From Herbidospora cretacea (GTDB taxonomy: Bacteria > Actinomycetota > Actinomycetes > Streptosporangiales > Streptosporangiaceae), in assembly GCF_001570605.1 (NCBI RefSeq), contig NZ_BBXG01000015.1, positions 62,001-126,000 of the forward strand: a stretch of 64,000 bases of DNA, written 5' to 3'. The notes below the pieces were generated by a model. That model worked only from the letters and a program-made list of their open reading frames with translations. It made no database searches and was not told where the DNA came from. Numbering within the stretch: the stretch's first letter is position 1; each line of letters starts with the position of its first letter. A program made the translations under genes and the position numbers. Shown here piece by piece: positions 1 to 64,000 of this stretch.

Positions 1-1122
1 GTGGGCGAGATCGCCCTGCTCGGCATCCTCGGGCTGACTTTCGTGTTCGACGCCCTCATCTCGGCCGGCCCGCGGGACGGCGCCGGCGCGGCGGTCGCCC
101 TGACCGGCGCGGGCCTCGGGATCGTGGCGGTGTTCCTGCGCAGGCGCCGGACCGGGCTGGTGGCCGTCGCGCTGATCGCGGCGTCGCTGATGCTGTCGCT
201 GTCGTTGATCGCGACGCCGGTCACCAACGCGGTCGGCTTCACCGAGGCGGGCGCGTTCATGGTGCTGACCATCACCGTGCTCCGCCGGGTCGAGCCGGTG
301 AGGAACGCGGTGGTCATCGTCATCGGGATCCTGGTGGTGCTCGTCTCGCTCCCCGGGTTCCGGCTGAAGATGAGCGACTACTACTCCGAGTTCCCGACCG
401 CGGCCGCCTTCCTGTTCGTGATCGGCTGGAGCGTGGGGGCGGGGATCGGCGGTTATCTCCGCGTCCAGCAGGAGCGCCGCAAGATCGGCGAGGAGCGGGT
501 CAGGCGGGGCGAGCGCCTCGACCTGGCCAGGGAGCTCCACGACCTGGTCGCCCACCACATCACCGGCATCGTCGTGCAGGCCCAGGCGGCCCGGACGGTG
601 GCCGAGACCCAGCCCGAGGCGGTGGTCCCGGCCCTGGACGCCATCGCCGGGGCCGGGAGCGAGGCGCTGACCTCGATGCGCCGCCTCGTCGGCGTGCTCC
701 GGGCCGACGACCACGCCACCCGCCACGTCGGCGTCACCCTCGACGACCTGCGGAAGATGGTCGACCAGTTCTCCCCCGCCGCCACCTTCGACCTCGGGCC
801 CGGCGTCACGTCGCTGACCCTGGCCCCGGAGGTGCTGACCACGCTGCACCGGGTGCTGACCGAGTCGCTCACCAACGTGCGCCGCCACGCGCCGCACGCC
901 CCCTGGGTCGAGGTGCGGCTGACCACCTTCGACAGCGCGGTGCGCCTGCGCGTCGCCAACCCGCTGTCGGCCGCCGACCCCCGGCTGTCGCGGCTCGGCG
1001 GCGGGTTCGGCCTGGTGGGCATGGCCGAACGCGTCGAGACCATGGGCGGCCACCTCGTCGCCGGCCCGGTGGCCGGGCACCTGTGGGAGGTGGCCGCGGT
1101 GGTGCCGCTACCGGCCCGCTAG
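1..1122 (+). CDS. NarL-type two-component sensor histidine kinase (5' end probably clipped)
   Basis: Membrane sensor kinase that would phosphorylate a LuxR-type response regulator, which should lie outside the window. The first ~150 residues form four to five hydrophobic segments. A HisKA_3 dimerisation/phosphoacceptor box follows at about residues 176-196 (ELHDLVAHHITGIVVQAQAA, His in HD). A C-terminal HATPase domain shows an N-box (LTNVRRHAP) and a glycine-rich GGGFGLVGMAERV. The usual DDGxG element between them is VANPLS here, a variant seen in some members of the family. The frame is open to base 1, so the GTG there may be internal. The stop overlaps the convergent cystathionine synthase gene by 15 bp. 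Confidence 0.85.
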   Translation: MGEIALLGILGLTFVFDALISAGPRDGAGAAVALTGAGLGIVAVFLRRRRTGLVAVALIAASLMLSLSLIATPVTNAVGFTEAGAFMVLTITVLRRVEPVRNAVVIVIGILVVLVSLPGFRLKMSDYYSEFPTAAAFLFVIGWSVGAGIGGYLRVQQERRKIGEERVRRGERLDLARELHDLVAHHITGIVVQAQAARTVAETQPEAVVPALDAIAGAGSEALTSMRRLVGVLRADDHATRHVGVTLDDLRKMVDQFSPAATFDLGPGVTSLTLAPEVLTTLHRVLTESLTNVRRHAPHAPWVEVRLTTFDSAVRLRVANPLSAADPRLSRLGGGFGLVGMAERVETMGGHLVAGPVAGHLWEVAAVVPLPAR

Positions 1123-2490
1123 GAACGCGAGCAGGTCCTGCCTGGTCACGAGGCCGGCGGGCTTGCCGTCGTCGAGGACGACCGCCGCGTCGGCCTTCTC
1201 CAGCGCCTCTATCGCGCGGGCCACCGCCTCGCCGGAGCCGATCATCGGCAGCGGCGCGGACATGTGGTCGCCCAGCGGGTCTTCGGCGTGGACCTTGCCC
1301 CGGTAGAGCCCGTCGAGCAGGTCGCGCTCGACGATCGAGCCGACCACCTCGGCCGCCATGACCGGAGGCTCCTCCTTCATGACCGGGAGCTGCGAGACGC
1401 CGTATTCGCGCATGATCGCGATCGCCGTGGACACGGTCTCGTGAGGGTGCACGTGGACGAACTGGGGCAGCACCCCGCCCTTGCGGACGAGCACCTCACC
1501 GACGGCGTGTTCGTCGGCCGCCGTGGACAGGAAGCCGTAGTCGGCCATCCACTCGTCGTTGAAGATCTTCGACAGGTAGCCGCGCCCGCTGTCGGGCAGC
1601 AGCACGACCACGACGTCGTCGGGGCCGGCGTTGCGGGCCACCCGGATCGCCGCCACCGCGGCCATCCCGCACGAGCCGCCCACCAGCAGCGCCTCCTCGC
1701 GGGCCAGCCGCCGGGTCATGCCGAACGAGTCACGGTCGGAGACGGCGATGATCTCGTCGCAGATCCCGGTGTCGTAGGTGGCCGGCCAGATGTCCTCGCC
1801 AACGCCCTCGACCAGGTAGGGACGGCCGGTGCCGCCCGAGTAGACCGAGCCTTCAGGGTCGGCGCCGATGATCTTCACCCGGCCGCCGGAGACCTCTTTC
1901 AGGTAGCGGCCGGTGCCGCTGATCGTGCCGCCGGTGCCGACGCCCGCCACGAAGTGGGTGATCCGCCCCTCGGTCTGCTCCCAGATCTCCGGGCCGGTCG
2001 AGTGGTAGTGGCTGTTGGGGTTCTCCGGGTTGCTGTACTGGTCGGGCTTCCAGGCGTTCGGGGTCTCCCGCGCCAGCCGGTCGGAGACCGAGTAGTAGGA
2101 GTTGGGGTGGTCGGGAGAGACCGCGGTCGGGCAGACCACGACCTCGGCGCCGTAGGCGCGCAGCACCGCGATCTTGTCGTTGGCGACCTTGTCGGGCACG
2201 ACGAAGAGGCACTTGTAGCCCTTCTCCTGCGCCACGATGGCCAGCCCCACGCCGGTGTTGCCCGAGGTCGGCTCGACGATCGTGCCGCCCGGCTTGAGCG
2301 CGCCGCTGCGCTCGGCCGCCTCGACCATGCGCAGCGCGATGCGGTCTTTGACCGACCCGCCCGGGTTGAAATATTCGACCTTCGCCAGCACCTGCGCCGG
2401 CGCGCCCGCCGTCACCTTGCGGAGCCTCACCAGCGGGGTGTTCCCCATCAGCTCGATCAGCGAGTCGTGTACGCGCACCGCGACAACCAC
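1108..2490 (-). CDS. cbs: Cystathionine beta-synthase (PLP domain plus CBS pair)
   Basis: PLP-dependent condensation of serine (or O-acetylserine) with homocysteine in transsulfuration; cytosolic. The fold-type II domain has the PLP lysine in GGSVKDR (about residue 49) and the phosphate/substrate loop SGNTGVG. A second glycine-rich phosphate loop is GVGTGGT. A Bateman pair of CBS domains fills the last ~120 residues (from about 335), which separates it from simple cysteine synthases. The length (460) fits the actinobacterial enzyme. The GTG start has no strong ribosome site and a downstream GTG (residue 5) is possible. Confidence 0.9.
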   Translation of the reverse strand: MVVAVRVHDSLIELMGNTPLVRLRKVTAGAPAQVLAKVEYFNPGGSVKDRIALRMVEAAERSGALKPGGTIVEPTSGNTGVGLAIVAQEKGYKCLFVVPDKVANDKIAVLRAYGAEVVVCPTAVSPDHPNSYYSVSDRLARETPNAWKPDQYSNPENPNSHYHSTGPEIWEQTEGRITHFVAGVGTGGTISGTGRYLKEVSGGRVKIIGADPEGSVYSGGTGRPYLVEGVGEDIWPATYDTGICDEIIAVSDRDSFGMTRRLAREEALLVGGSCGMAAVAAIRVARNAGPDDVVVVLLPDSGRGYLSKIFNDEWMADYGFLSTAADEHAVGEVLVRKGGVLPQFVHVHPHETVSTAIAIMREYGVSQLPVMKEEPPVMAAEVVGSIVERDLLDGLYRGKVHAEDPLGDHMSAPLPMIGSGEAVARAIEALEKADAAVVLDDGKPAGLVTRQDLLAFLAGR

Positions 2491-2609
2491 CTTGCGTTAT
2501 TTGCCGAAGCTTTGTCGGCCGGACGGCAGCCTCAGCCCCAAGAGGGTGGCCGGGGCTGAGCTAGTTTCACTTCACACCGTATAGCCACACCGTATAGGGG
2601 GTCGGTCCG

Positions 2610-3599
2610 GTGATCTGGACTCCGGGCGCGGCACGCGCGGCCAGGCGCATCGCGACCGCCGCGGCACTGGGCGGGGGCGGCATGACCGCCCTGGGCGCGG
2701 CGGCCTACGCCCTCCTGCTGACCGAGGCCGCGCTGGCCCGCCGCATCGTCGGCCGCCCGGTCTCCGAGGACGGCCCGCCCTCCGACGGCGTCTACGGCGA
2801 GGACTCGGCCGGCGACGGAGCCCCGCCGATCTCCATGGTCGTGCTCGGCGACTCGACCTCGGTCGGCCTCGGCATGACCGACCCGAAGGACACCCCCGGC
2901 GTCAACCTCGCCCTCGGCCTGGCGGCCATGGCCGAACGCCCGGTCCGGCTGACCGTCGTGGGCCGCTCCGGCGCGATCTCCCGCGATCTCGACGCCCAGG
3001 TCGACCGGGCCCTGGAGGCCGCCCCCGATCTGGCGGTCGTCTTCATCGGCGCCAACGACGTCACCACCCAGACCCGCCCGGCCACCGCGGTCCGCCACCT
3101 CCAGGACGCCGTCAGGCGGCTGCGGGAGGCGGGCGCGGAGGTGGTCGTGGGCACCTGCCCCGATCTCGGCACGGTCCGGCCGATCGCCCAGCCGTTGCGC
3201 TGGGTGACGCGCCGGTGGAGCCGTCAGCTCGCCGCGGCCCAGACCATCGCGGTGATCGAGGCGGGCGGGCGCACGGTCAGCTTCGCCGACCTGCTCGGAC
3301 CCTCGTTCATGACAAATCCGGCAGAAATGTTCGGACCGGATCGATTCCATCCAAGTGCCCGAGGCTACCTACAGGCTGCTTACACAGTGCTACCTTCTGT
3401 ATGCGCCGCGCTCGACCTGTGGCCAGAGCCCTCCCCCGAGCGCGTCGAAGGCTCGCAATACCTTCTGGCGGCGATGGCCGTTGAGGAACCCGGAACCGAG
3501 GTCACCGCGACCCGCGTCGCAGGCCGGGCGGTCGGTCCCCACGGACGGTGGGCCATGCTGCTCCGCCGCAGGCGTGACGCGGTGTCTCCGCACACCTGA
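2610..3599 (+). CDS. SGNH/GDSL-family hydrolase, membrane-anchored
   Basis: Likely serine esterase or lipase of the SGNH superfamily. Block I is VVLGDSTSVGLGM with the nucleophile Ser. Block III is IGANDVT with the oxyanion Asn. Block V is DRFHPSARGY with the catalytic Asp/His. An N-terminal hydrophobic helix (about residues 13-38) follows an Arg-rich start, suggesting a signal anchor and an extracytoplasmic catalytic domain. The last ~60 residues are variable. Substrate cannot be told from sequence. It stands alone, upstream of a secreted lipoprotein gene. Confidence 0.85.
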   Translation: MIWTPGAARAARRIATAAALGGGGMTALGAAAYALLLTEAALARRIVGRPVSEDGPPSDGVYGEDSAGDGAPPISMVVLGDSTSVGLGMTDPKDTPGVNLALGLAAMAERPVRLTVVGRSGAISRDLDAQVDRALEAAPDLAVVFIGANDVTTQTRPATAVRHLQDAVRRLREAGAEVVVGTCPDLGTVRPIAQPLRWVTRRWSRQLAAAQTIAVIEAGGRTVSFADLLGPSFMTNPAEMFGPDRFHPSARGYLQAAYTVLPSVCAALDLWPEPSPERVEGSQYLLAAMAVEEPGTEVTATRVAGRAVGPHGRWAMLLRRRRDAVSPHT

Positions 3600-3648
3600 T
3601 TCCGGTCACCCTCGGCGTCCGGGCCGTCACCCCCTGGAGGAGTGAATC

Positions 3649-4989
3649 TTGATACGGCCCCATGCCCTCGCGCTCGCCCTGCTCACCTGTGGAGCCCTGG
3701 CCGCCTGCTCGGGCAGTGACGCGGCCATCGCCCCCGCTGACTTCCCCACCTGGAGCAACACCCAGGTCAACATGGTCAGCCGGACCACTACCGGAGCCGG
3801 GGTGGCGGCCCTGACGTCGATGCGGGCCGACGGCGCGCTGGAGACCGTGGCTGTCGAGCTGACCAGCGGGAAGAAGCTCTGGGCCCAGCCCGCCACGATG
3901 GCCGGGCGGCTGCCCGGCATGGGCGTGCAGGCCCCCGCCACCGTGGAGACCGCCCCCGGCCAGGGCGTCGTGGTCGCGCTCGACCCGGCCAAGCAGGGCA
4001 GATGGAACGCGACGCTGATGGCGCGCGACGCGCGTACCGGAAAGCAGCTGTGGACCCGGCCGGTCCACTCGACCTTCGGGCCGCAGCGGTGCGGCAAGTT
4101 CGTGTGCATGTCCGAGCACACCGCGCTGGCGAACGCCCGGATGGTCGTGCTCGACCCGCTCACCGGCAAACTGCTGTGGAAGATGCCCGGGATCGCCGAG
4201 GTCGAGTGGGCCGACGACCAGCACGTCGTCATCCTGCGGCTGGCCGCCAACCCGGTCGTGGAGGCCTACTCGCTCAAGGACGGCAAGCCCCTGTGGCAGC
4301 AGCCGGTGCAGGCGGCCCTGGGCAACGGGGTCGACCTGTCGGGCGGCTGGGCGTTCGGGGTGGCCGGTGACCGGCTGGTGGGGTACATCGCGCCGTACAC
4401 GCATCCGAAGACCGGGAAGACCTCCACGTTCGGGATGTTCTCCATCCGGATGAACGACGGGGTGATCGACTGGGTCCGGCCGTCGGTGGTGCGGGTCTAC
4501 CCGAGCGGCAACCCGGCCGTGTCGCCGGTGGTGCGGCCGGTCGACGACGAGGGCACCTACGGCGGGTTCGCCCGGCTCGACGGGCAGAGCGGCCGGGTGA
4601 TAGGCCAGATCACCGCCACCCAGGTCCCCGGTTCGGGCTGGTGGCTGGCGTTCCCGTCGGCGATGAACACCCTGGGGTTCCTCAAGCACAACGCGCCCGG
4701 CTCGGCCTTCGACCTGTCCAGCGGCCAGGCCACCCAGGTCAAGGGCGTCCGGAGCTGGTCGTTCTGCGTGACCGACCCCCAGCCGCTGGGCAAGGCCGCC
4801 GCCGGTTTCTACTCCGTGGCCTCGCTGTGCGAGTTCGACCTGGCCACCGGCAAGCGCACCGCGGACCAGGGCGCCCCGCCGGCCTGGTTCACCGGCGCCC
4901 AGAACGGGTGGCGCCTGTGGCGCGACGAGAAGGGCGCCCTCCACGGGATCAAGGACGCCACCACAACGCTGCCCGGCATGTACGGCTAG
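3649..4989 (+). CDS. PQQ-like beta-propeller lipoprotein
   Basis: Secreted lipoprotein of unknown function. The TTG start has a GGAGG ribosome site just upstream. A short signal peptide ends in a lipobox with the modified Cys at about residue 20 (LAAC). The rest shows repeated 'G..LW' blades (for example TSGKKLWAQP, RTGKQLWTRP, LTGKLLWKMP, KDGKPLWQQP), as in PQQ/BamB-like propellers. No PQQ-dehydrogenase catalytic residues are recognisable, so a scaffold or binding role is more likely than redox catalysis. Confidence 0.75.
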   Translation: MIRPHALALALLTCGALAACSGSDAAIAPADFPTWSNTQVNMVSRTTTGAGVAALTSMRADGALETVAVELTSGKKLWAQPATMAGRLPGMGVQAPATVETAPGQGVVVALDPAKQGRWNATLMARDARTGKQLWTRPVHSTFGPQRCGKFVCMSEHTALANARMVVLDPLTGKLLWKMPGIAEVEWADDQHVVILRLAANPVVEAYSLKDGKPLWQQPVQAALGNGVDLSGGWAFGVAGDRLVGYIAPYTHPKTGKTSTFGMFSIRMNDGVIDWVRPSVVRVYPSGNPAVSPVVRPVDDEGTYGGFARLDGQSGRVIGQITATQVPGSGWWLAFPSAMNTLGFLKHNAPGSAFDLSSGQATQVKGVRSWSFCVTDPQPLGKAAAGFYSVASLCEFDLATGKRTADQGAPPAWFTGAQNGWRLWRDEKGALHGIKDATTTLPGMYG

Positions 4990-5098
4990 ATCTTGTGCAC
5001 CAGTACAAAGTTCTGTTTTTCGGCCCCCTGACGCCGACTTCGGGAATCCCAGGTAGTAGCTTTCCGAGGAGAGGTAGCCGTCTTACAGGAGAGCCCCC

Positions 5099-6319
5099 AT
5101 GCCAGAGGCAGTCATCGTCGCGACCGCCCGCTCCCCCATCGGTCGCGCCAACAAAGGATCACTCAAGGACATCCGGGCCGACGACCTGACCGTCCAGATG
5201 GTCCGGGCGGCGCTGGCCAAGGTGCCGCAGCTCGACCCGAACGAGATCGACGACCTGATGCTCGGCACCGGCCAGCCGGCCGGTGAGCAGGGCTTCAACC
5301 TGGCCCGGGTGGTGACCGTGCTGCTCGGGCTCGACCGGGTGCCGGGCACCACCGTCAACCGCTACTGCTCGTCGTCGCTGCAGACGACCCGGATGGCCTT
5401 CCACGCGATCAAGGCCGGCGAGGGCGACGTGTTCGTCTCGGCCGGCGTGGAGTGCGTGTCCCGGTTCGTGAAGGGCGCCGCCGACTCCTGGCCCGACACC
5501 CGCAACCAGGCGTTCCTCGACGCCAAGTCGCGCACCGAGGCCGCCGCGGCCGGGGGCACGCCCCCGTGGCACGACCCCCGCGACGACGGCGCCCTGCCCG
5601 ACATCTACATGGCGATGGGCCAGACCGCCGAGAACGTCGCCTCCTCCCGGGGCGTCAGCCGCCGCGAGCAGGACGAGTTCGGCGTCCGGTCGCAGAACCT
5701 GGCCGAGAAGGCGCTGGCCAACGGCTTCTGGGAGACCGACATCACCCCGGTGACGCTCCCCGACGGCACCGTCGTCAGCAAGGACGACGGCCCCAGGGCG
5801 GGCACCACCTACGAGGCCGTCTCGCAGCTCAAGCCGGTCTTCCGCCCCGACGGCACGGTCACCGCGGGCAACTGCTGCCCCCTCAACGACGGCGCCGCCG
5901 CCGTGGTGATCATGAGTGACGTGAAGGCCGCCCAGCTCGGCATCACCCCGCTGGCCCGGATCGTCTCCACCGGCGTCACCGGCCTGTCGCCCGAGATCAT
6001 GGGCCTGGGCCCGGTCGAGGCGTCGAAGAAGGCGCTGGCCAAGGCCGGCATGGCGATCGGCGACGTCGACCTGGTGGAGATCAACGAGGCGTTCGCGGCG
6101 CAGGTGATCCCGTCGTACCAGGAGCTCGGCATCGACGTCGACCGGCTCAACGTGAACGGCGGCGCGATCGCGGTCGGCCACCCCTTCGGGATGACCGGCG
6201 CGCGCATCACCTCGACGCTGATCAACAGCCTGCGCTTCCACGACCGGACCATCGGCCTGGAGACGATGTGCGTCGGCGGCGGCCAGGGCATGGCGATGCT
6301 GGTGGAGCGTCTGTCGTAA
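5099..6319 (+). CDS. Acetyl-CoA acetyltransferase / 3-ketoacyl-CoA thiolase
   Basis: Thiolase of about 406 residues, acting in beta-oxidation or acetoacetyl-CoA metabolism. The nucleophilic Cys lies in NRYCSSSLQ (about residue 86). The catalytic His lies in NGGAIAVGHPFGMTGAR, and the C-terminal Cys in ETMCVGGGQGMA. The N-terminal VIVATARSPIGR is typical. A GGAGAG ribosome site precedes the ATG. No neighbouring dehydrogenase or hydratase gene is present, so the physiological chain length is unknown. Confidence 0.93.
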   Translation: MPEAVIVATARSPIGRANKGSLKDIRADDLTVQMVRAALAKVPQLDPNEIDDLMLGTGQPAGEQGFNLARVVTVLLGLDRVPGTTVNRYCSSSLQTTRMAFHAIKAGEGDVFVSAGVECVSRFVKGAADSWPDTRNQAFLDAKSRTEAAAAGGTPPWHDPRDDGALPDIYMAMGQTAENVASSRGVSRREQDEFGVRSQNLAEKALANGFWETDITPVTLPDGTVVSKDDGPRAGTTYEAVSQLKPVFRPDGTVTAGNCCPLNDGAAAVVIMSDVKAAQLGITPLARIVSTGVTGLSPEIMGLGPVEASKKALAKAGMAIGDVDLVEINEAFAAQVIPSYQELGIDVDRLNVNGGAIAVGHPFGMTGARITSTLINSLRFHDRTIGLETMCVGGGQGMAMLVERLS

Positions 6320-6323
6320 CGCT

Positions 6324-6743
6324 CTATCCGTGGAAGTCGGGACCGGCCTTCGTGACGTCGACGCTGATGATCACGCGCCGGTCCCGCTCCATGGCGGCGC
6401 GGTAGTCGTCCCAGTCGGGGTGTTCGCCGCTGATGTCGCGGTAGTAGTCGACCAGCGGCTCCATCGCCTCGGGCAGCGAGATCACCTCGGCCGTGCCCTC
6501 CAGCTGGAGCCACTGGCCGTAGAAGGCGTCGGTCATGACCGTCAGGACGACCTCGGGGTTGGCCCGCACGTTCTTCGTCTTCACCGCGGTCTCGCGGCTG
6601 CTGATGACGACCCGGTCACCCGCGCCCACCCCGACCGTGACGGGGGACGACTGGATGCGGCCGTCGGCATAGCGGGTGATCATGACCGCGCGGTGGTTGG
6701 CCCGGACGAACTCCAGAGCCTTCTGAATCTCCATGAACACCAT
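6324..6743 (-). CDS. PPOX-class (F420-dependent type) oxidoreductase
   Basis: Small split-barrel flavin/deazaflavin-binding protein of 139 residues. The pattern 'ADGRIQSSPVTVGV' and 'VVISSRETAVKTKNVRANPEV' is typical of actinobacterial PPOX-class F420-dependent proteins. Such proteins reduce diverse substrates with F420H2, but the substrate here is unknown. A second Met (residue 4) is an alternative start. Its stop lies 4 bp from the convergent thiolase stop. Confidence 0.8.
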   Translation of the reverse strand: MVFMEIQKALEFVRANHRAVMITRYADGRIQSSPVTVGVGAGDRVVISSRETAVKTKNVRANPEVVLTVMTDAFYGQWLQLEGTAEVISLPEAMEPLVDYYRDISGEHPDWDDYRAAMERDRRVIISVDVTKAGPDFHG

Positions 6744-6746
6744 GAT

Positions 6747-6774
6747 GCGCCCGCGCCGGAGGGGGCGCGGGCGC
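6747..6774 (-). terminator. GC-rich hairpin upstream of the PPOX gene
   Basis: Perfect 11-bp inverted repeat GCGCCCGCGCC / GGCGCGGGCGC with a 6-nt loop. It lies between the DUF4287 gene and the PPOX gene, both leftward. It can stop readthrough from the upstream gene. There is no U-tract. Confidence 0.55.
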
Positions 6775-6806
6775 CTGTCTAAGACAGATTCCTGGCGCGA
6801 GCCACA

Positions 6807-6823
6807 GTCGGCCTTCGGCCGAC
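6807..6823 (-). terminator. Short hairpin just after the DUF4287 gene
   Basis: GTCGGCC-TTC-GGCCGAC, a 7-bp stem 10 bp past the DUF4287 stop. Together with the hairpin at 6747-6774 it forms a likely double terminator. Confidence 0.45.
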
Positions 6824-6833
6824 CGCGTCTCGC

Positions 6834-7061
6834 TTAGAACAGGTGGCCGCGTCGGCGACGTTCGTGCTCCAGCACGATGGCGGCGGCGTAGCCGTGGGTC
6901 AGCCCGTGTTCGTCGGCGAGCCAGTTGGCGCGCTCGTCGCAGCGAGAGAACGACGGACCGTTGTCGATGGCTTGAAACCACTCGGGGAGTTCGCGTCCGG
7001 TGATGCTGGGAACGCGGGCGATGAGCTTTGTTTGGGTCTCCAGTGAGTGGTTCAACGACAT
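6834..7061 (-). CDS. DUF4287-like small protein
   Basis: A 75-residue protein resembling the DUF4287 domain (pattern SITGRELPEW...ANWLADEHGLTHGYAAAIVLEHERRRR). Function unknown; no signal peptide or membrane segment. I chose the internal Met because GGAGG sits a few bases upstream. The longer reading frame to 7130 lacks a ribosome site and adds a non-conserved peptide. Confidence 0.7.
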   Translation of the reverse strand: MSLNHSLETQTKLIARVPSITGRELPEWFQAIDNGPSFSRCDERANWLADEHGLTHGYAAAIVLEHERRRRGHLF

Positions 7062-7133
7062 GAGCACCTCCACGGATAAGGCTCCTTTGAGTCGACACTG
7101 CCTCACCGGTAGGGGCTTGACAAGACCCAACAG

Positions 7134-7155
7134 ACATCTCTTCGTTACGAGATGT
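7134..7155. promoter_or_regulatory. Inverted repeat upstream of the DUF4287 gene
   Basis: ACATCTC-N8-GAGATGT, a perfect 7-bp inverted repeat 73-94 bp upstream of the DUF4287 start and just past the Bax-inhibitor terminator. Plausible regulator site; no cognate protein can be named. Confidence 0.35.
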
Positions 7156-7186
7156 TGATCTCCCGTTCCTTGCCGGACGACGAAAA

Positions 7187-7213
7187 ACGCCCCCGGCGCG
7201 GTGCCGGGGGCGT
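7187..7213 (-). terminator. Intrinsic terminator of the Bax-inhibitor-1 gene
   Basis: Perfect 11-bp stem ACGCCCCCGGC / GCCGGGGGCGT with a 5-nt loop. On the minus strand it is followed directly by a run of five T residues, a canonical Rho-independent form that is rare in this GC-rich window. It lies 17 bp past the stop of the leftward gene. Confidence 0.85.
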
Positions 7214-7229
7214 CGTTTCCGTCGTTCGA

Positions 7230-8024
7230 TCAGTCGTCGCCGGAGAAGTACGACAGCAGCCGCAGGACCTCCAGGTAGATCCAGACGATGCTGAGCATCA
7301 GCCCGAAGACCAGCAGCCAGGACGTGCGCTCAGGGGCGCCGGCCTGCACCGCGTGGTTGATCTCGTCGAAGTCGAGCAGCAGGAAGAACATGCCCAGCAG
7401 GATCATCGCGGCGCTGAACACGATCGCCAGCGCCCCGCCGGAGCGGAGGCCGAGGCCGCCGGGCACCCAGATGCCGACGAGCATGTTGACCAGGATCAGG
7501 CCGATGGCGCCGATCGCGGCGCCGATCACGAACTTGGCGAACTTCGGCGTGGGCCGGAAGATGTTCAGCGCGTAGACCGCGAGGACACCCAGGACCGCCA
7601 TCATCGTGCCGACGATCGCCTGGAGGACGAGGCCGTTGCCGAAGCGGGCTGCGAAGATCAGGCTGATGCCGGCCAGCGCGACGCCCTCGAGCACCGCGTA
7701 GGCCAGGATGAGCGCCGGGTTGGTGCTCTGCTTGAAGGTGATGACCAAGCCGAGGATCAGCGCGGCGATGAGCGCCACGACGGCGATCCCCATGGGGACC
7801 TCCATGATCCACGCCACGCCCGCGGACGCCATGAGCGTGCCGAGGACGATGAAGCCCTTCATGACGACGTCGTCCATCGTCAGGGTGCGGCCCATGCCGG
7901 CAGGGGGCGCGTAGGACGGCTGGTTGTACATGTCCTGCAAATGCTGGGGGCTCGGCGCCGGCCCCGACCACTGTCCTTGGCCGACCGGGCCACGCCGACT
8001 GAAAATCGGGTTCCTGCTCTCCAC
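7230..8024 (-). CDS. Bax inhibitor-1 / YccA family membrane protein
   Basis: Integral membrane protein with seven hydrophobic segments after a ~55-residue Pro/Gln/Ser-rich cytoplasmic N-terminus. It carries the typical 'MDDVVMKGFIVLG' opening and a C-terminal 'LDFDEINHAVQAGAPERTSWLLVFGLMLSIVWIYLE'-type region with conserved acidic residues (first part seen: DFDEIN). BI-1 proteins are proposed Ca2+ leak/pH-sensing channels, but the role in actinobacteria is unclear. The GTG at 8024 is preferred because GGAGG lies 8 nt upstream. The ATG at 8057 would add 11 residues. Confidence 0.85.
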   Translation of the reverse strand: MESRNPIFSRRGPVGQGQWSGPAPSPQHLQDMYNQPSYAPPAGMGRTLTMDDVVMKGFIVLGTLMASAGVAWIMEVPMGIAVVALIAALILGLVITFKQSTNPALILAYAVLEGVALAGISLIFAARFGNGLVLQAIVGTMMAVLGVLAVYALNIFRPTPKFAKFVIGAAIGAIGLILVNMLVGIWVPGGLGLRSGGALAIVFSAAMILLGMFFLLLDFDEINHAVQAGAPERTSWLLVFGLMLSIVWIYLEVLRLLSYFSGDD

Positions 8025-8109
8025 CGCGTTGCCTCCACGATGCGGTTTAATGATCACTTTTTCGCCATGGTCCCGTGGAGTTCATTCCTCCGCAAGACCG
8101 AGCGATGGT

Positions 8110-10014
8110 TCACCGCCTCCTCAACGAGTGATCCGCCGGAGAAGTTCCGGGGGCGTGATGTGCGGTTTCCGCCCGGATGATGTGGATGATTGCGTTGATC
8201 AGCGCCAGGTGGGTGAAGGCCTGCGGGAAGTTCCCGAGCTGCCGTCCGCTGACCGGGTCGATCTCCTCGGCGTACAGGCCGAGGGAGCTGGCGAAGGACA
8301 GCAGCTTCTCGCACAGCCGTCGGGCCCGCTGGAGCTCGCCCGTCTCGGCCAGCGCGCTGACCAGCCAGAACGAGCAGATCGTGAAGGTGCCCTCCTCGCC
8401 GGACAGGCCGTCGTCGGTCTCCTTCGTGCGGTAGCGCAGCACCAGGTCGTCGACCGTGAGGTCGTCGGCGATGGCCAGCACGGTCGCCCGCACGCGCGGG
8501 TCGTCGGCCGGCAGGAAGCGCACCAGCGGGATCAGCAGCAGCGAGGCGTCGAGCGCGTCGGTGCCGTAGTGCTGCCGGAAGATCCCGTTCTCGCTGACGC
8601 CGTTGGTGCAGATGTCGTCCTTGATCTCGTCGGCGACCTTCTGCCACGTCTCGGCCAGCGCGGGCTCGCCGCGCAGTTCGGCCAGCCGGGCGCCCCGGTC
8701 CATGGCCACCCAGCACATGACCTTGGAGGAGGTGAAGTGCTGCGGCTCGCCGCGCACCTCCCAGATGCCCCGGTCGGGCTCGCGCCAGTGCTTCATCGCG
8801 GCCTCGACCTGGCGGACCAGGATCGGCCATATCCGGTCGTCGAGCCGGTCGCGCGACTTGATGTGGATGTAGAAGGAGTCGAGGACCGCGCCCCAGACGT
8901 CGTTCTGGCGGTGGTCGAACGCGCCGTTGCCGACCCTGACCGGTTTGGCGCCCTCGTATCCCTCCAGGTGGCCGAGGATGCGCTCGGTGAGGTCGCGTTC
9001 GCCGTCGACGCCGTACATGATCTGGAGCTCTTCGTCTCGTTCGGCCACGTCGGCGATGAACCAGAAGAAGTCGTCGGCCTCCCAGTCGAAGCCGAGCGTG
9101 TAGAGGCCCCAGAGCGCGAACGTGGAGTCGCGCACCCACGAGTAGCGGTAGTCCCAGTTGCGCTCGCCGCCCGGGGTCTCCGGCAGCGAGGTGGTCGCCG
9201 CCGCGACCAGGGCCCCCGTCGGGGCGAACGTGAGCCCCTTCAGGGTGAGCGCGCTGCGCTCCAGGTAGCCGCGCCAGGGGTGGTCGGGGATGTCGCCGCG
9301 CGCCAGCCAGTGCTGCCAGTGGTGCGCGGTCCAGACGAGCCGCTTGTAGGCGTCCTCGTAGTTGTACGGGGGTTCGTGCTCGGTCCAGGAGAGCGCGACG
9401 AACCGGGTCTCGCCCTCCTTGATGAGCGTCCGCGCCATGGCGCGGCCCGCCTCGAACCCGAGGCGCATGTCGGTGGTGAGGCGCAGCCGGAGATCGCTGC
9501 CGTCTGCCGTCGCCAGTCCTTGGTGGTATCCCCTGCCTGTGTATGACCAGGTCACGGGCTTACGGCCGTAGTCGAGGACCGGTTCGCAGTCCAAAGTGAT
9601 CTGCAGTTCGCCCGACACGCAGCGGACCGTCCTGAGCAGGACGTGGTCGCTGTCGTAGTCGGTGGGCGCTCTCCGGTGGGTGTGGGAGAGCTCGTTCTCG
9701 TGGTGCCAGGGGCCCATGAGGAGGACGTCCCTGACGATGATCCAGCCCTGGGGGGTGCCCCAGGAGGTCTCCAGCACCATCGTGCCCGGGAGATATCGGC
9801 GGGCGGCCGGGACGTAGGTGTCGGCCGGGCCGAGCCGGAACCGCCCCGCGCCACGGTCGAGCACCGCGCCGAAAACCGACGGGGAGTCGAGCCGTGGCAG
9901 GCAGAGCCATTCGATGTTTCCGCTGCTCGCGACCAGTGCGGTCACTTCGCAGTCGGAGAGGAAGCCGTAGTCCGCGATAGGGGGAAAGGGGGAAGATCCG
10001 TGAAGCGTGTCCAT
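8110..10014 (-). CDS. Glycoside hydrolase family 15 protein (trehalase/glucoamylase-like)
   Basis: Cytosolic (alpha/alpha)6-barrel hydrolase of about 634 residues. The N-terminal stretch 'FPPIADYGFLSDCEVTALV' with 'NIEWLCLPRLDSPSVFGA' matches the actinobacterial GH15 group that includes the mycobacterial trehalase. The barrel has 'NWDYRYSWVRDSTFAL' and the catalytic Glu region 'YAEEIDPVSGRQLGNFPQ'. No signal peptide is visible, which fits trehalose recycling better than starch degradation. I chose the Met at 10014; the frame extends 13 residues further upstream. Substrate is inferred from the family. Confidence 0.87.
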   Translation of the reverse strand: MDTLHGSSPFPPIADYGFLSDCEVTALVASSGNIEWLCLPRLDSPSVFGAVLDRGAGRFRLGPADTYVPAARRYLPGTMVLETSWGTPQGWIIVRDVLLMGPWHHENELSHTHRRAPTDYDSDHVLLRTVRCVSGELQITLDCEPVLDYGRKPVTWSYTGRGYHQGLATADGSDLRLRLTTDMRLGFEAGRAMARTLIKEGETRFVALSWTEHEPPYNYEDAYKRLVWTAHHWQHWLARGDIPDHPWRGYLERSALTLKGLTFAPTGALVAAATTSLPETPGGERNWDYRYSWVRDSTFALWGLYTLGFDWEADDFFWFIADVAERDEELQIMYGVDGERDLTERILGHLEGYEGAKPVRVGNGAFDHRQNDVWGAVLDSFYIHIKSRDRLDDRIWPILVRQVEAAMKHWREPDRGIWEVRGEPQHFTSSKVMCWVAMDRGARLAELRGEPALAETWQKVADEIKDDICTNGVSENGIFRQHYGTDALDASLLLIPLVRFLPADDPRVRATVLAIADDLTVDDLVLRYRTKETDDGLSGEEGTFTICSFWLVSALAETGELQRARRLCEKLLSFASSLGLYAEEIDPVSGRQLGNFPQAFTHLALINAIIHIIRAETAHHAPGTSPADHSLRRR

Positions 10015-10233
10015 GTTCCACCCGTCCGATCGCCGTACCGTGTTCCGAGCCACGATACGCCGCGATCAACGCACGCAAGATCATTTTGACCATGTCTCGG
10101 GTCGAGTCGTGATGGAGTACGGGCCAGGTCCGGGGCCGGTTCGCCGTCCCGGCCGAAAGGACGAGGCGCCGGCGGTCTCAACTGGCCGTTCGGATCAGGC
10201 CGGGGACCGCCGCCGTGACCACACTTTGGCGAC

Positions 10234-11232
10234 ATGTCACGACAAGCCCCCCAGCAATCCCCCCGGCCACGCATCGTGGCGCTCGACGTGATCCGCGGGT
10301 TCGCGCTCTGCGGGATCCTGGTCGCCAACGTGCGGCCGATCGCGACCACGGTCGGCCTGCTGCCCCCCGACGGCGCGCCGCCGACCACCGCCGACCTCTG
10401 GCTCGGGCTCCTGGTCGACCACCGGTTCTTCCCGATCTTCTCGCTGCTGTTCGGGATGGGCTTCTCGCTCCTCTACGAGTCGGCCGAGGCTCGGGGCGTG
10501 TCGCCGCGCCTGGTGCTGCTGCGGCGGCTGCTGGCGCTGTTCCTGCTCGGGCTGGCACATCGGCTGCTCTGGGACGGCGACATCCTCACGATCTACGCAG
10601 CGGCCGGGCTGGTCGTGCTGCTGCCGTCGTCGTGGCTGCCCCGGCGGGTGGTCGCGGCGCTCGCGGCGGTCGCCCTCGGCGCGGCCCTCTTCCTCGGCGG
10701 CGGGATCCTGGTGGTGCCGGGGCTGTTCCTGCTGGGGTCGGCGCTGGTGCGGTTCGGGGTGGCCGACCGGCTGGAGTCGTCCACAAGGATTCCGCTGCTG
10801 GTCGGGGCGGTGGCGCTGGTCCCGGCCGTCGTGCTCGGTCACCTCCAGGCCTCGGATGTGAACCTGTTCACCGCCGCCGGGCTGGCGACCGCGACGGTCT
10901 ACTTCTGCCTGTTCCTGGTGCTGCTGCGCAGCCCCCTCCGGGGGTTCCTGTACGGCCTCCTCGCGCCCCTGGGCCGGATGGCGCTGACCAACTACCTGAC
11001 GGCGACGCTGCTCGTGCTGGCGGCGTCGAGGCTGGTCGGCGGGACCGCCGAGGACTGGTCGACGGGGACGGTGCTGGGGATCGCGGGGGTCATCCTGATC
11101 GTGCAGTGGGTGTGGTCGGCGCTGTGGCTGCGGCACTTCCGGCAGGGCCCGGTCGAACACGCGTGGCGGCTGGTCACCTGGCCGCGAAAGGCACGCACGG
11201 GTATTGCACCCGGCCACCCCCGCGTGCCTTGA
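10234..11232 (+). CDS. DUF418-family integral membrane protein
   Basis: Polytopic membrane protein of 332 residues with about eight hydrophobic segments. The opening 'RIVALDVIRGFALCGILVANV' is the DUF418/YeiB-type signature (related to acyltransferase-3 and HGSNAT-like folds). A second typical segment is 'RFFPIFSLLFGMGFSLL', and a C-terminal 'GRMALTNYLTATL' follows. Function unknown. The ATPase gene starts 7 bp downstream, so the two may be cotranscribed. Confidence 0.82.
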   Translation: MSRQAPQQSPRPRIVALDVIRGFALCGILVANVRPIATTVGLLPPDGAPPTTADLWLGLLVDHRFFPIFSLLFGMGFSLLYESAEARGVSPRLVLLRRLLALFLLGLAHRLLWDGDILTIYAAAGLVVLLPSSWLPRRVVAALAAVALGAALFLGGGILVVPGLFLLGSALVRFGVADRLESSTRIPLLVGAVALVPAVVLGHLQASDVNLFTAAGLATATVYFCLFLVLLRSPLRGFLYGLLAPLGRMALTNYLTATLLVLAASRLVGGTAEDWSTGTVLGIAGVILIVQWVWSALWLRHFRQGPVEHAWRLVTWPRKARTGIAPGHPRVP

Positions 11233-11239
11233 TCGACCC

Positions 11240-12553
11240 ATGGTCCAGCGATTACGCCCCTGGCTGCCGGAGCTCCTCTTCGCCGCGGTCATCCTCCTTC
11301 TCGGCGTCGCCCTGTGGTTCACCGAGGACCTGGGCGGCGCGGCCGAGTTCGTCGTCCGGGGGCTGCTCATCGGGGCGTTCGTGTCCTGGTTCCGGCGGTT
11401 CCGGTCGCACCGGGCGATGGTGGGACCGGAGACCGGGCTCACCCCGGGGCCTCGGCTGACCTCGTTGTGGGTGAAGCCGGGACGCGGGTCGCCGCTCGAC
11501 GCGGCCGCCTGCCCGGTCCCCTTCAGCGGGCGCGACCGGGAGATGGCCATGCTGGACGCCTGGCTCGACGACCGCGACGCCCCACCCGTCATGGTGGTCG
11601 CCGGGGCTCCCGGGGTGGGGAAGTCGCGGCTCATGGTGGAGTTCGCACGCCGCCGGTCGCCGGGCCGGCGGGCCGGGCGGCTGCGTCCCGGCTCGGGAAA
11701 GGGGCTGGTCGCGCTGCTGACGGCAGACCGGCGACCGGCGCTCGTCGTGGTGCAGGAGGGCGACCTCCGCGACGACATGGACGCCCTGCTCACCGAGCTG
11801 CCCGACGGCAACCGGCAGGTCCGGCTGCTGGTCGAGGTCCGCCATCCGGGCGGGCTGGCGCCCCATAGCGGGGCGGTGCTGTGGCTGGAGGACCCCGACG
11901 ACCTCGACCGGATCTTCCACGACGCGCTGAAGGCCTTCTGGCGGGAGCCCGGTGAGGTCGGGCGGCCGGAGGGCCGGGTGTTCGAGGTGGTCGCGGCGGC
12001 GCTGGAAGTCGATCCGCTGGCCGACTGGCGCGCGGAGGCGCCGGCGGTGGTCGCGAGCATGCTGCTGGGGCCACGGCCCGCGCCGCTGCGGCGCGTCCCG
12101 GAGCTGGCCGCTCTGGGCGCGGAGGAGCTGAAGTGGCTGGCCGAGTGGACCTCCGGGCACCCCGTCCGGCCGGTGGCGCTGGCCGGACGGCTGCTGGGCG
12201 AGGTCGCCGCGGCCCGTCCGGGGCTGATCGACCGGCTCACCGAGCACCTGTCGATCCCGCAGGCGCGGCGGGCGCTGTGGTGGCTGGCGCTGATCGCGGA
12301 CGAGTCGCCCGAGGCGGCCGAGGCCTGTCTGCGGCTGGCCGTCCACCACGAGACGCTTCTGTTCCGGGCGGTCTGCTGCCTGGCGGGAGACGGTCTGGCG
12401 GAGCGGGTGGCCGAGCTGGTCGCGGCCCGGCGGTGGACGGCGGCCGAACTCGCCGCCATGGACTCGCCCGGCCTGCCCGGGGCGGTCAGGGCCGTGCTGG
12501 CGGCGAAATCAAAGGGACTAACAGGCCCGGCGGTCGGCTTGGGACATATTTGA
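11240..12553 (+). CDS. Membrane-anchored P-loop ATPase, STAND/AAA-like
   Basis: 437-residue protein with two hydrophobic segments near the N-terminus (about residues 10-50). A P-loop domain then opens at about 98: FSGRDREMAMLDAWL, then Walker A GAPGVGKSR at about 123-131. The remaining C-terminal half is helical and Ala/Arg-rich without a recognised domain. This resembles 'ATP-binding protein' genes with an AAA_16-like core that are common in actinomycetes. I cannot assign a function. The fifth codon is TTA (11252-11254), a position typical of bldA-type translational control. It is probably cotranscribed with the DUF418 gene. Confidence 0.65.
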   Translation: MVQRLRPWLPELLFAAVILLLGVALWFTEDLGGAAEFVVRGLLIGAFVSWFRRFRSHRAMVGPETGLTPGPRLTSLWVKPGRGSPLDAAACPVPFSGRDREMAMLDAWLDDRDAPPVMVVAGAPGVGKSRLMVEFARRRSPGRRAGRLRPGSGKGLVALLTADRRPALVVVQEGDLRDDMDALLTELPDGNRQVRLLVEVRHPGGLAPHSGAVLWLEDPDDLDRIFHDALKAFWREPGEVGRPEGRVFEVVAAALEVDPLADWRAEAPAVVASMLLGPRPAPLRRVPELAALGAEELKWLAEWTSGHPVRPVALAGRLLGEVAAARPGLIDRLTEHLSIPQARRALWWLALIADESPEAAEACLRLAVHHETLLFRAVCCLAGDGLAERVAELVAARRWTAAELAAMDSPGLPGAVRAVLAAKSKGLTGPAVGLGHI

Positions 12554-13214
12554 CCGGCGACTCAGGACATTCCAGGCCAGACCCCAAGAACACCACCGTC
12601 ACAGGTGGTCACACCTGGCGCAGCCCTTCCCGGTGAACCCACAGGTTTCTTCCAGGATTCCGTGAATGGACGTCGCCCATGTGGCCTGACCTGGGAAATC
12701 CTTGATCGATAAGCTACGGGTGCGCACATTCACCCGGTCGCGACTTCCGGTGGCGACGCCATCTGGCATAACCACCCGAATAAGCACCGGTTCATCCATC
12801 CGAACCATTCGGCCGCCATTGACGTGAGGCGGTCGCGGCACTTCAGGAAAAACCACTTCCGGGAAAATCGCGCAATACCCGATCGATGGCCGCAGATCCA
12901 TGATCATCGATTTATCGGTCGTCCTTTTATGGCGTTTCTCGGCATCCGCTTCCGCGCGGCCCGGCCTCCAGGTGGAAACGGATTCTCACCCCGGAGTAAG
13001 GCCTCCTGGCGACCAGGTCCGAGGTGACCGCCTCGGCACTCACCGTCCCCCCTGACAGAACTTCGTTCGGAGGCGGCCCCGGGAGCCCGGTCCGGCGTGC
13101 GCGGCGGGGATCCGGCCTTGACGGGGCCACTGACGGGACGAGCCGCAGGTAGATCATCCGAGGGCGGCGTGGCCGGGTCTCGCGCACTCTCTGCTTTCAT
13201 CCTGGAATCACAAC
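12554..13214. other. Gene-poor stretch, 660 bp
   Basis: No convincing gene. Base composition is more AT-rich at about 12,700-12,960 than in the flanking genes. An open frame at 12599-12907 on the minus strand (102 codons) has a third-position GC near 60 percent, far below real genes here, so I do not call it. There is no RNA gene or repeat that I can support. The stretch could carry regulatory sequence or an old insertion remnant. Confidence 0.5.
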
Positions 13215-13247
13215 AGCCCGTGACCGCATTTTCGCTGGTCACGGGCT
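13215..13247 (-). terminator. Hairpin downstream of the UAA tRNA
   Basis: Perfect 11-bp stem AGCCCGTGACC / GGTCACGGGCT with an 11-nt loop. It starts about 20 nt past the 3' end of the leftward tRNA, so it is a likely transcription terminator for the tRNA. Confidence 0.65.
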
Positions 13248-13266
13248 GAATAACGCCGCAGAACGG

Positions 13267-13339
13267 TGCCCCCGGCGGGACTCGAACCCGCACTAAAGCC
13301 CTTTTAAGGGGCTTGCCTCTGCCATTGGGCTACGGGGGC
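13267..13339 (-). tRNA. tRNA with anticodon UAA and a short (class I) variable loop
   Basis: 73-nt cloverleaf. The acceptor stem is GCCCCCG/CGGGGGC with A73. The D-arm is GCCC...GGC. The anticodon stem is AGCCC/GGGCT with loop CTTAAAA, so bases 34-36 are UAA, which reads the Leu codon UUA. The variable loop is TTAGT (5 nt). The T-arm is GCGGG-TTCGAGT-CCCGC. No CCA is encoded. Bacterial tRNA-Leu normally has a long variable arm (bldA of Streptomyces is class II), so the amino acid identity is uncertain. The stems are perfect, which argues against a decayed gene. Confidence 0.85.
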
Positions 13340-13503
13340 GCCGCGATCATACGTCACGGAGCGCACAACTGTAACTGGTGAGACCTTACGCCGCATCCCC
13401 CGTACGATCCATCAAACTGGGCGCCAATACAGTAGCAGGGAGAATGGCTAGCGAAACGGGATGAAACAACCACGTCCGCGCCCTTCTCCCCTGCCAATGC
13501 GAC

Positions 13504-13537
13504 AACGGCCCGCGCCTGATGGTAGGCGCGGGCCGTT
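13504..13537 (-). terminator. Terminator hairpin of ndh
   Basis: Perfect 13-bp stem AACGGCCCGCGCC / GGCGCGGGCCGTT with an 8-nt loop, 20 bp past the ndh stop. GC-rich without a U-tract, as is usual for actinobacteria. Confidence 0.75.
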
Positions 13538-13557
13538 AACAAAGGGAGATGCCGGGG

Positions 13558-14874
13558 TTACCCAGCGGCAGCGGCTTTGAACTGGTCGCGGGGGTGCTCG
13601 ATCTCACCCAGCGAGACGGTCTCCCGGCGGAAGAACAGCGACAGGGTCCAGTCGGCCATGACGCGGACCTTCCGGTTGGTGGTCGGCACCCGCGACAGGT
13701 GGTAGGTCCGGTGCATGAACCACGCGGGCCAGCCGCGCAGCTTGACGCCGTAGACGTTCGCGACGCCCTTGTGCAGGCCGAGGCCGGCGACCGAGCCGAC
13801 GTACTTGTGCCGGTAGTCCTTGAGAGGGCGTTCCCGCAGGTAGGCGGTGATGTTGTCGCCGAGGACCTTCGCCTGGCGGACGGCGTGCTGGGCGTTGGGC
13901 GCGCAGTATTCACCGGGGTGGGTGAGGTCGGGCACGCCGGCCACGTCACCGGCCGCGAAGGCGTCGTCGACGCCGTCGACGGTCAGCTTGGTGGTCGTCT
14001 TGATGCGTCCGCGCTCGTCGAGCGGGAAGTCGCCGCTGTTCACGATCGGCGCGGCCTTGACGCCCGCCGTCCACACCACGGTCGCCGCCTCGAAGGAGTC
14101 GCCGTCGCTCGTCTTGACGTGTCCGCCGACGACCGAGTCGAGCCGGGTCTTCATCTTCAGCTCGATGCCGCGCTCGCGCAGCTGGTCGGCGGTCCACAGG
14201 CCCATCTCGGGCCCGACCTCGGGAAGGATGCGGTCGGTCGCCTCGATCAGCACCCACCGCATGTCGCTCTTCTTGATCGACGGGTAGTACCTGATGGCGT
14301 CCTCGGTCATGTCCTCCAGCTCGGCCAGCGCCTCGATGCCGGCGAACCCGCCGCCGACCACGACGAACGTGAGCGCCCTGCGCCGCACCTCCTCGTCGTC
14401 GGCCGACTCGGCCCGGTCGAGCAGGGCCAGCACCCGGTTGCGCAGCGCGATGGCCTCACCGACCGACTTGAACCCGATCGCCGCGTCGGCGAGCCCGGGG
14501 ATGGGCAGGGTGCGGGAGACCGACCCGGCGGCCATCACCACGATGTCGTAGCCGATCTCCCGGGGTTCGCCCACGATCGGCTCGAAGGTCAGCGTGCGCT
14601 GCTCGTGGTGGACCTTCGCGACCTTGCCGTTGAGGATCCTGACCTTGGACAGCACCCGGCGCAGCGGCGCGACGACGTGGCGGGGCGAGATGCTCCCGGC
14701 GGCTGCCTCCGGCAGGAACGGCTGGTAGGTCATGTAGGACTGGGGGTCGATGAGGGTGATCTGGACCGATCCGTTCCGCAGTTCGCGGCGGAGCGTGCGC
14801 TGGAGCCGCAGGCCGGTGTACATGCCCACGTATCCACCGCCAACGATGACGATGTGCTTCGAGGTGCGGTTCAC
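13558..14874 (-). CDS. ndh: Type II NADH dehydrogenase (NDH-2)
   Basis: Single-subunit, non-proton-pumping NADH:quinone oxidoreductase at the inner face of the membrane. An N-terminal FAD Rossmann motif, IVIVGGGYVGMYTG, is followed by a second dinucleotide motif TFVVVGGGFAGIE. The third FAD contact is the C-terminal 'DAFAAGDVAG'. The NDH-2 signature AQHAVRQAK is present. The C-terminus is amphipathic, as expected for membrane attachment. The start is set at the GTG at 14874 (or 14877) because the frame above it runs into the Rex operator at 14904-14921. Two Rex-type sites upstream point to NADH/NAD+ control. Confidence 0.92.
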   Translation of the reverse strand: MNRTSKHIVIVGGGYVGMYTGLRLQRTLRRELRNGSVQITLIDPQSYMTYQPFLPEAAAGSISPRHVVAPLRRVLSKVRILNGKVAKVHHEQRTLTFEPIVGEPREIGYDIVVMAAGSVSRTLPIPGLADAAIGFKSVGEAIALRNRVLALLDRAESADDEEVRRRALTFVVVGGGFAGIEALAELEDMTEDAIRYYPSIKKSDMRWVLIEATDRILPEVGPEMGLWTADQLRERGIELKMKTRLDSVVGGHVKTSDGDSFEAATVVWTAGVKAAPIVNSGDFPLDERGRIKTTTKLTVDGVDDAFAAGDVAGVPDLTHPGEYCAPNAQHAVRQAKVLGDNITAYLRERPLKDYRHKYVGSVAGLGLHKGVANVYGVKLRGWPAWFMHRTYHLSRVPTTNRKVRVMADWTLSLFFRRETVSLGEIEHPRDQFKAAAAG

Positions 14875-14903
14875 CACGGATGCCCTTCGTGTGTGCCGAT
14901 CGC

Positions 14904-14921
14904 TTGTGAAAGCATTCACAA
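14904..14921. promoter_or_regulatory. Rex operator (proximal) of ndh
   Basis: TTGTGAA-AGCA-TTCACAA, an exact match to the bacterial Rex consensus TTGTGAA-N4-TTCACAA. It sits inside a longer perfect 9-bp inverted repeat (14902-14923), 30 bp upstream of the chosen ndh start. Rex senses NADH/NAD+ and represses ndh, nuo and cyd genes in Streptomyces. Confidence 0.88.
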
Positions 14922-15229
14922 GCTACCTGAACAACACCCGGCGAGGCCAATCCCTTCCCAAGGGAACTTGACCGAAGTTTCCAGATCGGCAAGTTTCTGT
15001 ACGACTTCCCGAGGAAAAACTGACCGATCTTGCGAACGTGACCGACTTCACACATGTGAAGCAATTCACAAGCCCTCCCACCTGCGACAACGCACTTGTG
15101 TCGGAACGGGGCGGCTCCCCCCGCCGTCGCGGCGCGTCGCCCGCGCGGCCGGGAGGCGCCGGGTACGGCGGCGGGCTTGGGCGGCGGTCGGGGCCGGGGT
15201 GGGCGGGAGCCGTAACGGAAGAAAGGCTC
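14922..15229. other. Intergenic control region between ndh and udgB
   Basis: About 310 bp without a gene. It holds the upstream Rex-like site (15054-15071) and an overlapping perfect inverted repeat CTTCACA-CA-TGTGAAG at 15046-15061. A GC-rich 3' flank of the leftward udgB gene's stop follows. The ndh promoter must lie here, but I could not pick a clear -35/-10 pair. Confidence 0.6.
15054..15071. promoter_or_regulatory. Second Rex-like operator, distal to ndh
   Basis: ATGTGAA-GCAA-TTCACAA, one mismatch from the Rex consensus. It lies 150 bp upstream of the proximal site and overlaps a second inverted repeat (15046-15061). Paired sites could allow cooperative or looped repression. Confidence 0.65.
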
Positions 15230-16000
15230 TTAGAGGGCTGCGGCCCTGGTGAAGACCGCGTCGAGCATCGGTTCGGTGACGCGCCCGGTGAAGGTGTTCT
15301 GCTGGCTGGGGTGGTAACAGCCGATCAGGGTGGTGCCGCCCAGGGGGACCTCCACGCCGTGGCCGAACGGCGGGCGCGGCGCCGGGGGGGGGTATCCGGC
15401 GGCTTTCAGGGCCGGCCAGATCGCCTGCCAGGCGAAGCCGCCCAGCGCGACCACGGCGCGGGGGCGGACGAACTGGAGCTCCATGAGCAGCCACGGGAAG
15501 CAGGTGTCCCGCTCCTCGGGGGTCGGCTTGTTGGCGGGTGGGGCGCAGCGGACGGCGGCGACCATGCGGGCGCCGATCAGGCGCTGGCCGTCACCCGCGA
15601 AGACGCTCGTCGGCCGCGCGGCCAGGCCGGTGCGGTGGAGGGAGGCGAAGAGCCAGTCGCCGCTGCGGTCGCCGGTGAAGATGCGGCCGGTCCGGTTCCC
15701 GCCGTGGGCGGCCGGCGCGAGGCCCACGATCAGGACCCTCGGGTCGTCGTCGCCCCACCCGGCGATCGGGCGGCCCCAGTAGGTCTCGGTCCGGTACGCC
15801 TTCCGCTTCACCTCGGCCACCTCCTCGCGCCACTCCACCAGCCGTGGACAGGCCCGGCACACCGACTGGCGGGCGGTCAGCTCGCCGATCGACGGGCTGG
15901 CCGCCGCCAGCGCGGCCACCTCGGCCGGGGTGGTCGCGACGGGGGTCGAGGGCGTGGCCGGGTCGTCCGGCCAGCCGGTGCCGGGAGGAACGAAACTCAT
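15230..16000 (-). CDS. Type-5 uracil-DNA glycosylase (UdgB)
   Basis: Iron-sulfur uracil-DNA glycosylase that removes uracil and some deaminated purines from DNA, important in a GC-rich genome. Motif A is [14 protein letters not shown] and the C-terminal motif is [13 protein letters not shown]. Both are family-5 forms: motif A lacks the usual polar catalytic residue of other UDGs. Cys residues near the N-terminus (CRACPRL) and mid-protein (RCAPP, DTCFPW) fit the 4Fe-4S ligands. The 256-residue length is normal. It is divergent from the P450 gene with 43 bp between starts. Confidence 0.9.
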
Positions 16001-16043
16001 GGCCCCAAGCGTGCCAGGGGAGGGCGCGGGGAAGGAGAACGCC

Positions 16044-17228
16044 GTGTCCCTCCCTCCCCTTTTCGGGCCCGCCTTCGACGCCGACCCCTATCCGGCCTAC
16101 GACTGGCTGCGCCGCAACGCCCCGGTGACCAAGGTCCCGCTACCCGGCTGCGAGGCCTGGCTGATCACCCGTTACGCCGACGCGGTGACCGCGCTGACCC
16201 ACCCCGCGCTGGCGAAGGACCCGGCGCTGGGCTCCCCCGAATGGTTCCGCGCGCAGCTCGGTCTCCCCCTCGACCACCGCTCGACGCTGGCCCGCCACAT
16301 GCTGAACGCCGACTCCCCCGACCACCCGCGGCTGCGCCGCCTGGTCAGCGCCGCGTTCACGCCCCGCCGCGTGGCCGGGCTCCGGGCCAGGGCCGAGGAG
16401 CTGACCGAGGGCCTGCTCGCCGTGATGGCCGCCAAGGACGAGGCCGACCTGATCGCCGACCTGGCCTATCCGCTGCCGATCGCGATCATCTGCGACCTGC
16501 TGGGCGTGCCCGAGTCCGAGCGGGCCACCTTCCACCACCTGGCCTCGATCATCGACTCGGCGGCGGCGGCGGAGATCGGCCGGCTCGCCGAGGCGACCGA
16601 CGGGCTGGAGCGCTTCCTGGGCGACCTGGTGGCCCACAAGCGCACCCACCCGGGCGACGACCTGCTGACCGAGCTGGTGCGCCGCCCCGACATCAGCCCC
16701 GACGAGCTGACCTCGACCGCCTTCCTGCTGCTGATCGCCGGCCACGAGACGACGGTCGCGCTGATCGGCAACGGCCTGCTCGCGCTGTTACGCCACCCCG
16801 GCCAGTTCGCCGCCCTGCAGCAAGACCCGGCGACGCTCCCCGACGTCATCGACGAGATGCTCCGCTACGACGGCCCGGTGCGGAACGCGACGTGGCGCTT
16901 CCCGACCGAGCCCGTCGTGATCGGCGGCCAGGAGATGCTGCCCGGCGAGCCGATCCTGGTGTCCCTCCTGGCGGCCAACCGCGATCCGGAGGCGTTCGAC
17001 GACCCCGACGCGTTCCGCCCCGGCCGGATCGACGAACCGCATCTGGCGTTCGGGCGCGGGCCGCACTACTGCGTGGGGGCGGCGCTGGCCAAGATCGAGG
17101 GCGAGGTCGCGATCGGCGGCGTGATCCGCCGCTTCCCCGACCTGACCCTGGCCACCGACGACCTGGTCTGGTGGCCGGGCAACATCATGCGCGGCCTGTT
17201 CTCCCTGCCGGTGCGCCTGCGGAGGTGA
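16044..17228 (+). CDS. Cytochrome P450
   Basis: Soluble bacterial class I P450 of 394 residues. The I-helix oxygen motif is AGHETT (232-237), the K-helix ExxR is EMLR (271-274), and the heme loop is [10 protein letters not shown] with ligand Cys343. The GTG at 16044 is chosen: AAGGAG sits 6 nt upstream and the resulting length is standard. The longer frame back to 15930 would run into the divergent glycosylase gene. No ferredoxin or biosynthetic genes adjoin it, so the substrate is unknown. Residue 249 is encoded by the rare TTA codon (16788-16790). Confidence 0.92.
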
Positions 17229-17232
17229 GGGC

Positions 17233-18135
17233 TCAGGCCATCGACCAGGCGATGCCGTCGAGGATGTCGTGTTCGCTGACGATCACCTCGGTGAAGCCGA
17301 AGTCCTCGACGATGCGGTCGATGATGAGCGCGCCCGCGCTGATCACGTCGACGCGGCCCGGGTGCATGACCGGGATGGCGGCGCGCTCCTCGCGGGTCAT
17401 CGTGAGGAGCCGCTTGGTCACCGCGTGGACGTCGGCGGCGGAGATCCGCGAGTGGTGGATCTTGTCGGAGTCGTAGAAGGGCAGGTCGAGAGCGATTCCG
17501 GCGACGGTGGTCACCGAGCCGGCGAGGCCGACCAGCGTCCGGGCGTCGCGCACCGGGACCGTGTCGGCCACCACCGACAGGGCGGCGTCGATGTCGGCCC
17601 GCATGGCGGCGAAGTCGGAGTCGTGGCGCTCGGTCAGGCGGACGCAGCCGATGTCCATCGACAGGGCGCCCTTGACCGACGACGACCCCACGACGAACTC
17701 GGTCGAGCCGCCGCCGATGTCCACGACCAGATAGGGCCCCGGCGGGTCGGAAATGCCCCTTACGGCCCCGTTGAAGGAGAGATTGGCCTCCACGTCACCC
17801 GTCACGACTTCGGGCTCCACGCCGAAGATGGCGCGCACGCCGTCGACGAAGACGTCGCGGTTGCCGGCGTCGCGGGTGGCGGAGGTCGCGACCACGCGGG
17901 TCTTCACCGCGCCCTCGTCGAGGATCTCCGAGGCGTAGCCGCGCATCGCGGCGAACGTGCGCTCCAGGGCCTCGGGGGCGAGCATGCCGGTCTTGTCGAC
18001 GCCCTGCCCGAGACGGACGATCTCCATCCGGCGCGTGACGTCGGTGAGGGTGTCACCCTCGACGTCGGCGATGAGCAGCCGGACCGAGTTGGTCCCGCAG
18101 TCGATGGCGGCCACACGAGTCACTTCTGATCCCAC
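17233..18135 (-). CDS. Exopolyphosphatase / GppA-type phosphatase
   Basis: Ppx/GppA family, ASKHA fold, hydrolysing polyphosphate or pppGpp. Phosphate-1 motif AAIDCGTNSVRLLIAD lies at the N-terminus. The phosphate-2 region is YLVVDIGGGSTEFV and a later glycine loop is TLVGLAGSVTTVA. At 300 residues it is the short, single-domain actinobacterial form (without the C-terminal HD-like domain of E. coli Ppx). It follows DUF501 in the leftward eno-ftsB-DUF501-ppx run. The start may be the in-frame GTG at 18123. Confidence 0.88.
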   Translation of the reverse strand: MGSEVTRVAAIDCGTNSVRLLIADVEGDTLTDVTRRMEIVRLGQGVDKTGMLAPEALERTFAAMRGYASEILDEGAVKTRVVATSATRDAGNRDVFVDGVRAIFGVEPEVVTGDVEANLSFNGAVRGISDPPGPYLVVDIGGGSTEFVVGSSSVKGALSMDIGCVRLTERHDSDFAAMRADIDAALSVVADTVPVRDARTLVGLAGSVTTVAGIALDLPFYDSDKIHHSRISAADVHAVTKRLLTMTREERAAIPVMHPGRVDVISAGALIIDRIVEDFGFTEVIVSEHDILDGIAWSMA

Positions 18136-18139
18136 CTCG

Positions 18140-18640
18140 TCAGCAGACGCAGGGGCCTTCGGCCCACCACTCGGGCAATCGGTCGAGGGCCTCGCGGCCG
18201 AAAGGGTTGGCGCCGGGGGCGGCGAGTTCGTGGCCGACCAGCGCGTGGAGGCACTTGACCCGGTCGGGCATGCCGCCGGCCGTCTGGGTGCCGCGCGGCA
18301 GCGGTTCCAGGCCGTCTTCGGCGGCGGCCTTGTCGCGGCGGGCCAGGTAGTCGTCGTGGGCGGCCTGGTAGCGCGCGGCCAGCTCGGGGTCGGCGGCCAG
18401 GCGTTCGCGCATCTCGGCCATCACGCCGTCGGCCTCCAGGGTGCCGATGGCCGACGCCGCCTTGGGGCAGGTCAGGTAGAAGGTGGTGGGGAAGGGAGTG
18501 CCGTCGGGCAGGCGCGGTGAGGTCTCGACCACGTCAGGGAGCCCGCACGGGCATCGGTGCGCCACCGCGCGCACGCCACGCGGCGGGCGCCCCAGCTGGG
18601 CCTCCACCGCCGCCAGGTCGTCTGGACTGACCCCGGACAC
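18140..18640 (-). CDS. DUF501 domain protein
   Basis: 166-residue protein conserved in actinobacteria, always near eno and a DivIC/FtsB-like gene. It has conserved Cys/His-containing motifs (AHRCPCGLPDVVETSPRL, TFYLTCPKA, DRVKCLHALVGHELA), possibly a metal site. Function unknown. Its GTG start directly abuts the stop of the FtsB-like gene (TAGGTG), so translation is probably coupled. Confidence 0.85.
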   Translation of the reverse strand: MSGVSPDDLAAVEAQLGRPPRGVRAVAHRCPCGLPDVVETSPRLPDGTPFPTTFYLTCPKAASAIGTLEADGVMAEMRERLAADPELAARYQAAHDDYLARRDKAAAEDGLEPLPRGTQTAGGMPDRVKCLHALVGHELAAPGANPFGREALDRLPEWWAEGPCVC

Positions 18641-19036
18641 CTATCCCCCGATCTTCTTGCCTTGCCCCCGGTCGGCCGACTCGACCGACTGCCAGAGCGA
18701 GATGTACCACGGCGAGACGGCGGCCTTGCGCTGTCCGGCCGAGGCGGATGTCTTCGTTCCGTCGTCGAGGACCCCGTAGCAGTGGGCGCCGGGCTCGCAG
18801 AAGTGGAGCTTCTCGCGGGCCTCGCGCTTGATGTATTCGGGGTCTTCGAGGCGTTTGCGCTCCTCCTCCAGTGAACGGAGGTCGGTCAGCGCCTTCGCCT
18901 GCTGCTGTTCGAGCTGGGCGATCTGCCGTCGCTGCGCGAGGAACTCGCGGACGGGATAGGCCAGGCTCATCGCGATCGCGCAGACCACGACCGCGAGGAT
19001 CGCGGCGCGGCCGGTGAGCTGCGGTCGTCTCGCCAA
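18641..19036 (-). CDS. FtsB/DivIC-family septum formation initiator
   Basis: Bitopic division protein of 131 residues. A short cytoplasmic Arg-rich start is followed by one membrane helix (about residues 11-30). A coiled coil comes next (REFLAQRRQIAQLEQQQAKALTD), then the typical 'DPEYIKREAREKL' segment. Such proteins bridge FtsQ and FtsL in the divisome. The C-terminal tail beyond residue 95 is variable. In the eno operon. Confidence 0.87.
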   Translation of the reverse strand: MARRPQLTGRAAILAVVVCAIAMSLAYPVREFLAQRRQIAQLEQQQAKALTDLRSLEEERKRLEDPEYIKREAREKLHFCEPGAHCYGVLDDGTKTSASAGQRKAAVSPWYISLWQSVESADRGQGKKIGG

Positions 19037-19055
19037 GTTCGATCCCCCGCTTCCC

Positions 19056-19091
19056 GGTAGGGCCCGCGCCCGCTGGGACGCGGGCCGTACC
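19056..19091 (-). terminator. Hairpin after eno
   Basis: Inverted repeat GGTA-GGCCCGCG / CGCGGGCC-TACC with single-base bulges and a 10-nt loop, between the eno stop and the FtsB-like start. Likely partial terminator that lowers expression of the downstream division genes relative to eno. Confidence 0.65.
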
Positions 19092-19099
19092 GGTAAAAC

Positions 19100-20386
<1,287 letters not shown>

Positions 20387-20428
20387 CTAAATGTCGAAAG
20401 ACAGTTTGCGACAAGAGCCTATCGACGC

Positions 20429-21400
20429 CTACTCGCCGGTAACGCCCATCTGTCCACCATCCGAGACGGAGTTCCGCTCCCACGCCTCGACCCTGGCCCG
20501 GTAGTCACGGGCCGCCCGGCGCAGCGCGGCCTCCGGGTCCTCCCCGGCGGCCTGGATCTCGCGGACGAGATCGAAGAGCCGCTGACCTGGGGAGGCGGGC
20601 CCTTCGGCGAGCGCGGCGGGCGCCCCCGCCCGGGACGCGCGGCGCAGCAGCTGGGCCGCCAGCGACACCGACGGCTGGCCCATCGGGACCCCGCTCAGCG
20701 CCGACTCCGACTCGCCCTTGGCCGCGCGTTCGGCCTTCTTGATCTCTTCCCAGTTGGCCGCCACCGTCTCGGCCCCGTCGACCGACACGTCGGCGAAGAC
20801 GTGGGGGTGGCGGCGGACCAGCTTGGTCACGATCGCCTCGGCGACGTCGTCGACGTCCCAGCCCTCGTCGCCGCGCTCCTGGGCGAGGCGGGCGTGGAAG
20901 ACCACCTGGAACAGCAGGTCGCCGAGCTCCTCGCGGAGCGCGTCGAAGTCGCCGTTCTCGATGGTCTCCAGGACCTCGTAGGACTCTTCGAGCAGGTAGG
21001 GGATCAGGGACGCGTGGGTCTGCCGGCCGTCCCAGGGGCACTCGCGGCGCAGCCGGTCCATCACCGAGACCATGTCGAGCAGGCGGGCGCCGGGCAGGTC
21101 GTAGGAGCCCGGGACGACCTCGATCTCCGGCGGGTCGTCGAGCGCCAGCGCGGCGTGGCCGACGGCGCGGAAGAACGCCTCGTCGCCGTCTTGGGCGGCG
21201 AGCCAGACCAGAGTCGCGGTGACGCTCTCGTGGGCGATGCCCGCCGGGTCGTCGCGGACCTCGGCCCCCGGCACGAACGGCAGCAGGGGATGGTCGGCGG
21301 AACCGGTGAAGACCTTCCCCGCCCGCAGGGCCTCCCACGCGGGAGCGCTGAGGATCCCGGGGGCGACCCGGGGCGAGGAGGTGACGACGATCAGTGGCAC
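20429..21400 (-). CDS. mazG: MazG-family nucleoside triphosphate pyrophosphohydrolase
   Basis: House-cleaning hydrolase of (modified) NTPs. The MazG core lies at about residues 108-225: LLDMVSVMDRLRRECPWDGRQTH, followed by the metal-binding EESYEVLETIENGD and EELGDLLFQVVFHARLA. About 100 extra N-terminal residues are present, as in mycobacterial MazG. It lies between the SurA-like lipoprotein (4 bp away) and eno, the order known from mycobacteria. Confidence 0.9.
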   Translation of the reverse strand: MPLIVVTSSPRVAPGILSAPAWEALRAGKVFTGSADHPLLPFVPGAEVRDDPAGIAHESVTATLVWLAAQDGDEAFFRAVGHAALALDDPPEIEVVPGSYDLPGARLLDMVSVMDRLRRECPWDGRQTHASLIPYLLEESYEVLETIENGDFDALREELGDLLFQVVFHARLAQERGDEGWDVDDVAEAIVTKLVRRHPHVFADVSVDGAETVAANWEEIKKAERAAKGESESALSGVPMGQPSVSLAAQLLRRASRAGAPAALAEGPASPGQRLFDLVREIQAAGEDPEAALRRAARDYRARVEAWERNSVSDGGQMGVTGE

Positions 21401-21404
21401 GCGA

Positions 21405-22007
21405 TCAGCCCGCGGCGGCGCCGTTGGGGGCCGGCGGGGTGCCGAAGCGGTCGTTCGGCAGCCAGCCCTGCGCGGGGTCGAACTTGCCGTAGCGGGGGCT
21501 GAAGGTCACCCGGATCTTGCCGGCCAGCTCGTTGATCTTCTCCTGGCCCGCGGCGATCTGCTGCTCGCCGGTGCCGCCGCCGAGCTTGGCGGCGAGCTTC
21601 TCCGAGCCGATGGAGACCTTGAGCCACTCACGGGTCTGCCCCGGCGCCACACCCCGCTGGAGCAGGATCTGGTCGACGGCGGCCTGGCCGTTGTTCTTGG
21701 CGTAGAACGCGGCGACCTCGCCGTCGGTGACGGTGATGCCGTTCTGCGTCTCGAGCTGGCTGAACTGGCTGATGTTGGCGAGCTGGAGCAGCACCGCCTG
21801 GGTCAGCGTGCCGGGAAGCTGGAGCTGGTCGGGCGCCACCTTCGCCGCCTCCAGCGCCTTCTGGTATTCGGACACGTTCTGTTCGAGCGTGTCGGTGGTG
21901 ATGCGGTGGTCTCCGACGATGGCCGCGGAACCGGCCTCGATCGGCCCGCTGCACGCGGTCAGCGCCAGCCCTGCGGCGACGGCCACGGCGGCCAGTTTGA
22001 GCTTCAC
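21405..22007 (-). CDS. SurA/PrsA-like N-terminal domain lipoprotein
   Basis: 200-residue secreted lipoprotein. The signal peptide ends in lipobox ALTAC (Cys at about 18). The rest resembles the SurA N-terminal chaperone domain (AIVGDHRITTDTLEQNV, QLANISQFSQLETQNGITVTDGEVAAFY). No PPIase (rotamase) domain follows, so it is probably a holdase-type chaperone or assembly factor. The GTG start at 22007 is set by the signal peptide. It lies between mfd and mazG. Confidence 0.78.
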   Translation of the reverse strand: MKLKLAAVAVAAGLALTACSGPIEAGSAAIVGDHRITTDTLEQNVSEYQKALEAAKVAPDQLQLPGTLTQAVLLQLANISQFSQLETQNGITVTDGEVAAFYAKNNGQAAVDQILLQRGVAPGQTREWLKVSIGSEKLAAKLGGGTGEQQIAAGQEKINELAGKIRVTFSPRYGKFDPAQGWLPNDRFGTPPAPNGAAAG

Positions 22008-22045
22008 GGAACGACCCTTCTTTGCGGCAGGTTCACAACGCGGGG

Positions 22046-25000
22046 CTACTTTACTCGGTTGGGCTCCAGGAACAGAGCCTCGACCAGGTCCCCGCACCAG
22101 CGGAGCATGTCGAGGTCGCGCAGCGGCTGCCCGCCGATCGGCTTGGTCTTGGGAACCGGCACCAGCAGCGTCTCGGCGGCCTGCTTGAGCAGGGCCTTCG
22201 GGTAGAGCCGCTGGAGCCGCACCTGCTGGGAGTCGCGCAGGACCGCCGGGGCGAACTTGACGTTGGCGCCCATCAGCTGGACGTCGGTCAGCCCCGCCTT
22301 GCGGGCCCGCAGGCGGAACCGGGCCACTTCGAGCAGGTTGTCGACCTCCTGCGGCGGGCGGCCGTAGCGGTCGGTGAGCTCGTCGCGGACGGCCGTGATG
22401 TCCTCTTCGCCGCCGATCGCGGCGATCCGCTTGTAGGCCTCCAGCCGCAGGCGCTCGCTGGTGACGTAGTCGTGCGGGATGTGCGCGTTGATCGGGAGCT
22501 CGACCTTGACGTCGGGCTGCTCGGTGACCGTCTCGCCGGAGAGCTTGTTCTTCTGTTCCTGTACGGCCTCCGCCATCATCCGCACATACAGGTCGAAGCC
22601 GACGCCCTGGATGTGGCCCGACTGCTCGGCGCCCAGGATGTTGCCGGCGCCCCGGATCTCCAGGTCCTTCATGGCGACGTACATGCCCGCGCCCATCTCG
22701 GTGTGCTGGGCGATCGTGGCCAGGCGCTCGTGGGCGGTCTCGGTGAGCGGGTTCTCCGGCGGGTAGAGGAAGTAGGCGTAGCCGCGCTCCCGGCCACGGC
22801 CGACGCGGCCGCGGAGCTGGTGGAGCTGCGAGAGGCCGTAGTTGTCGGCCCGGTCGACGATCAGGGTGTTGGCGTTGGGCACGTCGAGGCCCGACTCGAC
22901 GATCGTGGTGGAGACGAGCACGTCGAAGTCGCGCTCCCAGAAGCCCACCATGATCTTTTCGAGCTGCTGCTCGTTCATCTGGCCGTGGGCGACCGCCACG
23001 CGCGCCTCGGGGACGAGTTCGTGCAGGCGGGCGGCGACCTTGTCGATGCTGCGCACCCGGTTGTGGACGAAGAACACCTGGCCGTCGCGCATCAGCTCGC
23101 GCCGGATCGCGGCGGCGATCTGCTTCTCGTCGTAGGGGCCGACGAAGGTCAGGATCGGGTGGCGCTCCTCGGGCGGGGTGAGGATGGTCGACATCTCGCG
23201 GATGCCGGTCAGGCCCATCTCCAGGGTTCGCGGGATCGGGGTGGCCGACATGGCCAGCACGTCGACCTGGGTGCGCAGGTGCTTCATCGCCTCCTTGTGC
23301 TCGACTCCGAACCGCTGCTCCTCGTCGACGATGATCAGGCCCAGGTCCTTGAACCTGACCTCGGGCGAGAAGAGGCGGTGGGTGCCGATCACGACGTCGA
23401 TGCCGCCCGCCCGCAGCCCTTCGAGGGTGTCCTTCACCTCGGCGTCGGTCTGGAAGCGGGAGACCGGCTTCACCGTCACCGGGAAGTTGGCGAACCGCTC
23501 GCCGAAGGTCGACAGGTGCTGCTGCACCAGCAGCGTCGTCGGCACCAGCACCGCGACCTGCTTGCCGTCCTGGACGGCCTTGAACGCCGCCCGCACCGCG
23601 ATCTCGGTCTTGCCGTAGCCCACGTCGCCGCAGATCAGCCGGTCCATCGGGACCGCCCGCTCCATGTCGCGCTTGACCTCGTCGATCGCTTCGAGCTGGT
23701 CGCCGGTCTCGGCGTAGGGGAAGGCGTCCTCCATCTCGCGCTGCCACGGCGAGTCGGCCGCGAAGGCGTGGCCCGGGGAGGCCATGCGGGCGGAGTAGAG
23801 GCGGATCAGCTCGCCCGCGATCTCCTTGACGGCCTTCTTGGCCCGCGTCTTGGCCTTGGCCCAGTCGGCGCCGCCCATCCGGTTGAGCGTCGGGGACTCG
23901 CCGCCGACGTAGCGGGTGACCTCGTCGAGCTGGTCGGTGGGGACGTAGAGGCGGTCGCCCTTGGCGTATTCGATGACGAGGTATTCGCGGGTCGCGCTTT
24001 GGACCGTGCGCTGGACCATCTCGATGTAGCGGCCGACGCCGTGCTGCTCGTGGACGACGTGGTCGCCGATCTTGAGCTGGAGCGGGTCGACCATGTTCCG
24101 GCGCCGGCTCGGCAGCCGCCGCATGTCCTTCGTGGACGCCTTCTGCCCCACCAGGTCGAGATGGGTCAGCACGGCCAGCGTCTGCATGACGAAGCCGTGT
24201 TCCAGCCGCCCCGTCGTCACGTGGACCACGTCGCGGTCGGGCGGCCCGTCGATCGACCGCACCAGCCGGGCCGCGACGTCGACCCCCTTGAGCAGCTCGA
24301 CCATCCGCTCGGCCGGCCCGTGGCCCTCGCTCATCAGGACGACCGAGCGCCCCGCTCCCAGCCAGCCCTTGATGTCGCCGAGCGCGCGCTGGGTGTCTCC
24401 CCGGTACGCCTCCACGTCGTGGCCCCCCAGGTCGATGCCCTCGCCGAAGGGCGAGATCGACCACCAGGGCTGGCCCAGCTCACCGGCGTGCTCGCGCACC
24501 TCGTCGAGGGTGCGGAACGCGGCGGCGTCGAGGTCGATCGGGGCCTCTCCCCCGGCGGCGGCGGTGATCCACGACGCCTCCAGGAACTCCTGGCTGGTCC
24601 GGACGAGCTCGACCGCCCGGCCCCGGATGCGCTCGGGGTCGCAGACGAAGATCCCGGCCCGCAGCGGCAGGTGGTCGATCAGCATGTCCATGTCCCCGGC
24701 GAGCACCGGCGCGAACGCCTCCATGCCCTCGACCGGGATCCCGTCGGCCAGCGAGCCGAGGATCTCCCCCAGCGCCGGGTGGCTCTCGGCCAGCTCACGG
24801 GCGCGCTCACGGACCTCGGCGGTCAGCAGCAGCTCACGGCACGGCGCGGCGAACAGCCCGCCCTCGGCGACTTCGAGGGAGCGCTGGTCGGCGACCTTGA
24901 ACCAGCGGATCTCCTCCACGGTGTCGCCCCAGAACTCCAGCCGCAGCGGGTGTTCCTCGGTCGGCGGGAACACGTCGAGCAGCCCGCCCCGGACCGCGAC

Positions 25001-25528
25001 CTCGCCGCGCTTCTCCACCATGTCGACCCGGTGGTAGCCGTTCTCCACCAGCCGGGCCACCACGTCTTCGAGGTCGGCGTCGTCGCCGGGCCGCAGGCGC
25101 ACCGGCTCCAGATCGCCCAGGCCCGCCACGATGGGCTGCAGGATCGCGCGGACCGGCGCGACCACCACCCGCAGCGGCCCCGCGCTCGGGTCGCCCGCGA
25201 TCGGATGGGCGAGCCGCCGCAGGACGGCGAGCCGCTGGCCTACCGTGTCGCTGCGCGGCGAGAGCCGCTCGTGCGGCAGCGTCTCCCACGCCGGGAAGAC
25301 CGCCACCTCCGACTCGGGCAGCAGGCTCGTGAGGGCGGCCGCCAGGTCCTCGGCCTCGCGCCCGGTGGCGGTCACCGCCAGGACCGGACGGGTGCGCGCC
25401 ACCGCCGCCACCCCGAACGGGCGCAGCGCGGCCGGCGCGATCAGATCGGCGCCGGTCACCTCCTGGCCGAGCGCCTCGGCCAGCTCAGGCTGAGCGGCTA
25501 CGAGGTCGAGAAGTCCGGAAAGAGTCAT
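22046..25528 (-). CDS. mfd: Transcription-repair coupling factor Mfd
   Basis: 1160-residue DNA translocase that removes stalled RNA polymerase and recruits UvrA. The N-terminal UvrB-like module is followed by the RNA polymerase-interaction (CarD-like) domain around 'LKIGDHVVHEQHGVGRYIEM'. The RecG-like helicase then shows Walker A GDVGYGKTEIAVRAAF, DEEQ box VDEEQRFG, SATPIPRT and the TRG region. The Met at 25528 is chosen because the upstream 32 codons are not conserved-looking. Start of the leftward housekeeping run. Confidence 0.96.
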   Translation of the reverse strand: MTLSGLLDLVAAQPELAEALGQEVTGADLIAPAALRPFGVAAVARTRPVLAVTATGREAEDLAAALTSLLPESEVAVFPAWETLPHERLSPRSDTVGQRLAVLRRLAHPIAGDPSAGPLRVVVAPVRAILQPIVAGLGDLEPVRLRPGDDADLEDVVARLVENGYHRVDMVEKRGEVAVRGGLLDVFPPTEEHPLRLEFWGDTVEEIRWFKVADQRSLEVAEGGLFAAPCRELLLTAEVRERARELAESHPALGEILGSLADGIPVEGMEAFAPVLAGDMDMLIDHLPLRAGIFVCDPERIRGRAVELVRTSQEFLEASWITAAAGGEAPIDLDAAAFRTLDEVREHAGELGQPWWSISPFGEGIDLGGHDVEAYRGDTQRALGDIKGWLGAGRSVVLMSEGHGPAERMVELLKGVDVAARLVRSIDGPPDRDVVHVTTGRLEHGFVMQTLAVLTHLDLVGQKASTKDMRRLPSRRRNMVDPLQLKIGDHVVHEQHGVGRYIEMVQRTVQSATREYLVIEYAKGDRLYVPTDQLDEVTRYVGGESPTLNRMGGADWAKAKTRAKKAVKEIAGELIRLYSARMASPGHAFAADSPWQREMEDAFPYAETGDQLEAIDEVKRDMERAVPMDRLICGDVGYGKTEIAVRAAFKAVQDGKQVAVLVPTTLLVQQHLSTFGERFANFPVTVKPVSRFQTDAEVKDTLEGLRAGGIDVVIGTHRLFSPEVRFKDLGLIIVDEEQRFGVEHKEAMKHLRTQVDVLAMSATPIPRTLEMGLTGIREMSTILTPPEERHPILTFVGPYDEKQIAAAIRRELMRDGQVFFVHNRVRSIDKVAARLHELVPEARVAVAHGQMNEQQLEKIMVGFWERDFDVLVSTTIVESGLDVPNANTLIVDRADNYGLSQLHQLRGRVGRGRERGYAYFLYPPENPLTETAHERLATIAQHTEMGAGMYVAMKDLEIRGAGNILGAEQSGHIQGVGFDLYVRMMAEAVQEQKNKLSGETVTEQPDVKVELPINAHIPHDYVTSERLRLEAYKRIAAIGGEEDITAVRDELTDRYGRPPQEVDNLLEVARFRLRARKAGLTDVQLMGANVKFAPAVLRDSQQVRLQRLYPKALLKQAAETLLVPVPKTKPIGGQPLRDLDMLRWCGDLVEALFLEPNRVK

Positions 25529-25676
25529 GCCGCGGGCCCCCACGTGAGTCACTACAGCCGCGCGCCGGACGAGTCGACGGCACACGGACGACCCGGAACC
25601 TGATCGGGACCGGGGATACCTCACAAGGCTACTGCGGACGCGACTCGCCCATGATGGCGACCGATTCGGTGAGCGG

Positions 25677-26363
25677 ATGACTACGCTTTGTTACATGTCC
25701 TTCGGAAAAATCATCGGCGAACGCGCCGCGGAGTCGCCCGGCAAGCCGCTCGACGTCCTGGTGGCCGGATGCGGCCGGGGCGAACCACTGGATCTCGGCG
25801 GTGTCGACTGCCGGGTGACGGGGGTCGATGAGGATCGGCCCGCGCTGCGTTCCCACACGACCCGGCGTCCCGATCTGCACGCGTACGCCCTGGGCGACCT
25901 GCGTTCCGTGCCGATGACACCGCGCGGGTTCGACGTCGTCTGCGTGGAGTTCCTGCTGGAGCGGGTGCAGTACGCCGAGCTGATCCTCGACCGCATGGTC
26001 AACTCGCTGCGTCCCGGCGGGCTCCTCCTGCTGAGGGTCCGTGACCGCGAGTCGGCCTACGGGTTCGTCGACCGGAACCTGCCCGACTGGGTGCGGCGGC
26101 GGTTCGGGGAGACGCTGCCGGCCGTCTACGAACCGGTCTGCTCGCGGGAGGGGCTGCGGGCCTACTGCCTGATGCGCGGCCTGATGATCGCCGAGGACCG
26201 GGGCGACACCACCGGCCCGGCCCGTCTCGGCCCCCGGAGAAAACTGGTCGAGACGGTGCTGCGGGCGGTGGCGTCGGCGTCGCGCGGGCGGCTCGAACCG
26301 GTCTACGACGAGGTGACGCTGATCGTGCGCAGACCGAGGAACCACTTCGCGCGGATCATCTAG
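25677..26363 (+). CDS. Class I SAM-dependent methyltransferase
   Basis: 228-residue protein with a Rossmann methyltransferase core: motif I DVLVAGCGRGE, acidic loop VTGVDEDRP, and motif post-II FDVVCVEFLLE, then LRPGGLLLLRV. Substrate unknown. The Met at 25695 (MSFGKIIGERA) is a plausible alternative start. The stop overlaps the convergent propeller protein by 4 bp. Confidence 0.75.
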   Translation: MTTLCYMSFGKIIGERAAESPGKPLDVLVAGCGRGEPLDLGGVDCRVTGVDEDRPALRSHTTRRPDLHAYALGDLRSVPMTPRGFDVVCVEFLLERVQYAELILDRMVNSLRPGGLLLLRVRDRESAYGFVDRNLPDWVRRRFGETLPAVYEPVCSREGLRAYCLMRGLMIAEDRGDTTGPARLGPRRKLVETVLRAVASASRGRLEPVYDEVTLIVRRPRNHFARII

Positions 26364-27532
26364 CGGCGCACCAGGACCGGCCGCCAGGAGGTGCGGGAGT
26401 CGCGGTAGGAGGCGAGCTGGACCGTCTCCTCGCCGTCGACGCTCACCATGACCAGCGCGCTCTCGAACTCGTCGTCGCAGTCGCGGGCGCACCCGAGGCC
26501 GATCAGGTGGTCGTCGTCGACCCAGGCCCAGAGCTGGAGCATCCGCTGGCGGCCGACGACCTCACCGGTCTCGACGTCGGTGATTCTGGTGGGCAGGCCG
26601 GCGGGACCGGCCCGCAGTCTGCCGTTCGGGGACACTCCCGCCTCGTTCATGCGGCGGGGGTAGTCCTCCTCGGCGCCCAGCGGGGTGCCCTCGGTGTCGT
26701 AGAGCCACCGGCCGCCGCCGCTGATCTTGGCGGCCCATAGGCGGGTGTTGTCGTCGTCCCAGCGCAGGTCCTCGCGCCCGTTCATGTTGTCGGTGTCGGG
26801 CGGCAGGGGTCTCCAGGTCATGGTTTCGGCGTTCATGTCGATCACGTAGAAGCCGGTGCGGGACTTCGGCAGGCCCGTCGCGCTGGTGCGCTCCTCGTCG
26901 AGCCATTTCTGCTCGTCGGGGGGCGCGCTGTAGGTGGTGGCGACCAGCTTCGAGCCGTCGGGCGACCAGAAGACCGAACCGGCGGCCTCCTCCAGGTCGA
27001 ACCAGCGGGTGATCGCCATGGTCGTCAGGTCGACCACGCCGATCCTGCGGGAGGGCAGGTCGCCCTCGATCACCGCCGCCTGCCGCATGCCGGGGAGCAC
27101 GTCGAGCCACTGGAACGGGGTGCGGACGTAGCGGCCCTCGGCCTGGCTGTAGACGCTCCAGGTGTAGCGGAGGGTCTCGGTGCCCCGGCCGGTGTCGGCC
27201 CATTCGGTGGAGTAGTAGGAGCCCACGGCCCAGGGCCCGGCCGCGACCAGGTTCAGCGGCGGGTCGTTCTCCACGTCACTGTGCACGGTCGTCGGCGCGG
27301 GTGAGGCGGCCCGGGTCGGCGCCACGGCCACGATGGTGCGCTCGGGTGAGGCGCCCGGCACCAGGGTGACGACGGCCGTGACGGCGGCGGCGACCAGGAC
27401 CGCGCCGAAGCCGGTGAGGCCGACCCGTCGCCGCCTGCGGGCCCGCAGCGCGCGGTCGGCCAGGTCGGCGGGCACCCGCGCCTCCTGGGCCCAGTCCCGG
27501 AGGCCCTCCTCGATCAGGACGTCCTCGTTCAT
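26360..27532 (-). CDS. Membrane-anchored propeller protein coupled to the ECF sigma factor (candidate anti-sigma)
   Basis: 390 residues. A ~36-residue acidic/Arg-rich cytoplasmic head (MNEDVLIEEGLRDWAQEA) precedes one membrane helix at about 38-58. The extracytoplasmic part has WD40/PD40-like blades (for example SVFWSPDGSKLVATT, VSPNGRLRAG). Its ATG overlaps the sigma-factor stop in ATGA, so the pair is translationally coupled. Genes of this layout next to SigE-family factors often act as anti-sigma or signal sensors, but no zinc HxxxCxxC motif is present here. Function is inferred from context. Confidence 0.7.
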   Translation of the reverse strand: MNEDVLIEEGLRDWAQEARVPADLADRALRARRRRRVGLTGFGAVLVAAAVTAVVTLVPGASPERTIVAVAPTRAASPAPTTVHSDVENDPPLNLVAAGPWAVGSYYSTEWADTGRGTETLRYTWSVYSQAEGRYVRTPFQWLDVLPGMRQAAVIEGDLPSRRIGVVDLTTMAITRWFDLEEAAGSVFWSPDGSKLVATTYSAPPDEQKWLDEERTSATGLPKSRTGFYVIDMNAETMTWRPLPPDTDNMNGREDLRWDDDNTRLWAAKISGGGRWLYDTEGTPLGAEEDYPRRMNEAGVSPNGRLRAGPAGLPTRITDVETGEVVGRQRMLQLWAWVDDDHLIGLGCARDCDDEFESALVMVSVDGEETVQLASYRDSRTSWRPVLVRR

Positions 27533-28023
27533 CGGGTGAGCTCCCTCAGGTCGGCAGAGCGCAGTTTCGCCAGGGATCGGTGGGTGGTGCTGCGGACCGT
27601 GCCGACCGAGCAGCCCATGAGGCGGGCGATCTCCTCTTCGGGCAGGTCCTCGTAGAAGCGGAGCACGAGCATGGCGCGCTGCCGGCGCGTGAGGGTGGCC
27701 AGCGCCTCGCGCAGGGCCAGGCGTAACTCGACCGTGCGGGTGGCGTCGTCGGCGCCCTTCTCGGGGGGTTCGGCGACGGTGGTCTCGTGCCGCCGGAAGG
27801 CGCGCCGCCACAGGCTGACGTGCTGGTGGTACATGACGCGTTTCAGGTAGGCCTCGGGGTCGTCGATCCTGTCCCATTTGGCCAGGGCCCTGACCAGCGA
27901 CGACTGCACGAGGTCCTCGGCGGCGTGCTGGTCGCCGGCGGTGAGGAGATAGGCGAGGCCCATCAGCGCGGGTGACCGGGCGGCCACGAACTCGCGGAAA
28001 CGCAGTTCTGCTGCCGAGTCCAC
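27529..28023 (-). CDS. SigE-family ECF RNA polymerase sigma factor
   Basis: Extracytoplasmic-function sigma factor of 164 residues. Region 2 includes 'LMGLAYLLTAGDQHAAEDLVQSSLVRALAKW' and 'DDPEAYLKRVMYH'. Region 4 includes 'LTRRQRAMLVLRFYEDLPEEEIARLMGCSVGTVRSTTHRSLAKLR'-type helix-turn-helix (first part seen: LTRRQRAMLVLRFYEDL). The GTG at 28023 is preferred because AGGAGG lies just upstream and overlaps the earlier GTG at 28029. Codon 100 is TTA (27724-27726), so its synthesis may depend on the rare UUA-reading tRNA. Confidence 0.9.
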   Translation of the reverse strand: MDSAAELRFREFVAARSPALMGLAYLLTAGDQHAAEDLVQSSLVRALAKWDRIDDPEAYLKRVMYHQHVSLWRRAFRRHETTVAEPPEKGADDATRTVELRLALREALATLTRRQRAMLVLRFYEDLPEEEIARLMGCSVGTVRSTTHRSLAKLRSADLRELTR

Positions 28024-28108
28024 GGTCACCTCCTGGAAGATGTGTCAGCCTTTATGACGCCGCCGTGCGGCTCCGCCTATGCCTGCCGAGATCGGATAAT
28101 CGACCGCC

Positions 28109-29317
28109 ATGACCGACTGGACCCCCGACGCCCGCGAACTGGCCGACCTCGAACTGCTCCTGTCGGGAGCGTTCGCGCCGCTGACCGGTTTCCTCGGGAA
28201 GGCCGACGCGACCTCCGTCGAGGAGACGGGCACGCTCGCCGACGGCACCCCCTGGCCCGACCCTGTCACGATCGCGCTGCCCGACGAGATCGCCGTCGGC
28301 GACGTGGTCACGCTCACCGACCCGGAGGGCGCCGCGCTGGCGACCCTGACCGTGACCGAGCGCGACGGGCACCACGCCGCGGGTCCGGTGGAGGCGCTGG
28401 GCGCGCCCGTGTACGGGCCGTTCGCGCGGCTGCGCCGTACCCCCGAGGAACTGAAGCTCGACGGCGAGGTGCTGGCGGTCACGATGCGCGGGCCGCTCGA
28501 CGGACCAGCGCTGGCCGACGTCGCCGCCACCGCCGAGGAGCTGGAGGCGACGATCCTGCTCATGCCGCTCGCCTTCGGCGAGGGCGGGCCCGCGGTGGTG
28601 CGGTCAGCGCTGAAGGCGCAGGCCGAGCTGCCCGGGTCGCAGGTGGTGGCGGTCCCGCTCGCGCCGCGCGAGGACGTCGAGATCGACCTCGAACTCCGTG
28701 AGCACGTCGCCCGCAACTTCGGCGCGACCGAGCACTACGCCGGCCCCGCCCCGGTCCGCATCCCCGGCCCGCCCCACCGGCGCGGCCTGGTCGTCTTCTT
28801 CACCGGCCTGAGCGGTTCGGGCAAGTCGACTGTGGCCCGAGGGGTGCGCGACGCGCTGCTGGAGAAGGGCACCCGCACGGTCACCTACCTCGACGGCGAC
28901 GTGGTCCGGCGGCTGCTGTCCAAGGGCCTGACCTTCTCGGCGGAGGACCGGGACCTGAACATCCGCAGGATCGGGTACGTCGCCTCGGAGGTCGCCCGCC
29001 ACGGCGGTCTGGCCATCTGCGCCCCGATCGCGCCGCACGCGCACACCCGCGACGAGGCGCGCGAGATGGCCGAGGAGGTCGGCGCCGACTTCCTGCTGGT
29101 GTGGATCTCCACCCCGCTGGAGGAGTGTGAGCGCCGCGACCGCAAGGGCCTCTACGCCAAGGCCCGCGCGGGCCTGATCCCCGAGTTCACCGGCGTCTCG
29201 GCCCCCTACGACGAGCCGGAGGACGCCGACCTGGAGATCGACACCACCGGCCTGCCGGTCGAGCGGGCCGTCTCGCTGGTGATGAACGCCCTGACGGCGG
29301 GCGGCTGGGTCAGGTAG
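28109..29317 (+). CDS. cysC: Adenylylsulfate (APS) kinase with degenerate ATP-sulfurylase-like N-terminal region
   Basis: Phosphorylates APS to PAPS, the sulfate donor of sulfotransferases. The C-terminal kinase has P-loop GLSGSGKST (233-241), then 'YLDGDVVRRLLSKGLTFSAEDRDLNIRRIG' elements (first part seen: LDGDVVRRLLSKGLTF). The ISTPLEECERRDRKGLYAKAR region and the DLEIDTT tail complete the fold. Residues 1-220 resemble the PUA-like N-terminal part of ATP sulfurylase, but the catalytic QxRNP and HxxH motifs are absent. CysD/CysN in this window must therefore make the APS. Its 3' end overlaps the convergent GH26-like gene by 112 bp. Confidence 0.9.
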   Translation: MTDWTPDARELADLELLLSGAFAPLTGFLGKADATSVEETGTLADGTPWPDPVTIALPDEIAVGDVVTLTDPEGAALATLTVTERDGHHAAGPVEALGAPVYGPFARLRRTPEELKLDGEVLAVTMRGPLDGPALADVAATAEELEATILLMPLAFGEGGPAVVRSALKAQAELPGSQVVAVPLAPREDVEIDLELREHVARNFGATEHYAGPAPVRIPGPPHRRGLVVFFTGLSGSGKSTVARGVRDALLEKGTRTVTYLDGDVVRRLLSKGLTFSAEDRDLNIRRIGYVASEVARHGGLAICAPIAPHAHTRDEAREMAEEVGADFLLVWISTPLEECERRDRKGLYAKARAGLIPEFTGVSAPYDEPEDADLEIDTTGLPVERAVSLVMNALTAGGWVR

Positions 29318-30294
29318 GGCGAGCGCCCGAGCCGCCGGAACGCCTCGGCGGCGTCGGGCGTGGTGTCGAACCGGGTGTCGCCTCGGGGCGCCCACGGGGA
29401 GTCGAAGTAGACCAGGGCCTTGATCTGGGGGTAGGCGGCGATCTGGCGGCGTGCCGAATCGAAGAACGAGGCCTTGAACCCGGGGCGCTCGAACACCCCC
29501 CATTCGGCCACCATGATCGGCTTGGCCGGGAAGCGCGACTGCGCCCACCGGTAGAAACCCGGCCAGCCGGGATGGTCGGGGCGGCGCTTGTCGACGAGTG
29601 AGGCGAAGTCGGTGACCCGGTCGTCGGCGTAGGGGTCGACGCCGATCCAGTCGACCACCGCGTCACCCGGGTAGAGCCGCTCGAACCAGGGCGCCGACGA
29701 CCAGTTGGGCGCGCCCATGTAGGTCATCACCGTCACCGCGTTGGTGACGCCCTTCGCGCGCAGGCGCAGCACGACGTGGCGGAACATCGCGGCGTAGTCG
29801 TCGGCCGCCATGCCCTCGGCCGGGCGGACGTCGTTCTCAGGTTCGTGGTGGATCGTCAGGAAGAACCGCTGCGGGAACGTCCTGGTGATGTGGCCGGCGA
29901 GCTTGTCGATCCGCCGGTCGAGCGCGCCCGAGGCGATCTCGGCCCAGGTGTGACGCAGTGACGGCTTCCAGTTGACCAGCAGCAGCCGGTCTCTCACGAG
30001 GGCGCGCTCCTCGGCGGTGGGGAAGAGCTCGCCGGCGCGGTGGTAGACGTGCAGGACGTCGGCCCGGCGGCCCATCCGCCGCTCGGCCCGCTCCAGGCTC
30101 CGGGCCGGCCCCTGGCCGGTGAAGACCTCGGGGGCGATGCCCCACCAGGCGCCGCAGGTCGGGATCAGCACGGCGGTGACGGCGCACGGCGCGGCGAGCG
30201 GTGGCTCCACCTTGGGGACCTTCCGCTCGGCGGCCCCCGAAGCCAAGGAGCAGCCCGCCACCATCAACACGACCACCGTGATTGCCCAGCGCAT
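29206..30294 (-). CDS. GH26-like secreted glycosidase lipoprotein
   Basis: 362-residue lipoprotein with signal peptide and lipobox LMVAGC (Cys15). The barrel shows a putative acid/base Glu in FFLTIHHEPENDV and a putative nucleophile Glu in IMVAEWGVFE, with 'VVDWIGVDPYADD' between, as in GH26/GH-A clan mannanase-like proteins. It may trim or release the polysaccharide made by the adjacent cluster. The last ~37 residues are a Ser/Arg-rich tail antisense to cysC, an unusual 112-bp convergent overlap. A true C-terminus near 'GRSPYL' would be more natural, so the stop deserves a check. Confidence 0.72.
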   Translation of the reverse strand: MRWAITVVVLMVAGCSLASGAAERKVPKVEPPLAAPCAVTAVLIPTCGAWWGIAPEVFTGQGPARSLERAERRMGRRADVLHVYHRAGELFPTAEERALVRDRLLLVNWKPSLRHTWAEIASGALDRRIDKLAGHITRTFPQRFFLTIHHEPENDVRPAEGMAADDYAAMFRHVVLRLRAKGVTNAVTVMTYMGAPNWSSAPWFERLYPGDAVVDWIGVDPYADDRVTDFASLVDKRRPDHPGWPGFYRWAQSRFPAKPIMVAEWGVFERPGFKASFFDSARRQIAAYPQIKALVYFDSPWAPRGDTRFDTTPDAAEAFRRLGRSPYLTQPPAVRAFITSETARSTGRPVVSISRSASSGSS

Positions 30295-30478
30295 GGATTC
30301 ACCATTCCACTGCTTGGGCAGAACATGTGGCCACCTTTTCCAGAACGCAGCTCCGACATGTCCGGCGAATCGCCGTTATTGTTCCGTGATTCGCATGCAG
30401 AAATTCTTCAAATGGCATCGGGAAAATCTTCGGGCCCGGCTAGGGTTCGTAGTCGCTTGACCCCCATCGGAGACCTGC

Positions 30479-31690
30479 ATGAGCCAGCCAGCGCGGCACA
30501 GCCGCGACCTCGCGGAGTACGGCTCCGTGTTCCGCCGCCGCCGTACCATCGCCTTGACCTGCCTGTTTCTCGGCGTCATGGCCGGTGTCGGACTGCTGTG
30601 GACGGCGCCGACGGCGTATGTCGGCGTGGCCGAGGTCCAGGTGTCGCCGACCGGTCTCGCCGAGCCGCAGAATCTGGTGACGGCCCGGCAGCGCGAAGCT
30701 CTCAATCTCGACACCGAGGCGCAGATTGCTCAATCCTCCGTCGTGGCGACGAATGCCGCACAGGTTGTCGGAGGGGATGCGGAGACGCTTCGGGGGCTGG
30801 TTTCCGTTGATGTTCCGCCTAATTCGGGAATTCTTCGGATTTCGTTCACCTGGCGCGATTCCGCCGGCGCGGCCCGGGGGGCGCAGGCCTTCGCGGACGC
30901 CTACCTGGCGCACCGCCTGGCCTCTGCGGAGGCCGTGCTGACCGAGCAGCGGCGGGCCGTCCTGACCAAGCTCCGCCTGGTGAACAGCCAGCTCAGCACG
31001 GCTCTGGTGACGATGTCCCGGCACGCGCGGGGGACTCCGCAGCGCGCCCTGGCCGCTCACCAGCAGACGGTGCTGTCCCGCCAGGCGACGGCCCTCAGTC
31101 TCCGGTACGACGTCCTCAAGACCACCTCCGTCACGCCCGGGACGGTGATCACCCCGGCCACCCCGCCCACCGAACCGAGCGAACCCCGCCCGTCGCTGTA
31201 CGTGGGCGGCGGCCTGTTCGCCGGCATCCTGCTCGGTGCGGGGGCCGCCTTCGCCCGCGACCGCTACGACACCCGCCTGCGCACCCCGGCCGACGTGGAG
31301 CGCCTCACCAACCTGGCCCTCCTCCCCCAGGGCGAGGAGTTCGCCGCCGTGGTCACCGCGGCCGGTCACCGAAGCGTCCTGGTCGAGGGCCTCGGGGTCG
31401 AGCCCGCCCACGTGGCCTGGACGCTGGAGGAGGGCTTCCCCCCGGCGAGCGGCATCCTCCTGGTGACGGCGGGCCCCACCGACGCCGCCGTGCTGGCCGT
31501 GGCCCTGGGCCGGATCCGTGCGCCCTGGGTCATCAAGACGGCCCGGTCCTTGAAGCGGCGAGGCATCGACGTGCTCGGCGTGATCGCGGTCGACCAGGCG
31601 GGCGCCCCCGGCACCCTGGCGGTCGACGCGTTGCGCTCCCAGCAACCCCCGACCGTGGACATCCCCCAGCAACGCAGGGACCTACTGTGA
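30479..31690 (+). CDS. Wzz/CapA-type polysaccharide co-polymerase with degenerate BY-kinase-like C-terminus
   Basis: 403-residue membrane protein, first gene of the rightward polysaccharide operon. Membrane helices lie at about 24-43 and 241-260. The extracytoplasmic loop between them is helical, and a cytoplasmic domain of ~140 residues follows. That domain resembles the tail of bacterial tyrosine kinases (TPADVERLTNLALLPQ; RGIDVLGVIAVDQ) but lacks Walker A and a Tyr cluster, so it is a pseudokinase or pure chain-length regulator. GGAG precedes the ATG. Confidence 0.75.
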   Translation: MSQPARHSRDLAEYGSVFRRRRTIALTCLFLGVMAGVGLLWTAPTAYVGVAEVQVSPTGLAEPQNLVTARQREALNLDTEAQIAQSSVVATNAAQVVGGDAETLRGLVSVDVPPNSGILRISFTWRDSAGAARGAQAFADAYLAHRLASAEAVLTEQRRAVLTKLRLVNSQLSTALVTMSRHARGTPQRALAAHQQTVLSRQATALSLRYDVLKTTSVTPGTVITPATPPTEPSEPRPSLYVGGGLFAGILLGAGAAFARDRYDTRLRTPADVERLTNLALLPQGEEFAAVVTAAGHRSVLVEGLGVEPAHVAWTLEEGFPPASGILLVTAGPTDAAVLAVALGRIRAPWVIKTARSLKRRGIDVLGVIAVDQAGAPGTLAVDALRSQQPPTVDIPQQRRDLL

Positions 31691-31703
31691 CCAGGGGATA
31701 TCC

Positions 31704-32966
31704 GTGACCTGGCGACTGGCGCCCGCCGCTTGGCCGATCGCGGCGTTTCTCGTGGGTTACCCCGTCTGGTGGGCCCTCGGCTTCGGGGGGTTGTCCATCG
31801 TCGTGGTCGCGGTGCCCATGGCGGTGGTGCTGTGGTTGCGGCGGCCCGTGCGGATACCTCGGGGCATGGGGCTGTGGGCGCTGCTCATCGTCGGGTATCT
31901 GGTGAGCGCCGTCATGCTGGACGCCACCCCGGCCGGGACCTACGGCGAGTTCGGCGCCGGGCGGGTGGTCGGCTACGCCATGCGGCTCGCGGTCTACGTG
32001 GCGCTGTTCGTCGTCGTCCTCTACCTGGGGAACCTGACCGAGGAGGAGCTTCCCCAGTTGACGCTGGTCAGGATGCTGGGCGTGCTGTTCCTCACGGCGG
32101 TCGCCGGTGGGGTGCTCGGGGTGCTGGCGCCGAGGTTCGAGTTCACCGCGCCGATGGAGTATCTGCTTCCCGACCACGCCTTCGTCACGAACCTCGTCCA
32201 TCCGACCGCCGCGCAGATCCAGCACGTCCTGGGCCACGCCGCGCCCCGCCCGGAGGCCCCCTTCGAGTGGGCCAACGCCTGGGGTGGGAACGTCTCGATC
32301 TTGCTGGTCTGGTTCGTCGTCGGGTGGTGGATCCACGGCGGTCCGGGCCGCCGGGTGGTCGCGGTGGTCGCGGTGGCGGTGGCGGCGGTGCCGATCGTCT
32401 ACTCGCTCAACCGGGGGCTGTGGGCCGCGATCGCCGTCTGCATCGCGTACACGATCATGAGGAACCGCAGCCGGGCGGCGCTGCTGGTGCTCGCGACCGC
32501 CACCGGCGCGGCCCTGGTGCTCTCGCCGCTGGGGCAGGTCGTCGCGGCCCGGGTCGACCGGCCGCACTCCAACGACATCCGGGCCTTCACGGTCGCCACC
32601 ACCGTCAGGGTCGCCGCCACGTCGCCGGTCATCGGCTACGGGAACACCCGCAACGCGTTCGGGAGCCATCGCACGATCACCACCGGCCGGACCGACTGGT
32701 GCCGCTCCTGCGGGCATCCGCCGCTGGGGTCGGACGGTCAGCTCTGGCTGCTGCTCATCACCCAGGGTTTCACCGGCGCGGCCCTGTATGTCGGGTTCTT
32801 CGCGGGGGCGATCAGACGCCATTGGCATGATCGGTCGCCTGTCGGGCAGGCGGGAAGCCTGGTCATGCTGCTCGTCCTGTTCTACATGTTCATCTACGAC
32901 GGCTTGGTAAGTGCCCTGACCCTCTATCTGATCTCGTTCGCGGTCCTGTGGCGGAACGCGACGTGA
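31704..32966 (+). CDS. O-antigen ligase / Wzy-like polymerase
   Basis: Polytopic membrane protein (420 residues, about 11 hydrophobic segments) with a large loop before the last helices containing 'SPVIGYGNTRNAFGSHR' and 'CRSCGHPPLGSDGQLWLLLI'. This pattern (G-x-G-N-T, then H-P-P-hydrophobic-Q) fits the Wzy_C/O-antigen ligase superfamily, which polymerises or transfers undecaprenyl-linked glycans outside the membrane. GTG start with AGGGGA upstream. The gap after the Wzz-like gene is 13 bp. Confidence 0.8.
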   Translation: MTWRLAPAAWPIAAFLVGYPVWWALGFGGLSIVVVAVPMAVVLWLRRPVRIPRGMGLWALLIVGYLVSAVMLDATPAGTYGEFGAGRVVGYAMRLAVYVALFVVVLYLGNLTEEELPQLTLVRMLGVLFLTAVAGGVLGVLAPRFEFTAPMEYLLPDHAFVTNLVHPTAAQIQHVLGHAAPRPEAPFEWANAWGGNVSILLVWFVVGWWIHGGPGRRVVAVVAVAVAAVPIVYSLNRGLWAAIAVCIAYTIMRNRSRAALLVLATATGAALVLSPLGQVVAARVDRPHSNDIRAFTVATTVRVAATSPVIGYGNTRNAFGSHRTITTGRTDWCRSCGHPPLGSDGQLWLLLITQGFTGAALYVGFFAGAIRRHWHDRSPVGQAGSLVMLLVLFYMFIYDGLVSALTLYLISFAVLWRNAT

Positions 32967-33853
32967 AGGACTTCCGCATACGGCTGCGCTATCTGGATGA
33001 GGTGATCTCCTTGCTGTTCCCGCCGTCTTCCACGTCAACGGCCCGGACTCTGCTGCCGAGCCGGCTCGTCCCCCGGCGGCTGGTGCCCCGCGCGCCCTGG
33101 CACGTCGGCGGGCGGGTGCTGGTCCCCGAAGGTCCCGACACGATCGAGACGCACCTCGGCGACGTGCTCGGCCACCGGCTGCGGGCCACGCTCCACGTCC
33201 GCCCGGCCCGCCGGGCGAACCGCAAACCCATCCTTGAGCTGTACGGCGACACCGGCCTCCTCGCCTTCGTGAAGATCGGCGACAAGCAGCACACGAAAGA
33301 CCTGATCCGCCACGAGGCCGACACGCTGCGCGCCATCGCCCGCCACCCGTTCGACGTCGTCATGGCGCCCAAGGTGATGCACCACGGCGAGTGGCGCGGC
33401 CTCGACGTCCTCGTCCTGACCCCGCTGCCGGTCACGAAGGGCAAGCCGTCGGCCGACCTGCTGGCGGCGGCGGCCAAGGAGATCGCCGCGCTCGGCAAGG
33501 GCGCCTGGCACGGCGACTTCTCGCCCTGGAACGTCGCGCCGATGGGCGACCGGCTGCTGGTCTGGGACTGGGAGCGGTTCGGCACCGGCGTGCCGCTGGG
33601 CTTCGACACGCTGCACTACTTCTTCCAGACGGCGCTGCGGCGGATGCGCCCGGTGTCGGCGGCCAAGGCGTGCGTCGCGCAGTCGGGACGCCTGCTCGAA
33701 CCCTTCGGGATCAGCTATGAGGAGGCCCGGGTGACCGCCGCCGCCTACCTGATGACCCTGGCCGAACGCCACCGCTCCAGCGGCCACGAGCCGCTGGGCC
33801 CGCCCGCGAAGTGGCTGAACCCCGCCGTCGACGGGCTGGAATCCCTGACGTGA
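32963..33853 (+). CDS. APH-fold kinase in the polysaccharide operon
   Basis: 296-residue protein with a phosphotransferase (aminoglycoside/choline-kinase-like) fold. The catalytic loop is WHGDFSPWNV and the metal-binding aspartate lies in LLVWDWERFG. The N-lobe lysine is probably in LLAFVKIGD. The start is the GTG at 32963, overlapping the preceding stop as GTGA, and not the GTG at 32948. Within this operon a sugar kinase or a kinase modifying the glycan or its lipid carrier is plausible. The substrate is unknown. Confidence 0.75.
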   Translation: MKDFRIRLRYLDEVISLLFPPSSTSTARTLLPSRLVPRRLVPRAPWHVGGRVLVPEGPDTIETHLGDVLGHRLRATLHVRPARRANRKPILELYGDTGLLAFVKIGDKQHTKDLIRHEADTLRAIARHPFDVVMAPKVMHHGEWRGLDVLVLTPLPVTKGKPSADLLAAAAKEIAALGKGAWHGDFSPWNVAPMGDRLLVWDWERFGTGVPLGFDTLHYFFQTALRRMRPVSAAKACVAQSGRLLEPFGISYEEARVTAAAYLMTLAERHRSSGHEPLGPPAKWLNPAVDGLESLT

Positions 33854-34671
33854 GGGCACTGAAGACGACCGCCCACGCCGTGTCGATCACGGCGGGGCGG
33901 CTGACGGGGAGCGCCCGGATGCTCCCGTCGTTCCTGATCGTGGGGGCCCAGCGGTGCGGGACGACGTCCCTCTACCGGGCCCTGTCGCAGCACCCGCTCG
34001 TCGCCAAACCGGTGCTGCGCAAGGGCGTCCACTACTTCGACATGGCCTATGGGCGCGGTCTGGCCTGGTACCGGGCGCATTTCCCGCTGCGGCGGGCGGG
34101 CATGCTGGCCTTCGAGTCGGCGCCCTACTACCTGTTCCATCCGCTGGCCGGGCCGCGCATCGCGTGGGACCTGCCGGAGGTGAAGCTGATCGTGCTCGTC
34201 CGGGATCCGGTGGAACGTGCCATTTCGGCCCATGCGCACGAACTCGCGCGGGGCTTCGAGTCGGAGCCGTCCTTCGCCCGCGCCGTCGAGCTGGAGCCCG
34301 AACGCCTCGCCGGGGAGAGCGCCCGGCTCTGCGCCGCGCCGCTGTCGTCGAGCCACGCCCACCGGCACCACGCCTATCTGGCCCGGGGCCGCTACGCCGA
34401 ACAGCTCGCCCGCCTCGAACCGGTGATCCCCCGGAACCGCGTCAAGGTCATCGACAGCGGCCGCTTCTTCACCGACCCCATGCCCGTGTACGCCGACCTC
34501 CTCGACTTCCTCGGCCTGCCCCCGGCGGCCGACCCGGTCTTCGAGCGCCACAACTCGCGGACCTACTCGACGATCGCGCCCGGCCTGCGCGCGCGGCTGT
34601 CGGAGCACTTCCTGCCGTGGGACGCGCTGCTGCTCCCCTGGCTCGACGCGACCCCTTCATGGCGCGTCTGA
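33850..34671 (+). CDS. PAPS-dependent sulfotransferase 1
   Basis: 273-residue cytosolic sulfotransferase of the heparan/NodH-like Sulfotransfer group. 5'-phosphosulfate-binding loop GAQRCGTTSL is at 32-41. The 3'-phosphate-binding Arg/Ser lie in LVRDPVERAISAH (Arg118, Ser126). 'AFESAPYYLFHPLA' fits the family's middle region. The start is the GTG at 33850, overlapping the kinase stop as GTGA. It probably sulfates a sugar of the lipid-linked repeat unit before export. Confidence 0.87.
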   Translation: MRALKTTAHAVSITAGRLTGSARMLPSFLIVGAQRCGTTSLYRALSQHPLVAKPVLRKGVHYFDMAYGRGLAWYRAHFPLRRAGMLAFESAPYYLFHPLAGPRIAWDLPEVKLIVLVRDPVERAISAHAHELARGFESEPSFARAVELEPERLAGESARLCAAPLSSSHAHRHHAYLARGRYAEQLARLEPVIPRNRVKVIDSGRFFTDPMPVYADLLDFLGLPPAADPVFERHNSRTYSTIAPGLRARLSEHFLPWDALLLPWLDATPSWRV

Positions 34672-35906
34672 GGTCGGCGGCCGGGCTGGCCGGAGCCGGG
34701 ACCAGCGCGGCGGCCCAGTTCGCCGTCACCCTGCTGATCACCCGGACCCTGCCCCCCGCCGAAGCGGGCGCGTTCTTCACCACGACGGCGCTCGGCCTGA
34801 TGCTGGCCGGGGTGTTACGCCTCGACACCGGCAACGGCCTCATCTACTTCCGAGCCCGCCGGCCCGACGACTCTCCGACACCTCAACCGGCAGCCGTGGG
34901 GCATCCGTCGCCCCCACCCGGCGCCCGCCCGACCGCGCTGCGGGAAGTCGTCTCCGGGACAGCGGCTCCGCTCCTCCGGGTCGCGCTGGTTCCCGTAGTC
35001 GCCGGAGCTCTGGGCGCTGCCGTCCTCCTCGCCGGCGCCGAACCGGCGCTCGCTCTCGTGCTGCCCTTCGTCGTGGTCGCCGACGTGCTCGTGACGGCCA
35101 CCCGGGGAACCGGGGCGATGCGGGAGACGCTGCTGCTCAGCGGGCTGGTGCAGCCCGTCGCGCAGCTTCTCCTCGTCGGGGGCGCGCTGGCCGCCGGGCT
35201 CTCCGCTCCCTGGCTCATCGTGGCGTGGGGGACCCCGGCCGTCCCGGTGGTCGTGGTCGCCGCGTGGCGGCTGCGGGGCGTCGAGACGGTGACGTCGTGG
35301 CGGGAGTTCTGGACCTACACGGGACCCCGGTCGGCGGCCGCCGCGCTCCAGGCCGTCTTCCAGCGGCTCGACGTCGTGATCGTCGCGTTCCTCGCCGGGC
35401 CCGCCGAGGCCGCCTTCTACGTCGCCGCGACGCGGTTCAAGGTGGTCGGGCAGCTCGTCGGGCAGGGCTTGGCGCAGGGCGTACAGGCTGAGCTGGTGCG
35501 GCGGTTCGCGCGGGGAGAGCCGGAGGCGGCGCGCGCCCTGCATCGGCGGGCGGCCCACACCCAGATGGCCCTGACCTGGCCCTTCTGGATCCTGTACGCC
35601 GTCTTCGCGCCGCAGATCCTCCAGCTCTTCGGCGACGGCTATGCCCACGCCGCCGACACGGCGATCGTGGTGGCCGTCACCATGATGGTCGCCTCGGCCT
35701 GCGGGATGGTCGACGTCGTCATGATCGCCTCAGGCCGGACCAAGGCCAGTCTCGCCACCATCGCCGCCGCGCTCGCCGCCACCGTCGTGCTCGATCTGCT
35801 GCTCGTCCCGGCCCACGGCGCGTTCGGCGCGGCGCTCGGCTGGGCGGGAGGGGTGCTCGTGAAGAACCTGCTGCCGCTCGCCCGGCTCTCCAGGGCCGCC
35901 GCGTGA
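34659..35906 (+). CDS. Wzx-type polysaccharide flippase
   Basis: 415-residue MOP-superfamily exporter with about 12 hydrophobic segments. It starts 13 bp inside the 3' end of sulfotransferase 1. 'TSAAAQFAVTLLITRTLPPAEAGAFF' is the typical first-helix pattern of Wzx/oligosaccharide flippases. It would flip the undecaprenyl-linked, already sulfated repeat unit. Codon 53 is TTA (34815-34817). A Pro/Ala-rich insert lies at about residues 68-95. Confidence 0.82.
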   Translation: MARLRSAAGLAGAGTSAAAQFAVTLLITRTLPPAEAGAFFTTTALGLMLAGVLRLDTGNGLIYFRARRPDDSPTPQPAAVGHPSPPPGARPTALREVVSGTAAPLLRVALVPVVAGALGAAVLLAGAEPALALVLPFVVVADVLVTATRGTGAMRETLLLSGLVQPVAQLLLVGGALAAGLSAPWLIVAWGTPAVPVVVVAAWRLRGVETVTSWREFWTYTGPRSAAAALQAVFQRLDVVIVAFLAGPAEAAFYVAATRFKVVGQLVGQGLAQGVQAELVRRFARGEPEAARALHRRAAHTQMALTWPFWILYAVFAPQILQLFGDGYAHAADTAIVVAVTMMVASACGMVDVVMIASGRTKASLATIAAALAATVVLDLLLVPAHGAFGAALGWAGGVLVKNLLPLARLSRAAA

Positions 35907-36757
35907 TCCTCGTCACCGGCCTGCCCCGCAGCGGCACCTCGTGGGCCGGCCGCATGCTCTGCGCCTCGGGCGAGCTCGTCTACGTCAACGAGCCCCTCAA
36001 CCCCGAACGCCCCTACCGGGGAGTCCTGAACGCCCAGGTCAGAAACCGTTTCCAGTACATCTGCCGGGACAACGAGGCGGCGTGGCTCAAACCGTTCCGG
36101 GACACGCTGGCCCTGAGGTTCCGCTGGCACGCCGAACTCCCCTGGCCCCCCTCGCCCGCCCGTTACCTGAAATACGGGACCTCGTTCACACACGGCCGCC
36201 TGACCGGCCGCAAGGCCCTCCTCGACGACCCCTTCGCCCTGTGGTCGGCGGAGTGGTTCGCCGACCGGCTCGACTGCCGCGTCGTCATCCTGACCCGCGA
36301 CCCGATCACCTTCGCCGGGAGCTGGGACCACCTCGGCTGGACCGCCAACCCCGCCGACCTGCTCGGCCAGCCCCTCCTCGTCCGGGACCACCCCCACGTC
36401 TCGGCCCTGGCCGACGCGCACGACCGCCTGGAGAAGGTCGCGGCCCTCTGGAAGGCCGCCCACGAGTCGGTCCGCCGGATGCGCCACCCCAACATCCGCG
36501 CCGTCGCCTACGAGGACCTGGCCGCCGACCCCCACTTCGGCTTCCGCAGCCTGTACGAATGGTGCGGCATCCCCTGGACCGACCGGTCGGCCGCCACGAT
36601 CACCCGGTCGTGCACCGGCCTCACCCAGGAGGCCACCTTCGCCTGGCAGGGCACCTCGCGGACCGCCTTCCGCCCCACCGACAGCAGAACGGCGGCGGCC
36701 AGGTCGCGCCTGTCCGCCGCCGACGCCGAGAGGGTCAGCCGGCTGACCCTCAGGTGA
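35903..36757 (+). CDS. PAPS-dependent sulfotransferase 2
   Basis: 284-residue sulfotransferase. 5'-phosphosulfate loop GLPRSGTSW is at 6-14. The 3'-phosphate element ILTRDPITFAGSW has Arg132 and Ser140. The start GTG overlaps the flippase stop as GTGA, and it is the last gene of the rightward operon. The sequence differs enough from sulfotransferase 1 to suggest a different acceptor position. Its stop overlaps the convergent WecG-like gene by 8 bp. Confidence 0.87.
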   Translation: MILVTGLPRSGTSWAGRMLCASGELVYVNEPLNPERPYRGVLNAQVRNRFQYICRDNEAAWLKPFRDTLALRFRWHAELPWPPSPARYLKYGTSFTHGRLTGRKALLDDPFALWSAEWFADRLDCRVVILTRDPITFAGSWDHLGWTANPADLLGQPLLVRDHPHVSALADAHDRLEKVAALWKAAHESVRRMRHPNIRAVAYEDLAADPHFGFRSLYEWCGIPWTDRSAATITRSCTGLTQEATFAWQGTSRTAFRPTDSRTAAARSRLSAADAERVSRLTLR

Positions 36758-37538
36758 ACAGCCGCCGCACCGCGCACACGGTCAGCAGCCGCACCGCGAA
36801 CGGCAGATCGTCGACCAGATAACGCCTGGCCAGCCGCGACGGCTCACTGAGCAGCCGGAACAGCCACTCCAGCCCGCGGTCCCGCATCCACGCGGGCGCC
36901 CGCGCCACCGCGCCCCCGGCGAACGCGATCGCCGACCCGCACCCCACGAACCAGGCCTCGGGCAGGTCCCCCCGCAGCCGCTCGATGAGCAGATCCTGCT
37001 TGGGGAACCCCAGCCCGACGAACACCAGCAGCGGACGCGCCGACAGCAGCGCCTCACGCACGGCGGCGAACTGGTCGGCGTCCTCCTCGAACCCCCACGG
37101 CGGCGCGTCCACCCCGGCGATGGACAGCCCCGGATAGCGCTCGCACAGCGCCCGCGCGGCCCGGTCGCCGACACCGGGCGGCCCGCCCAGCAGGTAGATC
37201 GGCACCCGGTAGAACGCGGCCGCCTCCGACAGCGACCAGATCAGGTCGGCTCCCGTGATGCGCGCCGGCACCGGCTTGCCGAGCAGCCGGGCCGCCCACA
37301 CCAGCGGCATCCCGTCGGCCACCGCGATGGTCGCCCGCGCGACCAGGGCGCGCAGCGCGGGATCACGCGCGCACGCCCGGCAGATGTCCACGTTGGGCGT
37401 CACCAGATGGCCGCCGGAACCGCGCCGGATGGCCCCGATCACCCGGTCGACCACCTCGATCTCGGTCAGCCGGTCGATGGCCACCCCGCCCACGATGACC
37501 CGCCGCCGTTTGGGCGGCGCGACGATGCGCGTGCGCAT
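36750..37538 (-). CDS. WecG/TagA/CpsF-family glycosyltransferase
   Basis: GT26-family enzyme of 262 residues that adds a sugar (ManNAc/ManNAcA type in known cases) to a lipid-linked acceptor. Motifs: 'GHLVTPNVDICRAC', 'VADGMPLVWAARLLGKPVPARITGADL', 'YLLGGPPGVGDRAA', 'VFVGLGFPKQDLL' and the C-terminal 'APAWMRDRGLEWLFRLLSEPSRLARRYL' (each partly quoted). The ATG overlaps the GT2 stop (TGATG). Last gene of the leftward operon. Confidence 0.88.
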   Translation of the reverse strand: MRTRIVAPPKRRRVIVGGVAIDRLTEIEVVDRVIGAIRRGSGGHLVTPNVDICRACARDPALRALVARATIAVADGMPLVWAARLLGKPVPARITGADLIWSLSEAAAFYRVPIYLLGGPPGVGDRAARALCERYPGLSIAGVDAPPWGFEEDADQFAAVREALLSARPLLVFVGLGFPKQDLLIERLRGDLPEAWFVGCGSAIAFAGGAVARAPAWMRDRGLEWLFRLLSEPSRLARRYLVDDLPFAVRLLTVCAVRRLFT

Positions 37539-38401
37539 CAGATTCCGTGACCGCGGGTATGCAGCGCGCTCAGCACGGCCGGAGCCGAGACCAGCCCGGC
37601 CGCCACGGCCATCGCCAGCGCGGCCCGGGGCTCCCGGTGCCTGGAGTGGAAGGCCAGGGCGGCGAACCGCCGGGCCTCCTTCCGGCGGCCGAGGGCGGCG
37701 TGGTGGAAGGCGAGCTGGCCGTAGATCCGGGCGGCCCCGCGCGCGTCGTCGGCGATCTCGGGATGCCGGGCCAGCATCCACTCCAGCCCGCTGATGCGGT
37801 CGGCCCAGCGGGTGGCGTAGTGGGAGCCGCCCCACCGCACCCGCACGAGCGGCCGGTCGACGTGGGCGATCGGACGTCGTTTGGCCGCCCGCAGCGCCAG
37901 GTCCCAGTCTTCGTTCTGGCCGCCGGGCGCGCTCTCGTCGACCCAGAGGGCCCCTTTGGTGAAGAGGTAGGTCGAGGAGTGGACCATCACCATGCGCGAC
38001 CGGGTCAGGTCGGCGGCGGTGATCTCGGTGCGACCGGCCAGCCGGGTCACCCGGCGCGAGCCGTATTCGACCTCGATCCCGCAGCTCACGAACTCGGCCC
38101 CGGTGTCCTCCAGGAGCCGGACCTGGGCGTCGAGCTTCCCGGGCAGCCACACGTCGTCGTCGTCGCAGAAGGCCACCAGGTCGGTGTCGAGCGCCGCGAT
38201 CCCGGTGTTGCGGGCCCCCGGCAGACCCGGGCTCAGGCAGTTGGGCACGACTTTCACGCGGGGATCGTCGACGGACGTTAACGGCGCTCCGTCCACGACG
38301 ACCACGACGGCGGCCGGGCGCTGGGCGAGCACACCGTCGATCGTGGCTCGCAGGGGACGGTCACCACGGGTGGGGATGACGACGCCGACGGTCGAGGTCA
38401 T
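37538..38401 (-). CDS. Family 2 glycosyltransferase
   Basis: 287-residue GT-A fold enzyme. Nucleotide-binding start TVGVVIPTRGDRPLRATID, DxD-type site in VAFCDDDDVWLPGKL, and acceptor-side NEDWDLALRAA. Together with the WecG-like enzyme and the initiating transferase it would build the repeat unit. Only two transferases besides the initiator are found, so the unit may be small or other transferases lie elsewhere. Codon 41 is TTA (38279-38281). Confidence 0.87.
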   Translation of the reverse strand: MTSTVGVVIPTRGDRPLRATIDGVLAQRPAAVVVVVDGAPLTSVDDPRVKVVPNCLSPGLPGARNTGIAALDTDLVAFCDDDDVWLPGKLDAQVRLLEDTGAEFVSCGIEVEYGSRRVTRLAGRTEITAADLTRSRMVMVHSSTYLFTKGALWVDESAPGGQNEDWDLALRAAKRRPIAHVDRPLVRVRWGGSHYATRWADRISGLEWMLARHPEIADDARGAARIYGQLAFHHAALGRRKEARRFAALAFHSRHREPRAALAMAVAAGLVSAPAVLSALHTRGHGI

Positions 38402-38421
38402 CGTTGCCTCCGATCGGTAGG

Positions 38422-39339
38422 TCAGTAGGTGAGGCGGTAGCCGTACCAGAGAAGAAGGGGGAGAGTGAGCGCGGTGACCGCCCAGCGATGGGGGAAGGGC
38501 AGGTCAGGACGCCGGTCGCGGAAGCGCACGCGGCCCACGTGGAAGCGCATGGGGTTGCCGGAGACGGTGTGGGCGACGCCGAGCCGGGCGCTGCGGCCGG
38601 TGATGAAGGCCAGCGCCTCGTGGCTGTCGGGCAGCCCGAGCTTGCCGGCCAGTTTGCGCAGCGTGTCGGCCGGCTCCTCGACCAGGTCCTCGTAGTGGAC
38701 CCGGACGATCGGCACCCCTTTGCGGCGCAGCACCTCGTAGGCGAGGTTCTGCACGAACCAGTGGACGGCGGTGCGGGCCGGCGACCACCGGGCCATCGGA
38801 CGGCCGTCCTCCGGCCGCGCGACCTTGCGCCGCCACGAGGCGGCCACCGCACGCGGATCGCGCACGACGTGGACGACGGTCAGGTCGAGGATGGCCGACA
38901 GGCAGTAGGCCAGCGAGGCGTGCTTGCTCGAATCGACGACCACCTGACCGCGCACGACCTCGGCCGCCGCCGCGTAGACGCGGTGGTAGGCGGCGACGTA
39001 CTCGGTGAGCTGCGCCTCACGGCTGATCAGGCCCAGCACGAACACGGGCACCCGGCGGGTGCGGTCGACCTTGTGACGCAGTTCGAGCAGCCGCTCGGCC
39101 TTGGCCGGACGCCAGCCCCCGAAGGCGCGGTCGCCGACCTCGTGCCAGAAACGGCACTGCGAGAACGGCCGCCCGCAACCGCACGGCTCGTTCGAGCGCA
39201 CCCCTCGGTGCCAGAGATGGACGACCTCGCCCAGCGGCGCGACGCCGGGAAGCTCGCCCAGAAGGCGCTCCAGCAGCGTCGTCCCGCTGCGCCCCAGCCC
39301 TCCAACGAAGATCATCGGCTGAGCGTCAGACACGTGCAC
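38422..39339 (-). CDS. PAPS-dependent sulfotransferase 3 with a Cys cluster
   Basis: 305-residue sulfotransferase. 5'-phosphosulfate loop GGLGRSGTTLL is at 13-23. The 3'-phosphate element is HVVRDPRAVAASW with Arg160 and Ser168. An unusual Cys cluster, EPCGCGRPFSQCRFW (Cys53, 55, 62), follows the first helix and could form a disulfide or a metal site. The C-terminal 'PHRWAVTALTLPLLLWYGYRLTY' is hydrophobic, hinting at membrane association. Third sulfotransferase of the cluster; first gene after cysN. Confidence 0.85.
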   Translation of the reverse strand: MHVSDAQPMIFVGGLGRSGTTLLERLLGELPGVAPLGEVVHLWHRGVRSNEPCGCGRPFSQCRFWHEVGDRAFGGWRPAKAERLLELRHKVDRTRRVPVFVLGLISREAQLTEYVAAYHRVYAAAAEVVRGQVVVDSSKHASLAYCLSAILDLTVVHVVRDPRAVAASWRRKVARPEDGRPMARWSPARTAVHWFVQNLAYEVLRRKGVPIVRVHYEDLVEEPADTLRKLAGKLGLPDSHEALAFITGRSARLGVAHTVSGNPMRFHVGRVRFRDRRPDLPFPHRWAVTALTLPLLLWYGYRLTY

Positions 39340-39390
39340 GACCCCCGAAGTGGATACGGAACGTGCTGACGCTACAGCGGAGAGTAACTA

Positions 39391-39407
39391 AGCGTTCACC
39401 GAACGCT
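39391..39407. promoter_or_regulatory. Inverted repeat between cysN and sulfotransferase 3
   Basis: AGCGTTC-ACC-GAACGCT, a perfect 7-bp inverted repeat with a 3-nt spacer, 24 bp past the cysN stop and 52 bp before the sulfotransferase start. It may be an operator or a small hairpin. Its core (TTCGGTGAACG on the coding strand) resembles the tandem repeat before the phosphoglycosyltransferase gene. Confidence 0.4.
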
Positions 39408-39430
39408 CAAGGATCTACCTATACCCGGGT

Positions 39431-40675
39431 TTAGACGATCATGCCCGCGCCGACGGTGCCGTTGGTGGCCTCGTCGATGAGGATGAAGCCGCCGGTGAGC
39501 CGGTTGCGTGCGTAGTCGTCGACGAACAGCGGCTGGGTGATGCGCAGCGACACCCGGCCGATCTCGTTGAGCGACAGGCTGGTGGCGGCCTCGTCGCGGT
39601 GGAGGGTGTTGACGTCGAGCCGGTAGTGGAGGTCCTTCACCAGGGCGCGGGCGGTCCGGGTGGTGTGCTTGATGGTCAACTTGGTGCGCGGGGTGAGCTT
39701 GGTGGCGTCGGCCATCCAGCAGACCATCGCGTCGATCTCCTGGGCGACCTTCGGCTGGTTGTTCGGCCGGCAGATCATGTCGCCGCGCGAGATGTCGAGG
39801 TGGTCCTCCAGCCGGAGGGTCACCGACATGGGCGCGAACGCCTCGGTCACCGGCCCGTCGAAGGTGTCGATCGAGGCGATCTTCGTGGTGAGGCCCGACG
39901 GCAGGTGCATGACCTCGTCGCCCGGCTTCAGCACCCCGCCCGCGACCTGACCGGCGTAACCCCGGTAGTCGTGGAACTCGGTCTTGTGGGGGCGGATCAC
40001 GTATTGCACCGGGAAGCGCACGTCGACCAGGTTGCGGTCGGAGGCGATGTGGACGTGCTCCAGGTGGTGGAGCAGCGACGGCCCCTGGTACCACGGCATG
40101 TTCTCCGAGCGGGAGACCACGTTGTCGCCATGGAGGGCGGAGATCGGGATGAAGCTCAGGTCGCTCGCGTTCAGCTTGCTGGCGAACTGGGTGAACTCCT
40201 CGCGGATCTCCTCGAAGCGCTCCTCGGCGTAGTCGACCAGGTCCATCTTGTTGATCGCGACGACCAGGTGGGGCACCCGCAGCAGCGTCGTCAGGAAGGC
40301 GTGGCGGCGCGACTGCTCCAGCACGCCCTTGCGCGCGTCGATCAGGATGATCGCCAGGTCGGCGGTCGAGGCGCCGGTCACCATGTTCCGGGTGTACTGA
40401 ATGTGGCCCGGGGTGTCGGCGATGATGAACTTCCGCTTCGGCGTGGCGAAGTAGCGGTAGGCCACGTCGATCGTGATGCCCTGCTCACGCTCGGCGCGCA
40501 GGCCGTCGGTCAGCAGTGACAGGTCGGTGTATTCGGTGCCCCGGTCGCGGCTGGTGCGCTCGACCGCTTCGAGCTGGTCTTCGAAGATGGCCTTGGAGTC
40601 GAACAGGAGGCGTCCGATCAGGGTCGACTTGCCGTCGTCGACGCTGCCCGCCGTCGCGAAACGAAGGATGTCCAT
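39431..40675 (-). CDS. cysN: Sulfate adenylyltransferase GTPase subunit (CysN)
   Basis: EF-Tu-like GTPase that drives APS synthesis by CysD. G1 GSVDDGKSTLIGRLL, G3 DTPGHIQYTRNM and G4 NKMDLVDY are intact. Domain II (PVQYVIRPHK region) and domain III follow. The 414-residue length shows that no CysC domain is fused, unlike mycobacterial CysNC. The separate cysC at 28109 supplies it. ATG overlaps the cysD stop (TAATG), so translation is coupled. Confidence 0.95.
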   Translation of the reverse strand: MDILRFATAGSVDDGKSTLIGRLLFDSKAIFEDQLEAVERTSRDRGTEYTDLSLLTDGLRAEREQGITIDVAYRYFATPKRKFIIADTPGHIQYTRNMVTGASTADLAIILIDARKGVLEQSRRHAFLTTLLRVPHLVVAINKMDLVDYAEERFEEIREEFTQFASKLNASDLSFIPISALHGDNVVSRSENMPWYQGPSLLHHLEHVHIASDRNLVDVRFPVQYVIRPHKTEFHDYRGYAGQVAGGVLKPGDEVMHLPSGLTTKIASIDTFDGPVTEAFAPMSVTLRLEDHLDISRGDMICRPNNQPKVAQEIDAMVCWMADATKLTPRTKLTIKHTTRTARALVKDLHYRLDVNTLHRDEAATSLSLNEIGRVSLRITQPLFVDDYARNRLTGGFILIDEATNGTVGAGMIV

Positions 40676-41589
40676 TAAAAGTAGCCTTCCTTCTTCCGGT
40701 CCTCCATGGCGGCTTCGGACGCGCGGTCGTCGGCGCGGGTCGCGCCACGCTCGGTGATCCGGGTCGCCGCGATCTCGGCGATGATCTCGTCGACCGTGGC
40801 GGCGGTCGAGGTGACCGCGCCGGTGCAGGTCATGTCGCCGACCGTGCGGTAGCGCACGGTCGCCTCGAACAGCGGCTCGTCGTCGCCGCGCTGCACCACG
40901 TCGCCCTCGGGCAGCAGCATGCCGTCGCGCTCGAACACCCGGCGGGTGTGGGCGAAGTAGATGGACGGGATCTCGATGCCCTCGCGGCGGATGTAGTCCC
41001 ACACGTCGAGCTCGGTCCAGTTGGACAGCGGGAAGACCCGGATGTGCTCACCCTTGCGGATCTTCGCGTTGTAAAGGTTCCAGAGCTCGGGCCGCTGGTT
41101 CTTCGGGTCCCACTGGCCGAAGTCGTCGCGGAAGGAGAACACCCGCTCCTTGGCGCGGGCCTTCTCCTCGTCGCGCCGCGCGCCGCCGAAGACGGCGTCG
41201 AACTCGTTCTCCTCGATCCCGTCGAGCAGGGTGGTGGTCTGGAGCCGGTTGCGCGAGGCGCGCCGCCCGGTCTCCTCGACCACCCGTCCGGCGTCGATCG
41301 AGTCCTGTACGGACGCCACCACCAGCCGCGCCCCCAGCTCGGCCGCCCGCCGGTCGCGGTAGTCGATCACCTCGGGGAAGTTGTGCCCGGTGTCGACGTG
41401 CATCAGCGGGAACGGGATGGGGGCCGGCCAGAAGGCCTTCTCGGCGATGCGCAGCATGACGATCGAGTCCTTGCCGCCGGAGAAGAGCAGACAGGGTCGC
41501 TCGAACTCGGCCGCGACCTCACGCATGATGTGGATCGCCTCGGCTTCGAGGACGTCGAGCTGCGACGTCGTGTAGTCATGCTGCAGCAA
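40675..41589 (-). CDS. cysD: Sulfate adenylyltransferase catalytic subunit (CysD)
   Basis: PP-loop ATPase making APS from sulfate and ATP. SGGKDSIVML P-loop at about residues 37-46. 'PLMHVDTGHNFPEVIDYRD' and the 'RREGIEIPSIYFAH' region are typical. 304 residues, a normal length. TTG start with AAGGAAC upstream; 17 bp after cysQ. With cysN it forms the heterodimer that feeds cysC. Confidence 0.95.
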   Translation of the reverse strand: MLQHDYTTSQLDVLEAEAIHIMREVAAEFERPCLLFSGGKDSIVMLRIAEKAFWPAPIPFPLMHVDTGHNFPEVIDYRDRRAAELGARLVVASVQDSIDAGRVVEETGRRASRNRLQTTTLLDGIEENEFDAVFGGARRDEEKARAKERVFSFRDDFGQWDPKNQRPELWNLYNAKIRKGEHIRVFPLSNWTELDVWDYIRREGIEIPSIYFAHTRRVFERDGMLLPEGDVVQRGDDEPLFEATVRYRTVGDMTCTGAVTSTAATVDEIIAEIAATRITERGATRADDRASEAAMEDRKKEGYF

Positions 41590-41606
41590 AACAGTTCCTT
41601 ATGAAG

Positions 41607-42362
41607 TTACTGGTGCAGGTCACGGATCCCGGCGAGGAGCATCGGCGCCAGATCCGGTAGGGAAACAAGGATATCCGGCAACGAGGGGTCGGCCTGGTTG
41701 TACACCAGCTCCGATCCGTCGATCCGGCTCGCGTGGGCTCCCGCGGCCAGCGCCACGGCCACCGGAGCGGCCGAGTCCCATTCATACTGCCCACCCGCGT
41801 GGACGTATGCCTCCACCTGACCGGTCAGCACGGCGGCGATCTTCGCGCCGGCGCTGCCGATCGGGACGAGGTCGGCCCCGACCAGGTAGGCGAGCTTCTG
41901 CACGAACTCCGGCGGGCGGGTGCGGGAGACCGCGATCCGGATGCGCTGGCCTTCGCGACGCGGCAGCTGGGGCGGGTTGGCCGTGGTCAGGGTCGCGCCC
42001 TGGGCCGGGAGCGCGATCGCCCCGGCGGCCAGCTTGCCGCCCTCCCACAGCGCGACGTGGACGGCCCAGTCGACCCGGCCGGCCTCGGAGAACTCACGGG
42101 TGCCGTCGAGGGGGTCGACGATCCAGACCCGGTTGGCGGACAGCCGCGCCGCCTCGGTGCGCGCGCCCTCCTCCGACAGGATGTGGTCGCTGGGGCGGAG
42201 CCGTCCGAGCGACTCGACGAGGAACTCGTGGGACGACTGGTCTCCCGCGTCCTTCAGCGCTTTGGCGTCGTCGAAGCCGAGCTGGGCCCGCAGGCGGAGC
42301 AGTCTCTCACCCGCCTCCGTCGCGAGGTCTCCGGCGAGGGCGTGATCGTCTCTGATGCTCAT
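41607..42362 (-). CDS. cysQ: 3'(2'),5'-bisphosphate nucleotidase (CysQ)
   Basis: Inositol-monophosphatase-fold enzyme that hydrolyses PAP, the inhibitory product of sulfotransferases, to AMP. The metal-binding motif is WIVDPLDGTREF, with the upstream Glu in HILSEEGA and a C-terminal QYEWDSAAP. Placing cysQ with cysDN and sulfotransferases points to product removal during glycan sulfation. The start is at the second Met. Confidence 0.9.
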   Translation of the reverse strand: MSIRDDHALAGDLATEAGERLLRLRAQLGFDDAKALKDAGDQSSHEFLVESLGRLRPSDHILSEEGARTEAARLSANRVWIVDPLDGTREFSEAGRVDWAVHVALWEGGKLAAGAIALPAQGATLTTANPPQLPRREGQRIRIAVSRTRPPEFVQKLAYLVGADLVPIGSAGAKIAAVLTGQVEAYVHAGGQYEWDSAAPVAVALAAGAHASRIDGSELVYNQADPSLPDILVSLPDLAPMLLAGIRDLHQ

Positions 42363-42368
42363 CACTGC

Positions 42369-43802
42369 TTAGTAGGCTCCTGATCCGCGTGCCACGGCCG
42401 ACCACGTCTTCCACATGATCTGGAGGTCGAGGGTGAGTGACCAGTTTTCCATGTAGCGCAGGTCCAACCGTACCGCTTCCTCCCACGACAGATCCGAGCG
42501 CCCGCTCACCTGCCACAAACCCGTCATTCCCGGCCTGACAAGGAGTTTGCGCCGCACGTCGTCGCCGTAGCGGGCGACCTCCTGGGGCAGCGGCGGGCGG
42601 GGGCCGACCAGGGACATGTCGCCCTTGACCACGTTCACCAGCTGGGGCAGTTCGTCGAGCGAGTGACGGCGCAGGAAGGCGCCGACGCGGGTGACGCGGG
42701 GGTCGTTCCTGACCTTGAAGAGCACGCCGTCGGCGTCGCTGACCAGCTCGACCTTGCGGCTCTCTGCGTCGACCCCCATCGTGCGGAACTTGACGATGGT
42801 GAACGTCGCGCCGTCCTTGCCGACCCGGGTCTGCCGGAAGAACGCGGGCCCGGGACTGGTCGTCTTCACCGCGACGGCGACGGCCAGGAACAGCGGCGAG
42901 ACCAGGACCAGCCCGAGCCCGGCGACGACGCGGTCGAAGACGTTCTTCACCAGCCGCCGGCCGCCCGCCAGCTCGGGGTGCTCGACGTGCAGGAGCGGCA
43001 TGCCCGCGACCGGCCTGATCGTCGTACGCGGCCCCGCCACCTCCATCAGCGCCGGGGCCACCACCAGGTCGGTCCGCGACCGCTCCAGCCGCCAGGCGAG
43101 CCGGCGCAGCGCCGACCCGTCGAGCTCCGGGCAGGCGAGCACCGCGACGGTGTCGGCCCCGATCTGGTCGACCGCGAGCGGAACGTCGGAGAACCCGCCC
43201 AGCACGGGCACGCCGGCGACCTCCTCGACGGAGGCGCCGTCGTCGGGGAGACAGGCCCCGACGATGTGCATGCCGTGATAGCGCTCTTTCTGGACGAGCC
43301 GGATCAGATCCGCCACCGACTCCTTGTGTCCCACGGCGACGACCCGGCGCATGCACTGGAGTTTCGTCCGCTTACGGTGCAGCCTGCGCCGAAGGGCATA
43401 ACGGGCGAGCAGCGTCAGAACCGTCATGACCGGTAACGCGATGATAACGTAACCACGTGCGAGATCGATCTTGGTCACGTACGATCCCACCGCGACGGCG
43501 GCCGTGAGCATCACCCCGGCTCGCGCGACCCGCCGGAACTCCTCCGACCCCACCCCGGCGAACCGCGGCTCGTAGGCCCGGCTCAACCCGACCACCACGA
43601 CCCACAGAACCGGCAGCGCACCGCTCAACACGGCGTACGGCTCGACATAGGGAGTAACCTCACCGAACCGGACGACAACCGCGAGCCCACCGGCGAGAAG
43701 AGCGCACAGCACGTCGGAGACGATCACTGTGGCCCGATATCGCGCCGCCCACCCGGGCCCCATGCGCTTGATGGCCGTCTTCGGCCGGTCGACGACTGTC
43801 AC
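42369..43802 (-). CDS. Initiating sugar transferase (polyprenyl-phosphate hexose-1-phosphate transferase)
   Basis: Large monotopic phosphoglycosyltransferase that starts glycan assembly on undecaprenyl phosphate. Four N-terminal membrane helices and a CoA-binding-like domain precede the catalytic bacterial sugar-transferase domain (about residues 285-478). Motifs: 'GPAFFRQTRVGKDGATFTIV', 'LRRHSLDELPQLVNVVKGDM', 'SLVGPRPPLP' and 'RPGMTGLWQVSGRS'. The DE dyad in SLDELPQ is intact. The GTG at 43802 is preferred over 43808 for ribosome spacing (AAGGGG). First gene of the leftward operon. Confidence 0.92.
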   Translation of the reverse strand: MTVVDRPKTAIKRMGPGWAARYRATVIVSDVLCALLAGGLAVVVRFGEVTPYVEPYAVLSGALPVLWVVVVGLSRAYEPRFAGVGSEEFRRVARAGVMLTAAVAVGSYVTKIDLARGYVIIALPVMTVLTLLARYALRRRLHRKRTKLQCMRRVVAVGHKESVADLIRLVQKERYHGMHIVGACLPDDGASVEEVAGVPVLGGFSDVPLAVDQIGADTVAVLACPELDGSALRRLAWRLERSRTDLVVAPALMEVAGPRTTIRPVAGMPLLHVEHPELAGGRRLVKNVFDRVVAGLGLVLVSPLFLAVAVAVKTTSPGPAFFRQTRVGKDGATFTIVKFRTMGVDAESRKVELVSDADGVLFKVRNDPRVTRVGAFLRRHSLDELPQLVNVVKGDMSLVGPRPPLPQEVARYGDDVRRKLLVRPGMTGLWQVSGRSDLSWEEAVRLDLRYMENWSLTLDLQIMWKTWSAVARGSGAY

Positions 43803-43812
43803 CCACACGCCC

Positions 43813-43835
43813 CTTTACCGAACGTTTACCGACCG
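43813..43835. promoter_or_regulatory. Tandem motif upstream of the sugar transferase gene
   Basis: Two copies of TTTACCGAMCG, 11 bp apart, read as TCGGTAAACG / TTCGGTAAAG on the coding strand. They sit 5-33 bp before the start of the initiating transferase, probably in the 5' leader. A related core occurs at 39391-39407 upstream of sulfotransferase 3. A regulator site is possible. Confidence 0.35.
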
Positions 43836-43869
43836 CAGGAATGCTAGCGCCAGCTCCTGGGAGAATTCA

Positions 43870-44442
43870 GTGAAAGCCGAGACGTACATTTCCGTCGACA
43901 TTGAGGCGGACGGCCCCATTCCAGGCCCATATTCCATGGTGAGTTTCGGGATGACGGTGGCGGGACGACGGCTCGGCCGCGAGTTCACCCGCGTCGACCC
44001 GACGGCGACGACCTTCTACGCGGAGCTGCGCCCCATCAGCGACGCGTTCGTCCCGTCGGCCCTGGAGGTCAGCGGTCTCGACCGTGACCTGCTCCTCCGT
44101 GAGGGCCGCCACCCGAAAGAGGCGATGGCGGCGGCGGCCTCATGGGTGCGGAAGGTGTGCGACGGGACGACCCCGGTACTGGTCGCGTTCCCGTTGTCCT
44201 TCGACTGGATGTGGATCTACTGGTATTTCCTGAATTTCACCGGCGATTCGCCGTTCGGGCATTCCAGGGCGATGGACATCAAAACGCTTTACGCCGCGAA
44301 GGCCGGGGTTCCGCTCATGTGGTCATCGAAACGACAGATGCCGAAAGAGCTCCATTCCACCCATCCCCACTCGCACCACGCATTGGACGACGCGATCGAA
44401 CAGGCGGAACTGTTCCAGAACATCATGGAATGGAGATCCTGA
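43870..44442 (+). CDS. DEDD-family 3'-5' exonuclease-like protein
   Basis: 190-residue RNase-H-fold protein. ExoI is the DIEADGP sequence, and the C-terminal ExoIII is HHALDDAIEQAELF (His and Asp), so it is a DEDDh type. The middle region is 'FDWMWIYWYFLNFTGDSPFG'. The GTG at 43870 is supported by GGGAGA 5 nt upstream; the longer frame to 43729 is not. The substrate (DNA or RNA) is not clear. Divergent from the sugar-transferase gene. Confidence 0.78.
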   Translation: MKAETYISVDIEADGPIPGPYSMVSFGMTVAGRRLGREFTRVDPTATTFYAELRPISDAFVPSALEVSGLDRDLLLREGRHPKEAMAAAASWVRKVCDGTTPVLVAFPLSFDWMWIYWYFLNFTGDSPFGHSRAMDIKTLYAAKAGVPLMWSSKRQMPKELHSTHPHSHHALDDAIEQAELFQNIMEWRS

Positions 44443-44455
44443 AAGAAAAGGGGCG

Positions 44456-45313
44456 TTACGGCTTCACGGCCACGCCGCCGTACGCCCACGCGTGGCCGCC
44501 GCCCGGGATGGTCTCCTGGTATTCGTCCTCGTCGGGCCGCCACGTGACGACCTCGGCGAGGCCGGGGTCGACGAGCGTCCAGCCCTGGAAGAACTCGCCG
44601 ACCTGCGCGTGGGTGCGCGGGACCATGGAGGCCGGGCCCTTGTCGTAGGGCTTGGTGAAGTCGTCTTCGGCGACCTGCGGGGCGAAGTCGAGCGTGATGT
44701 GGGAGACCAGCAGACGGCTGCCCGAGGGCACGGCCGCCTTGTAGCGCTCGACCAGTTCGACGGGCCGGTTGTCGTCGGTGACGAAGTGCAGGACACCGGC
44801 CATGATGATCGCCACCGGCTGGGAGAAGTCGAGCATCCCGTTGACCTCAGGGTGCCCGAGGATGCTGTCAGGGTCGCGCAGGTCGGCCTCGATGACCGTG
44901 GTCATCCCCTCGTCGCTGCTCGTCAGCAGGGCGCGTCCGTGGACCAGGACGATGGGGTCGTTGTCCACGTACACCACGCGGGACTTGGGGTTGACGGCCT
45001 GGGCGATCTCGTGGGTGTTCCCCTGCGTGGGGATGCCGGTGCCGATGTCCAGGAACTGGGTCATCCCGGCCTCGTCCGCGAGGTGGCGCACGGCCCGGCG
45101 GAGGAACGCGCGGTGGGCGCGCACGCCCTCGCGGGTGCCGGGCGAGAGCTTGATGAGCTGGTCGCCGGCCTCGCGGTCGGAGGCGAAGTGGTCCTTGCCG
45201 CCCAGGAGGTAGTCGTAGATGCGGGCCGGATGGGGGATCGTCGGGTCGATTCGCGTGATGGGCGGCGCGTCGCCGGTCGACGATGCCCATGAACCATTGG
45301 CGAAACCGGCCAT
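44456..45313 (-). CDS. SAV2177-family SAM-dependent methyltransferase (DUF574)
   Basis: 285-residue protein of a family that is greatly expanded in Streptomyces and relatives. 'IPHPARIYDYLLGGKDHFASDREA' is the family hallmark, and the SAM site is FLDIGTGIPTQGNTHE, then VVYVDNDPIVL. A late segment has TWRPDEDE. Substrates are unknown. Alone in its transcription unit. Confidence 0.9.
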   Translation of the reverse strand: MAGFANGSWASSTGDAPPITRIDPTIPHPARIYDYLLGGKDHFASDREAGDQLIKLSPGTREGVRAHRAFLRRAVRHLADEAGMTQFLDIGTGIPTQGNTHEIAQAVNPKSRVVYVDNDPIVLVHGRALLTSSDEGMTTVIEADLRDPDSILGHPEVNGMLDFSQPVAIIMAGVLHFVTDDNRPVELVERYKAAVPSGSRLLVSHITLDFAPQVAEDDFTKPYDKGPASMVPRTHAQVGEFFQGWTLVDPGLAEVVTWRPDEDEYQETIPGGGHAWAYGGVAVKP

Positions 45314-45442
45314 TCTCGTTCCCCTCGGTTGTTCCCGCGACTGTGTCGATCGAGCAGCAGCGTTCGCTCACTGTAGCCCGTTGCAACCCATTTGCAGTAC
45401 TTGCGAGGCGTTTGTAATGGCGGCCTTTACGGAGGAATCCGA

Positions 45443-45459
45443 CGATGAAATTTTCATCG
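45443..45459. terminator. AT-rich hairpin after the zinc-finger/HTH gene
   Basis: CGATGAAA-T-TTTCATCG, a perfect 8-bp inverted repeat 22 bp past the stop of the leftward gene at 45481-45852. Likely terminator, though a regulator site of the next gene (145 bp downstream) cannot be excluded. Confidence 0.5.
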
Positions 45460-45480
45460 GACATTTCTCAATGAAAGGTG

Positions 45481-45852
45481 TCATTCCTCGCCGGAGAAGC
45501 GCTCCCAGGCCGACTGGCGGGTGATGCCCAGAGCCTCGCCGATCTTCGTCCAGGTGGTGCCCCGGCGGCGCAGCTCGCGCACCCAGGCGACGAGGTCGGC
45601 CTCGGTGGCGTCGATGTGGGCGGCGACGCGGGGGATGTGGCCGAGCATCTCGTCGTCGGACAGAGAGCTCCAGATCGGCAGCTTCGGCCTGGCCGGGTCT
45701 TCCCCGGCGGTCGCGGCGCTCTGCTCGATGACCGTCGCGGCCAGGCTCACGCACTCGTCGCAGATGTAGACCCCGGGACCGGCGACGATCCGCTGGACCT
45801 CGGTGTCGGCCTTGCCGCAGAAGGAACACCGGATTCGGGCGGCCACGGTCAT
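45481..45852 (-). CDS. Small ClpX-type zinc finger plus helix-turn-helix protein
   Basis: 123 residues. The N-terminal C4 zinc finger of ClpX type has Cys9, 12, 31 and 34 (IRCSFCGK...YICDECV). It is detached from any AAA+ domain. The C-terminus is a homeodomain-like helix-turn-helix ([20 protein letters not shown]). Such proteins could be DNA-binding regulators. Tandem palindromes over its own promoter suggest autoregulation. AGGAG precedes the ATG at a spacing of 6. Confidence 0.8.
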
Positions 45853-45867
45853 GAGACGCTCCTGTTC

Positions 45868-45911
45868 GTCAGGGATGTCCTGACAAACTAACGCGTCAGG
45901 GTTTGCCTGAC
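45868..45911. promoter_or_regulatory. Two palindromes GTCAGG-N5-CCTGAC in the zinc-finger/HTH promoter
   Basis: Perfect copies at 45868-45884 and 45895-45911, 27 bp apart, both with conserved G and T in the spacer and AA after. The distal one overlaps the end of the MFS gene. Together they cover the -35 and the start point of the predicted promoter at 45885-45913. Strong candidate operator pair. Confidence 0.75.
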
Positions 45912-45913
45912 AA
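45885..45913 (-). promoter_or_regulatory. Promoter of the zinc-finger/HTH gene
   Basis: On the minus strand, -35 TTGTCA (45908-45913), a 17-bp spacer and -10 TAGTTT (45885-45890). The two palindromes lie over both ends, so a bound protein would block RNA polymerase. Confidence 0.5.
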
Positions 45914-47083
45914 GCCGGTGAACAGGAGGAGCACCCCAGCCGCCGCGACCGCCTCGCGCAGGCCGACGGCGGCGGCCAGCAGGCCCCAGAGCGCGGTCAG
46001 CACCGCGATGGCCGCGCTGGTGCTCACCGACCACGCGGTCAGGGTGCGGGCGACCCGGTCGGGGGCGATGTGCTCCAGCCGGTAGGTGGCCACGACCGGG
46101 TTGAACACCGCACAGCAGGTCACCAGCCCGAACTGGACGACCACGACCAGCACGATCCCCGGCAGGCCCGGCTGGACGAACGCCAGCCAGAAGGGCCAGC
46201 ACACCCGCAGCGCCCCCGCCACGCGCAGCACCGCCCACTGCCCGAACCGGGGCACCAGCCGCCGCGCCAGCCGCGCCCCGACGAGCCCGCCGACGCAGGG
46301 CAGCGCGAACACCAGCCCGTACTGCCACGGCGTGAACCCCAGCCGGCCCAGGAGCAGGACGGCCAGCAGCGGCTCGGTCGCCATGACCAGGCCGTTGAAG
46401 AAGACGACGTTGAGGAACAGCCGCCGCAGCGGACGGTGGGCCAGAATGTCGCGCCACCCGTCGAGCAGATCGGTGGGCCGCAGCCGGGCCGCGTTCCGCG
46501 CCGCAGGAGGCTCACCGCCGCCGATCGCCCGCACGAACACCGCCGACAGCAGGTAACTGACCGCGTCCGCGACCACCGTCACGACCGGCCCGAGCACCCC
46601 GATCGCGAGCCCGCCGAGCGGCGGCCCGACCACGCTCGCCGACCACATCGTCGACTCCAGCCGGCTGTTGGCGACCAGCAGGTCCTCCCGCGAGAGCAGC
46701 GTCTTCAGGAAGGCCCCCGAAGCGGCGTTGAAAGCGATCTTCGCCGCCGCCGCGACGACGGCCACGACCACCAGCTGGCCGAAGGTGAGCCAACCGAGCA
46801 CGAACGCGACCGGAACACTGGCCAGGGCCGCGAACCGGACCAGGTCCATCGCGACCATCACCCGCCGCTTGCCCCGGAACTCCACCCAGTGCCCGAGCGG
46901 CAGGGCGACCACCGCCCCCACGGCCAGCCCCGCGGCCGACAGCGCCGACACCTGCGCCGGCCCCGCGTCCAGCACCACCACCGCGATCAGCGAGAACGCC
47001 CCGAACCCCAGCCACGTGCCGTAGGAGCTGACCGCGTAAGCCGCCCACAACCACCCGAATCGCCGATCCACGCCGGGTATCAA
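45896..47083 (-). CDS. MFS transporter
   Basis: 395-residue, 12-helix major facilitator, of the macrolide/enterobactin-exporter-like group ('[17 protein letters not shown]' loop 2-3, '[21 protein letters not shown]' and later '[15 protein letters not shown]'). Probably an efflux pump, substrate unknown. TTG start with GGGGA upstream; a GTG four codons later is possible. Divergent from a LysR regulator 83 bp away that probably controls it. Confidence 0.87.
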
Positions 47084-47129
47084 ATCGGTCCCCGGCCCCC
47101 GGCCTCAAACAACTCGCCGTCCGGCCTCC

Positions 47130-47146
47130 CACAACGAGCGGTTGTG
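47130..47146. promoter_or_regulatory. LysR-type operator between the MFS and LysR genes
   Basis: CACAAC-GAGCG-GTTGTG, a perfect 6-bp inverted repeat spanning 17 bp. It contains a T-N11-A-like core and lies 20 bp before the LysR start, the usual place for autoregulation and divergent control. Confidence 0.65.
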
Positions 47147-47166
47147 CCGACCACTAGCCTGCGGGG

Positions 47167-48090
47167 ATGGATCTGGACGTCGTGCGCGGCTTCGTCGCGG
47201 TGGTGGACGCCGGCCGGTTCCAGGACGCCGCCGACGAACTGTCGATCACCCAGCAGGCCGTGTCCAAGCGCGTCGCCGCGCTGGAGCGGACCCTCGGAGT
47301 GAAGCTGTTCACGCGCACCGCACGCGGCGCCAAGCTCACCGCCGACGGACAGGCCTTCCTCCCGCACGCCCGCGACCTGCTCCGCGCCGAGGAAAGGGCC
47401 CTGGCCAGCGTCCGCCTGAGCCGGCGCGCGCTGCGGGTCGACGTGATCGGGCGGCGGCTCGCCCCGGCGGCCGTCCTGGGCGGGTTCCAGCGCGCCTGCC
47501 CGGATGCCGAACTCGACGTCGTGACGCTCTTCGACGCCGGTGCCGCCCTGGAGGCGATCACGTCGGGAACGGTCGACGCGTCGTTCCGCGCCGTCGACCC
47601 GGCGCGGCTCCCCGGTGACGTCGCGGCCGTCCGGGTGCACGACGAGCCCCTCCACCTGCTCACCGGCCCGGCCCACCCGCTGGCCGGCGCGACCGTGGTC
47701 AGCCCGGCCGAGCTCGCCGGGCACCGGATCTGGATGCCCGGCATCGTGGCCGGGACCGAGTGGGCCGCCTACTACGGCGCCCTCGCCGCCGCGTTCGGGC
47801 TCACCATCGAGGTGACCGGGCCCGGCTTCGGGACCGACCCGCTGCCCGACACGCTCGCCGGATCGCCGTCACTGGCGACGTTCCTGGGCGAGGGGACCCG
47901 GCTGGTCTGGCCTCCGGAGCAGGGGTTGCGGCGCATTCCCGTACGGGAGCCGACCCCGGTCTATCCCCACTCGCTGATCTGGCGCCGCGACAACCCGCAC
48001 GCCACCCTCACCGCGCTCCGCGCCCATCTCGGCACGACCAGGCCGCAGCCCGGCACGTGGACGCCGGAATGGGCTACCGCGGGGGCTTGA
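47167..48090 (+). CDS. LysR-family transcriptional regulator
   Basis: 307 residues. N-terminal winged [24 protein letters not shown] then [20 protein letters not shown]. The effector-binding domain follows (about residues 90-295). The gene is divergent from the MFS transporter, and the palindrome at 47130-47146 lies between them. It probably senses the transported compound. Its last 17 bp overlap the convergent pth gene. Confidence 0.9.
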
Positions 48091-48670
48091 CCGGGTTGAG
48101 GTCACCGGCGTGGAACTTGTTCTGGGTGGGCTCCAGCCCGTTGACCATCAGCGACTCGACCATGTCGGCCGCGCGGTCGACCAGGAACGGCAGGTCCTTG
48201 CGCTCGGCGGTCGCGAAGTCCTTCAGCACGTAGACGGCGGTGTCCATGCGACCGGGCGGCCGCCCGATCCCGAACCGCAGCCGCAGATAGTCGGGCGTCA
48301 TCGCCTTGGTGATCGACTTCAGCCCGTTGTGCCCGTTGTCGCCGCCGCCCTTCTTGGCGCGCAGCGCGCCGTAGGGCACATCGAGCTCGTCGTGAATCAC
48401 GATGAGGTTCAGCCCGGTCTTGTAGAAATCGGCGAGGGCCTTCACCGGCCCTCCCGAGAGGTTCATGAACGTCATGGGCTTGGCCAGCACCACCGGCACC
48501 CCGGCCAGCCGCCCTTCGAGCACCTCGGCGCGCGACCGGTGTGCCTTGAACCGCCCGCCGGCCCGCGCGGCCAGCTCCTCGGCCACCATGAAGCCCGCGT
48601 TGTGCCGGTTCCCGGCGTACTCAGGCCCGGGATTGCCCAGCCCGGCGATCAGCCAGCGGTCCACTCGCAT
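48074..48670 (-). CDS. pth: Peptidyl-tRNA hydrolase
   Basis: Recycles stalled peptidyl-tRNA. 198 residues, normal. Motifs: [22 protein letters not shown] (catalytic His in RHNAG; partly quoted), [10 protein letters not shown], and [11 protein letters not shown] with the catalytic Asp. The C-terminal GHNGLKSI is present. It follows rplY through a strong terminator, a conserved order in actinobacteria. Confidence 0.95.
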
Positions 48671-48687
48671 GTCTCCTCACACACCGA

Positions 48688-48722
48688 AAGGTCCCCCACA
48701 GGATCTCCCTGTGGGGGACCTT
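48688..48722 (-). terminator. Strong hairpin between rplY and pth
   Basis: Perfect 15-bp stem AAGGTCCCCCACAGG / CCTGTGGGGGACCTT with a 5-nt loop, located 11 bp past the rplY stop. On the minus strand the stem ends in CCTTT. The pth gene then needs its own promoter or readthrough. Confidence 0.85.
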
Positions 48723-48733
48723 ACAGAAACGCC

Positions 48734-49372
48734 TTATTCGGCGGCGGCAGCCTGCTCGCCCTCGGCGGCCTCGTCGCCGGCCTCGGCGGCGGGCGCCTCA
48801 GCGGCGGCCTCGGCCTCGCCCTCCTCGGGCAGGTCGACGGTCGGCGCGGCGATGACGTGGAGCACCAGCGTGTCGGGCTCCACCGCGAGGGTGGTGCCCT
48901 TCGGCAGGTCGAGGTCACCGGCGTGGACGGCGAAACCGACGTCCTTGCCGTCGACGTCGATCTCGACACCGCTCGGCAGGTTGGTCGCCTCGGCCTCGAC
49001 CGAGATCTGCACCAGCTGCTGGTCGAGGATGGCGCCGTTGACGACCTCACCCGAGACCGTGACCGGCATCTCGATGGTGACCTTCTCGCCCCGGCGGACC
49101 AGGATCAGGTCGACGTGCTCGAGGAAACCCTTGATCGGGTCACGCTGCACACCCTTGGGGAGCGCGAGCTCGTCGACCGCGCCCTCGATCCGGATGAGGA
49201 CGTTGGGCGTGCGCAGCGCGAGCAGCAGGTCGTGCCCGGGCATCGTGAGGTGACGGGGCTCGGTGCCGTGACCGTAGAGCACGACCGGAACACGGTCGGC
49301 GCGACGGATCTTACGAGCGGCACCCTTGCCGAACTGGTCACGCAGCTCGGAAGCGATCTTGACTTCGGACAC
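48734..49372 (-). CDS. rplY: 50S ribosomal protein L25 (CTC form)
   Basis: 212 residues. The L25 domain (KIASELRDQFGKGAARKIRR, VPVVLYGHG) is followed by the TL5/CTC beta domain. The final ~30 residues are Ala/Glu-rich (GEAEAAAEAPAAEAGDEAAE), a typical acidic actinobacterial tail. It binds 5S rRNA. Upstream of prs on the genome but transcribed in the same leftward direction. Confidence 0.93.
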   Translation of the reverse strand: MSEVKIASELRDQFGKGAARKIRRADRVPVVLYGHGTEPRHLTMPGHDLLLALRTPNVLIRIEGAVDELALPKGVQRDPIKGFLEHVDLILVRRGEKVTIEMPVTVSGEVVNGAILDQQLVQISVEAEATNLPSGVEIDVDGKDVGFAVHAGDLDLPKGTTLAVEPDTLVLHVIAAPTVDLPEEGEAEAAAEAPAAEAGDEAAEGEQAAAAE

Positions 49373-49587
49373 GACGATCTCCTAGGGATCACGGTTTCGG
49401 ATTAGCGCCCACCCTCACCCGCCCTAGCGGAAGGCGTTACAGGCACTCGTTCCAGCTTAGTGCACTATCCTGTACGGCCTGACCGGCGCGAACGATCATG
49501 ACGTCGAAGGAACGCAAGTCGCCGACCCGATCGTCATTCCGGGCAACCGTGCCGTACTCGACTACCCGATCCGCCTCGAACAGTGAT

Positions 49588-49618
49588 CGGGCCGACCGGT
49601 GAGTCACCGATCGGCCCG
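49588..49618 (-). terminator. Hairpin downstream of prs
   Basis: Outer stem CGGGCCGA / TCGGCCCG (8 bp) with an inner CGGTGA / TCACCG stem, 15 bp past the prs stop. Terminator for the glmU-prs unit. The remaining ~190 bp up to rplY hold no gene I can support. Confidence 0.7.
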
Positions 49619-49632
49619 TGAAGTCGTTCCGG

Positions 49633-50610
49633 TTACGAGTCGCCCTCGAACAGGCTGGTCACCGAGCCGTCGGTGAACACCTCGGTGATGGCCCGCGCGA
49701 TCAGCGGGGCGATCGACAGCACGGTCAGCTTGTCGAACCGCTGCTCCTCCGAGATCGGCAGCGTGTTCGTCACGATGACCTCGGAGATCGCCGAGTTCTT
49801 CAGCCGATCCACCGCCGGGTCGGAGAACACCGCGTGGGTCGCCGCCACGATCACGTTCGTGGCTCCGTGGTCGTAAAGCGCGTCGGCCGCCTTGCAGATC
49901 GACCCGCCCGTGTCGATCATGTCGTCGATCAGCACGCACGTGCGCCCGCGGACCTTGCCGACGACCTCGTTCACCTTCACCTGGTTCGCCACGTCAAGAT
50001 CCCGACGCTTGTGGATGAAGGCGACAGGCGTGCCGAGGGCGTCCGACCAGCGTTCCGCGAGGCGGACCCGGCCCGTGTCGGGCGACACGATGGTCGTCGA
50101 CGCCGGGTCGATCTTGTCGCGCAGATAGTTGATCAGGATCGGCATCGCGAACAGGTGGTCGACCGGGCCGTCGAAGAAGCCCTGGATCTGCGAGGTGTGC
50201 AGGTCGATGGACATCAGACGGTCGGCGCCGGCCTGCTTGAACATGTCGGCCATCAGGCGTGCGGTGATCGGCTCGCGGCCGCGGCCCTTCTTGTCCTGCC
50301 GGGCGTACCCGAAGAAGGGCATGATGACGGTCACGCGCTTGGCCGAGGCTCTCTTCAGCGCGTCGACCATGATCAGTTGTTCCATGATCCACTGGTTGAT
50401 GGGAGCCGTGTGGCTCTGGATCACGAACGCGTCGCAGCCCCGGACCGACTCCAGGTAGCGGACGTAGATCTCTCCGTTGGCGAAGTCACGCAGGGAGGTC
50501 GGGGTGATCTCCACCCCCAGGTTGCGCGCGACCTCCTCGGCAAGCTGTGGGTATGCCCGGCCCGAGAAGAACATCAGGTTCTTCTGGCCCATGGTCTGGA
50601 TCCCGCTCAT
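49633..50610 (-). CDS. prs: Ribose-phosphate pyrophosphokinase
   Basis: Makes PRPP from ribose-5-phosphate and ATP. 325 residues. 'LMFFSGRAYPQLAEEVA', 'FANGEIYVRY', the catalytic flexible loop KRRD, the PRPP-binding loop VLIDDMIDTGGSI and the metal-binding DLHTSQIQGFF are all intact. GGAGGA lies upstream of the ATG. Cotranscribed with glmU, 65 bp upstream without a hairpin. Confidence 0.96.
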   Translation of the reverse strand: MSGIQTMGQKNLMFFSGRAYPQLAEEVARNLGVEITPTSLRDFANGEIYVRYLESVRGCDAFVIQSHTAPINQWIMEQLIMVDALKRASAKRVTVIMPFFGYARQDKKGRGREPITARLMADMFKQAGADRLMSIDLHTSQIQGFFDGPVDHLFAMPILINYLRDKIDPASTTIVSPDTGRVRLAERWSDALGTPVAFIHKRRDLDVANQVKVNEVVGKVRGRTCVLIDDMIDTGGSICKAADALYDHGATNVIVAATHAVFSDPAVDRLKNSAISEVIVTNTLPISEEQRFDKLTVLSIAPLIARAITEVFTDGSVTSLFEGDS

Positions 50611-50675
50611 GCGACTTGCTCCTCCTGGCCCCGGGGAAACCGAGTGATACGCGGGGCTGCCCGCGCCTTGAACCG

Positions 50676-52106
50676 TTATGAACCTTCTTCGAGGGCCCGC
50701 TGGGCCGCCTCGGCCGACTTGGTGCCGGACCGGCGGCGGATCACCCAGCCCTCGACGTTGCGCTGACGGCCGCGTGCGACGGCCATCGCGCCGGGGGGGA
50801 CGTCGTTGACGATCACCGATCCGGCGGCCGTGTAGGCGCCGTCGCCGATCGTCAGCGGCGCGACGAGCATGGTGTCGCTGCCGACGCGGGCGTGGTCGCC
50901 CACGGTCGTGTGGTGCTTGTCCACGCCGTCGTAGTTGACGAAGACGGTCGCGGCGCCGATGTTGGCGCCCTCGCCGATCGTCGCGTCGCCGACGTAGCTC
51001 AGGTGGGGCACCTTGGAGCCGGTGCCGATGACGGCGTTCTTGGTCTCGACGTAGGTGCCGATCTTGCCCTTCGCGCCCAGACGGGTGCCCGGCCGCAGGT
51101 AGGCGAAGGGGCCCACCGACGCGCCCGCGCCGATCTCGGCGGAGTCGCACACCGCGTTGCGGACCACGGCGTCCGCGCCGACGACGGTGTCGGTCAGGGT
51201 GCAGCCCGGACCGACCTCCGCACCCGCGCCCACCCTGCTCACGCCGTGGAGCTGGGTGTTCGGATGGACGACGGCGTCGGCTTCCAGCGTGACATCGGCG
51301 TCGATCCAGGTCGAGGCCGGATCGACGATCGTCACCCCGTTGACCATGTGGTCGTGGACGATGCGGTCGTTCAGCACCCGGCGCGCGAAGGCGAGCTGGG
51401 CCTTGTTGTTGACGCCCTCGACCTCGACGTGGTCGGCGGCGACGTGGGCGCCGACGCGGTGGCCCTCCTCGCGGAGGATCGACAGCACGTCGGTCAGGTA
51501 TTCCTCGCCCTGGGAGTTGGCGGTCGACACGCGCTTGACGGCATCCGCCAGGAGGGCGCCGTCGAAGGCGTAGACGCCGGAGTTCATCTCGTCGATGGCG
51601 AGCTGTTCGGGCGTGGCGTCCTTGTGCTCCACGATCGCCAGCACCGCGCCGTCGGCGCCGCGGACGATCCGGCCGTAGCCGGTGGGGTCGGGCACGTGGG
51701 CCGTCAGCACGGTCACCGCGTTGCCCTGCGACTCGTGTTCCGCGAGCAGCCCGGCCAGGGTGGATCCGCGCAGGAGCGGCGTGTCGCCGTACACGACGAG
51801 GACCGTTCCCTCGATGACGCCGACGTTCTCCAGGACGATCCGGACCGCGTGGCCGGTGCCGTTCTGCTGCTCCTGGACGACCGACGTCACATCCCCGTAA
51901 GAGGCCAGATGCCCCTCGACCCGCTCACGGGCGTGTCCCACGACCACGATCAGGCGGCCCGGCTCCAGCTCGCGTGAGGCGTGGAGCATGTGGCCGACGA
52001 GAGAGCGGCCGCAGACCTCGTGGAGGACCTTGGGGGTGGCGGACTTCATCCGGGTGCCCTCACCGGCGGCGAGGACGATGACGGCGGCCGGGCGCGGCGC
52101 ACTCAC
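50676..52106 (-). CDS. glmU: Bifunctional GlmU (N-acetylglucosamine-1-phosphate uridyltransferase / glucosamine-1-phosphate acetyltransferase)
   Basis: Makes UDP-GlcNAc for cell wall and glycans. The N-terminal pyrophosphorylase has VIVLAAGEGTRMKS and VVYGDTPLLRG. The C-terminal left-handed helix repeats (hexapeptides) include GPFAYLRPGTRLGAKGKIG, the ETKNA acetyltransferase signature, and 'YDGVDKHHT'. GTG at 52106 is chosen over the 52166 start because the upstream codons are not conserved. 476 residues, normal. It could also supply sugar nucleotide to the polysaccharide cluster. Confidence 0.95.
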   Translation of the reverse strand: MSAPRPAAVIVLAAGEGTRMKSATPKVLHEVCGRSLVGHMLHASRELEPGRLIVVVGHARERVEGHLASYGDVTSVVQEQQNGTGHAVRIVLENVGVIEGTVLVVYGDTPLLRGSTLAGLLAEHESQGNAVTVLTAHVPDPTGYGRIVRGADGAVLAIVEHKDATPEQLAIDEMNSGVYAFDGALLADAVKRVSTANSQGEEYLTDVLSILREEGHRVGAHVAADHVEVEGVNNKAQLAFARRVLNDRIVHDHMVNGVTIVDPASTWIDADVTLEADAVVHPNTQLHGVSRVGAGAEVGPGCTLTDTVVGADAVVRNAVCDSAEIGAGASVGPFAYLRPGTRLGAKGKIGTYVETKNAVIGTGSKVPHLSYVGDATIGEGANIGAATVFVNYDGVDKHHTTVGDHARVGSDTMLVAPLTIGDGAYTAAGSVIVNDVPPGAMAVARGRQRNVEGWVIRRRSGTKSAEAAQRALEEGS

Positions 52107-52204
52107 TGTGGGAGCTCCCTCGGATCCGCGAACGAAACGGTCAGCAGACGGATGCCGCACGGTCACCCGCGAGACAACGTGAGCTTACCTGAGACGTTAA
52201 TCGG

Positions 52205-52277
52205 TTCCGGCGCCTGGACTCGAACCAGGACAAACCAACTCCAAAGGTTGGCGGGCTGCCAATTACCCAACGCCGGA
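52205..52277 (-). tRNA. tRNA-Gln(UUG)
   Basis: 73-nt cloverleaf: acceptor TCCGGCG/CGCCGGA, anticodon stem CCAAC/GTTGG with loop CTTTGGA (anticodon UUG), T-arm with TTCGAGT. No encoded CCA. It lies upstream of glmU, the same position as glnU in mycobacteria. Confidence 0.94.
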
Positions 52278-52433
52278 TCGCCACCAAGCTTACCGGGCAC
52301 ACCCCAGGAAAGGATGCTGGTTAGGGCTCCCATCCGGAACGCGCCACGCCATAGCAGACCAGGTGTTTCTTCTGCAAGACAGTTTCGCGCCATGAGATGG
52401 ACCTCTCACATACACCTTCTCCCCATTCTCGCC

Positions 52434-52477
52434 TTAGGACTTCCTAACTTACGATGGCGTAGGTTACGGTGGCGTAA
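52434..52477. promoter_or_regulatory. Three tandem 14-bp palindromes upstream of the acyl desaturase
   Basis: TTAGGACTTCCTAA (52434-52447), TTACGATGGCGTAG (52449-52462) and TTACGGTGGCGTAA (52464-52477), spaced exactly 15 bp apart. The last two share TTACG-N4-CGTAR. They end 34 bp before the desaturase start. Likely regulator site, perhaps for the TetR protein downstream. Confidence 0.7.
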
Positions 52478-52511
52478 CCAGCCCGCTTACCTACAGATCG
52501 TGAGGTAGTTC

Positions 52512-53456
52512 ATGACCGTAGTCTCGGAGCGACCGGGCCCTCAGCAGCCCAAACCCGATATGGACCCGGAGCGGAAGACCGGCCCTGAGATCATCAGCTT
52601 CGGCATCGTGGTGGGCGCGCCGCTGGTGGCGCTCGCCGTCGCCGTGCCGGCCGCTTGGGCCTGGGGCTGGCTGAGCTGGGTCGACGTCGCCATCGCGTTC
52701 GTCTTCTACATGTTCACCGGCCTGGGCGTGACGGTCGGACTGCACCGTTACTTCACCCATGGCTCGTTCAAGGCCAAACGGCCGTTGAAGATCGCACTGG
52801 GCATCGCGGGCAGCATGTCGCTGGAGATGTCGGTCCTCGACTGGGTGGCCACCCACCGCAAGCACCACAAGTTCTCCGACAAGGACGGCGACCCCCACTC
52901 GCCGTGGCGCTTCGGCACCTCTTTCTGGGCCGTCACCAAGGGCCTTCTGTACGCCCACATGGGCTGGCTCTTCGAGGCCGAGCGCGCCAACCGCGAGAAG
53001 TACGCCCCCGACCTGGTCAAAGACCCGGACATCGTGAAGTTCCACAAGCTCTTCCCGGTGCTGGCGATCACGTCCATGGCGCTGCCGGCCGTGCTGGGCG
53101 GGCTGATCACCTGGTCGTGGCAGGGCGCGGCGACCGCGTTCTTCTGGGGCACCCTGGTCCGCATCGGCCTGCTCCACCACGTCACCTGGGCGATCAACTC
53201 GATCTGCCACGTGTTCGGCGACGAGGCCTTCGAGTCGCGCGACAAGTCCCGCAACGTCTGGTGGCTGGCGCTGCCCTCGTTCGGCGAGTCGTGGCACAAC
53301 CTGCACCACTCCGACCCGACCTGCGCGCGGCACGGCGTGCTCAAGGGACAGATCGACCTCAGCGCCGGTCTCATCAAGATCTTCGAGCGCTTCGGATGGG
53401 CCTACGACGTGCGCTGGCCCAACCCGGAACGGCTGGCGGCGAAGCGCATTGCTTGA
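52512..53456 (+). CDS. Membrane acyl-CoA/acyl-lipid desaturase (Delta9-type)
   Basis: 314-residue di-iron desaturase with four or more membrane helices. The three His boxes are HRYFTH, HRKHH and HNLHH. It makes unsaturated fatty acids for membrane fluidity, probably at Delta9. An upstream triple palindrome points to tight control. A TetR gene follows after 21 bp and may be cotranscribed. Confidence 0.92.
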   Translation: MTVVSERPGPQQPKPDMDPERKTGPEIISFGIVVGAPLVALAVAVPAAWAWGWLSWVDVAIAFVFYMFTGLGVTVGLHRYFTHGSFKAKRPLKIALGIAGSMSLEMSVLDWVATHRKHHKFSDKDGDPHSPWRFGTSFWAVTKGLLYAHMGWLFEAERANREKYAPDLVKDPDIVKFHKLFPVLAITSMALPAVLGGLITWSWQGAATAFFWGTLVRIGLLHHVTWAINSICHVFGDEAFESRDKSRNVWWLALPSFGESWHNLHHSDPTCARHGVLKGQIDLSAGLIKIFERFGWAYDVRWPNPERLAAKRIA

Positions 53457-53477
53457 ACCAACCGCCATTATGGTCCC

Positions 53478-54323
53478 GTGACCGAATCCAGAACCCGCAG
53501 ACGGATGACGGGCGCGGAACGGCGTGAGCAGCTGATCCAGATCGGTCGCGCCCTCTTCGCGGAGAAGGGCTTCGACGGCACTTCGGTGGAGGAGATCGCC
53601 GCCCACGCCCACGTCTCCAAGCCCGTGGTGTACGAACACTTCGGCGGCAAGGAAGGCATCTACGCCGTCGTCATCGACCGCGAGATGCAGCGCCTGCTGA
53701 CGCTCGTCACCCAGGCGCTGTCCGCGACCCACGCGAGGGTGAAACTGGAGCGTGCCGCGCTGGCGCTGCTCCAGTACATCGAGGAGAGCAGCGAGGGCTT
53801 CCGGATCCTTGTCCGCGACTCCCACGCCGCCTCCGGCACCGGCACCTTCGCCAGCCTGATCAGCGACATCGCCAGCCAGGTCGAAGACGTCCTGGCCGAC
53901 GAGTTCGCCGGCCGGGGCTACGACCCCAAGCTCGCCCCCATGTACGCCCAGATGCTCGTCGGCATGGTCGCCCTCACCGGCCAGTGGTGGCTCGACGTCC
54001 GGCGGCCCAGCCGCGAGGCGGTCGCCGCCCATCTGGTGAACCTCTGCTGGAACGGGCTGAGCGACCTCGATCCGGTGCCCGGCCTGACCAACTCGTCCAG
54101 GGGCTTGGTGCTGGCGCCGCCGCTGCCCGCCGAGCCCCGCACCGACCCCAAGGAACTCAGCCGTCAGCGCAAGGAGCAGGAGAAACTCCGGCGTGAAGCG
54201 GAGAAACTGCGGGAGCGCGAGGCCAAGGAGGCCGAGAAGCTCCGGCGCGAGCAGGAGAAGGTCAGGGCCCGCGAGGCGAGGGAGAACGAGAAGCTGCTGA
54301 GGGCCCGCGAGAGCGAACTCTGA
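53478..54323 (+). CDS. TetR-family regulator with a charged coiled-coil tail
   Basis: 281 residues. The TetR HTH is at about residues 14-55: 'IGRALFAEKGFDGTSVEEIAAHAHVSKPVVYEHFGGKEGIY' (partly quoted). The ligand domain continues to about 220. An extra 55-residue tail (227-281) is almost entirely Lys/Arg/Glu/Gln (for example EQEKLRREAEKLRERE), which predicts a single helix or coiled coil not normal for TetR proteins. A candidate regulator of the upstream desaturase. GTG start. Confidence 0.88.
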   Translation: MTESRTRRRMTGAERREQLIQIGRALFAEKGFDGTSVEEIAAHAHVSKPVVYEHFGGKEGIYAVVIDREMQRLLTLVTQALSATHARVKLERAALALLQYIEESSEGFRILVRDSHAASGTGTFASLISDIASQVEDVLADEFAGRGYDPKLAPMYAQMLVGMVALTGQWWLDVRRPSREAVAAHLVNLCWNGLSDLDPVPGLTNSSRGLVLAPPLPAEPRTDPKELSRQRKEQEKLRREAEKLREREAKEAEKLRREQEKVRAREARENEKLLRARESEL

Positions 54324-54386
54324 GCCTGGTGATTTCGTTGCGGGGAAGTTAACACGTCGTTCAACAAACTCGGGCATATTCAGGAC

Positions 54387-56474
54387 ATGTCCGCCGAAAT
54401 TACCGCGTCCGTCCCCCCGGAGGAGCTTCCCCTCCCTCACGAACGATTCCTCAACCGAGAGGAGAGCTGGCTCCAGTTCAACGAACGCGTGCTCGAACTC
54501 GCCGAGGACCCCAAGCTCCCGTTGCTCGAACGGGTCAGGTTCCTGGCGATCTTCGCGAGCAACCTGGACGAGTTCTTCATGGTGCGGGTCGCGGGACTGA
54601 AACGGCGGATGGCCACCGGACTGCTGCTGAGGGCGCAGAGCGGGCTCAAGCCGAGCGAGGAATTGGAGCGCATCAACGGGATCGCCGACGTCCTGGTGCA
54701 GCGCCACTCGGCCCTGTTCCACAAGACGATCGTCCCGGAGCTGGAGGCCGAGGGCATCGAGATCGTCCGCTGGGCCGATCTCGGGCGGGACGAGCGCACC
54801 GTGATGCGCAAGCTGTTCCGGGAGCGCATCCGGCCGGTGCTGACGCCGCTGGCCGTCGACCCGTCGCACCCCTTTCCCAACATCTCCGGGCTGTCGCTGA
54901 ACCTGGCGGTCACCGTTCGCAACCCGGTCAACGGCAACACGGTGTTCGCGCGGGTGAAGGTGCCCCCGCAGCTCCCCCGGTTCGTGAAGCTGGCCAACGA
55001 CCGGTTCGTCCCGCTTGAGGACGTCATCGCGGCCCACCTCGGCCAGCTCTTCAAGGGCATGGAGATCGTCCAGCACCACGTCTTCCGGGTCACCCGCAAC
55101 GAGGACCTCGACGTCGACGAGGACGTCACCGAGAACCTGATGCAGGCCCTCGAACGCGAGCTGCGCCGCCGCCGCTTCGGCTCGCCGGTCCGCATCGAGG
55201 TCGAGGACACGATCTCGCCCGAGGTGCTGGAGCTGCTGGTCGAGGAGCTCGGCGTGGCCGACCACGAGATCTACCGGGTGCCGGGGCCGCTCGACCTGTC
55301 GGGCCTGCACACCATCGCCGACCTCGGGCCGACCCACAACCGGGGCGAGCTCAGCTACCGGTCGTTCGTCCCGGCCGAGGTGATCCACGCCGACGACGAC
55401 ATCTTCGCGATGCTGCGGGAGAAGGACATCCTGCTGCACCACCCCTACGACAGCTTCTCCACCAGCGTGGGCCGCTTCATCGAGCAGGCGGCGGCCGACC
55501 CCTCCGTGCTGGCGATCAAACAGACGCTCTACCGGACCTCCGGCAACTCCCCCATCGTCGACTCCCTGATCGACGCGGCCGAGGCGGGCAAGCAGGTCGT
55601 GGTCGTCGTCGAGATCAAGGCCAGGTTCGACGAGCACGCCAACATCTCGTGGGCCAGGAAACTGGAGAAGGCCGGCTGCCACGTCGTCTACGGCGTGCTC
55701 GGCCTGAAGACCCACTGCAAGCTGGCCCTGGTCGTCCGGCAGGAGCAGAACGGCGAACTGCGCCGCTACTGCCACATCGGCACCGGCAACTACAACCCCA
55801 AGACCGCCCGCATGTACGAGGACTTCGGCCTGCTCACCGCCGACCCCCTCGTCGGCGAGGACGTCACCGACCTGTTCATGCACCTGACCGGCTACTCCAA
55901 CCACTCGGCCTACCGGCGGCTGCTGGTCGCGCCCCACTCGCTGCGGCACGGCCTGCTGGCCCGCATCGACCGGGAGATCGCCCACCACAAGGCGGGCCGC
56001 GCGGCCCGCATCCGGATCAAGACCAACTCGCTGGTGGACGAGCCCGTGATCGACGCCCTCTACCGGGCCTCGCAGGCGGGAGTGCCGATCGACCTGTGGG
56101 TTCGCGGCATCTGCACGCTCCGGCCCGGTGTTCCGGGTTTGTCCGAGACCATCAGGGTCAGAAGCCTGTTGGGGCGCTTCCTGGAGCACTCCCGCATCTA
56201 CGAGTTCGGCGGCGGACGGCGGCCCGAGATGTGGATCGGCAGCGCAGACCTCATGCGACGCAACCTCGACCGAAGGGTGGAGGCCCTGGTGAAGGTGACC
56301 GGCGCGCAGCACCGGTCGTACATCGCCGACCTGCTCGACCGCGCGTTCTCCGACGGGACGGACACATGGTGGCTCACCTCAGATGGCCGTTGGCTTCGCC
56401 GAAATGGCGGCGCCGACCTGCAGCAGCACCTCATCGGCACCCGACGCTGGCGAACCGTGGACGACGGCAAATGA
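54387..56474 (+). CDS. ppk: Polyphosphate kinase 1
   Basis: Membrane-associated PPK1 of 695 residues, making polyphosphate from ATP. N-terminal [16 protein letters not shown]; the autophosphorylated His lies in [19 protein letters not shown]. '[23 protein letters not shown]' and the C-terminal PLD-like Arg/Lys motifs are present. The stop overlaps the NUDIX gene as ATGA. The CYTH-CHAD gene downstream and Ppx at 17233 complete a polyphosphate set. Confidence 0.95.
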
Positions 56475-57322
56475 CCGATGTGATCCACGCCGCCGGCGCC
56501 GTCATCTGGCGCGGCGACGAGACCTCCCCCGAGGTCGCGCTCGTCCACCGGCCCAAGTACGACGACTGGTCGTTCCCCAAGGGCAAGCTCAAATCCGGTG
56601 AGCACGTCATCACCGGCGCGCTGCGCGAGGTCCAGGAGGAGACCGGCCTGTCGGTCGTCCTGGGCCGCTCGCTGCCGCCCGTCCACTACCTGAAGGACGG
56701 CCGCCTCAAGCGGGTCGACTACTGGGCCGCGCGGGTCCGCGCCGAAAGCGAGCTCACCGCTGTCGACGAGGTCGACCAGGTGGTCTGGCTGCCGCTCGAC
56801 GAGGCCCGGCGGCGCCTCACCTACGAGTGGGACGCGGGCCTGCTCCGCGCGCTGACGGCGGCCCCGCTGGTGACCGTCCCGCTGATCCTGGTCCGGCACG
56901 GCCTGGCCGGCAGCCGCTCCGACTGGAAGGGCCACGACGACCGGCGTCCCCTCGACTCCGACGGCATGGCCCAGGCCGAGGTGGTCGCCCAGGCCCTGAC
57001 GGCCTACGCCCCGCAGAACCTGGTCAGCTCACCCAGCCGCCGCTGCACCCAGACCCTCAAGCCCTACGCCACCGCGGCGGACCTGCCGATCCGCAAGGAG
57101 AAGCTGCTCTCCGAACCCGGCTACGACCCGAAGGACACCCTCCGCCTGGTCCGCAAGCTGACCGAGCCCACCGCGGTCTGCAGCCACGGCAAGGTCCTCC
57201 CCGACCTGCTCACCGCCCTGTGCGACGGGCGGGTCGGCGACACCCGCCTGCCGAAGGGCGGGTTCGCCGTGCTCCACCACTCCGACGGCGACCTGATCAG
57301 CCTCGACCGCTACGTCACGTGA
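56471..57322 (+). CDS. MutT1-like NUDIX plus histidine-phosphatase protein
   Basis: 283-residue two-domain enzyme. The N-terminal NUDIX box [12 protein letters not shown] sits at about residues 48-60 (with upstream [12 protein letters not shown]). The C-terminal histidine phosphatase has LILVRHG (about 143) and later SPSRRCTQT. In mycobacteria MutT1 hydrolyses 8-oxo-dGTP and diadenosine polyphosphates. The ATGA overlap with ppk suggests a role in nucleotide or polyphosphate handling. Confidence 0.88.
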
Positions 57323-58769
57323 GTTTGGCCCACAACTTCGGGAACTTGGCGCGGGCCCGGTCGGCGGCGGCCCGCTCCAGACCCGCCAGCACGCCGTAGG
57401 TGAAGGTGTCCTCGCCCGCCTCGCGGGCCTTGGCCGCCTCCTTCTCCAGGGTCTCCTGGGCGACCACGCCGTCCTGGTAGAGGCCCAAGGCCTCCTGGAC
57501 CGCCTCGGCGCGGGCGGCCTCGTGACCGAACCCGGCGGCCTCAGCGGTGTAGCGGGCGCGCTTGGCCGCCTTGCGCACGTCGTGCATGGCGATCTCGCGC
57601 TCGTGGGCGTCGTCGATGGCCTGGGCGGTCTCGTGCTTCTTCTGGACCCGGCGCCACTCCTTGGCCACGATCTTGGCCAGTTCCTCGTCCGCCTCGCGGG
57701 TGGCCTTGCCGGTGAAGGAGAGGGGCTGGTCGAGGGCGTCGAGCAGGGCGAAGTAGCGCTCGCCGTTCATCGCCTCGCGGGCCCGCTCGTAGCCCTCCTC
57801 CTCCTGGTGCTTGAGGTCGTCGAGAAGCCGGGCGCGGACCGGCCCCACGATCAGGTGCTCGTCGAGCCCGTCGAGCTCCTTGCCGAAGCGCAGCTGGATG
57901 ACCTCCAGGTCGCGCACCTCCCCCAGCACCTCGCCGAACCACTTCAACTCCTCCTGGAGCGCGTCGGTCTCGGTGACGATCGAGGAGAAGGACTTGAACG
58001 CGCTGCGCATCCGCCGGCAGGCCACCCGCGCCTTGTGCACGGCGTCCTCCTCGGCCCGCCGCACCCGGCCGTCCTGCGCGATCAGCGCGTCGGTCTGGCT
58101 CCGCAGGTAGGCGAAGACCGCGGCGCCGACCGTCCCCTCGGCAGGCGACTGAGGAAGTTTCTGTACGGCTTCGCCCAGGAGGCGGCCCAGTTTGTTGGCG
58201 GAGCCGCCCGTGACCGCCCCCGCCTTGATGATGCGCTTGCCCACCCGCTTCAGCAGCGCCTCGTCGCCCTTGACGAGCTCGACCTCGACCTCGCGCCACC
58301 GCTCGACCTTGGGCTTCACGTCGGGCGACTGGCTGAAGACGGTCCCCTTCACCCGGTCGTCGGCGACCTCGGCGAGCACCTCTCCGTCGCCGTCGAGCAG
58401 CCGGGTCACCGACCGCTTGGTGTCCAGTTCGGCGACCGGGACCAGCGCGTGACCGCGCGTGTAGACGAGCACCTGGTCGGCCAGCGCGGCCGGGACGATC
58501 TTGGCACTGCGGGTCAGCGGGAGCTGGATCTCCTGCCGCACACCGGCGGCCTTGGGCAGCTTCAGGTGCCAGCCGGAGTCGTCACCGCCGCGGCGCCGCC
58601 GCAGGGTGATGCCCCGCGCGGCGAGGCGCAGATCGGGGGTGTCGAAGTAGATGGCCACGAGCTGGTGGGATTTCGGGCCGCTGGCCGACGAGATGCCTTT
58701 GACGCCGAGAAGATCGGGCACCACGAACTCGTCTTGGACATCGAACTTGTCCTCGATCTCGATCGCCAC
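57315..58769 (-). CDS. CYTH and CHAD domain protein
   Basis: 484 residues. The N-terminal CYTH domain (AIEIEDKFDVQDEF with ExExK) is a triphosphate-binding tunnel. The C-terminal CHAD domain is helical and His/Arg/Lys-rich (RVACRRMRSAFKSF, HDVRKAAKRARYTAEA), the type shown to bind polyphosphate. The start GTG at 58769 is supported by GGAGG. It is convergent with the ppk/MutT1 operon, a recurrent polyphosphate neighbourhood. Confidence 0.9.
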   Translation of the reverse strand: MAIEIEDKFDVQDEFVVPDLLGVKGISSASGPKSHQLVAIYFDTPDLRLAARGITLRRRRGGDDSGWHLKLPKAAGVRQEIQLPLTRSAKIVPAALADQVLVYTRGHALVPVAELDTKRSVTRLLDGDGEVLAEVADDRVKGTVFSQSPDVKPKVERWREVEVELVKGDEALLKRVGKRIIKAGAVTGGSANKLGRLLGEAVQKLPQSPAEGTVGAAVFAYLRSQTDALIAQDGRVRRAEEDAVHKARVACRRMRSAFKSFSSIVTETDALQEELKWFGEVLGEVRDLEVIQLRFGKELDGLDEHLIVGPVRARLLDDLKHQEEEGYERAREAMNGERYFALLDALDQPLSFTGKATREADEELAKIVAKEWRRVQKKHETAQAIDDAHEREIAMHDVRKAAKRARYTAEAAGFGHEAARAEAVQEALGLYQDGVVAQETLEKEAAKAREAGEDTFTYGVLAGLERAAADRARAKFPKLWAKLT

Positions 58770-58838
58770 TAGCACCTCCAGGTAAACGTGACCCTGCCGA
58801 ATTGCGGCCATGATGCCACCCGAAGGTGAACAAATCGC

Positions 58839-59192
58839 CTATCGAGACACGGGCTGGAGAAGTTCTAGGCGATTCCCCACCGGATCATCGACATAGCAAC
58901 GCAAATATCCCGGGAGCCACGGATCGACCTCGGCCTCGGGGAAGCGGGCGAGCACCTCGTCCAGATCCCGGACCAGCAGCCCCGGATGCGCTTTCCCGGC
59001 GGGCCGGAAGTCCTCCTCGACCCCCAGGTGGAGCTCGGCCCCTCCTCCACGGAACCACGCGCCTCCGCGTTTCGCCAATTCCTCCGGCTTGGCCACTTCG
59101 GTCATGCCGAGACGGCCGCAGTAGAAGGCCCGCAATTCGTCTTCGCGTCCGGGAGGAGTGGCGAGCTGGATGTGGTGAATGCCGGTGATCAT
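58839..59192 (-). CDS. VOC (glyoxalase-like) family protein
   Basis: 117-residue protein with two beta-alpha-beta modules. 'GIHHIQLATPP' start, 'AWFRGGGAELHLGVEEDF' and 'CYVDDPVGNRLEL' end supply the metal-ligand-like His/Glu pattern. Its ATG overlaps the stop of the upstream methyltransferase (ATGA), so they are cotranslated. Substrate unknown. Confidence 0.83.
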   Translation of the reverse strand: MITGIHHIQLATPPGREDELRAFYCGRLGMTEVAKPEELAKRGGAWFRGGGAELHLGVEEDFRPAGKAHPGLLVRDLDEVLARFPEAEVDPWLPGYLRCYVDDPVGNRLELLQPVSR

Positions 59193-59944
59193 TTGTGGGC
59201 CACCGTGAATATGCGGCGGAAGGGGAACGGGGTGCCGTAGTCGCGCTTCGGATAGGCCACCGCGAGCACCCGCCCGGCGTCGGCGAGGAACTGTTCGCGG
59301 CGCTCGGGGCCGAGCCGGGTGAGCATCGGCCGCAGGGCGGTCCCGGTGACCCAGCGGAGCACCGCGTCGTCGCCCTGGAGGACGTGGACGTAGGTCGTCT
59401 CCCAGGCGTCGACCGTGAGGCCCTCGGCCGACAGCAGCCGCAGATAGTCCTCGGCGGAGTCGACCGGATCGCGCCAGGCGAGATCGGCCAGCTCGCCGGC
59501 CCACGCGGCGCTCTGGCAGAGCTCACGGATGACCTGGTGGCTGGGCGCGGCGAAGTTCCCCGGAACCTGGAAGGCCAGCCACCCGCCCGGGTTCAGCTCG
59601 CGAGCCCACCGGGTGAGGAGCTCACGGTGCTCGGGCACCCACTGGAGCAGCGCGTTCGACACGATGACGTCGACCGGCTCGGCGGGCCGCCAGTCCCGCA
59701 CGTCCGCGACCTCGAACGTCGCGCCCTGGGGAGCCTTGGCGATCATCTCGGCCGAGGAGTCGACCCCGTGGACCGCGGCCCCCGGCCAGCGCCGCGCCAG
59801 CGACACGGTCAGCTCGCCGGTGCCACACCCGAGGTCGACGACCCGCCGGGGCTCCTCGGCCCTGATCCGCCCGGTCAGCTCATAAAAAGGCCGCGACCGC
59901 TCATCGGCGTACCGCCCGTAGATGTTCGGGTCCCACTGTGTCAT
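59189..59944 (-). CDS. Trans-aconitate 2-methyltransferase-like SAM methyltransferase
   Basis: 251 residues. 'MTQWDPNIYGRYADERSRPFYEL' is the typical Tam start (partly quoted). SAM motif I VVDLGCGTGELT, acidic VHGVDSSAEM, and VSNALLQWVPEH follow. Family members methylate trans-aconitate to relieve aconitase inhibition, but this is inferred. Divergent from a MarR regulator with a palindrome-rich gap; probably its target. Confidence 0.82.
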   Translation of the reverse strand: MTQWDPNIYGRYADERSRPFYELTGRIRAEEPRRVVDLGCGTGELTVSLARRWPGAAVHGVDSSAEMIAKAPQGATFEVADVRDWRPAEPVDVIVSNALLQWVPEHRELLTRWARELNPGGWLAFQVPGNFAAPSHQVIRELCQSAAWAGELADLAWRDPVDSAEDYLRLLSAEGLTVDAWETTYVHVLQGDDAVLRWVTGTALRPMLTRLGPERREQFLADAGRVLAVAYPKRDYGTPFPFRRIFTVAHK

Positions 59945-59970
59945 TGCCGTGCCTCCGGCGCGCTGCGGCG

Positions 59971-60023
59971 TATCTCTTGACATAGAGATACTTGATATCA
60001 AGAGAGATGTCTTGACGTCAAGA
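59971..60023. promoter_or_regulatory. Three palindromes in the divergent Tam/MarR gap
   Basis: TATCTC-N8-GAGATA (59971-59990), CTTGATATCAAG (59991-60002) and TCTTGACGTCAAGA (60010-60023). The last two share CTTGA-N2-TCAAG, the kind of site bound by MarR dimers. They cover the space between the two start codons, so MarR probably represses both genes. Confidence 0.75.
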
Positions 60024-60042
60024 AAAGCTAGACTCGTGGTCC

Positions 60043-60552
60043 ATGAGCGCAGCCGAGGATGAAGTCGACCGGCTCGTCGCGGCCTGGCGGCAGGAGCGCC
60101 CCGACCTCGACGTGACGCCTCTCCAGGTGCTGAGCCGGGTGTCGCGGCTGAGCCGTCATCTGGAGCGGGCCAGGCGGGCCGCCTTCGCCGAACACGGGCT
60201 CGAACCGTGGGAGTTCGACGTGCTCACGGCGCTGCGCAGGGCCGGCGACCCCTATGAGATGAGCCCGGGCGCGCTGCTGCGGGCCACTCTGGTGACCTCG
60301 GGGACCATGACGAACCGCATCGACCGGCTGACCGCCGCCGGTCTCGTCACCCGCAACCCCGACCCCGACGACCGGCGCGGGGTGCTGGTCCGGCTGACCG
60401 CCAAGGGTCTCGGCCGCGTCGACGCGGCCTTCGCCGACCTGCTCAGACGGGAACAGGATCTCCTCGCCGCCCTCGGACGACAGGAACAGCAGGACCTCTC
60501 AGGGCTCCTGCGGACCCTCCTGGTGCCCTTCGACACCTCCGACTCCGCGTAG
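60043..60552 (+). CDS. MarR-family transcriptional regulator
   Basis: 169-residue winged-helix regulator: 'EFDVLTALRRAGDPYEMSPGALLRATLVTSGTMTNRIDRL' recognition region and 'GLVTRNPDPDDRRGVLVRLT' wing (both partly quoted). Likely repressor of itself and of the divergent methyltransferase-VOC operon through the palindromes upstream. Confidence 0.9.
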   Translation: MSAAEDEVDRLVAAWRQERPDLDVTPLQVLSRVSRLSRHLERARRAAFAEHGLEPWEFDVLTALRRAGDPYEMSPGALLRATLVTSGTMTNRIDRLTAAGLVTRNPDPDDRRGVLVRLTAKGLGRVDAAFADLLRREQDLLAALGRQEQQDLSGLLRTLLVPFDTSDSA

Positions 60553-60601
60553 GTGCGTCGGAGTAAGACGGGGTTGACCCACGATCTGGTTCCCCTGATC
60601 C

Positions 60602-60623
60602 GTGTGTGATTTACGTCACACAC
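60602..60623. promoter_or_regulatory. CRP/FNR-type palindrome
   Basis: GTGTGTGA-TTTACG-TCACACAC, a perfect 8-6-8 inverted repeat. The core TGTGA-N6-TCACA equals the CRP consensus. It lies 50 bp past the MarR stop and 233 bp before the peptidase-like start. Confidence 0.75.
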
Positions 60624-60630
60624 CCCAGCT

Positions 60631-60656
60631 GGATCGATCCATGGAGTGATCGATCC
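60631..60656. promoter_or_regulatory. Second inverted repeat next to the CRP-type site
   Basis: GGATCGATC-CATGGAGT-GATCGATCC, a perfect 9-bp inverted repeat 7 bp past the CRP-type palindrome. It could be an operator or the stem of a MarR terminator. Confidence 0.45.
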
Positions 60657-60728
60657 GCATCCCCCACCATCAGGGGAAATAACGGAATCTTCACAGGAAC
60701 CCCACAGGTTTACAGCAAGTTTCCACAC

Positions 60729-60757
60729 ACCAACGGCCTCAGGCAGTTGGTCTTTTT
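60729..60757 (+). terminator. Hairpin plus T-tract in the peptidase leader
   Basis: ACCAAC-(GCC-TCA-GGC)-GTTGGT, then C and five Ts on the plus strand. It looks like a Rho-independent terminator. It either ends the MarR transcript or attenuates a leader that runs into the peptidase-like gene 100 bp downstream. Confidence 0.6.
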
Positions 60758-60855
60758 GCTTTCACACCCTCATTCCGTCTTATAGCTTTCTGATCGTTCC
60801 TTTACTGACGCATGGGGCGCAAGTGACGTCCCACGACAGACCTGGGGAGATCCAC

Positions 60856-62373
60856 ATGAAGCGCACGCTCATTCTGGGCGGTCTGAGCGCGGGGCTGCTT
60901 GCCTCCGCGGTCGTCGCCGCCCCCGCGCAGGCCGCTGGGGACGTTGCCTCCGACAGCCTCGCGAACACCAACCTCGCTGCCCAGCAGGTCGCGGCCTTCT
61001 GGTACGGCGAGGCCAAGGCCAACCTGATCGGCGCGACGCCTTACAACGTCGAGACTCAGGTCGTCGGGAAGCACGTGTCGACCGGTGGTCCCACCGCCGA
61101 CACCAAGCCCGGCATCGTTCCGGCCATCGGTGACGAGAAGAAGACCACCAGCGTCTCGAAGAACGTCAACCTGCCCAAGACCTCGGGCAAGGTGTTCTTC
61201 ATCGGCGCCGACGGCAAGCCGCACTGGTGCACCGGCACCTCGCTCCAGAGCAGCTACAAGAACCTCGTCGCCACTGCTGGTCACTGTGTCTACGACACGG
61301 CGTCCAACAAGGCCACCCTCGACAAGTGGGTCTTCATCCCCGGTTACTACCAGGGCAAGACCCCGTGGGGCATCTACGTCGGCAAGCAGGCCTTCACGCA
61401 CTACGACTTCGACGTCTACGAGGACGGCGACCGCAACTACGCGTTCGTGAACGTGTACAACGGTGTCCTCCCCGTCGCCGGCGAGGTCTACAAGGACCGC
61501 GAGTTCAGCCGTCACGAGACCAAGGCTGCTGCCGAGGCCGCGAAGAAGGCGCTCGAGGACAAGAAGGAGACCGGCGCGTCGCGTCTCTGGATCGCCGACT
61601 TCGTCGACGAGAAGAACGTGACCACCAGCCCCGAGGGCAAGAAGGTCGACGGCGTCGCCTGGGACACCTTCAAGAAGTTCCAGTGGCCGAACGTCAAGGC
61701 CGACCAGCCGGCGAACACCTACAAGCCCGGCACTGGCGTGACCGACAAGTTCATCAGCCAGGAAGAGTTCCGCGCGCCGCAGGGCCAGCAGAACGATGGC
61801 GACCAGTACTGGCTGCCCGGTGGGAAGACCTTCGTCTTCTCGTACAAGCCGCTCGGCAGCCGCGAGTACAAGTACGTCAAGCGGACCTTCTGGGTCAACT
61901 ACGACGTCGACTACATCCTCTGGGGCTCGACCCTCAACATCGGCCTCAAGGACGTCGGTCGCCTCGGTGACAACGTCGGTGGCCAGGGTCTGGCGTACAA
62001 CCAGAAGGTCGGCCAGTCGGTCTACGTCTTCGGCTACCCGAGCGGGAAGCACCCGGACGGCAACCACGCCTTCACCGGCCACACCCTGAAGTGGACCTAC
62101 GGCAAGACGTTCGCGGCCAAGGCCTCGGACATCAAGGCCGAGGAGATCATCGGGGTCAAGTCGTCCTTCACGGGCGAGGGCTCGCTGGGCTCGTCGTGGC
62201 TGTCGCAGTACAAGAGCGCTCGTCGCCTCGGCTACCTGAACGGTGTCACCATCGGCGTCTCCGACACCGACAAGAACAACCGTTACGACACCTCGGTTTC
62301 CCCGTACTTCGACGGTGAGACCTTCGGCGTCTACAAGGTGGCGGCGGCCCTCTGGTCCGGCAAGATCGTCTGA
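60856..62373 (+). CDS. Secreted trypsin-fold serine-peptidase-like protein with altered active-site motifs
   Basis: 505 residues with a clear Sec signal peptide (cleavage near AQA at about 26). The His box ATAGHC and the paired Cys in HWCTGTS are intact (chymotrypsin fold). The Asp motif, usually YDYAF-like, reads DRNYAFV. The Ser motif, usually GxSGG, reads GEGSLGSSW. Catalysis may be lost or changed. A Lys-rich insert (about 217-330) separates the halves. Codon use has more T-ending codons than neighbours, as in highly expressed genes. Probably extracellular; role unknown. Confidence 0.72.
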   Translation: MKRTLILGGLSAGLLASAVVAAPAQAAGDVASDSLANTNLAAQQVAAFWYGEAKANLIGATPYNVETQVVGKHVSTGGPTADTKPGIVPAIGDEKKTTSVSKNVNLPKTSGKVFFIGADGKPHWCTGTSLQSSYKNLVATAGHCVYDTASNKATLDKWVFIPGYYQGKTPWGIYVGKQAFTHYDFDVYEDGDRNYAFVNVYNGVLPVAGEVYKDREFSRHETKAAAEAAKKALEDKKETGASRLWIADFVDEKNVTTSPEGKKVDGVAWDTFKKFQWPNVKADQPANTYKPGTGVTDKFISQEEFRAPQGQQNDGDQYWLPGGKTFVFSYKPLGSREYKYVKRTFWVNYDVDYILWGSTLNIGLKDVGRLGDNVGGQGLAYNQKVGQSVYVFGYPSGKHPDGNHAFTGHTLKWTYGKTFAAKASDIKAEEIIGVKSSFTGEGSLGSSWLSQYKSARRLGYLNGVTIGVSDTDKNNRYDTSVSPYFDGETFGVYKVAAALWSGKIV

Positions 62374-62436
62374 TCTTCCGTCTCGTAGTGCCGAGATGAC
62401 TCGGTAGGTGCCCCAAGTCATCTGAAGCAAAAAGGA

Positions 62437-62464
62437 AAGAGCCCGGTCGGCCAACCGGGCTCTT
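62437..62464. terminator. Bidirectional terminator between convergent genes
   Basis: AAGAGCCCGG-N8-CCGGGCTCTT, with A-rich sequence on one side and TCTCCTTTT on the other, so it can act on both strands. It lies between the peptidase-like gene and the ABC-F gene. Confidence 0.85.
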
Positions 62465-62490
62465 CTCCTTTTCAGGGACACTTCAGCAGG

Positions 62491-64000
<1,510 letters not shown>

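Follow-up and report, generated by a model that had tools for sequence, protein, structure and literature searches.

The window, a 64,000-nucleotide stretch of the Herbidospora cretacea genome, carries at positions 28109-43808 two facing operons, an APS kinase gene (satK) and a gene for a GH26-like lipoprotein. Operon 1 lies on the plus strand in the order wzz-wzy-kinase-stfH-wzx-stf2, and operon 2 on the minus strand in the order initiating transferase-cysQ-cysD-cysN-stf3-gt2-wecG. Both are tight, with genes that overlap or are separated by gaps of at most 20 bp, the sole exception being the 91-bp gap between cysN and stf3. Probable starts read from the bases lie at 34659 for wzx, 37538 for wecG and 40675 for cysN, and the cysN ATG overlaps the stop codon of cysD.

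Operon 1 begins with a Wzz-like chain-length protein (30479..31690, +), which matches the GNVR and Wzz profiles weakly, both below cut-off, and is 37% identical to WpsK of Actinoplanes missouriensis. The Wzy-like polymerase (31704..32966, +) has no Pfam hit and is 40% identical to WpsJ, which itself matches Pfam Wzy_C; the names Wzy and Wzz therefore come from homology to WpsJ and WpsK. An APH-fold kinase homologous to WpsI (32948..33853, +) carries the motifs HGDxxxxN and DWE. It is followed by StfH, a heparan-sulfate-type sulfotransferase (33850..34671, +, with the start at 33811 or 33850) that scores above the Pfam Sulfotransfer cut-off and is 52% identical to WpsH, by the Wzx flippase (34659..35906, +; MatE/polysaccharide flippase profile matches, 39% to WpsG), and by the Pfam Sulfotransfer_3 protein Stf2 (35903..36757, +).

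Operon 2, entirely on the minus strand, encodes a polyprenyl glycosylphosphotransferase as initiating transferase (42369..43808; Bac_transf, 232.5 bits) and a CysQ-like member of the 3'(2'),5'-bisphosphate nucleotidase family (41607..42365), which matches Pfam Inositol_P and falls below the cut-off of its best NCBIfam model, TIGR01331 (99.9 bits, cut-off 228.8). The sulfate adenylyltransferase subunits are the small subunit CysD (40675..41589; TIGR02039, 450.1 bits vs cut-off 396.6) and the large subunit CysN (39431..40675; TIGR02034, 589.9 bits vs cut-off 336.1). Pfam matches and homology identify the sulfotransferase Stf3 (38422..39339), a GT2 glycosyltransferase (37538..38401) and a WecG/TagA/CpsF glycosyltransferase (36750..37538) as homologues of WpsB, WpsA and WpsC, respectively. 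The genes named in the original prediction are thus all present, with Wzy and Wzz recognised by homology.

The GH26-like glycoside hydrolase gene (29206..30294, -) overlaps the 3' end of satK and encodes a predicted lipoprotein with the lipobox VAGC. Its match to Pfam GH26 is under cut-off (E=0.0026), and in the PDB it matches endoglucanase H (E=9e-13), which we take to be a GH26 enzyme. Neither this gene nor the APH-like kinase gene had been listed in the original prediction.

SatK (28109..29317, +) was initially called cysC. It is an APS kinase, and a plain CysC is ruled out because the protein has two domains, Pfam PUA_2 at residues 7-84 and APS_kinase at residues 225-378 (PF01583, 187.5 bits). 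The kinase domain is intact and keeps GLSGSGKST (the P-loop), LDGD and GLYAKARAG; the N-terminal domain is ATP-sulfurylase-like and degenerate. Where ATP sulfurylases have a QxRN-type motif, presumably their active site, satK reads VTMRGPLD. No QxRN-like site was found in any of the 25 aligned satK-type rows or the scanned satK proteins, in a scan run without a positive control, and the ATP-sulfurylase profile PF01747 has zero matches in the Herbidospora genome. An active bifunctional sulfurylase-kinase is ruled out on this sequence evidence. The closest PDB entry by both sequence and fold is 3cr8 of Thiobacillus denitrificans, the best Foldseek match at TM 0.51 for a predicted model (pLDDT 87.0, pTM 0.55) whose domain arrangement is unsure.

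SatK appears to be an APS kinase of the two-domain 3cr8/EhAPSK type with a degenerate sulfurylase half. The APS kinases of T. denitrificans (3cr8) and Entamoeba histolytica (PMC13213808) carry an activity-less sulfurylase-like domain before the kinase domain; satK is shorter, at 402 residues versus 552 and 500. It matches AMIS_7390 of A. missouriensis in two pieces at 55% and 45% identity. AMIS_7390 also lacks the sulfurylase site, yet PF01747 matches it above cut-off at 44.7 bits, over positions 3-118 of the 212 in the profile. Its sulfurylase half therefore looks less decayed than that of satK, and its assignment as an inactive sulfurylase is less sure.

Three window genes score above cut-off for Pfam Sulfotransfer_1/3 (33811/33850, 35903 and 38422), and StfH, Stf2 and Stf3 all keep the PAPS-site motifs GxxRxGT[TS] and RDP...S. 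The predicted StfH model (pLDDT 90.4) matches heparan sulfate 3-O-sulfotransferase 3 at TM 0.72-0.75 in Foldseek, so that StfH has both the fold and the PAPS-site motifs of the heparan-sulfate NST/3-OST family. Its Gly59 stands where solved relatives have an aligned Glu, which we take to be the catalytic base in NST/3-OST enzymes. Gly occupies this position in 144 of 147 rows of an alignment that includes the window protein and repeated genomes, with Glu in two rows and Gln in one.

The wps-1 cluster of A. missouriensis (AMIS_7280-7380, with AMIS_7390 as its neighbour), published in June 2026, is predicted to produce a sulfated exopolysaccharide, and its deletion shows a role in shaping sporangia (PMC13390465). 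Ten window genes match wps-1 plus AMIS_7390, most at 37-55% identity: the GT2, WpsB-type Stf, WecG, GH26, Wzx, StfH, kinase, Wzy, Wzz and APS kinase genes. A single locus of the window thus holds counterparts of AMIS_7390 and of WpsA, B, C, G, H, I, J and K, and the GH26-like protein is 44% identical to the product of a GH26-like gene adjoining AMIS_7390 and 28% identical to WpsE. Absent from wps-1 but present in the window are cysQDN, the gene for the initiating transferase, and stf2 as a third sulfotransferase gene. WpsD (DUF4262) has no match in the window and the WpsF methyltransferase none in the cluster, its best match, of 69 residues, lying at 59935 beyond the cluster limits. In A. missouriensis, WpsD is dispensable and WpsF is needed (PMC13390465). 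The window cluster is, on well-supported grounds, a relative of the already known wps-1 system and not a new kind.

When wpsH or AMIS_7390 is deleted, sporangia are malformed and the number of released spores falls from 10^8 to 10^2-10^6; strains without wpsG, wpsJ or wpsK (encoding Wzx, Wzy and Wzz) show the squashed sporangia also seen without wpsH (PMC13390465). Loss of wpsB leaves sporangia normal by SEM and lowers spores tenfold, and on day 3 AMIS_7390 is not activated along with wps-1 (PMC13390465).

The product of the cluster is probably (at about 0.8) a sulfated extracellular polysaccharide that is assembled by the Wzx/Wzy route and most likely belongs to the spore or aerial-hypha surface matrix. 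In the window this reading draws on gene content, motifs, predicted folds, operon layout and synteny, and the deletion phenotypes are those of the homologue, obtained by others. The initiating transferase would load a sugar-phosphate onto undecaprenyl phosphate; further sugars would come from the GT2 and WecG enzymes, and the APH-like kinase may phosphorylate one of them. In the cytosol, CysDN would make APS, which satK would phosphorylate to PAPS; StfH, Stf2 and Stf3 would use this PAPS to sulfate the lipid-linked repeat, also in the cytosol, and the CysQ-like enzyme would clear PAP. Wzx would then flip the repeat unit, Wzy and Wzz would polymerise it, and the GH26-like lipoprotein may trim the chain outside the cell.

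The original prediction had suggested looking for the same gene set in relatives, and in Streptosporangiaceae it is not scattered. Loci were sampled by StfH: of 477 relatives found, the 80 with the best StfH matches were taken. Removing 22 at contig ends and 11 uncut loci from other groups left 47 uncut named loci, which their record titles place in Streptosporangiaceae. All 15 genes occur in one order in 30 of the 47, a recurrence that argues against a chance grouping. Genes for satK, GH26, Wzz, Wzy, the kinase and Stf2 accompany stfH in 47/47. In the other 17, one or more members of the set, usually cys genes, were not seen within the 10 kb flanks, which miss cysDNQ wherever the cluster is longer.

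Across the family, a close StfH is present in 42 of 61 genomes. In 39 of these 42, CysD is found no more than 25 kb from StfH, and in the other three the two are on different contigs; for an APS kinase the corresponding numbers are 37 and five. This count set aside StfH matches weaker than about 1e-68 (G394, G402, G414 and second copies elsewhere), and the APS-kinase search scored up to 51 candidates per genome. Among the 19 genomes with no close StfH, CysD and an APS kinase share one contig in nine and lie within 25 kb in seven. Eight of these nine were inspected (all except G414) and show CysD and the APS kinase with the polymer set absent; in G420 the two are 35 kb apart with genes lying between them. 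CysQDN and satK thus remain together in relatives that lack the polymer genes. A CysDN tree needs at least five changes of state between loci with and without polymer genes, gains and losses counted alike. In Micromonosporaceae, 135 of 150 genomes have an StfH match at E<=1e-30, some of them distant paralogues. Nineteen loci were hand-picked from these 135, mostly from single-contig genomes; within 20 kb per locus, cysDNQ is found in 0/19 (A. missouriensis included), satK is missing in 6/19, and stf2, present in all 47 Streptosporangiaceae loci, is found in 0/19.

The sulfur supply is shared. Of the 61 family genomes, 55 have just one CysD, a count from which two fragments (G425 and G435) were removed beforehand, so CysDN in those genomes must also feed cysteine synthesis, and the idea of a CysDN private to the cluster is ruled out. 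In the Herbidospora strain itself, contig C29 carries another CysDN. The original prediction took the absence of CysH as a sign of glycan sulfation. Neither cysH nor sulfite reductase has a match within the window, but both sit on contig C3 of the same genome, which makes their absence weak evidence, and the argument was dropped. A stronger case comes from CysH itself, which carries the CC/CxxC motifs of APS reductases in 30/30 loci checked (the best-matching of 61), so cysteine synthesis there can do without PAPS. The proposed dedicated PAPS supply holds insofar as satK is the only APS kinase detected in the Herbidospora genome (100/100 candidates scored). It fails in that neither CysDN nor PAPS would be private to the cluster, with APS also going to CysH and PAPS to other sulfotransferases: the genome has 11 Sulfotransfer_3 matches, and the eight outside the window would draw on the same pool.

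This sharing bears on the possibility that the Cys genes are an ordinary sulfate assimilation set at the mfd-pth locus, beside which polymer genes were inserted that share only APS and PAPS. The single CysD, the StfH-less loci with cys genes and no polymer set, and the Micromonosporaceae loci with polymer genes and no cysDNQ nearby all fit that account. We nevertheless consider it unlikely, if worth keeping in view: cysQDN are packed into the same compact operon as the genes for the initiating transferase, Stf3, GT2 and WecG, an APS-reductase CysH makes an APS kinase unnecessary for assimilation, and AMIS_7390 deletion has the same sporangium phenotype (PMC13390465). The StfH-less genomes encode other sulfotransferases in 19/19 cases, so they too have users of PAPS.

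The sulfotransferases may instead act on a lipid-linked oligosaccharide, a teichoic-type polymer or a glycolipid. The WecG/TagA-family transferase and the kinase are compatible with such a product, but the complete assembly set (Wzx, Wzy, a Wzz-like protein and an initiating transferase) and the GH26-like hydrolase point to a free exopolysaccharide, as do the wpsG, wpsJ and wpsK losses that resemble wpsH loss (PMC13390465), and we regard this option as improbable. Least credible is an unsulfated polymer accompanied by Stf-fold proteins of lost or changed activity. The Gly of StfH would suit it, whereas the retained PAPS-binding motifs in all three sulfotransferases, the co-occurrence of an APS kinase with two or more sulfotransferases in 47/47 uncut loci, and the severe wpsH deletion phenotype (PMC13390465) speak against it. 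The sulfated-polysaccharide machinery is well supported by the way the operons are built, by synteny and by a homologue that has been tested genetically.

Comparable arrangements are known elsewhere. Vibrio sp. KMM 8419 has a sulfated capsule of solved structure and cysC, cysN, cysD and sulfotransferase genes within its polysaccharide cluster (PMC11641403); the window has the same combination of PAPS-synthesis and sulfotransferase genes within one polysaccharide cluster, which that paper gives as the mark of sulfated-polysaccharide biosynthesis. As described there, the Vibrio capsule is assembled by an ABC transporter, unlike the Wzx/Wzy set of the window, and its cysDNC are second, extra copies, whereas CysD is usually the sole copy in the window's family. 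In Mycobacterium tuberculosis, CysDN likewise supplies both APS reductase and an APS kinase serving sulfotransferases (PMC4373884), with the kinase fused to CysN rather than a separate protein as here. A literature search in which subscription journals were mostly outside scope recognised PMC13390465 as the sole case, among the papers listed, of an actinomycete sulfated exopolysaccharide and found no report of sulfate on the present glycan; one Streptomyces exopolysaccharide was reported to contain 0.0% sulfate. The remark that such polymers are rarely described in actinomycetes is fair, wps-1 aside.

Should AMIS_7390, like satK, act solely as a kinase, the sporangium defect published as "unexpected" for its deletion would reflect loss of PAPS and not lost APS for cysteine. 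The gene set also offers a source of bacterial heparan-sulfate-type sulfotransferases for study. If the preferred reading of a sulfated exopolysaccharide is true, such polymers would not be confined to one Actinoplanes species; they would be frequent in the family to which the window belongs (close StfH in 42/61 genomes) and probably also in Micromonosporaceae (StfH match in 135/150). Rather speculatively, two or more families of spore-forming actinomycetes may share an ancient and widespread sulfated matrix polymer that resembles glycosaminoglycans, made by distinct HS-fold sulfotransferases (Glu to Gly) and fed by a dead-sulfurylase APS kinase, in which sulfation, and not just the backbone, would shape spores and sporangia.

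The cluster occupies 28109-43808 of the window, within the 8.28-Mb genome of the strain. Its leftmost gene is satK (28109-29317, + strand), followed by a GH26-like lipoprotein gene on the − strand. A + strand operon, wzz-wzy-kinase-stfH-wzx-stf2 (StfH, 33850-34671), and a − strand operon, phpt-cysQ-cysD-cysN-stf3-gt2-wecG (initiating transferase phpt, 42369-43808), converge on each other. Genes inside both operons overlap or lie ≤20 bp apart, except cysN and stf3 (91 bp), and the cysN start sits within the cysD stop codon; such an arrangement links sulfate activation with glycan assembly more strongly than mere closeness would. Pfam scans of the window recovered the originally listed genes and bear out the original observation that polymer, sulfotransferase, and sulfate-activation genes occur together. 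The conclusion that the cluster makes a sulfated polymer is well supported.

An ECF sigma factor gene (27529-28029) and its partner (26360-28029 together, − strand) are divergent from satK. This sigma factor, a possible regulator, is matched in 23 of the 160 loci retrieved (22 at 59-91%, one at 30%). A + strand methyltransferase gene (25677-26363) between mfd and satK may be part of the cluster; it is found in 45 of the 47 uncut Streptosporangiaceae loci drawn from the best 80 StfH matches among 477 relatives.

The wps-1 cluster of Actinoplanes missouriensis (AMIS_7280-7380, WpsA-K) was described by Tezuka and Ohnishi in June 2026 (PMC13390465). In the available portion of that paper, its product is predicted to be a sulfated exopolysaccharide, with verification still awaited by its authors. 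Deletion of wps-1, or of most of its genes singly, causes malformed sporangia and few released spores, while wpsD is dispensable and wpsB and wpsE deletions are mild. The WecG (64-241) and DUF4262 (27-152) limits in the A. missouriensis locus are the same as those in the available text. Window proteins share identities of 53% with WpsA, 50% with WpsB, 51% with WpsC, 39% with WpsG, 52% with WpsH, 44% and 29% with WpsI (in two pieces), 40% with WpsJ, and 37% with WpsK; satK aligns with AMIS_7390 in two pieces, at 55% and 45%. The GH26-like protein is 28% identical to WpsE and 44% identical to the product of a GH26-like gene beyond AMIS_7390, the neighbor of wps-1. Sequence comparison with the A. 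missouriensis proteins found no counterpart of WpsD in the window and none of WpsF inside its cluster.

The Vibrio KMM 8419 capsule cluster carries cysNDC, and the structure of its sulfated capsule has been solved (PMC11641403), which conflicts with a statement in the Actinoplanes paper that, among bacteria, only cyanobacteria have sulfated polysaccharides (PMC13390465). The sulfated-polymer reading is already anticipated by wps-1 and by this Vibrio cluster. New here are the conserved cysQDN extension, the reassignment of satK, CysDN and PAPS that are shared instead of private, and a Gly59 class of sulfotransferases.

The top solved relative of satK, by sequence and by fold, is 3cr8, a two-domain APS kinase of Thiobacillus denitrificans, although a model pTM of only 0.55 leaves the domain arrangement unsure. 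The sulfurylase-like domains of the T. denitrificans and Entamoeba two-domain enzymes are reported as inactive in the accessible part of PMC13213808. All 25 aligned satK proteins, including that of A. missouriensis (AMIS_7390), retain the kinase blocks and lack a QxRN-type site, and a profile search of the strain's genome with PF01747 found no ATP sulfurylase. AMIS_7390 matches PF01747 (44.7 bits, profile positions 3-118 of 212) and is therefore less decayed than satK. Its deletion "unexpectedly" caused severe defects, and its authors take it as APS-forming, a key step toward sulfur amino acids (PMC13390465, available portion). AMIS_7390 probably converts APS to PAPS, and its deletion phenotype would reflect lost sulfation.

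StfH, Stf2, and Stf3 keep their PAPS-site motifs. StfH, which is 92% identical to its H. solisilvae counterpart, has profile matches to 3rnl (E 4e-31) and to human heparan-sulfate N- and 3-O-sulfotransferases (best E 6e-22), and its model (pLDDT 90.4) matches 3-OST-3 at TM 0.72-0.75. StfH-type sulfotransferases mostly carry KGVHYFD. Among 147 aligned rows, which include the window and repeated genomes, residue 59 is Gly in 144, Glu in two, and Gln in one, and His61 is retained in 140. Gly59 aligns with a Glu of the solved heparan-sulfate enzymes that we take to be their catalytic base, which argues against easy transfer of mechanism to StfH. Genome G399 shows a local expansion of this sulfotransferase, with three tandem copies near cysD/cysN (L189:13671-16754) and three more on contig C118:22159-24913.

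The cluster was also predicted to have its own PAPS supply. This is partly right: the only APS kinase found in the genome lies in the cluster, whereas CysDN probably also serves cysteine synthesis and PAPS would have other users. CysD is single in 55 of 61 family genomes (two fragments excluded before counting) and the APS kinase in 57, so CysDN must serve cysteine too in most of them. CysH, on contig C3 alongside sulfite reductase, carries the CC and CxxC motifs common to all 30 CysH loci checked (best-matching of 61 genomes); these motifs identify an APS reductase, and cysteine therefore needs no PAPS. Because eight of the genome's 11 Sulfotransfer_3 matches lie outside the window, PAPS is not reserved for the cluster's glycan. 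A second CysDN, on contig C29 (L013:7120-19086), stands next to another sulfotransferase and LysX-type ATP-grasp, AA_kinase, M20 peptidase, SDR, transketolase, and AMP-ligase genes, while the only APS kinase of the genome is the one in the window; this second locus resembles a natural-product cluster equipped for sulfate activation of its own.

Among the 42 of 61 family genomes with a close StfH, CysD lies ≤25 kb away in 39 and the APS kinase in 37, the remaining three and five having them on different contigs. In the 19 family genomes without a close StfH, all of which encode other sulfotransferases, CysD and the APS kinase share a contig in nine (≤25 kb apart in seven); the other 10 are not judgeable. 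Eight of these nine loci were fetched (L173-L181). In seven, satK and cysQDN are grouped around mfd and pth, and nothing there matches wzx, wzy, or a sulfotransferase; four of the seven also have a kinase and a GT2, and other glycosyltransferases occur in some. CysD and the APS kinase of the eighth (G420) are 35 kb apart. On a tree built from CysD+CysN of 54 loci, of which 46 have StfH and eight do not, StfH presence must change at least five times; with midpoint rooting alone, losses cannot be distinguished from gains. Of 19 Micromonosporaceae loci, 13 have satK within the retrieved stretch and none has cysDNQ there, so that, between families, the APS kinase is a more constant companion of the polymer genes than CysDN.

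Across the class, 131 of 393 genomes contain an StfH match at E≤0.001, and many of these matches are distant sulfotransferases. In the Phytohabitans family (Micromonosporaceae), 135 of 150 genomes have a match at E≤1e-30, with paralogues among them. Hosts among the best-matching named relatives include Nonomuraea, Micromonospora, and Geodermatophilus, genera that we take to form no sporangia, which makes a general role at the spore or hypha surface likelier than one restricted to sporangia.
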